The notes below the pieces were generated by a model that searched no databases, was not told the origin of the DNA, and was given only the letters and a program-made list of their open reading frames with translations. DNA of 30,077 bases from IMG/VR virus record IMGVR_UViG_3300010413_000121, positions 1-30,077 of that record; one strand, 5' to 3'. Below, piece after piece: positions 1 to 30,077 of the stretch (positions are counted from its first letter, which is position 1; each line of letters opens with the position of its first letter). The stretch comes from a virus. The translations under genes were made by a program, and so were the position numbers.

Positions 1-1
1 A

Positions 2-277
2 GTTAATAAAAAAGATGGAAAATATTTTTCAATTCGAGATGATAATTTTGAATATAAAAAATCAGGTTTTACAATTTGTGAAAATGTAGACGAAAATATT
101 TTTGAATCTTGTTCAACCGGACTTCATTTTTCAACTAAAGATTATTGGTATGAAGGAAATTGCTTAATTCAATGTGAAATCCAAAAAAAAGATATCATAA
201 CTTGTTTAGAGGGAAAACTTCGAGTTAGAAAATGCAAATTTGTAAAAGAAGTTTTATTAAAAAGGATATTAAGATGA
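2..277 (+). CDS. 3' end of DUF7666-like protein (5' partial)
   Basis: This frame is open from the first bases of the window and ends at a TGA that overlaps the ATG of the ligase gene (ATGA), so it is the C-terminal ~91 residues of a gene starting upstream. It contains a CSTGLHFS motif followed by KDIITCLEGKLRVRKCKFVKEV. That pattern recalls the phage and bacterial DUF7666 family, in which a C-G-x-GLH motif precedes a KLR(V/C)R(K/R)C ending. The family assignment is from memory of the motif and the function is unknown. Translational coupling to the ligase suggests co-expression. Confidence 0.6.
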   Translation, partial: VNKKDGKYFSIRDDNFEYKKSGFTICENVDENIFESCSTGLHFSTKDYWYEGNCLIQCEIQKKDIITCLEGKLRVRKCKFVKEVLLKRILR

Positions 278-2169
278 ATACTTTTGCTATGGCTGTTGTA
301 TCTATAATAAAAATTGCACCCGATTCTGATTTAAAAGACAAAGAAAAAGAATGTATTAATTTACTTAAAAAATGTGATGATGCTTATTACAATGATGAAG
401 GATTAATAAATGACATTCTTTATGATGAGGTTAAAGAAAGAGTAAAAAAACTTTTCCCAAATAATTCATATTTTAAAGATGTTGGTTCATCTGTTATGAT
501 GAATAAAGTTAAACACGAATATCCAATGTTGTCTTTAGACAAATGTAAAACTATGGAAGAAGTTTTGAAATGGTGTGATAAAATAGGATTAGATGAAAGT
601 GATTTTTTAATTTTCCAGCCCAAAATAGACGGTGTTAGTGGTTCTAATAATTATAATAAAGAAAATTTAGTTCAAATTTTAAAAAGAGGAAATGGTAAAG
701 TAGGTCAAGATATTACTCACATTAAAAAATATGTAAATGGTTTAAAAGAAGTAATTGAAGATGTTGATAATATATGTATAAGAGGTGAATTTTATATACC
801 TAAAAGTTTTAAAGGTAGTTTTTCGAGTGATAAACCTTTAAGAAATATTTGTTCTGGTTTTATAAATAGAAAAGAAAATTTAGAAGAACAAAAAAGTATT
901 CATTTCATAGCTTATCAAGTTTTTGGTAAAGATTTTGAATATGAATCTGATAAAATGATTTTTTTGAAAGGGTTGGGTTTTAAAATCCCTGAATACTTTT
1001 TGATAAAGAAATATGAAATTGAAAAATTTTATAATAGGTACTTGAAAGAATTTAGAGATTATTGGCCTTATGAAACAGATGGTATTGTTTTAAAAATAAA
1101 TAATGTAAGTAAACAAAAAGAAATAAATAGTAAATGGATAGTTAATCATCATGAACATCATCAAATTTCTTTAAAACCACCACCAAAGAGTGAGGAAACT
1201 ACATTAAAAAACATTGAATGGCAAATAAGTAGAAATGGAAGATTAATACCTGTTGCTGTTTTTGAACCAATTATTATTGATAATTCAGAAATACGAAGAT
1301 GTACTTTACATAATTATGAAACTGTAGTAAACCATAAACTTTATTATGAAAATAAAATTATTATATCTAAAGCGGGAGAAATTATACCATATTTCGAAAG
1401 AAATTTACATTATAATCCGTGTCAAAAAACAGATATTATACCTGACAAGTGTCCGTGTTGTGGAAATACTTTGATAACTTTGGGTGTTAATTTAATATGC
1501 GATAATAATAAATGTGATGAACAGCAAATACAAAAAATAATTTATTATATACAAAAAGCTGAAATGGAAGGCGTATCAGAACAAACAATTAGAACTTTAT
1601 ATGAAAAATATTTTATTGATAATATACTTGATCTATATTCTTTAAAAGAAGTAAAAAATCGTTTAATACAGTTAGATGGTTTTGGAGAAAAAAAGGTTAA
1701 TAATTTATTGGAACAAATAGAAAAATCTAAAAATGTTTCTATTATTAATTTTTTAGATAGATTGGGTATTGAAGATGTAGGTAAAAAATCATTAAAAAAA
1801 TTAAATATAAAAACTATTCAAAATTTTATAGATTTTAATGACCCTACTTATGTTATAGGACAAAGAATTATTGAATGGAAAAATAATGAAGATAATATTC
1901 GTTTATTCAATAATTTAATTTCTATTTTAAATACAAAAGAAGAAAAAATAAATATGAATGGTAAAAAAGTTTGTATGACAGGTAAAGGACATAAGGGAAG
2001 AAAAGAATTAATAAAAGATATAGAAGAAAAAGGAGATGAATTTGTTTCTTCTATAACAAAGGATACAAATATTTTGATATGTGAAGATGTAAATGGAAAT
2101 TCAAGTAAGTTAGAAAAAGCTAGAAAATTAGGGATTATATTAATTAATTATCAGGATTATTTTAGTTGA
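274..2169 (+). CDS. ligA: NAD-dependent DNA ligase (LigA)
   Basis: Seals nicks in duplex DNA using NAD+, presumably in phage replication and repair. The whole LigA layout is visible in 631 residues. An Ia-type NMN-binding region comes first (YYNDEGLINDILYDEV). The adenylation motif PKIDGVS has its nucleophile lysine near residue 117. RGEFYIP and ETDGIVLKIN are motifs III and IV. The OB domain includes QISRNGRLIPVAVFEP and CTLHN, followed by a C4 zinc finger (CPCCG...CDNNKC), a helix-hairpin-helix region, and a C-terminal BRCT domain from about residue 558. The start at 274 is preferred over an in-frame ATG at 232 because it overlaps the upstream stop as ATGA and follows an AAGGA-like site. 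It is slightly shorter than typical bacterial LigA (~670 aa). The motif-V region (QISLKPPPKSEET) departs from the usual KFPA/E form. It may have been acquired from a bacterial host. Confidence 0.95.
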   Translation: MNTFAMAVVSIIKIAPDSDLKDKEKECINLLKKCDDAYYNDEGLINDILYDEVKERVKKLFPNNSYFKDVGSSVMMNKVKHEYPMLSLDKCKTMEEVLKWCDKIGLDESDFLIFQPKIDGVSGSNNYNKENLVQILKRGNGKVGQDITHIKKYVNGLKEVIEDVDNICIRGEFYIPKSFKGSFSSDKPLRNICSGFINRKENLEEQKSIHFIAYQVFGKDFEYESDKMIFLKGLGFKIPEYFLIKKYEIEKFYNRYLKEFRDYWPYETDGIVLKINNVSKQKEINSKWIVNHHEHHQISLKPPPKSEETTLKNIEWQISRNGRLIPVAVFEPIIIDNSEIRRCTLHNYETVVNHKLYYENKIIISKAGEIIPYFERNLHYNPCQKTDIIPDKCPCCGNTLITLGVNLICDNNKCDEQQIQKIIYYIQKAEMEGVSEQTIRTLYEKYFIDNILDLYSLKEVKNRLIQLDGFGEKKVNNLLEQIEKSKNVSIINFLDRLGIEDVGKKSLKKLNIKTIQNFIDFNDPTYVIGQRIIEWKNNEDNIRLFNNLISILNTKEEKINMNGKKVCMTGKGHKGRKELIKDIEEKGDEFVSSITKDTNILICEDVNGNSSKLEKARKLGIILINYQDYFS

Positions 2170-2185
2170 TTTTTTGTAAGTTTGA

Positions 2186-2198
2186 TTACTAATAAATA
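2186..2198 (+). promoter_or_regulatory. Candidate phage late promoter (TTACTAATAAATA)
   Basis: One of ten intergenic copies of the motif TTACTAATAA in this window, all oriented with the next gene. This copy lies between ligA and a run of small genes and sits just upstream of a strong Shine-Dalgarno site. The AATAAATA core resembles the T4 late promoter TATAAATA, which needs no -35 box. Confidence 0.65.
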
Positions 2199-2219
2199 CA
2201 CAAAGGAGGTGAGGAATAT

Positions 2220-2387
2220 ATGCAAGGTATTTTGGAAAAAGAGTATGCCTTTGTGATCACAAGAGATAATTATATAGATTCTGTTTTTTTAGATCAAGAT
2301 TTTGCATATGATTATTGTGAAAAAAAGAATAAAACTGTTTCTATACATAAACCTTTCACAGTAAATAGAGTTGGTATTATAAAATAA
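2220..2387 (+). CDS. Small hypothetical protein, 55 aa
   Basis: A 55-residue ORF begins at an ATG preceded by the strongest Shine-Dalgarno in the region (AAAGGAGGTGAGG) and a candidate late promoter. The product starts MQGILEKEYAFVITRDNYID and ends VNRVGIIK. It has no recognisable domain, signal peptide or membrane segment. It is the first gene of a late cluster and lacks the MKxYKS signature of its downstream neighbours. I do not recognise it. The strong ribosome-binding site and good spacing make real translation likely. Confidence 0.7.
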   Translation: MQGILEKEYAFVITRDNYIDSVFLDQDFAYDYCEKKNKTVSIHKPFTVNRVGIIK

Positions 2388-2400
2388 AAAGAGGAAAGAA

Positions 2401-2724
2401 ATGGTAAAAAAATATATACCATTATATGAAAGTATTGGGATTGATGATAATGATTTTAAAAAAATATTACCTTATCTTTTAAGAATGGAAAAAGAGTATT
2501 TAAATAATAAAAATAATATTATTATTATTTTAATTTCAGATTTTGTAAATAAGTTAAATAAATGGTTTAAAATTACAAATTTAGAAAATTTAATTACTTC
2601 TTATACATTAATTGGCAGTATCGGTGAGAAGATGTTAAAAAGAAAGGTAGATAAAAAAATTATTTATAATATAATAGAAATGTTAAATAAAGCTTTTGAA
2701 AAAGCAGGAAAAGCAAAATTATAA
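2401..2724 (+). CDS. Hypothetical protein with capsid-targeting-like N-terminus, 107 aa
   Basis: The start follows GAGGAAAG. The N-terminus MVKKYIPLYESIG is a divergent version of the MKxYKS(L/I)(F/Y)(K/E)E signature, and L-Y-E fits an (L/I)-x-E prohead-protease site. The rest is helical and lysine/asparagine-rich, with a hydrophobic stretch NNIIIILISDFVNKL around residues 38-52 that may be a buried helix rather than a membrane span. No known domain is recognised. It sits in a late operon with two further signature-bearing proteins, so a virion-internal role is plausible but inferred. Confidence 0.7.
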   Translation: MVKKYIPLYESIGIDDNDFKKILPYLLRMEKEYLNNKNNIIIILISDFVNKLNKWFKITNLENLITSYTLIGSIGEKMLKRKVDKKIIYNIIEMLNKAFEKAGKAKL

Positions 2725-2735
2725 ATAGGGGTAAA

Positions 2736-3131
2736 ATGAAAAGATATAAAAGTGTAGTTAAAAAAATAAATGAAGGTACTTCAAAAAGTGTAGTACTAGC
2801 ACAAAATATTGTAAATGAAATAAATAAAGTTTTTGGAAAATCCATTTTAAAAGTAAAATTAACAGATGATAATTCAAAAAGTAAAACTGATAAAACAACG
2901 GGTGTTGATAGAGAAATAATTAGTTTATCATTTGAATTTATATATCAAATGAATCCGAGTGATCCTTTTATTGATACTTCTTTATATTCAAATGGAAAAG
3001 CATATATTTACCCCACAAAAAAAGCATTACAAACTGTAAATGAAATTTTAACAAGAAAATATGGATTTGAAGAAGTAGATTATAGTAATACAGGAACTAC
3101 TTTTTGGGTAATGAAAGAAATAGAGGGATAA
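2736..3131 (+). CDS. MKRYKS-type putative internal virion protein, 131 aa
   Basis: It begins MKRYKSVVKKINEGTSKS. The signature occupies the first ten residues, and the first protease-like site is I-N-E at residues 11-13. The remainder looks like a compact alpha/beta domain (ILKVKLTDDN, EIISLSFEFIYQMNPSD, YGFEEVDYSNTGTTFWVMKEIEG), but I cannot place it in a family. It starts 12 nt after the previous stop with an AGGGG site and ends 4 nt before the next ATG. This fits an operon of small late proteins that share only their N-terminus. Confidence 0.75.
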   Translation: MKRYKSVVKKINEGTSKSVVLAQNIVNEINKVFGKSILKVKLTDDNSKSKTDKTTGVDREIISLSFEFIYQMNPSDPFIDTSLYSNGKAYIYPTKKALQTVNEILTRKYGFEEVDYSNTGTTFWVMKEIEG

Positions 3132-3135
3132 TAAA

Positions 3136-3393
3136 ATGAAAATAAAAGAATACAAACAATTATATGAAAGAAAATTACATTTTGTAAATGATGATGGAAG
3201 TAGTTTTTCTTATGATGAAAATCATTCTTGTAAAAATGCAGATATTCAAAATGAAATTATTGGTGCATATTGTGATATGAATGACTGTGATTGGGATAAA
3301 ATGTTAAAAGCTATGCAGAAACGGTATAAAGAACAACAGAAAATTAGAACAGTAGGGGAATTTGTAGATTTTTTAGATTCTATTGAATATTAG
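3136..3393 (+). CDS. MKxYKx-type putative internal virion protein, 85 aa
   Basis: It begins MKIKEYKQLYERKLHF, a signature variant with an L-Y-E protease-like site at about residues 9-11. The body is acidic and has four cysteines (residues about 32-53: SCKNADIQ..., YCDMNDCDW) that could bind metal or be incidental. The C-terminus RTVGEFVDFLDSIEY is probably helical. No known family is recognised. Its start is 4 nt after the preceding stop and uses an AGAGGGA site. Confidence 0.72.
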   Translation: MKIKEYKQLYERKLHFVNDDGSSFSYDENHSCKNADIQNEIIGAYCDMNDCDWDKMLKAMQKRYKEQQKIRTVGEFVDFLDSIEY

Positions 3394-3397
3394 TTTC

Positions 3398-3811
3398 ATG
3401 ACTTCAGGCCAAATACTTAAAAAAGAGTTAAAACTATCTAAATTTAAATTTGCACAAGTACAAAAAATTGTAAATATAGGTATTCCTATATTTATTATTA
3501 CAATAGATAGTAGATATCCTACTACTTTTCTTTCCTATTCTAAATTAGCAAAATTAAATAGTAATAAAATATTAAAAACTAGATATTTTCCACCTACTTT
3601 ATTAAATGTTGGAAAATATGAATTAAATACTTTTACATTATCACCACCTACAGATTTAGATGATTTTAACCAAAGAATTGGTAGTAATAGTATGCTAATT
3701 ATAAGAGATTTAGCTGGTGAAAGATATATGGATAAAAAGATGTATGAAAGTAAAAGAAAAGAAGGAAAATTAATTTTAAAAGAAATAAAAAATTCTGTAT
3801 ATAAAAATTAA
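3398..3811 (+). CDS. Hypothetical protein, 137 aa
   Basis: The ORF extends upstream to a TTG at 3383 inside the preceding gene. I prefer the ATG at 3398 (MTSGQILKKELKLSK), 4 nt after that gene's stop, although neither start has a clear Shine-Dalgarno. The product lacks the MKxYKS signature. It shows hydrophobic beta-strand-like segments (IPIFIITIDSRYPTTFLSY, NSMLIIRDLAGERYMDKKMYE) and a basic C-terminus. I do not recognise it. It is the last gene before an A/T tract and a sigma70-type promoter, so it probably ends the late unit that begins at 2186. Confidence 0.65.
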   Translation: MTSGQILKKELKLSKFKFAQVQKIVNIGIPIFIITIDSRYPTTFLSYSKLAKLNSNKILKTRYFPPTLLNVGKYELNTFTLSPPTDLDDFNQRIGSNSMLIIRDLAGERYMDKKMYESKRKEGKLILKEIKNSVYKN

Positions 3812-3825
3812 AATACCATTTTTTT

Positions 3826-3875
3826 TAAAAAAATTAAAAAAAATAGTTGACAAAGTTATATAAGTTATATAAATT
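3826..3875 (+). promoter_or_regulatory. Sigma70-type early promoter with A-tract UP-like element
   Basis: TTGACA lies at 3847-3852 and TAAATT at 3870-3875 with a 17-bp spacer; a TATAAT at 3881 is a possible alternative -10. Immediately upstream is TAAAAAAATTAAAAAAAAT (3826-3844), a 19-mer that recurs exactly upstream of the minus-strand promoter near 18450. It precedes two genes that lack the capsid-targeting-like signature. Confidence 0.75.
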
Positions 3876-3914
3876 AAAGATATAATTAAGAATTTATTAT
3901 GTGAGGTTAATAAA

Positions 3915-4154
3915 ATGAATAAAAATGAATTACCTTCTTATCATGAATATAAATTTGTTGGTAATATAGATTGTAGAAAAGATTTGTCACATTTAAAAGA
4001 TATCAATTATAAAATTGGTGATCAAGCGTATGATCTTGATGGTAAAAAAATTCCAACTAATTATTGTTTACCTTTGTTCATTCATAAAGATGATTTTAAA
4101 AAATATGATGATATTATGATGTCAGATGATTATGTACTTCAAATATTTTATTAA
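3915..4154 (+). CDS. Hypothetical early protein, 79 aa
   Basis: Follows a sigma70-type promoter and a GTGAGG ribosome-binding site. The product (MNKNELPSYHEYKFVGNID...) is acidic, mixed alpha/beta in appearance, and without a signal peptide, membrane segment or known motif. It lacks the MKxYKS signature seen in the late genes around it. Its early-type promoter suggests a host-takeover or metabolic role, but no function can be assigned. Confidence 0.7.
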   Translation: MNKNELPSYHEYKFVGNIDCRKDLSHLKDINYKIGDQAYDLDGKKIPTNYCLPLFIHKDDFKKYDDIMMSDDYVLQIFY

Positions 4155-4190
4155 TATACAATTATTTTAAAATAAAAAGGAGAATTAAAA

Positions 4191-4421
4191 ATGAAATTTA
4201 ATAAATGGTTAGACACGTTTTGTGAAGAAAAAGGTATTGATTTAGAAGATGTTTTTGAAATTGATGATAACATTATACCTTATGGTGTAATAGTTGAACA
4301 TATTAAAATTGCACCCGAACATGAACAAAAGAAAATCAAAGACATTATTGTTAAAATTGATTTTCAAAATGGTGATGTTTTACATTTTTTCAGACATTTA
4401 GGTAAAGCTTTAGTAAATTAA
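4191..4421 (+). CDS. Conserved phage hypothetical protein, 76 aa (MKFNKWLDTF family)
   Basis: Preceded by AAAAAGGAGAA at good spacing. The product begins MKFNKWLDTFCEEKGIDLED and contains IIPYGVIVEHIKIAPEHEQK and NGDVLHFFRHLGKALV. I recall similar small proteins from phages and bacterial accessory DNA, with a conserved IP-x-GVV-x-E core and a DV-x-x-(Y/F)F(R/K)HLA-x-AL ending, all of unknown function. It lies in the same early unit as the preceding gene. The recollection of homologues is not verified here. Confidence 0.75.
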   Translation: MKFNKWLDTFCEEKGIDLEDVFEIDDNIIPYGVIVEHIKIAPEHEQKKIKDIIVKIDFQNGDVLHFFRHLGKALVN

Positions 4422-4431
4422 AGGAAAAAGT

Positions 4432-4444
4432 TTACTAATAAAGG
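4432..4444 (+). promoter_or_regulatory. Candidate late promoter overlapping a ribosome-binding site
   Basis: TTACTAATAAAGG matches the late motif through position 11 and then runs into AAAGGAG, the Shine-Dalgarno of the gene at 4454. It would place the signature-bearing block 4454-6781 under late control. It is the weakest copy because the final ATA of the consensus is replaced. Confidence 0.45.
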
Positions 4445-4453
4445 AGAAACGTC

Positions 4454-5077
4454 ATGAGTAATATAAAAAATTATGAATCTTTATACAAAGAATCTTCTTT
4501 GTCACGAATATGGAAACATAATATAGAACATGATTGTGGTGCTATAACTGCTTTTAGAAAATGTACGGATTGTGATTGTACTAATGGAAGATTATATACT
4601 AAAAAAGAAAAATTACAGAGAAATAAATCTTTAACTGCACAATTAATAAGTTTGGGTTATGGTGTTATTAGACTTAATGGTAAATATCCTGAAGGAGATA
4701 AAGTTACTAAAGAAATTAGTTATTTTGTTGTAGATTTGAAAGATTCAGGTTATTTAGAAAAAGATATTATACGTCTTGGAAAAGATTTTCAACAAGACAG
4801 TGTTTTGTTTATACCAAAAGGTGCTATAGAAAATAAATCTAAAGCATATCTTATAGGAACTAATCATTGTGAAAATAATTGGTTAGGTTTTGGTAAAAAA
4901 GAAATTTTTAATAAAGGTAAATTAGGTTATGAATCACCTATTTATACCAGTTATGTAAATGGGAGACCTTTTATATTTGAAAGTGTTGATAAAGAAATTA
5001 AACCCCCGGGGTCTGGTATGGGTTGGTGGTTAATGAGAAGAATAGCCGAAAAAAATTGGAAAGATATAGAGGTATAA
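4454..5077 (+). CDS. Putative internal virion protein, paralog A (207 aa)
   Basis: Signature N-terminus NIKNYESLYKESSLSRIWKH. The body matches the next gene closely: AFR near residue 35, RN-x-x-L-x-x-QL-x-SLGYGV, a FVVDLKD strand, LGK-x-F-x-QDSV, and a C-terminal NGRPF-x-FE. I recall related proteins, also with a short targeting-like N-terminus, in T4-like and other large phages, with no established function. Cysteines cluster at about residues 37-44 (KCTDCDCTNG), unlike paralog B, and might bind metal. The C-terminus (PPGSGMGWWLMRRIAEK) differs from paralog B. The ribosome-binding site is AAAGGAG. Confidence 0.8.
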   Translation: MSNIKNYESLYKESSLSRIWKHNIEHDCGAITAFRKCTDCDCTNGRLYTKKEKLQRNKSLTAQLISLGYGVIRLNGKYPEGDKVTKEISYFVVDLKDSGYLEKDIIRLGKDFQQDSVLFIPKGAIENKSKAYLIGTNHCENNWLGFGKKEIFNKGKLGYESPIYTSYVNGRPFIFESVDKEIKPPGSGMGWWLMRRIAEKNWKDIEV

Positions 5078-5079
5078 AA

Positions 5080-5691
5080 ATGGAAATAAAAAAATATAAA
5101 GGTTTATACAAAGAATCTTCTTTGTCACGAATATGGAAACATGTAATTGAACATGATTCAGGAACTATTTCAGCTTTTAGATATGCTTCTAATTGTGGAA
5201 ATGGTGAAATATATAGTAAAAAACAAAATAAAGATAGAAATGCTAAATTAAAAGTTCAATTACTTAGTTTAGGTTACGGCGTAACTTCTATTGATGGTGT
5301 TTATATTGAAAATTATAAAACTTCTGATGCTGTAGAAGTTAGAGAAGAAAGTTTTATTGTAATTGATATAAAAGATAAAGGTAATCTTAAAAAAGATTTA
5401 ATAAGACTTGGTAAACAATATGAACAAGATAGTATTACTTATAGTAAACCTAATGGTGATTATTATCTTATAAGTTCTAATGAATGTCCTAATGCATATC
5501 CTGGAAATGGAAAAATAGGTGTTGAAGTAAAACTAGGTAAACCGTTTTTTGGAAGTGATGGTGAATTTCATTCTAAAATTAATGGTAGACCTTTTGTTTT
5601 TAAAGAATGTTTATTAAAAAGAATTGATGTTCTTTCTAATTATTCTATATCTGAAATAAGAAGTATAAAACATTTAGCTGAAGAGGATTGA
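5080..5691 (+). CDS. Putative internal virion protein, paralog B (203 aa)
   Basis: Begins MEIKKYKGLYKESSLSRIWK. The ORF is open back to 5023, but the ATG at 5080 is chosen because it restores the signature, follows AGAGGT, and lies just after the stop of paralog A. It shares with paralog A the KESSLSRIWKH-x-IEHD block, LLSLGYGV, an F-(I/V)VID(I/L)KD strand, LGKQYEQDS and NGRPFVF. It adds an acidic insertion (TSDAVEVREES) and retains SSNECPNAYPGNGK, matching a similar segment in A. The two genes are a tandem duplication; B appears closer to the form I recall in other large phages. Confidence 0.82.
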   Translation: MEIKKYKGLYKESSLSRIWKHVIEHDSGTISAFRYASNCGNGEIYSKKQNKDRNAKLKVQLLSLGYGVTSIDGVYIENYKTSDAVEVREESFIVIDIKDKGNLKKDLIRLGKQYEQDSITYSKPNGDYYLISSNECPNAYPGNGKIGVEVKLGKPFFGSDGEFHSKINGRPFVFKECLLKRIDVLSNYSISEIRSIKHLAEED

Positions 5692-5694
5692 AAT

Positions 5695-6048
5695 ATGAAA
5701 ATAAAATCATATAAATCAATTTTCGAAACAAGTGAAGAACCTCTTTGGGAAATGTCTAATTTTTTTCCGAATGATACTGGATTAGAACATGTTATATGGA
5801 TTTCAACTAAAACAGGAAGAGAAAAACATGGACCAAGAATTAAAGTATTTGGAAAAGATGGAGAAATTCATATAAGTATTTCTGATGAACCTGAAATAAA
5901 AAAACAACTGGGTAAAATAAATATTAAAAAAAGAGCTTTGAATAAAATATTTGATTTTATAAAATTAAATAAAGATGTATTGTTATCACATTGGAACGGA
6001 AAAATAAGTAGTAAAGGTCTTAGTGATAAAATAAAGTCAATAAATTAG
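5695..6048 (+). CDS. MKxYKS-type putative internal virion protein, 117 aa
   Basis: Begins MKIKSYKSIFETSEEPLWE, with I-F-E a candidate protease site at residues 9-11. The body has a conserved-looking small domain: HVIWISTKTGREKHGPRIKV, ISISDEPEIKK, and a helix ending LLSHWNGKISSK. Without the N-terminal tag this resembles small phage proteins with a KHGPRIKV / VSIS / LLKHWNG pattern that I remember as uncharacterised. The tag therefore looks added to a pre-existing small domain. It starts 4 nt after paralog B. Confidence 0.78.
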   Translation: MKIKSYKSIFETSEEPLWEMSNFFPNDTGLEHVIWISTKTGREKHGPRIKVFGKDGEIHISISDEPEIKKQLGKINIKKRALNKIFDFIKLNKDVLLSHWNGKISSKGLSDKIKSIN

Positions 6049-6052
6049 AAAA

Positions 6053-6781
6053 ATGACAAAAAAATATAAATCATTATTTGAAAAACAACAACTTGGAGAA
6101 GAATTAAGAATTTCTGATTTAGCCGGTAATGCTGGAATGAGTGATTATAAATCTTTGTTTAAAGAATGGAAAGAAATAAAATTTAACGAAGATTTAAGAT
6201 TGTCGGATTTTCAAAATCATGCTGGTATCTCTAATTTTACAAAAAAATGGAAAGATGAAAGACAAGGTATAAAAGGAGCGGGAAATGTATCTGTAAGAAT
6301 AGTTAGATTAATTGTAAATAAAAAAAGAGATTATGTAACTTTTGTATTTTATTCAGCACCTACTTATGATTTTACTGCGAGAGTTGTAAAACCAAAAAGT
6401 GATTTTAAAATAAATGGTAAAAGACCTTTTTATGTGCAAGAATTAAGAATATTAGATTTTTTTAAATGGGCAAAAACCACACCTGGGTATAAAGCAGCAA
6501 AATACCTATCCACTGATGATTTAAAAGATATATTTAAAGTAAGCTCAACTAAGGTATTTTGTACGTGTCCGTCATTTCATTGGCAAGGTATGAATGCAAT
6601 AGACAGTATGTTCAATGCTTCAATATATCCTACAGATATTCCTCCCACTCAATGGCGAAAGTTTCACAATGATGATTCTTTTGCATGCAAGCATCTTGAT
6701 ATTTTGTTTTCATCTATTTACTTCTGGTTATCTCCAATGGCAAGTATGTTAAATAAATATTTAAAAGAAAAACTTAAATAA
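6053..6781 (+). CDS. SWIM-type zinc-finger protein with duplicated capsid-targeting-like N-terminus, 242 aa
   Basis: Residues 1-70 hold an internal duplication. YKSLFEK (5-11) is followed by GEELRISDLAGNAGMSDYKSLFKEWKE, then EDLRLSDFQNHAGISNFTKKWKDE, so the signature occurs twice and a third degenerate copy follows. The C-terminal half contains C-x-C at 170/172 (VFCTCPSFHWQGM) and C-x-H at 212/214 (ACKHLDI), the C-x-C-x(n)-C-x-H pattern of SWIM zinc fingers, which bind DNA or protein. No ATPase or transposase domain accompanies it. The start is 4 nt after the upstream stop with no obvious Shine-Dalgarno. It is the last gene of the late block. Confidence 0.8.
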   Translation: MTKKYKSLFEKQQLGEELRISDLAGNAGMSDYKSLFKEWKEIKFNEDLRLSDFQNHAGISNFTKKWKDERQGIKGAGNVSVRIVRLIVNKKRDYVTFVFYSAPTYDFTARVVKPKSDFKINGKRPFYVQELRILDFFKWAKTTPGYKAAKYLSTDDLKDIFKVSSTKVFCTCPSFHWQGMNAIDSMFNASIYPTDIPPTQWRKFHNDDSFACKHLDILFSSIYFWLSPMASMLNKYLKEKLK

Positions 6782-6870
6782 TTTTTTTAATTAAATTTTA
6801 AAATATAATAATATAAATTAAAATTAATATGTTTAAAAAAATAATATAAAAAAGTTATCTTTTTATATTA

Positions 6871-6888
6871 TTTATTACTAATAAATAT
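6871..6888 (+). repeat. Left copy of 18-bp direct repeat flanking TnpB (late-promoter motif)
   Basis: TTTATTACTAATAAATAT is identical to 8159-8176 on the other side of the TnpB gene, giving a 1288-bp period. It contains the late-promoter motif, and its last two bases begin the TnpB start codon. It may be a promoter duplicated with the insertion, or the insertion target itself. Confidence 0.8.
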
Positions 6889-8110
6889 GCAATTAGTAGA
6901 AAGACATATTATATCTAAAAATAATAAAAATTGGAAAAATATTGATTATGCTTGTTTTCTTTCTAAAAATTTGTATAATCAAGCTTTATATTTTATTAAA
7001 CAAAATTATGAAAAAACTGGCAAGGTTTTAAGATATAAAGATGTGGAAAAATATTTTAGATTAAATAATTTAAAAGAACACGAGAATTATAAATTATTAC
7101 CTAATAACACTAGTCAGCAAATTTTAATAATTTTAGACAAAAATATTAAATCTTTTTTTCAAGTACTGAAGAAATGGAAAAAAGATAAAAAAAGTTTACA
7201 AGGATGTCCTAAATTCCCAAAATATAAACATGAAAATAAAGGAAGAAATTTATTAGTTTTTACAAAAAATCAGTTTAACATAAAAAACGGTTTTCTAACT
7301 TTACCAAAGAGAATAAATATATCAAAAATTAAAACAAAAATAGATAAACAAGATGCCCAACAAGTTAGAATTATTCCTAAATCATCTTGTTATGTTTTAG
7401 AAATTATATATAATTTTAAGGAGGTAGATTATAAGTTAAATAAAGATAATTATTTAAGTATTGATTTAGGTGTTAATAATTTATGTTCCATAATAACTAA
7501 TCAACCTGGTTTAAAACCAATTTTGATAAATGGAAAAATAATAAAAAGTTTTAATACTTATTTTAATAAACTTATATCAAAAGAAAAATCCCAATTAAAA
7601 AAGAATCATAATAAAGATATTTCTAATAAAATACAAAAAATGTATTTTTATAGATATAACTGGTTAAATCATTATCTACACAATATTTCCAGATATATTA
7701 TTCAGTATTGTATTAATAATAATATTGGTAATATTGTTATTGGAAAAAGTAAAGAGTGGAAACAAAATTGTAATTTAGGAAAAATTAATAATCAAAATTT
7801 TATTCAAATACCTTTTGATACTTTAATTTATCAATTAAAATATAAAGGAAAAAAGATAGGTATTAATGTATTAGAACAAGAAGAAAGTTATACTTCAAAA
7901 ATAGATCATTTTTCTTTTGAAAAAATGGAACGTAAAGAAAAGTATTTAGGTAAAAGAATTAAAAGAGGTTTATTTCAAAGTTCTACTGGTAAAATATTAA
8001 ATGCTGATATTAATGGAGCACTTGGTATTTTGAGAAAAGTAATCGGAGACAGTTTTTTAAAATCACTTAATATAAATTTTATACAAAACCCATTAAAGAT
8101 TAATTTTTAA
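6887..8110 (+). CDS. tnpB: TnpB (IS200/IS605-type RNA-guided nuclease), zinc-ribbon-less form
   Basis: TnpB proteins are RNA-guided DNA nucleases, ancestors of Cas12. The N-terminus MQLVERHIIS...CFLSKNLYNQALY is the classic TnpB opening, so this ATG is the true start even though it lies inside the promoter-like repeat. RuvC-I is LSIDLGVNN (D193), RuvC-II is EESYTSKID (E333), and RuvC-III is NADINGALGILRK (D374), so the catalytic triad is intact. Between RuvC-II and RuvC-III the usual two CxxC zinc knuckles are absent; the sequence GKRIKRGLFQSSTGKI stands there, a known variant in some TnpBs. At 407 aa it has normal length. No tnpA transposase is nearby. It separates two late structural blocks. 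Confidence 0.92.
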   Translation: MQLVERHIISKNNKNWKNIDYACFLSKNLYNQALYFIKQNYEKTGKVLRYKDVEKYFRLNNLKEHENYKLLPNNTSQQILIILDKNIKSFFQVLKKWKKDKKSLQGCPKFPKYKHENKGRNLLVFTKNQFNIKNGFLTLPKRINISKIKTKIDKQDAQQVRIIPKSSCYVLEIIYNFKEVDYKLNKDNYLSIDLGVNNLCSIITNQPGLKPILINGKIIKSFNTYFNKLISKEKSQLKKNHNKDISNKIQKMYFYRYNWLNHYLHNISRYIIQYCINNNIGNIVIGKSKEWKQNCNLGKINNQNFIQIPFDTLIYQLKYKGKKIGINVLEQEESYTSKIDHFSFEKMERKEKYLGKRIKRGLFQSSTGKILNADINGALGILRKVIGDSFLKSLNINFIQNPLKINF

Positions 8111-8158
8111 TTTTTTTTAAAAAAACATTTCTTTTTATATATTCCATTTTTTATTAGG

Positions 8159-8176
8159 TTTATTACTAATAAATAT
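8159..8176 (+). repeat. Right copy of 18-bp direct repeat flanking TnpB (late-promoter motif)
   Basis: Identical to 6871-6888. Here the motif continues TAAATAAAG and probably serves as the late promoter for the operon starting at 8325. If this is the right boundary of the TnpB element, the bases immediately downstream would be in the position of an omega-RNA guide. Confidence 0.75.
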
Positions 8177-8186
8177 AAATAAAGTA

Positions 8187-8302
8187 ATTGATAAAAATTT
8201 TATTAAAAATTTAATCAATAAAGGTTAAGAATACTAACCATTAAAGATTTGTTCTTTATAAAGATATATTTTAAATATATTAGTATTTAAATGTATTATA
8301 TC
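8187..8302 (+). other. Three consecutive hairpins in the leader between TnpB and the next gene
   Basis: In the 214-nt gap after TnpB three inverted repeats occur in order. 8187-8219 has ATTGAT/ATCAAT arms extended by A/T pairs. 8223-8239 has GGTTA/TAACC with a 7-nt loop. 8263-8302 has inner arms TTTAAATA/TATTTAAA and outer arms GATATA/TATATC. They would lie in the 5' leader of the 8325 transcript or downstream of an omega RNA. Their function is not known. Confidence 0.45.
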
Positions 8303-8324
8303 TATTAAGTATGGGGTTTTCTCT

Positions 8325-8669
8325 ATGTTATATGAAGAAATAACTTTTTCTGCTGCTGAATTAAATCTATCCTCTGGTATGGCAAAAGATATAACTGATA
8401 TATCTTTTTCTTCTAACAATATTCCAAGTAAACATTATAGAGTAGACACAATTTCAGCTGAAAATGATTCAGGGGCTGAATTATCGTTTTTACCTCTTAC
8501 TGACGAAGAGTATGAACAATATTTATTAGATAGTTCTATAACAGATTTAATTCCTGTAAGTGATTCAGGAGAAAAAGAATTAACTAATTTAAATGATGCA
8601 ACTAAAATTTTAGTAAGTGGTAGTGCAGGTCACACTTCAGAAGCTAAATTTAAAGTATATAAAAAATAA
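8325..8669 (+). CDS. Hypothetical late structural-type protein, 114 aa
   Basis: It begins MLYEEITFSAAELNLSSGMA and is rich in serine, threonine, aspartate and glycine, unlike the lysine/asparagine-rich non-structural genes, which suits a virion component. Its C-terminus (DATKILVSGSAGHTSEAKFKVYKK) looks like beta strands. It has no recognisable family, signal peptide or membrane segment. The ribosome-binding site is weak (GGGG 9-12 nt upstream). It is the first gene of the late operon behind the motif at 8163 and has a long leader of about 150 nt. Confidence 0.65.
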   Translation: MLYEEITFSAAELNLSSGMAKDITDISFSSNNIPSKHYRVDTISAENDSGAELSFLPLTDEEYEQYLLDSSITDLIPVSDSGEKELTNLNDATKILVSGSAGHTSEAKFKVYKK

Positions 8670-8683
8670 GGTGGTGTTTATTT

Positions 8684-8902
8684 ATGGCAAAAAGTAAGCC
8701 AGATAACAGTTGGAATGAATGGGGAAACCATGTTTTAACAGAATTAGAAAGACAAGGAAAAAATCAAGATAAAATATTTGATTGTTTAACAATAATAAAA
8801 CAAGACATAGCAGGATTGAAAGTAAAAAGTGGTATTTGGGGTGTGATAGGGGGTTTAATTCCTGTAGTAATATTAATTATATTGCATTTTTTATTGAAAT
8901 AA
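8684..8902 (+). CDS. Small C-terminal-anchored membrane protein, holin/XhlA-like
   Basis: A 72-residue protein with a soluble, charged N-terminal half (WNEWGNHVLTELERQGKNQDKIFDCLTIIKQDIAGLK) and one strong C-terminal membrane span (GVIGGLIPVVILIILHFLL, about residues 53-71). This is the layout of XhlA-type hemolysin/holin-accessory proteins, which recruit lysis functions to the membrane. The start follows AAGGTGG. It lies directly upstream of the AAA ATPase gene with a 1-nt gap. The lysis role is inference from topology. Confidence 0.7.
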   Translation: MAKSKPDNSWNEWGNHVLTELERQGKNQDKIFDCLTIIKQDIAGLKVKSGIWGVIGGLIPVVILIILHFLLK

Positions 8903-8903
8903 A

Positions 8904-10391
8904 ATGAAACATTACAAAAAATTAAAATTAAATACATATCTCAGTATTTTTAAAGAAGATTTTATAAAAAAAGATGTATCGAAAGCTGTTACTTTAATAA
9001 CAAAAGTATTAAGTACTAGATTAGGAGAAAAAATAGATGTTTCTCCTTATTCTTATATTTATAAAAAATCTGATGGTACTTATGAAGGATATCTAGGTAT
9101 TTTTGGAAATAAAATGATTCGTTTTAATTTTAAAGTAGGAAATACTTCAGGAAATATGGTGAATATTGATGTATGGAATTCAGTTAAAGAATATCCTGAT
9201 ATAACTATAGATGTTTCAAATGTAAATGTAGTACAAGCTTTAGATATAATTACAGAAGCTATTAAAAAGGGTGTTCCTAGTGTATATATGTTTTCTGAAA
9301 AAACAGTACCAAAAACAGGAGGAAAAGTATCAAAAGACATATCAGCGTCTATAAATTCATGGGCTGAAAAAATGTCTATAAATGATATAAAATTACAGAA
9401 TTCAAGATTTTCTCATTTATATAATGATTACAAATTCTGGTTTAATGAATATGGTGAAGCAGAAGGTTATAGATTGGCTTCTCAAGCTTCTTTTACAAAG
9501 TATTTACAAGAATATATGCAGAAATATAATCTTGAAAATATTTTTACTAGAAAAATAACAGTTACAAAAGGTGGATCATATCAAACTGTTGTAAACAAAA
9601 AAGATAAACAAACTTTTGATTCTTCTTTATATAAAATGGATTTAGATGATTTAATGGAACTCATTCAAATGGGTGTTGTAACAGTAATTAAAGGTTATAA
9701 AAATTCTGTTTTAATAACAGGTACAGCGGGAATTGGGAAATCTAAAAGTGTTATTGAAGAATTAAAAGCAAGTGGATATTCAGAAGCACCTAGAAGTAGA
9801 AAAATGATTAAAACAAAGACTTTTACTGATTTTGAACCAATATCAGGTAAAGCGTATAAACTTATTTCAGGTGATATAAAAAATCCAAGAGCTTTGTATA
9901 TGTTACTACATGATTGGAATGATCCTAATTTAATTTTAGTTTTTGATGATGCTAATGCTGTTATAAAAAATAAAAGTAATGTAGAATTAATGCGAACAGC
10001 AACATCTAAAGGCGATAGAAAAATAACATATACTGATAGTAAAATAAATACTGATAATGAAAGATATAAAACTACAATAGATTTTAAATCTAAAATTATC
10101 ATTATAACAAATATTCCTAAAAATAAAATTGATTCAGCAATAGTTTCAAGAACATCTCCTATTGAAGTTACACCTTCACAAGAAGATATTTTTGATTCTA
10201 TTAGAAGAAATTTGAATGAAATAGAACCTACAGGTGAATTGGAAGCTAAAAATGATGTATTAAATTTTTTAGAAGACACTTTAGGTAATAAGATAAAGCA
10301 AATTGACTTCCGGGTCTTCATGGAATCTATTATTTTTAGACTAACTGGAAGTCCCCATTGGAAAAAGCATGTTTATGCTATAGTAACATAA
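8904..10391 (+). CDS. AAA-family ATPase with capsid-targeting-like N-terminus, 495 aa
   Basis: The C-terminal half carries Walker A GTAGIGKS (residues 273-280), Walker B LILVFDD (343-349), sensor-1 IIITN (ending about 403) and SRTSP with a candidate arginine finger near 416, so it is a complete AAA-type P-loop ATPase. The N-terminal ~260 residues have no recognised domain. Unusually, the protein opens MKHYKKLKLNTYLSIFKEDF, which contains the signature (YLSIFKED), including an I-F-K-E site, shared with the small putative internal proteins. A motor or remodelling ATPase in the virion would be notable, but a cytoplasmic role in replication or assembly is also possible. The start is 1 nt after the holin-like gene. 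Confidence 0.85.
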   Translation: MKHYKKLKLNTYLSIFKEDFIKKDVSKAVTLITKVLSTRLGEKIDVSPYSYIYKKSDGTYEGYLGIFGNKMIRFNFKVGNTSGNMVNIDVWNSVKEYPDITIDVSNVNVVQALDIITEAIKKGVPSVYMFSEKTVPKTGGKVSKDISASINSWAEKMSINDIKLQNSRFSHLYNDYKFWFNEYGEAEGYRLASQASFTKYLQEYMQKYNLENIFTRKITVTKGGSYQTVVNKKDKQTFDSSLYKMDLDDLMELIQMGVVTVIKGYKNSVLITGTAGIGKSKSVIEELKASGYSEAPRSRKMIKTKTFTDFEPISGKAYKLISGDIKNPRALYMLLHDWNDPNLILVFDDANAVIKNKSNVELMRTATSKGDRKITYTDSKINTDNERYKTTIDFKSKIIIITNIPKNKIDSAIVSRTSPIEVTPSQEDIFDSIRRNLNEIEPTGELEAKNDVLNFLEDTLGNKIKQIDFRVFMESIIFRLTGSPHWKKHVYAIVT

Positions 10392-10402
10392 GAGGTTATA
10401 TA

Positions 10403-10633
10403 ATGAAACGATATAAAAGTATTATAAAAGAAGAAAAAAAATTTAGAGTGGTTGAACCATTAAGTGGTGGTTTTATGCAATTTACTATTAAGGAACTTTC
10501 AGATGGAACTGAAATTATTAAAATTGATCACTGTGATTTGGGTCCTTATAGAACAGGTGGGTTAAAAGACCCGAAGAAAGTTGTAGAAAAAGCTCTTCAT
10601 AATTTTGTGAAAGAAATAACTATAGATTGGTAA
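10403..10633 (+). CDS. MKRYKS-type putative internal virion protein, 76 aa
   Basis: Begins MKRYKSIIKEEKKFRVVEPL, with I-K-E at residues 8-10 matching a gp21-type (L/I)-x-E cut site. The ATG at 10403 follows AGAGGTTAT. The ORF is open 15 codons further upstream into the ATPase gene, but the signature and ribosome-binding site fix this start. The body is a small beta-rich domain ending in a helix (DPKKVVEKALHNFVKEITIDW). No family is recognised. It is the first of four signature proteins in a row. Confidence 0.8.
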   Translation: MKRYKSIIKEEKKFRVVEPLSGGFMQFTIKELSDGTEIIKIDHCDLGPYRTGGLKDPKKVVEKALHNFVKEITIDW

Positions 10634-10641
10634 AGGTTATT

Positions 10642-10872
10642 ATGAAAAGATATAAATCATTATACAAAGAAGGTAATTATAAATATGATGTAGTTGGTGG
10701 TTATGTAAAAGGATTTTTTAATATTTATCAAGCAAAAAATGGATATTTGTATTTAATGATGGGGAAAGTAATTACAAAACTTGAAAAAAATCAAATAGAT
10801 GATTTGAATATAGATGTTTATTCTCTTATTGATTTTGATTTTGATAATTATAAAAAAGCTTATGGTATTTAA
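10642..10872 (+). CDS. MKRYKS-type putative internal virion protein, 76 aa
   Basis: Begins MKRYKSLYKEGNYKYDVVGG. The start at 10642 restores the signature and follows AAAGGTTAT. The ORF continues upstream by five codons without support. The body suggests beta strands (GYVKGFFNIYQAKNGYLYLMMGKVITKL) and an acidic C-terminal helix. Apart from the first ten residues it is unlike its neighbours, so the shared tag is not explained by whole-gene duplication. Function unknown. Confidence 0.8.
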   Translation: MKRYKSLYKEGNYKYDVVGGYVKGFFNIYQAKNGYLYLMMGKVITKLEKNQIDDLNIDVYSLIDFDFDNYKKAYGI

Positions 10873-10877
10873 AAAAA

Positions 10878-11120
10878 ATGAAAAGATATAAATCTGTTAT
10901 AAAAGAACAAGAAATAGAGAGTTATGAAATTGATCCTAAAGTAAAAGAAATTTTAGAAATACTTAGGGATAACAATTATGGTAATGAATCAAGTAGAAAA
11001 GAAATGTTAAGTTTACTTTCTACTCTTCATACTAAAAGAGATAGAGTTGCAAGAAAAGTATTTAAACAATTAGGTAATTTGTTTAATACATTATCAGATG
11101 AATTAATAAGTGGAGTTTAA
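10878..11120 (+). CDS. MKRYKS-type putative internal virion protein, 80 aa, helical
   Basis: Begins MKRYKSVIKEQEIESYEIDP, with I-K-E at residues 8-10. The rest is helical (VKEILEILRDNNYGNESSRKEMLSLLSTLHTKRDRVARKVFKQLGN). It shows weak similarity to the gene at 20173: an L-x-DN-x-G segment followed by L-x-x-LS and a V-x-x-K helix. The two may be diverged paralogs in distant signature clusters. The upstream ribosome-binding site is poor and the gene may rely on coupling with the previous one. Confidence 0.78.
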   Translation: MKRYKSVIKEQEIESYEIDPKVKEILEILRDNNYGNESSRKEMLSLLSTLHTKRDRVARKVFKQLGNLFNTLSDELISGV

Positions 11121-11122
11121 TG

Positions 11123-11350
11123 ATGAAAAGATATAAGAGTTGTTTAAAAGAAGGTATGAAATATGATAGTATTTATTTTGAACCTAGTTATAATATATCA
11201 GATAATGATGGAGAAAAGTTAGTAACTGTTTTAGGTGAATCAGAAGTTTTTGTAAAAGAACTATATAGATGGAAAAAGATGGGTGTTACTCATGTTAAGG
11301 GATTTTCTGGAAAAGGTAAAGGTGGGGAATTTATACCTTTATGGAATTAA
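11123..11350 (+). CDS. MKRYKS-type putative internal virion protein, 75 aa
   Basis: Begins MKRYKSCLKEGMKYDSIYFE, with L-K-E at residues 8-10. Two adjacent ATGs (11120 and 11123) follow GGAG; the second gives the exact signature length and the first overlaps the upstream stop, so either may be used. The body (DNDGEKLVTVLGESEVFVKELYRWKKMGVTHVKGFSGKG) looks like a small alpha/beta fold. No family is recognised. It is the last of four consecutive signature genes before the protease-scaffold gene. Confidence 0.78.
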   Translation: MKRYKSCLKEGMKYDSIYFEPSYNISDNDGEKLVTVLGESEVFVKELYRWKKMGVTHVKGFSGKGKGGEFIPLWN

Positions 11351-11393
11351 ATAATTTTATAAATTTTGTGAAAGAAGATTTGAGGTAAGTATA

Positions 11394-11597
11394 ATGGAAG
11401 AATATAGATTTAATTACACAGATAAAAACGATAGAAAAATGTATAAAGGTGTTGAAATACCTGAAAATATTGATATAGATTTAAAAAATAAACAAAAACC
11501 GAAATATGATTTTAAGTTTGATTTTGAACAAGTAAAATCATGGGGAGGTTATAAAGAAAAACCAAAGCAAAAGACTAAATTAAGAAAATTTAAATAA
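11394..11597 (+). CDS. Small hypothetical protein upstream of the prohead protease, 67 aa
   Basis: Begins MEEYRFNYTDKNDRKMYKGV and ends in a basic tail (KEKPKQKTKLRKFK); it is highly charged with no membrane segment. The ribosome-binding site is TGAGGTAAG. In T4 the small prohead-core genes 67 and 68 lie directly before protease gene 21. This gene has the same position and size class, so a prohead-core role is a position-based guess only. No sequence similarity to T4 gp67 or gp68 can be claimed. Confidence 0.65.
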   Translation: MEEYRFNYTDKNDRKMYKGVEIPENIDIDLKNKQKPKYDFKFDFEQVKSWGGYKEKPKQKTKLRKFK

Positions 11598-11611
11598 AGG
11601 GGTTTAATGTA

Positions 11612-13603
11612 ATGACCTTTGAAGAAATAGCAAAACAAAAGGGAAAAGAGAAGTTAGAAGAAAAAAGATATATCTATATTCCTAAAGAAAATATAGAAAT
11701 ATATGATAAATCTAAAATGATTGAAAGTAATGGTGAAAAATTTCCAGCTAGGGGTATTTTAAGAAATATTAAAATATCAACTTATAATGAAAATGATAAT
11801 GGTAGAATTTATCCTAAAAAACTTTGGGAAAATGTTAAAAAATTAGGTATGGCAGAAGGCACAACTAGTTTACTTGGACACCCTGAAGATGATGGAAACC
11901 CTGAAGATATTTGTGGTGTTTGGCATGGTTTAAGGATTATGGAGGATGGTCCTTATTCAGATTTATATTTAACTGGTAGTAAAGGACAGGATATGCTAGA
12001 ACATTTTCAAGGCGGGGCTAAAATTGGTGTGTCAAGTGTTGGTTATGGTGAATTTGAAGAATCAGATGGTAAAACTGTAAAATGGGAAAGTTATGAACTT
12101 TCACGCATAGGCGATCTAGTTTTAGATCCGAGTCAAGGTACTTATGCAACTCATGAAAATTTAGAACAAAGTCAATCAGTGCAAGAGTCTAATATCGAAA
12201 AAGATAAAATTAAAGAAGATGTTAGTAAACCTATAAAAGAAAACACTGTATTTTTTGAAGAAGAAAATACTAATAATAAAAGTGTATTAAAAAAAGAAAC
12301 ACAAAAAAATGAGGTAATTATGGATAAGATTCACGAAGCGAATTTCAAGAATCATGTCAAAGTTCTTATTAAAGAAGCCAAGAAAAATTCTAATGTAAAG
12401 GAAGGAATTGAAGACCTTCAGAATATTGAAATTCCTGAAGGGATTGATCCCATACTTCATGATAAGATAAATGATGCGATTGTTGAACTTCAAGAAAAAC
12501 TTGATAGAGAAAAAAATGATGCTGAAAAATCTCTTCAAGAAACTTCTAAATCTTTAGAAGAAGCTAATTCAAAAATTAAAGAAATAGAAGATAATTTTAA
12601 AGATTTAAATGAAAAGTATCAGAAAGCTAAATCTATTATTGAAAAAGTTGGACTAGATGAAAGTATTGAAAATATAGAAGATATTGAAAAATTAGAAGAA
12701 GTTAAATCTGATTTAAATCAATTACTTGAAAATGAATCTAAAATGTCTTATGATATTAAATGTTTAAGAGAAGACAGAAAAGTAATGTTTTCTGATATTA
12801 AACAATTAGTAGAAGATAGAAAGATAATGAAGTCTGATATAAAAGAACTTCTTAAAAAACTTGAACAAGTTACTAAAAATTCAAAATCTTTTAAAGAAGA
12901 TTTAGATAAAGCTAATAAAAGAATTAAAGTTTATGAGCAAGAACTTGAAAATATGGGATACCAATTTGAGAATGAAGAAGAAGATGAAGACGAAATGACA
13001 ACAGAACCCGTTGATGTTAGTACAGAAGTTTCTGTAGAAGAAGAACCTTTAGAATATTCAGGTGAAGAAATTCAGATGGAAGAACCTGTTGAAGAAGAAG
13101 ATGAAATGGGGATAGAAAATGATGAAGAAATTGTTGTAGAAGAAGATGATATGGAATGGAAAGATGAAGAAGAAATAACAGAAGAAGACGATATGGAATG
13201 GAAAGATGAAGAAGAAATAACAGAAGAAGATGAAACTGGAGATGAAGACGAAGAAGAAATTATGGAAGCTGACGAAGATGAAGAAGAAATTGTGACTGGT
13301 GATATGAGTTATGAAGAAAAATGTTCTAAAAAAGAAAATAAAAAAGTTAATAAAAAAGAAATTACTGAAAAAATTAAAAGGCAGGTTGTAACCGATCAAA
13401 TTAAAGCTTATTTAAAAGAAGAGATTAAATATAATCCTTCAATTAAAGATATAACAAAAGAAGTTATGAAATCTAAATCAATTACTGAAGCTGTAACTAA
13501 AGTTAAAAAATTTACTTCAAAGAGTAAAAAAGAAAATTTGATTAAGATTGATAATTCAACTCCAAACAAACCTAGCACATCATGGTTAGGTAACAGAAAA
13601 TAA
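11612..13603 (+). CDS. Prohead protease fused to scaffolding protein, 663 aa
   Basis: Residues 1-190 are a T4 gp21-like prohead protease: FPARGILRNIKIST, NGRIYPKKLWENV, SLLGHPEDD (candidate catalytic H90), KIGVSSVGYGE (S141/S142), and SRIGDLVLDPS (D172 a possible third residue). Residues 237-450 are a long coiled coil. Residues ~455-565 are extremely acidic with a 14-residue tandem repeat. The C-terminus is basic with PSTSWLGNRK. This matches protease 21 plus scaffold 22 of T4 joined in one frame. The enzyme should cut prohead proteins after (L/I)-x-E, the site seen in the nearby signature proteins. An internal start at 12320 would yield scaffold alone. Confidence 0.9.
   Translation: MTFEEIAKQKGKEKLEEKRYIYIPKENIEIYDKSKMIESNGEKFPARGILRNIKISTYNENDNGRIYPKKLWENVKKLGMAEGTTSLLGHPEDDGNPEDICGVWHGLRIMEDGPYSDLYLTGSKGQDMLEHFQGGAKIGVSSVGYGEFEESDGKTVKWESYELSRIGDLVLDPSQGTYATHENLEQSQSVQESNIEKDKIKEDVSKPIKENTVFFEEENTNNKSVLKKETQKNEVIMDKIHEANFKNHVKVLIKEAKKNSNVKEGIEDLQNIEIPEGIDPILHDKINDAIVELQEKLDREKNDAEKSLQETSKSLEEANSKIKEIEDNFKDLNEKYQKAKSIIEKVGLDESIENIEDIEKLEEVKSDLNQLLENESKMSYDIKCLREDRKVMFSDIKQLVEDRKIMKSDIKELLKKLEQVTKNSKSFKEDLDKANKRIKVYEQELENMGYQFENEEEDEDEMTTEPVDVSTEVSVEEEPLEYSGEEIQMEEPVEEEDEMGIENDEEIVVEEDDMEWKDEEEITEEDDMEWKDEEEITEEDETGDEDEEEIMEADEDEEEIVTGDMSYEEKCSKKENKKVNKKEITEKIKRQVVTDQIKAYLKEEIKYNPSIKDITKEVMKSKSITEAVTKVKKFTSKSKKENLIKIDNSTPNKPSTSWLGNRK
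12311..12322 (+). promoter_or_regulatory. Internal ribosome-binding site and start for a nested scaffold
   Basis: GAGG followed by TAATT and an in-frame ATG (12320) lies inside the protease-scaffold gene, at the point where the linker gives way to coiled coil. Such a site is uncommon by chance in A/T-rich coding DNA. It matches the nested protease/scaffold arrangement known from lambda C/Nu3. Confidence 0.6.
12320..13603 (+). CDS. Nested scaffolding protein from internal start, 427 aa
   Basis: Starting at methionine 237 of the fused protein (MDKIHEANFKNHVKVLIKEA), this product would contain only scaffold: a coiled coil with EDRKIMKSDIKELL-type repeats, an acidic stretch, and a basic C-terminus likely to contact the capsid protein. 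Support comes from the GAGG site 5 nt upstream and the change of character at this point: preceding residues (NTNNKSVLKKETQKNEVI) look like a linker, and codons just after it are more C-rich (TTC, CAC, GCC), as in the capsid gene. T4 makes its scaffold gp22 separately. Whether both forms are made here is inference. Confidence 0.55.
   Translation: MDKIHEANFKNHVKVLIKEAKKNSNVKEGIEDLQNIEIPEGIDPILHDKINDAIVELQEKLDREKNDAEKSLQETSKSLEEANSKIKEIEDNFKDLNEKYQKAKSIIEKVGLDESIENIEDIEKLEEVKSDLNQLLENESKMSYDIKCLREDRKVMFSDIKQLVEDRKIMKSDIKELLKKLEQVTKNSKSFKEDLDKANKRIKVYEQELENMGYQFENEEEDEDEMTTEPVDVSTEVSVEEEPLEYSGEEIQMEEPVEEEDEMGIENDEEIVVEEDDMEWKDEEEITEEDDMEWKDEEEITEEDETGDEDEEEIMEADEDEEEIVTGDMSYEEKCSKKENKKVNKKEITEKIKRQVVTDQIKAYLKEEIKYNPSIKDITKEVMKSKSITEAVTKVKKFTSKSKKENLIKIDNSTPNKPSTSWLGNRK
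13142..13225 (+). repeat. 42-bp tandem repeat (two copies) in the acidic scaffold region
   Basis: Units 13142-13183 and 13184-13225 differ by a single base and encode DDMEWKDEEEITEE-type blocks, with related acidic sequence on both sides. It is an in-frame duplication that lengthens the acidic tract and probably varies in copy number between relatives. Confidence 0.9.
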
Positions 13604-13678
13604 ATAAAAAGTATTTAAGTATAAATAAATAAAAAGAATTTACAAGTAAGTAAGTAAACAAATAAAAAGAGTTTCACG
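13602..13678 (+). repeat. Three imperfect repeats in the capsid-gene leader
   Basis: AAATAAAAAGTATTTAAG (13602), AAATAAAAAGAATTTACAAG (13627) and AAATAAAAAGAGTTTCACG (13660) share AAATAAAAAG-x-x-TTT. They fill the 115-nt gap before the major capsid gene. They could be protein-binding or RNA-stability sites; no role is known. Confidence 0.6.
13620..13627 (+). promoter_or_regulatory. Possible T4-like late promoter TATAAATA for the capsid gene
   Basis: An exact TATAAATA, the T4 late-promoter core, lies about 90 nt upstream of the capsid start. The full TTACTAATAA form is absent here. In this A/T-rich sequence the match alone is weak evidence. Confidence 0.35.
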
Positions 13679-13683
13679 TTGAA

Positions 13684-13700
13684 AAATTGTAAAACAATTT
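13684..13700 (+). other. Stem-loop just upstream of the capsid ribosome-binding site
   Basis: AAATTGT-AAA-ACAATTT forms a 7-bp stem with a 3-nt loop ending a few bases before ACGAGG, the ribosome-binding site of the capsid gene. It may stabilise the 5' end of this abundant mRNA. Confidence 0.5.
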
Positions 13701-13718
13701 AAAACGAGGTTTACTTAC

Positions 13719-15143
13719 ATGGATAAACATGGTAGAAAACAAAAAATGCAAGAAGAAGCCCAACGATATCTTCTTGGAAGAAAAGCAAGGGCTGATAAAC
13801 TTGTAGAAAAATGGTCAAAAACTTCTCCGGGTGCTGGATTAGATTCTTTATATACTAAAGAACCTACAAACGCAAGAAACACGGCTATGTTGGTTGAAAA
13901 CCAAGAAAGATATTTAAGACGACTTCCTGAAGCTGTTATTTCTCAAAATTTTCAAACAAGACCTGAAAATGTTCTTAAAGTTGTTAGAATTGGTTCTGCT
14001 AATTCAAACAGACAAAATATTTTTACAGAATTTCCTCTAGTTACTACTGATGATGCCATTTTCTTCATTGATATGACATATGAAAGTACTCTTAGGGGAG
14101 CAACCGCTGGTGATAAAATTTATGAAAATGTAAATAGATTTTATGCTGGTGAATCTTATGAAACATCTCAAGCAGGTAATGATACTACTACTAACGCTGT
14201 TACTGTAGCTAAAGCTCCTATTATTCCTAATAAAGTCCATATTATGGTTGATAGAGAATTAGTAGGTTATGATGATGGTGATGGTTCAATCGTTCCTGTT
14301 GGTACTACTTTAGATAGTAATGGTACAGTTAATTATACCACTGGTGTTATAACAATAACTTCAAGTGCTGCTATTACTTCTGCTGAAACAATTGCAGTTT
14401 TAGTACATTTTGATTCAGAAAGATCAACTCTTTATGATCAATTTGGTAAAGTTAGTCTTGAACTTTCTAAGAAAAGATTTGAAGCAAGACCACATCCTCT
14501 TGGATATACATATTCAATGATGACTGCTATCACTCTTGAAACCACAGGTGTAGGTGATGCAGAAGACTTACTTCTTACCGCTGTAGGTGATGAACATGCT
14601 AAATCGAGAGATTATAAAGCGATTGCACTTGCTAGAAGTGTTGCTTTAACAAATACTTCTTATACGTTTAATGCAAATTTCGCAGCTGCCGGTGAAGTAA
14701 GTGATAAACTTCATGCTCAAAAACTTCTTTCTAAAGTTAATGTTATTGGTGGTGATATTTACAATACTCTAAAAAGAGGAAGAGTAAATAAAGCTGTTGC
14801 TGGAACAGAAGCTCTTGAATATATGAAGAAACACGATTTGTGGAAAACTGATAATACTCAAAATAGAGTTGGTGTATATTTGGCTGGTTCCCTAGATGAT
14901 ATCGAAGTTTATTGTTGTCCTTCTGATGCACAACTTGTAGGAGTAAATGAAGTTATTCTTACATTTAAAAACCCTGAAGAAATGATGGATATTAGTTTGG
15001 CGTTTGGTGTTCTTACTGAAATTGATGCTGCTTTAAATTATCCTGAATTTTACAAAGATGGTAATATGGCAACAGTTGAAGATCATATGAGGATTACTCC
15101 TGAGTTCGTAAGATTGTTAACCATAAATAATCTGAGTTTCTAA
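13719..15143 (+). CDS. Major capsid protein, T4 gp23-like
   Basis: At 474 aa it lies directly after protease-scaffold, as gene 23 follows 21-22 in T4. The region PEAVISQNFQTRPENVLKVVRIG and NIFTEFPLVTTDDAIFFIDMTYES is typical of gp23-like capsid proteins, and the C-terminal half has FEARPHPLGYTYSMMTAITLE and DHMRITPEFVRLLTIN. The N-terminal ~70 residues are basic and helical and contain L-V-E at 58-60 and L-P-E at 69-71, candidate prohead-protease sites comparable to the T4 gp23 cut after residue 65. The central VDRELVGYDDGDGS...TGVITITSS region reads as an inserted beta domain. The ribosome-binding site is ACGAGGT. Codons favour CTT, GCT and GGT, consistent with high expression. Confidence 0.92.
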   Translation: MDKHGRKQKMQEEAQRYLLGRKARADKLVEKWSKTSPGAGLDSLYTKEPTNARNTAMLVENQERYLRRLPEAVISQNFQTRPENVLKVVRIGSANSNRQNIFTEFPLVTTDDAIFFIDMTYESTLRGATAGDKIYENVNRFYAGESYETSQAGNDTTTNAVTVAKAPIIPNKVHIMVDRELVGYDDGDGSIVPVGTTLDSNGTVNYTTGVITITSSAAITSAETIAVLVHFDSERSTLYDQFGKVSLELSKKRFEARPHPLGYTYSMMTAITLETTGVGDAEDLLLTAVGDEHAKSRDYKAIALARSVALTNTSYTFNANFAAAGEVSDKLHAQKLLSKVNVIGGDIYNTLKRGRVNKAVAGTEALEYMKKHDLWKTDNTQNRVGVYLAGSLDDIEVYCCPSDAQLVGVNEVILTFKNPEEMMDISLAFGVLTEIDAALNYPEFYKDGNMATVEDHMRITPEFVRLLTINNLSF

Positions 15144-15174
15144 ATACATATAAAAATATAAAGAAAGATTTTAT

Positions 15175-15208
15175 TCCCTTATGTGAAATATCATAAGGGA
15201 TTTTTTTT
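15175..15208 (+). terminator. Rho-independent terminator after the capsid gene
   Basis: Arms TCCCTTATG (15175-15183) and CATAAGGGA (15192-15200) enclose an 8-nt loop and are followed by eight T. Nearly the same hairpin recurs at 16317 after the sigma-like gene, so the 15230-16274 unit is bracketed by sister terminators. Confidence 0.9.
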
Positions 15209-15229
15209 GTAAAAAACTGAGATTTTTTG

Positions 15230-15258
15230 TTGACGTTTTTATATATTTTATATATTAT
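15230..15258 (+). promoter_or_regulatory. Sigma70-type early promoter
   Basis: TTGACG (15230-15235), 17-bp spacer, TATTAT (15253-15258). It lies just after the capsid terminator and drives the zinc-ribbon and sigma-like genes, so these are likely expressed early while the genes on either side are late. Confidence 0.8.
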
Positions 15259-15282
15259 ATTATATATAAAGGATATAAGAAT

Positions 15283-15564
15283 ATGAAAGAAGAAACAGTT
15301 ATAATTACAAAAAAAGAATATGAATCTTTGTTAAAAGATTCTGAAAAATTATCTACTTTAGAAAAAATGAAGAAAAGTAAAACACAATGGGAAGAAATAA
15401 CAGAATATATAGCATATGCTGAATGTCCTTATTGTAAAAGTATGCAAGATGTCTATGGTTTTAGTAGAAATGTAAATGAAGGAGATTGGTTTAAAGGAAA
15501 AGTTACTTGTCCTAAATGTAGTAAAAATTTTATGTTAGAAATTGAAGCATTTTACGATGTATAA
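15283..15564 (+). CDS. Zinc-ribbon protein, 93 aa
   Basis: The N-terminal third (ITKKEYESLLKDSEKLSTLEKMKK) is a short coiled coil. The C-terminal part has a four-cysteine zinc ribbon, AECPYCKSMQDV...KVTCPKCSKNFMLEIEA, with CxxC pairs about 26 residues apart. Such small ribbon proteins in phages usually contact nucleic acid or RNA polymerase. It is first behind an early promoter (ribosome-binding site AAAGGA) and precedes a putative sigma factor, so a transcription-related role is possible but inferred. Confidence 0.8.
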   Translation: MKEETVIITKKEYESLLKDSEKLSTLEKMKKSKTQWEEITEYIAYAECPYCKSMQDVYGFSRNVNEGDWFKGKVTCPKCSKNFMLEIEAFYDV

Positions 15565-15626
15565 TATAAATTTCTATAAGGAAATGATTTTAAAAAAATA
15601 TTTAAATGATATAAAGGAAATAGTTT

Positions 15627-16274
15627 ATGAATGAAGATTTAAAAAATATTATTTTATATCAGGACACAAAAAAAGAAAAGTACATTAATTTTTTAATAAA
15701 CAAATATAATAATTTGGTGTGGGGTTATGTGAATAGAATTTATAAAAAATATAAAAATTTAAGTCTTTCACCTAACGACATCTATCAGGATCACATAATT
15801 ATTTTTATACAAGTAATAAATAGAGTAGATAGAAACAAAATTAAAAAAAATGTTAATTTTAATTTTATTTTTTGTGTATATCAAGATTTTAAAGCTTATT
15901 CAAAAATATTAGAAAAAAGATACATATCATATAACTATGTATCAATATATTTTGATTTAGAAGGATTAGAATCCGATATGAAAAAAGGGGTGTATTATGA
16001 TATATGTGATAAAAGATATAATGTTGATAATAATTTTTTAAAAGACGATTTATATAATTTTTTAAATAATTTATTTGAAATAGACAGACAAGTTTTTGAA
16101 TTAATACTTCAAGGTTATAATCTATTGAATATTTCAAAAGAATTAAATCAAAAATATTATAAAATTAAAAAAATAAAAACGAAATTAATTTCTTATTTAA
16201 AAACATATATGTTAAATTTAGGATATACAATAGAAGATTTACAAAGAAATTATTTTTGTGATGCATTTTTTTAA
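15627..16274 (+). CDS. Putative sigma-70-family factor (late sigma candidate), 215 aa
   Basis: The N-terminal half resembles sigma region 2: FLINKYNNLVWGYVNRIYKK followed by SPNDIYQDHIIIFIQVINRV (residues about 48-67), like the D-(L/I)-x-Q-(E/D) core of ECF-type sigmas. The C-terminal part resembles region 4: FEIDRQVFELILQGYNLLNISKELNQKYYKIKKIKTKLISYL (about 150-191), a helix-turn-helix with the R-x-V-x-x-L start. The length is close to T4 gp55 (185 aa). It is transcribed from an early promoter and ends at its own terminator. It is the natural candidate to recognise the TTACTAATAA motif. The protein is highly diverged, so the assignment rests on pattern and context. Confidence 0.55.
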   Translation: MNEDLKNIILYQDTKKEKYINFLINKYNNLVWGYVNRIYKKYKNLSLSPNDIYQDHIIIFIQVINRVDRNKIKKNVNFNFIFCVYQDFKAYSKILEKRYISYNYVSIYFDLEGLESDMKKGVYYDICDKRYNVDNNFLKDDLYNFLNNLFEIDRQVFELILQGYNLLNISKELNQKYYKIKKIKTKLISYLKTYMLNLGYTIEDLQRNYFCDAFF

Positions 16275-16316
16275 TTTTTAATTTTTCATTTTTAACCTCA
16301 AATATATAATTTTAAA

Positions 16317-16350
16317 ATCCCTTATGTGAAAAATCATAAGGGATTTTTTT
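16317..16350 (+). terminator. Rho-independent terminator after the sigma-like gene
   Basis: Arms ATCCCTTATG (16317-16326) and CATAAGGGAT (16335-16344), then a T run. The last T residues are also the first bases of the next late-promoter motif, so termination of the early unit and initiation of the terminase unit share bases. Confidence 0.9.
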
Positions 16351-16363
16351 ACTAATAATTATA
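16349..16363 (+). promoter_or_regulatory. Candidate late promoter abutting the terminase start
   Basis: TTACTAATAATTATA ends directly at the terminase ATG (16364). With a -10-type element this close, the mRNA would be leaderless or nearly so. The gene has no Shine-Dalgarno. Confidence 0.6.
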
Positions 16364-18355
16364 ATGGAAAATAAAGAAAATGTTAGGAAATTACTTGATT
16401 TAACTTATGAAAAATTAAATCTTCAAGAAAAAATAAAAATGCATCTTTTATTTAAAGATTTAAATAAAGATGATCAATTATATAATCAATTAAGAAAAAT
16501 TATTTTTAGAATGGAACCTCCTTCACCAGAACAATTTCTTGATCATCATGAAGGTTGGTTAACTAAACCGTTTACTGAATCTCTTTATGATCATGTAAAA
16601 GAAGATTTTTGTGAAATATTAAACCCTGATAAAAATTATGAACAAATATGTGAATACGGATGCACACGGCAAGGTAAGAGTTGGATGGGCAGATTACTTA
16701 TTATGTATACAATGATTTATGTACATTGTTTACGTCACCCCCAATTATACTATGGTTTAGCTCCTACAACATCATTGAGTATTTATATAATGTGTTTTAA
16801 AGAAGAAAAAGTAAAACAATTGTTACTTGAACCTATATTTAAATTTTTATTTGCATCCCCTAGATTTAAAAATATAAGATTTAAAGATAAAGTGAGTGAA
16901 ACTCAATATAAAAATGGATTAGAAAATATATATTGGAGTAAAGCAGCAACTTTTGGTGAAATAACAATGGATTCAGGGTTATCTTTGAATTTAGGTACTA
17001 AATTTGATTCTTTTATAGGAGCGGATTTATTATTCCTTATTGTATCAGAAATAGCTTTTTTTATACAACAGGCTGGTGCTACACATGAAGATATTTTTAA
17101 AATATATACAGAAGGTAGAGATAGAATACAAGCAACGGTAGGTAAAAATTATTTAGGAATGGTATATCTTGACACTTCAGCCAATGATACTGAAAATCCC
17201 ATTGAAAAATATATTTTAAATGATTTACAACATCAAGATAATGTTTTTTTTAAAAAAAGAGCTAGATGGGAAGCTAGACCTTATTTATATCCAGAATGGT
17301 ATTCTACTGGAAAAACATTTAAAATATGTACAGGAGATGGGCATAACCCCCCTAAAATAATAAAAAATGAATTAGAATTAAAAGATATTCCTAGAAAACT
17401 TATTAAAGATATTCCTATTGATGCTTATAAAAGATTTCAAGATGCTATTCTTCAAGGTATAAGAAATGAAGCTGGTGACCCAACTACAAAAGAAAATAAA
17501 TTTATTACAGAAAAAGTAATAATTGATAGTATTTTTTCTAATCCACATCTAAGAAATATTGAAGGTGGTTTAATTGCAGAAGCTTCAAATTTTCCTGAAC
17601 AATTATTATGGAATCAAATTAAAGATAAATTTTTTATAAACTATGATGATAAACAAAATTATATATATAGAGCACCTCTTGAACCAAGATTTACAGGAAA
17701 TGATTTAGCACATTCAATAAAAGGCGATGTTCAAGGTTTTTGTTTATTACATAAAGAATGGAGTTTAAAAAGAGAGTGTATAATGTATATAATAGATTTT
17801 TGTTTTATTATATACGCAAAAGAATCAGGAATAAATCTTGAAGCAATAACTCATTTAATAATGGATTTGTTTAAAGAAGGTAGTGTAGCAATAAAAAGTT
17901 CAGGTTCAGATAGTTTTCAAAGTCAAACATTAATACAATATTTAAAAAGAAACAATATTGAAGCAATAAAACAATCGGTTGATGATTCATTAAATCCCTA
18001 TCAATATTTTTTAACTTGTTTAAAACAGGGTATAGTAAAAGCAGGTAAAAATATATTTTTAGCTAATAATTTAGATTCACTTATTGAAGATACAACAAAA
18101 AGTGGTAAAAAAAAAATAGATCATATAAAAGGTAAAACAAATAATAATTATTTAGGAGATTGGAATAGAAGTACTTGTGGTATAAATGCAAAAGATTGTT
18201 CTGATGCTGTTTGCCAAGCTTTATGGACTGCTAAAAATAATCAACATCATCCAACTACTATTTATGAAGAAGAAAATAAAAAGTTTGAAGCAAAACCTGA
18301 AGATGTAGAAAAATTTGTTTCTAATGCTTGGAATAAATTACATATAAATTATTAA
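16364..18355 (+). CDS. Terminase large subunit (packaging ATPase/nuclease)
   Basis: Drives DNA into the prohead and cuts it. The N-terminal ATPase has a Walker A-type loop CEYGCTRQGKSWMG (residues about 97-109) and a Walker B-like LLFLIVSEIAFF (E229 as catalytic glutamate). The C-terminal RNase H-like nuclease shows acidic strands SIKGDVQGFCLLH (D455) and MYIIDFCFII (D478), and a late helix region with DDSLNPYQYFLTCLKQGI. At 663 aa it is on the long side but within the range of large phages. No small terminase or portal gene is recognised in the window. The start has no Shine-Dalgarno and touches a late-promoter motif. Confidence 0.88.
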   Translation: MENKENVRKLLDLTYEKLNLQEKIKMHLLFKDLNKDDQLYNQLRKIIFRMEPPSPEQFLDHHEGWLTKPFTESLYDHVKEDFCEILNPDKNYEQICEYGCTRQGKSWMGRLLIMYTMIYVHCLRHPQLYYGLAPTTSLSIYIMCFKEEKVKQLLLEPIFKFLFASPRFKNIRFKDKVSETQYKNGLENIYWSKAATFGEITMDSGLSLNLGTKFDSFIGADLLFLIVSEIAFFIQQAGATHEDIFKIYTEGRDRIQATVGKNYLGMVYLDTSANDTENPIEKYILNDLQHQDNVFFKKRARWEARPYLYPEWYSTGKTFKICTGDGHNPPKIIKNELELKDIPRKLIKDIPIDAYKRFQDAILQGIRNEAGDPTTKENKFITEKVIIDSIFSNPHLRNIEGGLIAEASNFPEQLLWNQIKDKFFINYDDKQNYIYRAPLEPRFTGNDLAHSIKGDVQGFCLLHKEWSLKRECIMYIIDFCFIIYAKESGINLEAITHLIMDLFKEGSVAIKSSGSDSFQSQTLIQYLKRNNIEAIKQSVDDSLNPYQYFLTCLKQGIVKAGKNIFLANNLDSLIEDTTKSGKKKIDHIKGKTNNNYLGDWNRSTCGINAKDCSDAVCQALWTAKNNQHHPTTIYEEENKKFEAKPEDVEKFVSNAWNKLHINY

Positions 18356-18415
18356 AAAAATATCCCATTATTTCTAATGGGATAGAAAATGAATAAAAAA
18401 AATCAAAACTTTAAT
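18354..18415 (-). ncRNA. Candidate ~60-nt minus-strand small RNA
   Basis: Read on the minus strand, a full sigma70-type promoter (18450-18422) is followed after about 40 nt by a perfect 10-bp hairpin, TATCCCATTA/TAATGGGATA (18384-18361, loop GAAA on the minus strand), and then a run of seven U (18360-18354). This makes a compact promoter-RNA-terminator unit with no ORF in it. It ends at the terminase stop codon in convergent orientation. The same hairpin has no T run on the plus strand, so it is better explained as a minus-strand terminator than as the end of the terminase mRNA. Confidence 0.6.
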
Positions 18416-18421
18416 ATATAT

Positions 18422-18450
18422 AATATATAAAAAATATGTAAAAATGTCAA
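18422..18450 (-). promoter_or_regulatory. Minus-strand sigma70-type promoter
   Basis: On the minus strand TTGACA (18450-18445), exact 17-bp spacer and TATATT (18427-18422). Upstream, 18480-18462 reads TAAAAAAATTAAAAAAAAT, the same 19-mer found before the promoter at 3847. No minus-strand gene follows it, only the candidate small RNA. Confidence 0.75.
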
Positions 18451-18477
18451 TCTAAAATTAAATTTTTTTTAATTTTT

Positions 18478-18491
18478 TTACTAATAAACAT
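18478..18491 (+). promoter_or_regulatory. Candidate late promoter for the membrane-protein cassette
   Basis: TTACTAATAAACAT lies 25 nt upstream of the ATG at 18516, which has an AGGAGA ribosome-binding site. It is back to back with the minus-strand early promoter. Confidence 0.65.
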
Positions 18492-18515
18492 ATTTATAAT
18501 TTTTAGGAGAAATGT

Positions 18516-18752
18516 ATGTTTTCTAAAGTAAAAAAAGTAATGTATTATATTTTAGCTGTTTTAGCCATCATAGCTATTATAGTACCGTATATTTTAATTT
18601 ATTTTTATCTTAAAAAATCAGGTCAAACAATTACTATTTATCCATCTTTTAAAATAAGTAAAATAGAAAATACTACAGAAATAGATAAAAATGCATTAGA
18701 AAGTGGTTTAAGAATTGCAAATGAAATTTTAGAAAAAGCAAAGGAGAACTAA
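18516..18752 (+). CDS. Small N-terminally anchored membrane protein, 78 aa
   Basis: A short basic start (MFSKVKKVMYY) is followed by one long hydrophobic segment (ILAVLAIIAIIVPYILIYFYL, about residues 12-32), then a soluble tail ending in a helix (ESGLRIANEILEKAKEN). The positive-inside rule puts the tail outside the cytoplasm. The ribosome-binding site is AGGAGA. It is first of four adjacent small membrane proteins behind a late promoter, a plausible lysis (holin/spanin-type) or envelope-interaction cassette. No family is recognised. Confidence 0.72.
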   Translation: MFSKVKKVMYYILAVLAIIAIIVPYILIYFYLKKSGQTITIYPSFKISKIENTTEIDKNALESGLRIANEILEKAKEN

Positions 18753-18755
18753 CTA

Positions 18756-19196
18756 ATGAAAAAAATCTTTTTAATTTTTTGTGTTTTAATTTTTACATTA
18801 CCTTTATATGGTGATATAGATAATGATGAAGTTACTATATCTTATAGAGGTAAAGAATGGGGAATGTCTTTTAGTCAATTTCGTACTTTAATAATTGCTG
18901 CTGGTGTACAAAATGAATTAGTAAAAGCAGAAAATAGTAAAAGAATAAAAGTATATTTAGAAAAAAAAGAATGGTCTTTAAATTCAGAAAATGATTTTAA
19001 AGTAAATATGAGAATTGTATGGTTTGATTCTAAAATGAAACCTTTAAAAATATTGAATCTTGAAGGTAAATTAAATCTTAAGAAAGATAATACTAAAAAA
19101 GATAATAAAATGGTACTTTATTATAAAAAAGCTGCTTCGTGGGGTTTTCCTGCATCAGTATTAATAAATATAATTTTACTAATGATTTTAATATGA
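18756..19196 (+). CDS. Secreted, C-terminally anchored protein, 146 aa
   Basis: It begins with a classic signal peptide (MKKIFLIFCVLIFTLPLYG, with likely cleavage after residue 19) and ends with a hydrophobic segment (ASVLINIILLMILI). The exported middle section is beta-rich and lysine-rich (VTISYRGKEWGMSFSQF, KVNMRIVWFDSKMKPLKIL). In a phage lysis cassette an exported protein with a membrane anchor could act like a spanin or as a superinfection-exclusion factor; neither can be shown. The ribosome-binding site AAAGGAG precedes it. Its stop overlaps the next start (ATGA). Confidence 0.75.
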   Translation: MKKIFLIFCVLIFTLPLYGDIDNDEVTISYRGKEWGMSFSQFRTLIIAAGVQNELVKAENSKRIKVYLEKKEWSLNSENDFKVNMRIVWFDSKMKPLKILNLEGKLNLKKDNTKKDNKMVLYYKKAASWGFPASVLINIILLMILI

Positions 19197-19396
19197 TAAA
19201 TATAAGGGTATATCTAAAATATTTTTTAACTTTCATAGCAGGATTTTTATGCTTTGTTTTAGTTAGAGAATTAAAACCTTCTATAATAGGATATTTAAGT
19301 ATACTAATTTTTTTAATTGGAGTAGTGTGTGGCAACATAATAGCAAAAGAAAATATAAAATGCCAAAAAAGAAAAAAAATAAAAAAGAAAAAATAA
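19193..19396 (+). CDS. Two-helix membrane protein with basic tail, 67 aa
   Basis: The ATG at 19193 overlaps the previous stop as ATGA, which favours it over an in-frame ATG at 19139. Two hydrophobic segments (YLKYFLTFIAGFLCFVLV and IIGYLSILIFLIGVVCGNII) are separated by a short RELKPS turn and followed by a strongly basic tail (KCQKRKKIKKKK). This is holin-like topology with both ends in the cytoplasm. Its 3' end overlaps the next gene by 37 nt. Family not recognised. Confidence 0.65.
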   Translation: MINIRVYLKYFLTFIAGFLCFVLVRELKPSIIGYLSILIFLIGVVCGNIIAKENIKCQKRKKIKKKK

Positions 19397-19620
19397 TAAC
19401 TATAAAAATTTCTCTTGAAACTTTTAAAAAGATTTGGGATAAAATAAAGAAGTTTTTTAAACATAAAGTAACTAAAAATTCAATTATTATTATAGTAATT
19501 GTTACTGTACTTTATGGTTTTTCTATGTCTTGGTCATATGATAAAAGACGTGGTTTAAGGTGTAATGGTGGATTTTCACCACCTGAACCGGATACTATAA
19601 ATAAAGTAATAAAAAGATAA
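19360..19620 (+). CDS. Basic single-span membrane protein, 86 aa
   Basis: The best start is the ATG at 19360 (MPKKKKNKKEKIITIK), inside the end of the preceding gene; an ORF start at 19327 is less likely. An extremely lysine-rich cytoplasmic half is followed by one span (NSIIIIVIVTVLYGFSM, about residues 50-66) and a short outside tail with GGFSPPEPDT. The final codons (VIKR stop) coincide with the eroded start of the following duplicated gene. It could be a holin or antiholin component of the cassette. Confidence 0.6.
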   Translation: MPKKKKNKKEKIITIKISLETFKKIWDKIKKFFKHKVTKNSIIIIVIVTVLYGFSMSWSYDKRRGLRCNGGFSPPEPDTINKVIKR

Positions 19621-19868
19621 GAAATTATTTAAAAGATATGAAAGATATTGAAGAAGTTTTAAATGAAAATTATTTTAATAAATTAGTAAACGATTTGATT
19701 AATGAATTAGAAAAATCCTGGAACAAGAATTTACAAGATATTAGTGAATGGTTTAAAAAAGAGTTTGAAAAAAAGAATATTGTGAATAAAAAAATACAAA
19801 ATTTAATAAAAGAATATGTTTTATATTTTTATTTTATATTAAAAGATTCAAATTATGAGATTAAATAA
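19609..19868 (+). pseudogene. Decayed copy of the gene at 19910 with lost N-terminal signature
   Basis: From 19638 (MKDIEEVLNENYFNKLVNDLINELEKSW...) this 76-residue frame is a close paralog of the protein at 19910 from that protein's residue 15 onward. The bases upstream, from 19609, still align with the start and signature of the intact copy, but ATG has become ATA, one base is missing after AAAAGATA, and about 12 nt are absent before the internal ATG. The signature is therefore destroyed. The internal ATG has no Shine-Dalgarno. It is either a pseudogene or a truncated, untagged version. Confidence 0.6.
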
Positions 19869-19909
19869 ATGAATAAATATAAATTTTTTGTTAGAAAAGG
19901 TATACTTTA

Positions 19910-20176
19910 ATGAAAAGATATAAAAAATTATTTGAGAGAGAAGAAATAACTATGAAAGATATTGAAGAAGTTTTTAGTGAAAAATCTTTTAATGAATTAG
20001 TAAGTGAATTAATAAATGAATTAAAAGAATCGTGGTCAAAAGACATACAAGATATTGGAGATTGGTTTGAAGAACAATTTCAAAAAAGAAACATAGTAAA
20101 TGAGAAAATGAAAAATCTAATAAAAGATTTTGTTATATATTTTAAGAATCAAAATATTTTGAAAGAGGTAAAATGA
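19910..20176 (+). CDS. MKRYKK-type putative internal virion protein, 88 aa
   Basis: Begins MKRYKKLFEREEITMKDIEEV, with L-F-E at residues 7-9 as a candidate prohead-protease site. The rest is an acidic helical domain (FNELVSELINELKESWSKDIQDIGDWFEEQFQKRNIVNEKMKNLIKDFV). It is the intact copy of a tandem duplication whose other member (19638-19868) has lost the signature. The start follows AAAAGGTATAC and the stop overlaps the next start as ATGA. Confidence 0.8.
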   Translation: MKRYKKLFEREEITMKDIEEVFSEKSFNELVSELINELKESWSKDIQDIGDWFEEQFQKRNIVNEKMKNLIKDFVIYFKNQNILKEVK

Positions 20177-20424
20177 ATAAATACAAAAGTTACAAAAGTA
20201 TTTTCGACAAAAAAATAAAAGTTGTTGAACAAGAATCAGAAGAAGAAAAAGCAAAAGAATCAATAAAATGGCTTATTGATAATGATTGGGGTGTTGATAA
20301 TGACTCTCAGGGTAAAGCCAGCCAACTTTTTAAAGCTTTATCATTCAATAATTCATCTGTATCGAATAAATTTATGGATGAAGTAAATAAATATACTTCT
20401 ACATTAAAAGATAAATATCAATAA
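20173..20424 (+). CDS. YKSYKSIF-type putative internal virion protein, 83 aa
   Basis: Begins MNKYKSYKSIFDKKIKVVEQ; the YKS element is repeated within the tag. The body is helical (AKESIKWLIDNDWGVDNDSQGKASQLFKALSFNN). It may be a distant paralog of the protein at 10878 (shared L-x-DN-x-G, then L-x-x-LS, then V-x-x-K). The start overlaps the preceding stop as ATGA and follows AAGAGG. Confidence 0.78.
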   Translation: MNKYKSYKSIFDKKIKVVEQESEEEKAKESIKWLIDNDWGVDNDSQGKASQLFKALSFNNSSVSNKFMDEVNKYTSTLKDKYQ

Positions 20425-20448
20425 ATTAAATCATGGGGGTTTTTGAAT

Positions 20449-20685
20449 ATGAATAAATATAATTCTATATTTGAATCAGATAAAAAATTTTCTGATATGT
20501 CTATTGAAGAATTATATGATGAACGTGATAAACTTTTGAATAGTCAAATAAAAGCAGATTTTATTGATCCTAAAATTATGAGAAAGGTTCAAGAAATAGA
20601 TAATTTAATTTTTGATATTTCAAAAAAAATTAAAAAAGGAAAAAGGAGTCAAAGAACAATTAGTTTTACAAGAGACAGAAGATAA
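20449..20685 (+). CDS. MNKYNSIFE-type putative internal virion protein, 78 aa
   Basis: Begins MNKYNSIFESDKKFSDMSIE, with I-F-E at residues 7-9. The ATG at 20449 is chosen over a TTG two codons upstream because it gives the signature and sits well behind GGGGG. The body is a helical hairpin (SIEELYDERDKLLNSQIKAD; RKVQEIDNLIFDISKKIKK) ending in a very basic tail (KKGKRSQRTISFTRDRR) that could bind DNA inside the capsid. The stop overlaps the next ATG by one base (TAATG). Confidence 0.78.
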   Translation: MNKYNSIFESDKKFSDMSIEELYDERDKLLNSQIKADFIDPKIMRKVQEIDNLIFDISKKIKKGKRSQRTISFTRDRR

Positions 20686-21032
20686 TGCCTATCCTTCTTA
20701 ATAAACTTCAAGGTGTAAGTGTATCAGGTGAAGGAATTTCTCAAGCAGGTCACAGACAGTTAGATCAGATTGTACATGATATTGCTGAAACATCTTATTA
20801 TGAAGTTACATATAACAGTACACATACATGGAGAATTGACACTGAAATTTGGTGGACAAATTCATCGAAAACAGAAAAAATAAGAGAAATAGAATACACA
20901 TATACAGATGTATGGAAAATAAGTACTGAGACTATTAAGCAATATTCATCAGGTGTACTTTCTGAGACGCTTATTAAAAATTACAATTATAGTGGAATTT
21001 TTGTAACATATATAAATGAGGTTTTAACTTAA
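20685..21032 (+). CDS. Virion structural protein, 115 aa
   Basis: Begins MPILLNKLQGVSVSGEGISQ, followed by AGHRQLDQIVHDIAETSYYEVTY and a beta-rich half with repeated K-I-R-E-I-E-Y-T-Y and ETLIKNYNYSG segments. I recall similar LDQ-(L/I)-VH-x-IAE-x-SY proteins in phage tail, fibre or adaptor gene clusters, of unsettled function. It lacks the MKxYKS tag. It is followed without a gap by an inserted GIY-YIG endonuclease gene and then further virion genes. Confidence 0.7.
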   Translation: MPILLNKLQGVSVSGEGISQAGHRQLDQIVHDIAETSYYEVTYNSTHTWRIDTEIWWTNSSKTEKIREIEYTYTDVWKISTETIKQYSSGVLSETLIKNYNYSGIFVTYINEVLT

Positions 21033-21980
21033 ATGTATGGTGTGATCTATAAAGCAACAAATGTAATAAATAATAAATGTTATATAGGACAAACAACTAT
21101 AAAGTTTGAAAGTAGAAAAATATTACATTTAAGTGAATTAAGAAAAAATAAACATTATAATTCTCATTTTCAATATTCTTTTAATAAATATGGTGAAGAA
21201 AATTTTATTTGGGAAATTATAGATAATGCTATTTCTTTAAAAGAATTAAATAAAAAAGAAAAAGAATGGATTTGGTTAAATAATTCAAATGATGGTGATT
21301 ATGGTTATAATCTTGAAGAAGGTGGGAAAAATAGTAAACCTTCTGAAGAAACAAAGAAAAGAATGAGTGAATCACAAAAGAATAGAAATATAACAGATAA
21401 ACATAAAAAGAAAATAAGTAATACTTTGAAGGGTAGAAATCTTTCTAAAACACATAGAAAAAAAATAAGTGAAGGTAATAAGGGTAGAGTTGTATCTAAA
21501 GAAACAAGGAAAAAAATAAGTGAAAGTAATAAAGGAGTAAAAAGAAGTGAAGAAACAAAGAAAAGAATGAGTGAATCACGTAAAGGTAAAAAAAATTCCG
21601 AAGAAACAAGGAAAAAGATAAGTGAAAGTAATAAAGGTAGAGTTGTATCTAAAGAAACAAGGAAAAAAATAAGTGAAGGTAATAGGGGTAAATTAATATC
21701 AGAAGAAACAAGGAAAAAGATAAGTAAAAAATTAACAGGTTTTAAGCATTCAAATGAATCTAAAAAGAAAATGAGTAATTTTCAGAAAGGTAGAAAACAC
21801 ACAGAAGAAACCAAAAAGAAAATAAGTAAAGCTAATAAAGGTAAAAAACACACAGAAGAATCAAGAAAAAAAATGAGTAAATCACAAAAGGGGAGAATAA
21901 TATCAGATATAACTAAGAAAAAAATGGGTATTGCCCAAAAAAAGAGATGGAAGAAACAAAAAGAGAATAAGGTAGTATAA
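21033..21980 (+). CDS. GIY-YIG homing endonuclease with 12 NUMOD3-type repeats
   Basis: The N-terminal catalytic domain shows GVIYKATNVINNKCYIGQT (GIY-YIG motif) and ends with the typical GYNLEEGGKNSK. From about residue 103 there are 12 near-identical ~17-residue units of the form (S/T)EET(R/K)KK(I/M)SES-x-KG, the NUMOD3 DNA-binding module of GIY-YIG homing enzymes. That is many more than the few usually present. Two blocks (about 21480 and 21632) repeat almost exactly at DNA level. The gene sits between two structural genes with a 0-1 nt gap on each side (stop TAA before, TAATG after). It is free-standing, with no split host gene visible. Confidence 0.95.
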   Translation: MYGVIYKATNVINNKCYIGQTTIKFESRKILHLSELRKNKHYNSHFQYSFNKYGEENFIWEIIDNAISLKELNKKEKEWIWLNNSNDGDYGYNLEEGGKNSKPSEETKKRMSESQKNRNITDKHKKKISNTLKGRNLSKTHRKKISEGNKGRVVSKETRKKISESNKGVKRSEETKKRMSESRKGKKNSEETRKKISESNKGRVVSKETRKKISEGNRGKLISEETRKKISKKLTGFKHSNESKKKMSNFQKGRKHTEETKKKISKANKGKKHTEESRKKMSKSQKGRIISDITKKKMGIAQKKRWKKQKENKVV

Positions 21981-22645
21981 TGCAGTCACCAGTAATTTTA
22001 ATAATTAATGAAGCGGGAGAAATTGTTACTACAAGCAGTTTAAGTAGTGGAAAAACAGCACTTGATGTAAAAGCTGTTATAAGTGGTGAGTCTTTTGTTC
22101 AAGAAGAGAGAGTTAGTGGTGAAAGTATATTACGTGTAAATAATGACTATAAAACACCCTTTAAAACTTCATGGTTTCAATCATACTTGAATAATGGTGG
22201 AAGTATAGAAATGGCAGTAGACGGGTCTAGTTCTAATGTTGTGTTTGGATATTTTGCAGATACAACATATGATACATATATAACAGAATTAAGACTTCAT
22301 GGACAAGATCATGGTTCGTCTATGTTAGATTTTTTAGGTATTTCTAATGGATTAACTAATGGATTACAATTAGATTTTAAAAGTAAAAATATAACTAATG
22401 TACTAATGAATTTACAAACTACATGGGATATTTTTGTTAAATTTGTTTATCCTTCTGAAGAATTTTATATAATACAAGAGTCAGCAAGTAGCCATTTTGT
22501 TACAGCAGTAAGAAAGTTTGATAATCCAATTGTTATAAAAAAACAAGGTACTTATGCTTATGATGATTATGTTGTAATGCGTGTCAGAGATAATTTAACT
22601 GGAATGGATATACTAAGATGTACATTATTTGGATATAAAGAATAG
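21980..22645 (+). CDS. Virion structural protein, 221 aa
   Basis: Begins MQSPVILIINEAGEIVTTSS and is serine/threonine/glycine-rich and probably mostly beta structure (SGESFVQEERVSGESILRVNN, SIEMAVDGSSSNVVFGYFADTTYDTY, ITELRLHGQDHGSSMLDF). The composition and position point to a tail, fibre or decoration protein. No catalytic motif is seen. The start overlaps the endonuclease stop (TAATG), the configuration that would be left by a clean insertion of the endonuclease between coupled genes. Confidence 0.7.
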   Translation: MQSPVILIINEAGEIVTTSSLSSGKTALDVKAVISGESFVQEERVSGESILRVNNDYKTPFKTSWFQSYLNNGGSIEMAVDGSSSNVVFGYFADTTYDTYITELRLHGQDHGSSMLDFLGISNGLTNGLQLDFKSKNITNVLMNLQTTWDIFVKFVYPSEEFYIIQESASSHFVTAVRKFDNPIVIKKQGTYAYDDYVVMRVRDNLTGMDILRCTLFGYKE

Positions 22646-22654
22646 GTATTTATT

Positions 22655-23119
22655 ATGTATGTAATGAAATGTCCTTGTGAAAAATTTTATGCTTATAATC
22701 ATACAGCAGATGTGGATATTGATCCAGATTGGTATGGTGTTGAATGGGATACCAACCCTATAAAAACAGATGGTTTTTCACATAGTGTTTCAGGACAAGC
22801 AGAAGAAATTGAAATATTAAAATCAGGTATATATTTAATACAAGCAAGAATTGGTATATATATGTCTTCTGGTAAAGACACGGCTGAAGCTGAAGCGAAA
22901 ATAGCTATTGATACAGGTTCAGGTTTTTCAGACGAAATAGGAACTTATACAAATTCTTATCATGCGTCTTCAACAGTAGGAAGAGGCGCATGTCATATAG
23001 TACTAATAAAAGAATTTTCAGAAAATGATAAATTTAAAGTATTGGTGGAAACAAGAACGGGTTCGTTATTAAAAACTTTAGCTGACGCATCCTCTATATC
23101 TGTTTTAGGTATGACTTAA
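22655..23119 (+). CDS. C1q/TNF-like jelly-roll fibre protein, 154 aa
   Basis: The pattern KSGIYLIQARIGIYMSSGKDTAEAEAKIAIDTGSGF, then VGRGACHIVLIKEFSENDKFKVLVETRTGSLLKTLADASSISVLGM, matches the strand order of C1q/TNF-like trimeric jelly rolls used in phage fibre heads and decoration proteins: a G-x-Y-x-I-x-A strand, a beta hairpin, and a final S-x-L-x-(G/V) strand. It probably forms surface trimers that bind a carbohydrate or receptor. The fold call is from strand pattern only. Confidence 0.65.
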   Translation: MYVMKCPCEKFYAYNHTADVDIDPDWYGVEWDTNPIKTDGFSHSVSGQAEEIEILKSGIYLIQARIGIYMSSGKDTAEAEAKIAIDTGSGFSDEIGTYTNSYHASSTVGRGACHIVLIKEFSENDKFKVLVETRTGSLLKTLADASSISVLGMT

Positions 23120-23124
23120 AAAAA

Positions 23125-23139
23125 TTACTAATAATTATA
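23125..23139 (+). promoter_or_regulatory. Candidate late promoter before the glycosidase-like gene
   Basis: TTACTAATAATTATA, identical to the motif before the terminase and to the minus-strand copy before the endonuclease at 26122. It is followed by ACGAGGTGA and a TTG start. Confidence 0.65.
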
Positions 23140-23164
23140 AAATTTTAAAACGAGGTGAAAATAT

Positions 23165-24100
23165 TTGAAACCACAAAATTTATTAATTTATTATGGTTAT
23201 CCAAACAGTTTCAATTCTTCAGTAAATAGTTGGGACAATGATAAAGTTGCTGAAGATATGTCTAAATACATGGCAATAGTATTAGGTGCTGGTGTAGAAA
23301 ATTCCTCACATCCAGATTATTCAAACACTTGTGCAATAATACCAAAAATAAGGGCTATAAACCCTAATTGTAAAATTTTTGGTTATGTTACTGTAAATCA
23401 AAATGCTAATCAATTTGAGACTAAAACAGATGATTGGGATGCACTTGGTGTAGATGGAATTTTTATGGATGAAGCCGGCTATGATTATGGTAATACTTCG
23501 TCTAACGGAAGAGACGCTTTTAATGATAAAGTAGATTATGTTCATTCTTTAGATATGATATGTTTTGTAAATGCATGGAATATAAATCATGTTCTTGGTA
23601 CAGAAAATGATGCTTCTTATCCTAATACAACATGGAATCCTAGTTTAAATGCTTCTAATTTAGATGAAGAGGATATTTATCTTTTTGAATCTTTAGCAGT
23701 AAATACACTAGTTTATAGTGATTATGAAACAATGTCACAATGGATAACAAGAGCAAAACAAGCAATTTCTTTTAAAGATACACATGGACTTCTTATGGCA
23801 GGTGTTGCTGTAATTGATGATAATGATGGTGATGCACAAGATTTATTTGATTTCTCTTATGTTTCAGCTTTAATGGCTGAATTAGATTATTTCGGTTCTT
23901 CTTCTCATTATTATGGTTCTGGTGGATCAGTAAAATTTTGGGATAGACTAGATTTATATGAATTGGATTGGTGTATATATACAGATAATATTCATAATAG
24001 TTTAGTAGATACTGATGTAGTTGTAAAATATTTATCAGATGGAAAACTTTATCTTGATTTTTCAAGTGGTTCAGAGGAATCAGGTATTGTAATTTACTAA
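23165..24100 (+). CDS. TIM-barrel glycoside hydrolase-like virion protein (GH114/TM1410-like), 311 aa
   Basis: Starts at TTG with a strong ACGAGGTGA ribosome-binding site; the first in-frame ATG is too far downstream. The sequence reads as an (alpha/beta)8 barrel: LLIYYGYPNSFN, MAIVLGAGVENSSH, CKIFGYVTVNQN (beta3), WDALGVDGIFMDEAGYDYG (D102/E103), MICFVNAWN, DIYLFESLAV, GLLMAGVAVID. The G-Y-V and GVDGIF-x-DE-x-(G/A) motifs recall the GH114 and TM1410 families (polygalactosaminidase-type). It ends with a small beta tail (KYLSDGKLYLDFSSGS). In a fibre cluster it could be a polysaccharide depolymerase or an inactive sugar-binding barrel. It has no signal peptide. Confidence 0.7.
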   Translation: MKPQNLLIYYGYPNSFNSSVNSWDNDKVAEDMSKYMAIVLGAGVENSSHPDYSNTCAIIPKIRAINPNCKIFGYVTVNQNANQFETKTDDWDALGVDGIFMDEAGYDYGNTSSNGRDAFNDKVDYVHSLDMICFVNAWNINHVLGTENDASYPNTTWNPSLNASNLDEEDIYLFESLAVNTLVYSDYETMSQWITRAKQAISFKDTHGLLMAGVAVIDDNDGDAQDLFDFSYVSALMAELDYFGSSSHYYGSGGSVKFWDRLDLYELDWCIYTDNIHNSLVDTDVVVKYLSDGKLYLDFSSGSEESGIVIY

Positions 24101-24105
24101 AAATT

Positions 24106-24414
24106 ATGAAACTGATTGTAGCATTTTTTACACAAGAAAATATACCAAAAACAGGATTATCACCTACATTAGATATACTTGATATTGAAGCTGATACTCT
24201 TGTAGTAAGTGGTCAAGCTATGGAATCAACAGCATTAAATGGTTTTTATAAGTATGAATTTACATCTTATAATGCTTATAAAAATTATGCAATTTTGTGT
24301 GATGGTGGTATATTACTTGATAATTCTGACAGATATCAATATGGTGTAAATAATTTTGTATCATTAGATGAAATGTCAGATGGATTAGATGATGCTGATG
24401 GAAGTTTAGGATAA
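24106..24414 (+). CDS. Virion-associated beta-domain protein, 102 aa
   Basis: Begins MKLIVAFFTQENIPKTGLSP and has the pattern LDILDIEADTLVVSGQAMESTALNGFYKYEFTSYNAYKNYAILCDGG, like the small Ig-like adaptor domains in fibre and baseplate proteins (compare the N-terminus of the protein at 26231, GLYGNTFTPSTTGEYKIQI). No Shine-Dalgarno is seen 5' of the ATG, which lies 5 nt after the glycosidase stop, so coupling is likely. It ends shortly before a strong terminator. Confidence 0.65.
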   Translation: MKLIVAFFTQENIPKTGLSPTLDILDIEADTLVVSGQAMESTALNGFYKYEFTSYNAYKNYAILCDGGILLDNSDRYQYGVNNFVSLDEMSDGLDDADGSLG

Positions 24415-24454
24415 AAAAATAGAGCCTTATCTGCCACGTGTAGAAAAAGATATT

Positions 24455-24484
24455 AAACCGTCTTAGAAATAAGACGGTTTTTTC
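24455..24484 (+). terminator. Rho-independent terminator closing the fibre operon
   Basis: Perfect 10-bp arms AAACCGTCTT (24455-24464) and AAGACGGTTT (24471-24480) with a 6-nt loop and a T run. It stands between the plus-strand fibre operon and the convergent minus-strand endonuclease. Confidence 0.92.
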
Positions 24485-24487
24485 ATT

Positions 24488-26122
24488 TTATTCTATTACA
24501 AAAACTAAATTCCCACAATCCCAAATTCTATCATACCCATTATTTTTCATATTTTCCCATTCGGATAGTTTGGGATTAAAATTTTCTAATATATTTTTTA
24601 ATTTATGTTTTTGATATTTTATTCTACTTTCTAGTATATAATGATTTTTTGTATAATAATAATTAGGACTTGTTTCGTGTAAAAATTTAAATTTATTTTT
24701 TATATATACTTTTCCAGTTGAATATCTTTTATCTGCATAAGAAATTATAGAACCAATGTAATTTTTTTTAAAATAATATAATATTTTTGAAAAACCTCCA
24801 GTTACTAAAATATTAATTTTAGTTGCAAATCTAACTAGTTCATAATCATATTTTTTATTATATCTTGTTTTACTAAAAGAAGATACTTGCAATAAAGTTT
24901 CTTTATAGAATAATCCAATATATATTTTAGAACTAATAAATCCTTGTAAATGATTTTCATTTAAAAATTTTTTTGCTTCTTTTGGTGTAATTTTTTTTAT
25001 ATTACATTTTCTTGCATAAATTTTATTTTTTAGAATTCCTAATTTATTTAATATTAAAGATTTTACTATTTCTTTTTTATTATCCCATTCATTACCCCAT
25101 ATATGTATAACAAAAATATTTTTATTTTTGAAATAGTTTGTTTTATCTAAATGATATTTTTTATTTTTATTTCCTGATATTTCTGAATGATAATATTCAC
25201 CATTTATTTCAATTCCTATATTTTTAGAAGGAATAAATATGTCTAGTTCATATTTAAATTTTTTATTTTCAAAAAATCTTTTATTCTCTTCAATTTTAAT
25301 ATACGATTTTAACCAAGTTTGTATTTCTTTTTCTAATAGAGATTTATTACAATTTGGACAACCACTTTTACAATTTAAAAGATTTCCTGGACGTGTTTTC
25401 CATTTATAATTACATAATAAACATTTAAATTCAATTTTTATATTTGATTTTTTATAATTTTCTATTCTAATTATATCGGAATTAATTTTTTTCAATTTTT
25501 TGTCAAAATCTTTATTTGTATATGTTCTTTTTTGTATATTTATAAGTTTATTACATTTAGGACATCCATAACCAGATAAGATATCATTAGGTCTTGATAA
25601 AAAAATATTATTACATTCTAAACATTTAAATTCAATTTTTTTTAATGCTTTTATATAATTTCCTATTCTTAAAATATTTAAATTTTTACTTAATATTTTT
25701 ATATCTAATTCTTTATTATTGGATATTGATATTTTACTTCTTATTTTATTATAACAATTAGGACATCCAGAACCTTTTAAAATATTAGATGGTTGTACTT
25801 TCCAAATATGTTTACAAATTTTACATTTAAATTTAATTTTTGTATGATTACTTATATATTTTTCTAATCTTTTTACATCTTTTCTTATTTTTTTTAAATT
25901 TATATCAAAATTAGCTTGTCTTATTTTTCTATTATACATTTTTTTACAATTAGGACAACTATTAATATGGGCTGGTTTAATTTTCCATGTATAACTACAT
26001 AATTCACATTTAAAAGTTATGGTTATTATATTTCCTTTATAGTCATCTATTCTAGTTAAATTAGGATTTATATTAAATAATTTTTTGTCAAATTCTTTAT
26101 TTGTTAGTGTTTTAAATAACAT
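24488..26122 (-). CDS. Vsr/EDxHD-like homing endonuclease with four zinc-ribbon repeats, 544 aa
   Basis: Residues 1-260 contain four ~60-residue repeats, each with an F-x-(F)-D-x-K(L)-x-x-(I)N segment, an RI-x-x-Y-K strand, FKC-x-x-C-x-(Y)-x-W(K)-x-x-P, and a closing CP-x-C: zinc-binding DNA-reader modules. Residues about 265-360 form a PD-(D/E)XK-like nuclease with YELDIFIPSKNIGIEINGEYYHSE (D294, E305) and FVIHIWGNEWDNK, as in Vsr and EDxHD homing enzymes such as I-Bth0305I. Residues ~370-544 form a GNAT/Mom-like accessory domain common in large-phage endonucleases (FLNENHLQGF, YELVRFATKI, SYADKRYSTG, GYDRIWDCGNLVFV). It is the only minus-strand gene. The ribosome-binding site is AAAGGA on that strand. 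Confidence 0.9.
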   Translation of the reverse strand: MLFKTLTNKEFDKKLFNINPNLTRIDDYKGNIITITFKCELCSYTWKIKPAHINSCPNCKKMYNRKIRQANFDINLKKIRKDVKRLEKYISNHTKIKFKCKICKHIWKVQPSNILKGSGCPNCYNKIRSKISISNNKELDIKILSKNLNILRIGNYIKALKKIEFKCLECNNIFLSRPNDILSGYGCPKCNKLINIQKRTYTNKDFDKKLKKINSDIIRIENYKKSNIKIEFKCLLCNYKWKTRPGNLLNCKSGCPNCNKSLLEKEIQTWLKSYIKIEENKRFFENKKFKYELDIFIPSKNIGIEINGEYYHSEISGNKNKKYHLDKTNYFKNKNIFVIHIWGNEWDNKKEIVKSLILNKLGILKNKIYARKCNIKKITPKEAKKFLNENHLQGFISSKIYIGLFYKETLLQVSSFSKTRYNKKYDYELVRFATKINILVTGGFSKILYYFKKNYIGSIISYADKRYSTGKVYIKNKFKFLHETSPNYYYTKNHYILESRIKYQKHKLKNILENFNPKLSEWENMKNNGYDRIWDCGNLVFVIE

Positions 26123-26142
26123 ATATATTCCTTTATTTTAAA

Positions 26143-26157
26143 TATAATTATTAGTAA
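26143..26157 (-). promoter_or_regulatory. Minus-strand late-promoter motif for the endonuclease
   Basis: TTACTAATAATTATA read on the minus strand, 20 nt upstream of the only minus-strand gene. Its orientation switches with the gene, which is the best single argument that the motif is a promoter. Confidence 0.7.
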
Positions 26158-26189
26158 TATAAATTTCAATCTATTTTTTAAACTTTTAA

Positions 26190-26204
26190 TTACTAATAAA
26201 CAGA
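26190..26204 (+). promoter_or_regulatory. Candidate late promoter for the 26231 gene
   Basis: TTACTAATAAACAGA lies 26 nt before an ATG with an AAGAGGT ribosome-binding site. Together with 26143-26157 it forms a divergent promoter pair. Confidence 0.65.
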
Positions 26205-26230
26205 AATATAAAAAAGAGGTATATAAGTCT

Positions 26231-27517
26231 ATGTTAAATTTAAGTCGTAATGGACAAGCTGTTTATATGCTTTATGGTTCTAAAAATTATGGAAATGGAA
26301 GTACAGTTTTAGCTTATGTTTATGATAATGCTAATAGTCAAATTTCAGGTTCTCCTTTTACGTTATCTGAAATAGCGTCTACTGGTTTATATGGAAATAC
26401 GTTCACCCCATCAACAACAGGTGAATACAAGATACAAATTACAGAAGATGGAACAGAAAGAGCACATGCAAGCATAAAAATTACTACTGATGATATTGAA
26501 AGTGTAGGTAGTAATGTAACAAGTATAAAAAGTATATTAGAAAATGCAACGTATGGTAATAGTGCGTTAAATGATAAATTAGATGATATAGAAGGTTCAG
26601 GATTTACAACAGGAAGTGATAGTTTAGTAGCTATTAAAAATTATTTAGTAAATACGATTCAAAGTTCAATTGATGGTATTTCTAATAATGTTAATACTGC
26701 TGTTTCAATTCCTTCAAAAATGTTAAGACCGGCAAGTGGTGAAGCAAGTATTCCTTATAAAATCTATGTAAATGTGTATGATAGTAACGGTAATATGGAA
26801 GACCCTGATGATCAAGATGCTGGTGCAGGAACAGCAATGGTTTCTGTTGCAGCCGAAGATGAATCGGGTAATTCAAGAGATTCAAATGTAAGTGGGTTGG
26901 ATTCTTCTACTCAAGGTGGATTAAACTGGATGACTCGTGTTTCAGAAGGTAGATTTTCTTGTATTTATACAGTAGCTGATACTCATGATATAGAACAACT
27001 TAATTTTAGTTTTGGTTATGAAGAAAGTGGACAGGCAAGAATAGTTGATAGAACAAGTATTATTACATCCCAATTAGATATTGAAGATGCTGTGAACGAA
27101 ATTTATTCAGAAGTTACAAATGCTACATATGGATTAAGTGCATTAAAGACTTTGTTGGATACTGTAGATGGAAAAATTGATACTGTTGATACTGTTGTAG
27201 ATTCAATTGAAGCTAAAGTTGATATAATTGACGGTGTTGTAGATAATAACTATTCATTACTTACAAACGGTACTTATGGATTAAGTGCTTTAAAAGATTT
27301 AATTGATGCGGTTCAAAGTAATGTAAGTGGACAGGCAATTGACCTTAGTGAAATAAAAGGTGCCGGATTTAATACAAGTACAGATTCACTTGAAGCAATT
27401 GCTAACAGACAAGTTGAATTTATGGGTTCTGGTTTTTCGGCAAGTACGGATACACTTGAAAAGATAGCGGACAGTATTGCATCGATTGATACTGGAACAG
27501 GTGGATATATTGGTTAA
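26231..27517 (+). CDS. Fibre/baseplate protein with Ig-like head and repeated coiled modules, 428 aa
   Basis: The N-terminal ~90 residues form an Ig-like carrier domain (VYMLYGSKNYGNGSTVLAYVYDNA, GLYGNTFTPSTTGEYKIQI). A second beta domain lies at about 165-285 (IPYKIYVNVYDSNGNMEDPDDQDAG, GRFSCIYTVAD, FGYEESGQARIVDRTS). Around and after these are repeats N-(A/G)TYG-x-SAL-x-x-L(I/L)D at about 107, 297 and 345, and GSGF(S/T)-x-(G/S)TD(S/T)LE-x-IA at about 129, 377 and 399, separated by short coiled-coil stretches (DTVDGKIDTVDTVVDSIEAKVD). This is the style of trimeric phage fibre or baseplate-wedge proteins. It is behind its own late promoter and terminator. Confidence 0.78.
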   Translation: MLNLSRNGQAVYMLYGSKNYGNGSTVLAYVYDNANSQISGSPFTLSEIASTGLYGNTFTPSTTGEYKIQITEDGTERAHASIKITTDDIESVGSNVTSIKSILENATYGNSALNDKLDDIEGSGFTTGSDSLVAIKNYLVNTIQSSIDGISNNVNTAVSIPSKMLRPASGEASIPYKIYVNVYDSNGNMEDPDDQDAGAGTAMVSVAAEDESGNSRDSNVSGLDSSTQGGLNWMTRVSEGRFSCIYTVADTHDIEQLNFSFGYEESGQARIVDRTSIITSQLDIEDAVNEIYSEVTNATYGLSALKTLLDTVDGKIDTVDTVVDSIEAKVDIIDGVVDNNYSLLTNGTYGLSALKDLIDAVQSNVSGQAIDLSEIKGAGFNTSTDSLEAIANRQVEFMGSGFSASTDTLEKIADSIASIDTGTGGYIG

Positions 27518-27552
27518 AAATTAACTATCAAAAATAATTATTTAAAAATAAA

Positions 27553-27582
27553 AACCTTCATAGAAATATGAGGGTTTTTTTA
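27553..27582 (+). terminator. Rho-independent terminator after the fibre gene
   Basis: Arms AACCTTCAT (27553-27561) and ATGAGGGTT (27568-27576), with one G-T pair and a 6-nt loop, followed by T residues. The next promoter begins about 10 nt later. Confidence 0.85.
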
Positions 27583-27591
27583 TTTATTTTG

Positions 27592-27620
27592 TTGACGTTC
27601 ATGTATTTTTTATATATATT
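27592..27620 (+). promoter_or_regulatory. Sigma70-type early promoter
   Basis: TTGACG (27592-27597), exact 17-bp spacer, TATATT (27615-27620), the same architecture as at 15230. It drives the small gene at 27698. Confidence 0.82.
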
Positions 27621-27697
27621 AAATATATAAGTTATATAGTTAATATATACTTAAAGAAGATATCAACACGATTTAATTAAATTATGGAGGTTGTAAA

Positions 27698-27856
27698 ATG
27701 ATTATAAATACACTTGAAGACAAAATAAAGGCAACAGAAGAAGAAATAAAGCGTATTAGAAAACAAACAGAAGAAACACAAAAAGAAAGAAAACTTATTT
27801 TAGACAATTGGAATAGAGTTGTCACAGCCTCTAAAAATTATGAGATATGGTCATAA
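27698..27856 (+). CDS. Small coiled-coil early protein, 52 aa
   Basis: A 52-residue ORF starts at an ATG behind ATGGAGGTTG, a strong ribosome-binding site, about 70 nt after an early promoter. The product (MIINTLEDKIKATEEEIKRI...) is one long charged helix with heptad spacing, then DNWNRVVTASKNYEIWS. No function can be assigned; small helical early proteins often bind host factors. The promoter and ribosome-binding site make it convincing despite its size. Confidence 0.72.
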   Translation: MIINTLEDKIKATEEEIKRIRKQTEETQKERKLILDNWNRVVTASKNYEIWS

Positions 27857-27865
27857 GAAATTGTC

Positions 27866-28102
27866 ATGAAAAATTATGTAATTAGAACACCTAGATGTGA
27901 AATGTTCTTTTTCAGTAAGAAAGAATAAATTTTAAATAAAAATAATTTTCGGGAAAAGTCGTGTTGTTATAAAATTTCAAAAAATATAAATGTAGATGAT
28001 CTAATTATTCTACAAAATGGAGGTTGGACTCAGCTTTCTTTAAAAAGAGATTTTAAAAAATATGGTAAATATAAAAAATTGTTTGGAAGGTTTTCATCTT
28101 AA
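27866..28102 (+). pseudogene. Stop-interrupted small gene
   Basis: The 369 bases between the 27698 gene and ardC hold no long ORF. From an ATG at 27866 a frame runs 20 codons (MKNYVIRTPRCEMFFFSKKE), hits one TAA at 27926-27928, and then stays open in the same frame for 57 more codons (including NVDDLIILQNGGWTQLSLKR and KKYGKYKKLFGRFSS) to a TAA at 28100. A single nonsense change in a 78-codon gene would explain this. Chance is possible in A/T-rich DNA, and the start lacks a clear Shine-Dalgarno. Confidence 0.35.
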
Positions 28103-28156
28103 AATTTAATATACAAATTAAAATATAACTTTTTTCTAAAAAAATTGAAAAAAGAG

Positions 28157-28185
28157 TTGAAGATACTATATAATTTATATATATT
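28157..28185 (+). promoter_or_regulatory. Sigma70-type early promoter for ardC
   Basis: TTGAAG (28157-28162), 17-bp spacer, TATATT (28180-28185), preceded by A/T tracts like those at 3826. It lies 41 nt before the ardC start. Confidence 0.75.
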
Positions 28186-28226
28186 ATATATGAAGTTAAA
28201 AATTTATTAAAAGGAGAAATTAAAAG

Positions 28227-29060
28227 ATGAGTAAAAAAATTTATGAAAAAATTAATGAACAAATAAAAAACGCATTACATGAAGCAAAAGAAAATGGATG
28301 CTATCCTGTTTGGGAAAAGAAGTGGTTGGTAATACAAAAACAAAACAGAAAATCAGGACATATTTATAAAGGTATAAATAGATTTCTTCTTGCTAGTGAC
28401 TATAATGAAGAATTTTATTTAACTTTTAATCAAATAAGAAGTTATAAGAAAGCCCATTTAAGAAAAGGTTCTAAATCCAGAACGGTTGTTTTTTGGAAGA
28501 TTTATAATGTAGCAGATAAAGAAAATGAAGATGAAGTAAAAAGTATCCCACTTTTAAAAGAATATAAAATTTTTCGTGTAAGTGATATAGATGGAATACC
28601 AGAAAAAGAAATTGAAGGTGAAAAAGATAATAAGAAAAAAGAAGATTTTGAAAATTGGTTTAAGAATATATGTAAAAAAATAAATCTTGAAATTGTTATC
28701 GGTGGAAGTCAACCTTGTTATGTACCGGAAGAAGATAAAATATATTGTCCCGATATAAAAAGATTTGAAAATAGTGATTATTATTATCAAACGCTTGCTC
28801 ATGAATTGATACATGCAACTGGAAATAAAAAAAGATTAAATAGATTTAAGAAAGGAAAAGAAAATTATGCAAAAGAAGAATTAGTTGCTGAGATTGGTTC
28901 TGCTTATATTTGTAATTTATTTAAAATAAAATTAATTCAACATAATGTTGCTTATATTGATAATTGGATAAATGCTATAAATGAAGATTATAGTTTATTA
29001 GTTTCATCAAGTGGAAAAGCAGAAAAAGCTCTTGAATATTTAGAGTGTATAGAAAAATAA
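28227..29060 (+). CDS. ardC: ArdC-like antirestriction protein with zincin metallopeptidase domain
   Basis: The N-terminal ~100 residues are an ArdC-N (DUF1738) single-strand-DNA-binding domain (PVWEKKW, YKGINRFLLAS, YLTFNQIRSYKKAHLRKGSKSRTVVFWKI). The C-terminal domain is an MPTase-PolyVal-type zincin with HELIHATG (H192, E193, H196) and YAKEELVAEIGSAYICN supplying a third ligand. ArdC proteins protect entering DNA from restriction. At 277 aa it is full length. The ribosome-binding site is AAAGGAG. The early-type promoter fits a protein needed at the start of infection. A linker with an acidic-basic stretch (EIEGEKDNKKKEDFE) separates the domains. Confidence 0.9.
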   Translation: MSKKIYEKINEQIKNALHEAKENGCYPVWEKKWLVIQKQNRKSGHIYKGINRFLLASDYNEEFYLTFNQIRSYKKAHLRKGSKSRTVVFWKIYNVADKENEDEVKSIPLLKEYKIFRVSDIDGIPEKEIEGEKDNKKKEDFENWFKNICKKINLEIVIGGSQPCYVPEEDKIYCPDIKRFENSDYYYQTLAHELIHATGNKKRLNRFKKGKENYAKEELVAEIGSAYICNLFKIKLIQHNVAYIDNWINAINEDYSLLVSSSGKAEKALEYLECIEK

Positions 29061-29085
29061 ATAAATAAAAAATAAATTCTTTTTA

Positions 29086-29115
29086 AAGACTATTTTTTTA
29101 TACATAGTCTTTTTT
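29086..29115 (+). terminator. Rho-independent terminator after ardC
   Basis: Arms AAGACTAT (29086-29093) and ATAGTCTT (29104-29111), followed by further T residues. It closes the early ardC unit just before the next late-promoter motif. Confidence 0.8.
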
Positions 29116-29126
29116 GTTTAAAATTA

Positions 29127-29142
29127 TTACTAATAAATATAA
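29127..29142 (+). promoter_or_regulatory. Candidate late promoter for the 29176 operon
   Basis: TTACTAATAAATATAA, the consensus form, as at 6875 and 8163. It follows the ardC terminator directly, repeating the early-terminator / late-promoter arrangement seen at 16317-16363. Confidence 0.68.
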
Positions 29143-29175
29143 AAATATCCATAATGTCACTACAAATTATTCATA

Positions 29176-29463
29176 ATGCTACTAGGAGAATCTTTTTCTA
29201 TATATTATATTGCAAAAAATTATCTAACAGGATTAACTTCTGTAAGTTTACTTGTAACTAAACCTGATCAAACAATGCAGGGTTTATTTGTTATGAATGA
29301 ATTTGATCCTGTAAATAGAAAAGGACATTATGTATATGATTACACACCTACTATGGAAGGCAATTATTTATTTACAGTATTTCAAAACGGTGCGTGGAAA
29401 TATTCTAAAGCTGAGTATTGTGAAGTTAGACCTGAACAAATGCCAGTTATAAAATTTCAATAA
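29176..29463 (+). CDS. Small virion beta-domain protein, 95 aa
   Basis: Begins MLLGESFSIYYIAKNYLTGL and reads as one Ig-like or carbohydrate-module-like beta domain (SVSLLVTKPDQTMQGLF, KGHYVYDYTPTMEGNYLFTVFQNGAWKYSKAEYCEV). The G-x-Y-x-(Y/F)-x-(Y/F)-x-P-x-x-x-G-x-Y strand pair matches the heads of the proteins at 26231 and 24106, suggesting a family of adaptor domains. The start has no Shine-Dalgarno and lies 33 nt after the late motif. Confidence 0.68.
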   Translation: MLLGESFSIYYIAKNYLTGLTSVSLLVTKPDQTMQGLFVMNEFDPVNRKGHYVYDYTPTMEGNYLFTVFQNGAWKYSKAEYCEVRPEQMPVIKFQ

Positions 29464-29478
29464 AGAGGTTGATAAAAA

Positions 29479-30077
29479 ATGGCAGATACCCCCCAAAATC
29501 AGGAAGTAGCCGCCCAGGGAGGAACTATAACTTTAGATATATTTTTTTATTCCTATAACTCAGGTCCTTTAACCGACCCAGATTCTTTGCCTACATATGA
29601 AATATTCGATCCAAATGGTGTAAGTAAAGAAACAGGTACAGGAACAAAAATTAGTTTAGGTTATTATCAAGTAACTTATTCAATTCCCGAAGATGAGATA
29701 ATAAGTGATTTACACTATATAATTTGGAATGCTTCAATAAACGGTGTAAATATAAGTGATCAAGAATATTTTAGAGTAGTAGCACCCGGCGATATAGAAT
29801 TTGGTAGTGATTATATTATTTCAGATTTGTGGTTTAGTCACATCAAAACTCGTCTTGCTTATCCTTCCGCCGATCAAGTTCTTCTCAATGATTTACAGAT
29901 TAAAACTTATATAATACCTCAAGCTATAGATAAATATTTTATAAGATTTCCTATACAAGAAGCTGTAGAATATGAAATGACATCAAATAATGAATTAGAA
30001 ATTGATTTCCCCGATGATCAAACTTTTGGTGTATTAGATGCAAGAATAGTAGGTAAAGGATTTATAAATAGAGGAAT
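29479..30077 (+). CDS. Virion structural/adaptor protein (3' truncated by window)
   Basis: Starts at ATG 29479 behind AAAGAGGTTG and is open to the end of the window (199 codons seen). The N-terminal ~105 residues are an Ig-like domain (TITLDIFFYSYNSGPLTDPDSLPTYEIFDPNG, GYYQVTYSIPEDEIISDLHYIIWNA, EYFRVV). A second part begins near residue 112 (DLWFSHIKTRLAYPSADQVLLNDLQIKTYIIPQAIDKYF) and carries DFPDDQTFGVLDARIVGKGF. I recall the pairing of such an Ig-like head with an R-LAYP-x-(A/V)D helix region from neck/baseplate proteins of large phages. The first ~50 bases are strikingly C/G-rich for this genome. Confidence 0.75.
   Translation, partial: MADTPQNQEVAAQGGTITLDIFFYSYNSGPLTDPDSLPTYEIFDPNGVSKETGTGTKISLGYYQVTYSIPEDEIISDLHYIIWNASINGVNISDQEYFRVVAPGDIEFGSDYIISDLWFSHIKTRLAYPSADQVLLNDLQIKTYIIPQAIDKYFIRFPIQEAVEYEMTSNNELEIDFPDDQTFGVLDARIVGKGFINRG

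Follow-up and report, generated by a model that had tools for sequence, protein, structure and literature searches.

Tagged genes and head genes of the window

The window, by which we mean the whole analysed stretch of 30,077 nt (IMGVR_UViG_3300010413_000121), carries 15 genes whose products begin with variants of one short leader, together with genes of the phage head and of DNA packaging (Table 1). Searches of Pfam and PHROGs assigned a function to few of the tagged proteins and to most of them none. For 6053, a tagged protein that is conserved, the structure predicted with three sequences was unusable (pLDDT 40).

Table 1. Features of the window; tagged proteins are given with their N-terminal leader
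Position	Strand	Feature	Evidence or remark
2401..2724	+	tagged protein, MVKKYIPLYES	
2736..3131	+	tagged protein, MKRYKSVVKKINE	cleavage end weak
3136..3393	+	tagged protein, MKIKEYKQLYER	
4433		promoter-like site TACTAATA	upstream of the 4454 gene
4454..5077	+	tagged S-adenosylmethionine lyase family protein, MSNIKNYESLYKE followed by SSLSR	Pfam PF23780 6.5e-07; alignment A7
5080..5691	+	tagged S-adenosylmethionine lyase family protein, MEIKKYKGLYKE followed by SSLSR; paralogue of 4454	Pfam PF23780 4.4e-11
5695..6048	+	tagged protein, MKIKSYKSIFET	
6053..6781	+	tagged protein, double tag, conserved in G001 and G045	alignment A6
8904..10391	+	AAA-type ATPase-like protein, degenerate or double tag MKHYKKLKLNTYLSIFKE	phrog_1250 8e-16; AAA_16 below cut-off
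10403..10633	+	tagged protein, MKRYKSIIKEE	
10642..10872	+	tagged protein, MKRYKSLYKEG	
10878..11120	+	tagged protein, MKRYKSVIKEQ	G001 orthologue: 46136
11123..11350	+	tagged protein, MKRYKSCLKEG	G001 orthologue: 48436
11612..13603	+	gp21-type prohead protease; C-terminal part long, acidic and coiled, likely a fused scaffold	
13719..15143	+	major capsid protein	
15627..16274	+	sigma-factor-like protein, candidate late sigma	phrog_351 1.3e-08
16364..18355	+	terminase large subunit	preceded by TACTAATA at 16350
19910..20176	+	tagged protein, MKRYKKLFERE	its paralogue at 19638 lacks the tag
20173..20424	+	tagged protein, MNKYKSYKSIFDKK	expected P1 is Asp; G001 orthologue: 92089
20449..20685	+	tagged protein, MNKYNSIFESD	

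An earlier, sequence-only reading had claimed that these 15 starts share an N-terminal tag. All of them are indeed ATG codons of open reading frames with the N-termini that it gave, and the consensus M-K-R-Y-K-[SP]-[LIV]-[FIL]-[KE]-E or a variant of it was found on 15 of 15. The tag is clear at 2401, 3136, 4454, 5080, 5695, 6053, 10403, 10642, 10878, 11123, 19910 and 20449. It is weaker at 2736 (VVKKINE), at 20173 (IFD, with Asp in place of Glu) and at 8904, where a second copy, TYLSIFKE, lies further inside the protein. Protein 6053 carries the tag twice (MTKKYKSLFE at 6053 and MSDYKSLFKE at 6137), a repeat absent from the earlier list. The start at 11123 is a second Met, and the same reading frame could begin at 11120. 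The bodies of the proteins had been described as all different; it turned out that this is true in general but not of 4454 and 5080, which are paralogues with 45.6% identity.

Leader sequence and position of the tagged genes

Scanning IMG/VR with the leader DNA alone, we obtained a single contig with seven matches, G001 (99.9 kb), which also codes for relatives of the window capsid protein and protease. The tag had been proposed as a means of listing the cargo, and in this relative it worked: about 28 genes of G001 are tagged. When a tag profile was trained on G001 alone, 10 of the 15 window tags exceeded a threshold set at the 99.9th percentile of the scores of internal windows, whereas none of the untagged genes of the window did so. 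In the reverse test, the window-trained profile passed 24 of the 28 G001 tags and no untagged gene; of the shuffled tags, 7 out of 3000 and 6 out of 5600 passed. A de novo search to which no motif was supplied grouped 11 body-unrelated genes in the window and 26 in G001, the largest group after shuffling of the N-termini being 1–2. The bodies of the 43 tagged proteins from the window and G001 fall into 38 homology groups. The codon spellings of the MKRYKS copies are all distinct (11/11 in G001 and 5/5 in the window), which indicates selection on the peptide.

In 36 tags that are in register, Tyr occupies position 4 without exception, Lys position 2 in 33, and L, I or V position 7 also in 33; position 8 is mostly F, L or I, and most of these tags have Glu at position 9 or 10. 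The first acidic residue of the tags is Glu in 41 cases and Asp in one (p = 7e-10). According to the sequence-only reading, most tags hold (L/I)-x-E in their first 13 residues, and this strict form does occur in 10 of the 15. Within the first 14 residues it is present in 24 of the 43 tags, a number that rises to 40 once F, Y or V is allowed at P3. The rule that fits the tags is hydrophobic-x-E, not strict (L/I)-x-E. In the first 14 residues it is obeyed by 40/43 tagged and 39/174 untagged proteins (p = 4e-18). Six tags of the window and G001 lack hydrophobic-x-Glu in their first 11 residues, and in the relative G045 the leaders keep the MK[RK]Y start while about half are without hydrophobic-x-Glu; both observations count against the interpretation that we prefer below.

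Judged by gene order and a promoter-like motif, the tags are located in putatively late or structural operons. In G001, 27 of 111 plus-strand genes are tagged versus 0 of 60 on the minus strand (p = 3e-6; p = 1.6e-7 when only genes under 200 aa are taken), and in each of G001, G045 and G046 the tagged genes cluster beside those for the protease and the capsid. A late-promoter-like motif of the TATACTAATA type, with 20 sites versus 1.8 expected, stands upstream of structural genes and of several tagged genes, for which there are no expression data. A tag equally common in genes from early promoters would have refuted the sequence-only reading. This was not seen: a 48-gene minus-strand block of G001 contains no tag, and the motif is found there in 0/48.

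Most single-copy matches of the tag scan outside G001 look like coincidences or conserved family starts (e.g., of a radical-SAM family) and were excluded from the counts. Starts of the form ML-K-K-I-I in L067 were rejected as tags; they run on into a longer shared segment, which points to a paralogous domain. IMG/VR queries gave no match with the capsid protein alone, and only loci about 30% identical with the terminase. The distant capsid and protease relatives QdP_Psa3 and phiXF1 have no shared leader in the sequence parts examined.

Prohead protease, probable cargo and leader dialects

The protease said to be encoded at 11612 was recognised there as a gp21-fold protease. The best PDB matches of its AlphaFold model (pLDDT 80.5) are three chains of T4 gp21 (5jbl, E 4.8e-8), and H90, S141 and D168, whose catalytic role is inferred, are invariant across 16 homologues. 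Only the predicted fold resembles gp21: the Pfam profile PF03420 (Peptidase_S77) does not match the window at E <= 1, which counts against the preferred interpretation, and it matches G001 at 2.2e-4, below the cut-off, and G046 above it. [LI]-x-E occurs within the first 30 residues of 18/18 protease homologues, similar to the own site of T4 gp21, LIE-9. The acidic coiled C-terminal part of 11612 is likely a fused scaffold. A cleavage site in the capsid protein was sought by conservation, which did not single one out; LVE of the window capsid protein is LVN in that of G045, so that the capsid cleavage site is not fixed, and this also counts against the preferred interpretation.

Judged by their family (PF23780 scores of 29.8 bits for 4454 and 43.3 bits for 5080, cut-off 28), these two tagged proteins are S-adenosylmethionine lyases, the activity itself being inferred. 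Six such sequences, taken from five phages, were aligned, and all have Glu directly ahead of the S-L-x-R with which the conserved body is marked; in the four phages other than that of the window, body and Glu are thus retained under different leaders. The lyase of Microcystis phage Mel-JY01 has an LGE leader, and no shared leader was found in the whole Mel-JY01 genome. A PDB sequence search with lyase 5080 gave no relative. An anti-defence function of some tagged cargo is supported, with the activity inferred.

The de novo detector recovered ipI, ipII and ipIII of T4, plus 61.1, and found nothing in lambda and T7. In further phages it revealed other leader dialects, so that MKRYKSLFKE stands beside MxLIxELxxLLE (G046), MKIDxLYESLLEE and MxFxDYL..NE; these others also terminate in L-x-Glu. 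In Alishewanella phage Slicko01, whose genes of this design lie at 86525–91558, 97101 and 56478, a dialect leader is carried by an anti-CBASS nuclease and an ADP-ribosyltransferase.

Probable capsid targeting and alternative explanations

The capsid-targeting sequence of T4 is reportedly due to Mullaney and Black. IpII and IpIII start with MKTYQEFIAE, and IpI with MKTFKEF. The leader of the window and G001 agrees with this sequence at the same positions (Y4, hydrophobic 7 and 8, E10). In T4, residues 4 and 7 serve targeting, residues 8 and 10 serve processing, and Asp10 blocks processing only (PMC9026906). As with IpI, IpII and IpIII, a leader of about 10 residues precedes unrelated small proteins, accompanied by a gp21-fold protease and anti-restriction cargo. 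Unlike T4 with its three internal proteins, the 30-kb window fragment has 15 and G001 about 28, clustered beside the protease; at least 10 Ips have been reported across T4-related phages (PMC12373910). The leader itself is different (MKRYKSLFKE versus MKTYQEFIAE), the head genes are only distantly related, and the window protease is fused to an acidic coiled tail.

The sequence-only reading held that the phage packs many internal, possibly injected, proteins by means of the tag. Those of its predictions that sequence can test were all borne out, within limits. The T4-like leader, the gp21-fold protease, the inferred late position and the anti-defence cargo favour this, and the leader is very probably a T4-type capsid-targeting sequence on an unusually large injected arsenal. 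The shared leader, unrelated bodies, peptide selection, late or structural operons, gp21 fold, hydrophobic-x-Glu rule and anti-defence cargo are read from sequences and models; scaffold binding, cleavage, presence in the virion and injection are inferred, as the phage has no virion proteome. Late in infection, about 15 (window) to 28 (G001) small proteins with a leader of 9–13 residues would be made. The leader would dock on the growing scaffold core, probably via Tyr4 and hydrophobic residue 7, and so bring its protein into the prohead, where the protease from 11612 may then cleave after hydrophobic-x-Glu. The mature proteins would remain in the head with the DNA and be injected at the next infection, and at least some could disarm defences of the host; with an S-adenosylmethionine lyase, systems that depend on methylation would be starved. 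Virion gel bands of Campylobacter phage CP220 have been sequenced, and its tagged proteins (CPT_0126 and CPT_0131–0133) are not among them, which speaks against this interpretation, although only 11 major bands were taken (PMC2853527).

It is possible that the leader targets proteins to the prohead and often stays on, as a scaffold-docking helix whose Glu is a binding surface and not a cleavage site. The G045 leaders without hydrophobic-x-Glu would fit this, as would the Asp of 20173, since in T4 Asp permits targeting but not processing (PMC9026906). We nevertheless regard it as unlikely: a generic acidic contact would explain the 41:1 ratio of Glu to Asp less well than a P1 site does, the Glu beside the conserved enzyme body is invariant though leaders change, and the other dialects end in L-x-Glu too. 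Direct evidence of packaging is absent, and tagged gene 8044 of G001 lies outside the late region, so the leader might send proteins elsewhere (membrane, replication compartment, tail or shared chaperone), without relation to the head. This is very unlikely in view of the clustering beside protease and capsid genes, the recovery of the T4 control and the agreement with the T4 leader at the positions that were mutated there. We give next to no weight to a shared start that arose at the DNA level, whether from genes duplicated recently, an enhancer of translation or a hotspot of recombination. The genes are tandem and include paralogues (4454/5080 and 19638/19910), but the codon spellings of the MKRYKS copies all differ, the bodies are unrelated, the leader recurs in unlinked G001 operons, and the dialects differ in the leader but not in its hydrophobic-x-Glu end.

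If the leader is a capsid-targeting code, as we prefer, the pre-packed anti-defence set of uncultivated phages could be listed from sequence. Proteins injected with DNA are known for few phages, and virion proteomics has been needed so far. Dozens of unnamed small proteins would then be candidates for inhibiting first-response defences, among them restriction, BREX and CBASS. It also seems somewhat probable that many phages with gp21-type proteases use such leaders as a general code for delivery, with lineage-specific dialects ending in hydrophobic-x-Glu, and that anti-defence enzymes unrelated to one another are exchanged onto whichever leader is local; a search for shared N-termini would then list the injected arsenal, up to about 28 proteins per phage. 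The dialects also suggest new address sequences with which reporters could be loaded into the heads of phages. T4 Alt, an injected ADP-ribosyltransferase, likewise has a short leader (MELITELFDE), similar to the G046 dialect, which is present on a gene set and not, as in T4, on a single protein. In phage P1, the first 30 residues of DarB send a reporter into the head, and the Dar proteins are likewise injected and anti-restriction. Unlike the tagged proteins of the window, they have no common N-terminal consensus (PMC9024508). The ejection proteins of phiKZ and SPN3US similarly start with propeptides, which a protease related to gp21 removes by cutting after x-x-Glu. These propeptides differ from the window leaders in being mostly over 100 residues long, with the motif S/A-x-E (PMC9026906, PMC10052503).

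The leader and its occurrence beyond chance

A short N-terminal peptide of the MKRYKSLFKE type opens 15 window proteins. All 15 starts listed in the sequence-only reading are true ATG starts carrying this tag, and its observation of a shared tag stands. We scanned 2.9 million viral contigs with the tag DNA as a degenerate pattern and no other query. It turned out that 44 stretches matched, with multiple matches on a single contig only (G001, IMGVR_UViG_3300035670_000085, 99,896 bases; n = 7). Of the contigs hit, G001 alone also encodes relatives of two window proteins, the capsid protein (43%, E 2.8e-110) and the protease (37%, E 3.3e-53). Profiles trained on the window or G001 and tested on the other recognised most tags and zero untagged genes. 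A de novo search for N-termini common to genes with unrelated bodies grouped 11 genes of the window and 26 of G001; its shuffled control gave groups of 1–2 only. All three approaches agree that the tag exceeds chance. The gene counts, from a simple purpose-built gene caller, are approximate. The tag lists for both genomes were partly chosen by eye, which the blind tests were intended to offset.

The hexapeptide MKRYKS occurs 11 times in G001 and five times in the window, every codon spelling being different, and the 43 tagged bodies form 38 homology groups. Thus, the tag is a peptide-level signal. Of the 36 tags that are in register, all have Tyr4 and 33 carry L, I or V at position 7; F, L or I predominates at position 8, most often with Glu next, at 9 or 10. 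Counting the first acidic residue of each tag, 41 have Glu and one has Asp, although Asp accounts for 44% of acids in tagged proteins (p = 7e-10). The T4 record gives MKTYQEFIAE for the internal proteins IpII and IpIII and MKTFKEF for IpI. In the T4 leader, residues 4 and 7 play a part in targeting and residues 8 and 10 in processing; Asp at 10 blocks processing only (PMC9026906).

The candidate protease and the position of tagged genes

Cleavage of the tag had been attributed to the protease encoded at 11612. An AlphaFold model of its residues 1–225 (pLDDT 80.5) matches three T4 gp21 chains (5jbl, E 4.8e-8 to 5.7e-8), with no other significant match. This supports the candidate, although cleavage is not shown. 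His90, Ser141 and Asp168 are kept in 16 homologues, and [LI]-x-E lies inside the first 30 residues in all 18 protease homologues; T4 gp21 has LIE-9 in the corresponding region (PMC9026906). In the 11612 product, an acidic, coiled C-terminal half, whose extreme end is similar between the window and G001, suggests a putative fused scaffold.

Between 37.9 and 52.8 kb of G001, 20 of 29 genes are tagged, and this block terminates at the protease and capsid genes. The other tagged genes lie mostly in structural regions (exception, 8044); none of the 49 genes at 52.8–69.9 kb is tagged. The motif TATACTAATA (window form, TTACTAATA) has 20 sites in G001 versus 1.8 expected. Structural genes, the terminase and tagged genes 41287, 44586, 77383 and 98671 have this motif 3–40 bases ahead of them; in the minus-strand block, it precedes 0/48 genes. 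By inference, the motif looks like a late promoter, and the 15627 product is a candidate late sigma factor reading it. Equal tag frequency in early genes, which would have refuted the capsid-targeting interpretation, was not seen, because the tag and the motif are absent from the 52.8–69.9 kb region and the 48-gene minus-strand block, respectively.

In the absence of a virion proteome, capsid targeting is strongly supported by sequence evidence, namely the pattern of Tyr4, hydrophobic residues 7 and 8 and Glu, the gp21-like protease and the gene positions. The tags of the window and G001 would work like those of the T4 internal proteins; the biochemical features decisive for membership are without data. 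What is new is the set size, the leader dialects, the leader exchange on one enzyme and the demonstration of the proposed genome-wide listing of candidate injected proteins by their leader.

The window, a virus record of 30,077 bases in IMG/VR, has about 25% G+C and almost every gene on a single strand. Its minus-strand zinc-ribbon endonuclease-like gene (named by eye) is common to G001.

Features of the window and of other viral sequences
Feature	Sequence	Position	Remark
TACTAATA late-promoter-like motif	window	2187, 4433, 6876, 16350, 18479, 23126, 26191, 29128	3–40 bases before genes
NAD-dependent ligase	window		
Protease	window	11612	
Major capsid protein	window	13719	
Sigma-factor-like gene	window	15627–16274	adjoins capsid gene
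Terminase	window	16364	
Small-gene run, further small genes, tail or fibre-like genes	window		
Gene with tag in tandem duplicate	window	6053–6781	second Met (6137) aligns with G001 and G045 orthologue starts, so tag plus ~18 residues is repeated upstream
Paralogue of tagged 19910	window	19638–19868	no tag
ArdC-like anti-restriction protein	window	28227–29060	phrog_7245, 3e-59; no tag
Likely selfish elements within late region	window	6887–8110, 21033–21980, 24488–26122	types named by eye: TnpB-like; GIY-YIG endonuclease-like; minus-strand zinc-ribbon endonuclease-like
gp61.1, annotated hypothetical	T4, AF158101	18966–19130	opens MKTFKEFIKED, capsid-targeting-like
Seven adjacent tagged 'hypothetical' genes	Slicko01, OQ508956	86525–91558	F/Y-H-x-T/S motifs in several, suggestive of ADP-ribosyltransferases
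ART-PolyVal ADP-ribosyltransferase	L011, unrelated viral contig	3434–3919	opens MKLYKFLFEE

Presumed cargo, misfits and leaders in other phages

Two tagged window proteins belong to an S-adenosylmethionine lyase family also present in Campylobacter, Microcystis, Alishewanella and Prevotella phages. In an alignment of six members, the leaders vary and the Glu directly before the body S-L-x-R is invariant; the residues before the presumed cut are YKE, YKE, LGE, LSE, FNE and LNE. Further recognisable cargo consists of a SprT-like and a DUF5661 protein, both in G001.

Some observations fit less well. In the relative G045 (capsid protein, 49% identity), eight or nine genes keep MK[RK]Y or similar, about half of them without hydrophobic-x-Glu, and the capsid protein is without the LVE of its window counterpart. 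T4 IpI (MKTFKEF...ITE) suggests by analogy that targeting and cutting parts can be separate; therefore, the G045 leaders may be a looser dialect, with the loss of hydrophobic-x-Glu still unexplained. Eleven sequenced virion bands of Campylobacter phage CP220 include none of its tagged proteins (PMC2853527).

A second leader, MxLIxELxxLLE, occurs in G046 and its kin (L085, L093), loci with related proteases, and recalls MELITELFDE of T4 Alt. Its genes flank the protease and capsid gene (7/17 in the head module versus 2/99 elsewhere). Peptidase_S77 is present in T4, Slicko01, CP220, Mel-JY01, Lak-C1, QdP_Psa3 and G046, and weakly in G001; it was not found in lambda or T7, whose whole genomes gave no leader group with the de novo detector. 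The link between protease and leader is not strict, because Mel-JY01 and the examined part of QdP_Psa3 have the protease and no detected leader set. On the whole T4 genome, the detector recovered ipI, ipII, ipIII and gene 61.1. In CP220 it found five to eight MxFxDYL genes, the lyase among them, and in Alishewanella phage Slicko01 nine to eleven MKIDxLYESLLEE genes. The latter include Acb1, an anti-CBASS protein (PF23474, 1.7e-30), as well as an ADP-ribosyltransferase (PF18760, 2.1e-11); within the listed region, the annotation is hypothetical.

Follow-up and report, generated by a model that had tools for sequence, protein, structure and literature searches.

A predicted self-contained small-RNA gene on the minus strand beside the terminase gene of an uncultured bacterial virus

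The spacer downstream of the terminase large subunit gene of an uncultured, very AT-rich bacterial virus very probably gives rise to a non-coding RNA of roughly 60 nt from the minus strand, i.e., it holds a predicted RNA gene. Because this unit has an early-type promoter and its own terminator, and relatives have no such cassette, we regard it as a self-contained early RNA unit, 56-62 nt long and specific to this lineage. Its promoter class, its terminator, the missing ORF, and its absence from relatives can be read from the sequence itself, and we infer that the unit is transcribed, and transcribed early. We tentatively favor the explanation that it is an RNA-only moron, expressed early and gained beside the terminase gene, which would most likely act in cis as an antisense to the mRNA running from terminase into the downstream gene, as lambda OOP RNA does. 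Throughout, "the window" means the whole stretch of viral DNA that was analyzed (30,077 nt; 25% GC).

The unit sits in the 160 bp that separate the terminase gene from a 78-aa single-TM protein gene, both of which are on the plus strand. Read on the minus strand, positions 18354-18450 consist of TTGACA-17-TATATT, 37 nt, TATCCCATTA-GAAA-TAATGGGATA, and TTTTTTT (Table 1). An earlier note on this DNA had described these elements, and each is present: the TTGACA/17 bp/TATATT promoter at 18450-18422; the non-coding stretch of ∼40 nt, which measures 37 nt between the -10 and the hairpin and contains no ORF; and the perfect 10-bp hairpin followed by seven U, at 18384-18361 and 18360-18354. We placed the RNA start (∼18415-18409) from the -10 and its end in the U-run, and the predicted length of 56-62 nt, together with the unit's own promoter and terminator, supports that note's proposal of a self-contained minus-strand RNA of ∼60 nt. 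A search of the minus-strand transcript region for an ATG-initiated ORF found none; there is a single TTG codon without a ribosome-binding site, and the plus strand carries a 13-codon ORF, MNKKNQNFNIYNI, at 18389-18430. An alternative, overlapping promoter can also be read on the minus strand (TTTACA-18-TATATT, 18442-18413). The terminator hairpin and its tail have a predicted folding energy of -12.7 kcal/mol. Read on the plus strand, the hairpin runs into GAAAATGAATAAAAAA, which contains no T-run; this rules it out as a plus-strand terminator and bears out the remark that it does not serve terminase. No plus-strand terminator was found in the spacer between terminase and the TM gene.

Table 1. 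Features of the small-RNA locus and of the promoter classes in the window.
Feature	Position	Strand	Basis or detail
Early-type promoter	18422..18450	-	-35 TTGACA 18450-18445; 17-bp spacer; -10 TATATT 18427-18422
Predicted non-coding RNA, 56-62 nt	18354..18415	-	sequence; no ATG-initiated ORF
U-rich 5' segment AAGUUUUGAUUUUUUUUAUUCAUUUUC, single-stranded	18385..18411	-	unpaired in predicted fold
Intrinsic terminator	18354..18384	-	perfect 10-bp stem, GAAA loop (18384-18361), U7 (18360-18354)
Terminase large subunit gene	16364..18355	+	tblastn to annotated large terminases, best E 4e-26; relatives
Late-type promoter motif TTTACTAATAAA	18477..18488	+	back to back with the minus promoter; kept directly after terminase in relatives
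Single-TM protein gene, 78 aa	18516..18752	+	49% identical to same-place gene in L047
Same-class promoter	3847..3875	+	upstream of gene 3915-4154
Same-class promoter	15230..15258	+	upstream of zinc-ribbon and sigma-like genes; shortly after terminator 15175-15200
Same-class promoter	27592..27620	+	shortly after terminator 27550-27579
Same-class promoter	28157..28185	+	upstream of ArdC-like gene 28227-29060
Motif TTACTAATAA(A), candidate late promoter before genes	2186, 4432, 6875, 8163, 16349, 18478, 26190, 29127	+	recurrent, intergenic
Motif TTACTAATAA(A), candidate late promoter	26155	-	recurrent, intergenic
MKRYKSLFKE-like N-termini	2736, 3136, 5077, 5695, 6053, 10403, 10642, 10878, 11120, 19910, 20173, 20449

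With 11 of 12 consensus matches, the minus promoter is the best of the 47 promoter-like sites in 15000-22000. Such sites are as common as in shuffled sequence, with 57.9 expected in that interval and, across the whole window, four sites of at least 11/12 compared with ∼3 per shuffled window. Because ∼3 sites of this quality occur in each shuffled 25%-GC window, a generic promoter match alone is weak evidence, and this frequency speaks for the reading that an AT-rich spacer merely resembles a promoter and a hairpin by accident. We consider such a coincidence very improbable. A T-tailed stem of 8 bp or more arises ∼0.84 times per shuffled window, but none of 25 shuffles had a promoter with a terminator downstream within 150 nt, and the promoter is also set apart by its family. 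We built a family matrix solely from four plus-strand intergenic early-type promoters (3847, 15230, 27592, and 28157), each of which precedes a gene and which share TTGA[C/A][A/G], a 17-bp spacer, a TATATT-like -10, and a TATATATTA context. When every position of both strands was scored, the minus promoter (18450) ranked fifth, directly behind the four training sites, with 23.2 bits versus 10.7 for the next site, and 0 of 60 locally composition-preserving shuffles reached its score, a result softened but not canceled by the training promoters having been picked after inspection in AT-rich DNA. When each of the five promoters was left out in turn, it ranked directly behind the other four.

This family is common to four plus-strand genes and is distinct from the ACTAATAAA late-type motif, in agreement with the early class that had been proposed for the RNA. 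The early-type promoters and the ACTAATAAA motif precede different sets of genes. The motif TTACTAATAAA has seven plus-strand copies in the window, all intergenic, and zero on the minus strand; one copy (18478) stands ahead of the TM gene, ∼30 bp from the minus promoter. A shorter motif, ACTAATAA, also precedes the sole long minus-strand gene (motif at 26155; gene 24488-26122). A sigma-like gene (15627-16274; phrog_351, E 1e-8) lies upstream of terminase and behind an early-type promoter. The TTGAC class is presumably read by the host polymerase and early, and the ACTAATAAA class late, with the small RNA belonging to the former and the downstream TM gene to the latter. As separate observations on these classes, the minus-strand gene 24488-26122 encodes treble-clef zinc-finger repeats (DUF4379) with, by eye, a nuclease-like C terminus, and with its own late motif and adjoining GAAA-loop terminator it resembles a mobile cassette; gene 28227-29060 encodes ArdC N-terminal and zincin metallopeptidase domains (Pfam) and is a possible anti-restriction factor.

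We also asked how often such a promoter leads straight into a terminator. We examined 119 TTGACA-17-TATATT promoters from other viral contigs: a likely start site follows 93 of them, and three are within 110 nt of any terminator-like hairpin. The arrangement is unusual, since only one of these three, in L103, enters a very strong terminator at once without a prior start site. In L103 (11982, minus strand), the terminator hairpin has 16 bp and is reached directly, with no ORF in between.

The hairpin of the small RNA looks built to end a leftward transcript because both its GAAA strand and its T-run are on the minus strand. All eight other GAAA-loop terminators found in the phage group (24455 and 27550 in the window; L032:6038; L035:3985 and 5734; L069:19745; L072:11145 and 13683) have their GAAA on the sense strand of the gene that is ended. 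We scanned the window and six related records for strong terminators, and that of the small RNA was the one clear case antisense to both neighbors and equipped with its own promoter, ending only its own short unit. Other candidate orphan terminators were rejected: L030:4694 comes after an unlisted 67-aa gene, L062:14435 comes after a minus gene, and L062:16982-17020 and L070:14131-14160 are matching-junction hairpins with an arm overlapping a late-type motif on the other strand. The remaining apparent orphans in relatives are weak. The exact long hairpin pattern was not found in the viral contigs; its 18-nt core matched a normal-looking terminator with T9 in L074 and a site directly behind an apparent transposase gene end in L073.

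Joint conservation of promoter and hairpin in relatives had been set beforehand as a test of the small RNA, and at this locus that test fails. We compared 12 related contigs (L047, L048, L005, L006/L007, L049, L050, L051, L053, L054, L009, and L057), which include two sets of near copies (L006/L007 and L050-L054). In all 12, a late motif follows close after the terminase stop, taking the TTACTAATAA(A) form in L005, L006/L007, L047, L048, L050, L051, L053, L054, and L057, and in all 12 both the hairpin and the minus promoter are absent between terminase and this downstream motif. The closest relative, L047 (60% terminase identity), has the same gene order as the window, i.e., sigma-like gene, terminase, TM gene (27% identity for the sigma-like protein and 49% for the TM protein), and a spacer of 46 bp compared with 160 bp in the window. 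The window's lineage has therefore acquired ∼115 bp, unless every other lineage has lost them. We read the absence as a recent, lineage-specific gain and not as proof that nothing is there; it is what would be expected of an inserted autonomous unit. Its absence from every sampled relative leaves no trace of purifying selection, makes a covariation test impossible, and takes away evolutionary support for a function. A search for relatives with the major capsid protein as query found none. The terminase genes of some relatives are apparently split by intein-like inserts (L009:5947-9009 and L003:1993-5557), that of L003 containing an HNH-like ORF.

The same absence would suit a functionless remnant, namely an early gene cassette that has lost its gene and whose promoter is now fused to its terminator, and the window does contain several single-gene insertions as well as terminators beside promoters as the normal joint between units. 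We find this origin unlikely, as promoter and terminator are both intact whereas unused sequence should decay, and the minus strand has no leftover ribosome-binding site or start codon. Among the joints in the window, two 90% identical terminators (TCCCTTATGTGAAA.ATCATAAGGGATTTTTTT; 15175-15215 and 16318-16358) flank the zinc-ribbon and sigma-like genes, and the second runs straight into a late-type motif, forming a fused terminator-promoter joint (16314-16358) that is also seen in relative G003 (L034:16542).

The preferred explanation, an inserted early RNA that is antisense in cis, would work as follows. The phage would have acquired a self-contained early RNA gene between terminase and the late promoter of the gene that follows. 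Host RNA polymerase would transcribe it leftwards from the early-type promoter and stop ∼60 nt on at the unit's own terminator. The product, with a U-rich tail at its 5' end followed by the terminator hairpin and its GAAA loop, would pair with the mRNA running from terminase to the downstream gene and lead to cleavage or silencing there, as OOP does on the cII-O mRNA. By position, 18354-18415 is perfectly complementary over 56-62 nt to any mRNA that spans terminase and the TM gene, a complementarity that is certain if both RNAs exist and because of which we rank OOP-like antisense action first; a trans-acting small RNA would come second. The RNA would be antisense to the terminase 3' UTR and extend to the terminase stop codon. 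Besides the lack of the cassette in relatives, it weighs against this explanation that an early RNA and a late mRNA would have to overlap in time, and that the RNA covers only the terminase stop codon and 3' UTR, with no ribosome-binding site.

Lambda OOP lies on the strand opposite a long operon, at the junction of two operon genes, and has its own promoter and terminator. The present unit resembles it as a short stand-alone transcript opposite an operon at a gene junction, with its own promoter and terminator, here predicted from sequence, and the OOP-type antisense relation to the mRNA of the opposite operon holds by position (18354-18415). OOP, however, overlaps the coding part of cII and is conserved in lambdoid phages, whereas the present unit covers just a stop codon and 3' UTR and is missing in relatives. 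Phage RNAs of such size and geometry are already on record (PMC12197685; PMC5869508): OOP is 77 nt and involves RNase III action, and P22 sar is an antisense RNA of 68/69 nt (PMC12197685). That RNAs of similar size and geometry work in OOP and sar counts for our main reading. The likeness to sar is that of a short phage antisense RNA; sar controls the translation of ant through base pairing with its mRNA, whereas the present unit is a predicted RNA with a putative target.

Its sequence also shows the traits of a stand-alone phage small-RNA gene, i.e., its own promoter, an intrinsic terminator on the same strand, and no encoded protein. Like a moron, it has its own promoter and terminator and is inserted between genes that are adjacent in relatives, but morons carry a protein gene and this unit has no ORF. 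Phi29 pRNA is a multi-helix RNA of >100 nt; the present unit is likewise a predicted small early phage RNA and adjoins the terminase gene, but it has one hairpin in ∼60 nt and no Rfam packaging-RNA match. RNA anti-CRISPRs (solitary repeat units) are short phage RNA units with their own promoter, features predicted here as well; Rfam CRISPR-DR matches at the locus are at chance level only (E 1.5 and 4.8, bits far below the gathering score). Rfam searches of the whole window, with a permissive search of the locus, matched no family, and a tRNA or tmRNA search found none. A role as replication-origin primer was rejected, there being no GC-skew switch at the site.

Instead of acting in cis, the RNA might be a trans-acting base-pairing small RNA whose unpaired U-rich UUUAUUCAUUUUC tail binds AGAAAAUGAAUAAAA-type AUG regions in early phage mRNAs or in host mRNAs, blocking translation, which we regard as possible but doubtful. 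The segment AAGUUUUGAUUUUUUUUAUUCAUUUUC is complementary to AUG regions, e.g., AAAATGAATAAAAA at gene 3915, where a 14-nt exact complement spans the AUG (4% of shuffles gave one as long or longer, as did 17% of other intergenic 27-mers, some of which reach into start regions). In the search for complementary stretches that the earlier note suggested, the two best duplexes among 45 start regions are with genes 28227 (ArdC-like) and 3915, both of the same promoter class, but shuffled tails reach best energies just as good. The five early-class genes have a rank sum of 41 versus 99.6±24.7 in shuffles (1% as low), in a test that was post hoc, and any U-rich RNA finds A-rich start regions, so the targets are generic. 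A combined version, in which a newly acquired RNA-only moron acts in trans via the UUUAUUCAUUUUC tail and silences early-class phage (or host) start sites at the late switch, seems unlikely.

It is also improbable, in our view, that the RNA is a by-product of transcription itself, with polymerase at the minus promoter keeping the late-type promoter closed early and the terminator shielding the terminase gene from antisense transcription. The geometry would permit this (the -35 at 18450 and the late motif from 18477 are ∼30 bp apart, so that footprints overlap) and the terminator is placed directly ahead of the coding region, but relatives with the same late motif manage without the cassette, and late promoters presumably require a late factor anyway.

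Most phage small RNAs that have been studied well belong to temperate phages infecting a handful of laboratory hosts. If our preferred explanation of a gained early RNA gene is true, RNA genes can enter phages of uncultured hosts as discrete cassettes. The promoter and terminator rules derived here are a route to finding more such units. Elsewhere in the window, many otherwise different proteins share an MKRYKSLFKE-like N terminus, which could be a capsid-targeting or processing signal, and, judged by eye, 21033-21980 encodes a GIY-YIG-like endonuclease with repeat units and 6887-8110 a TnpB-like protein.
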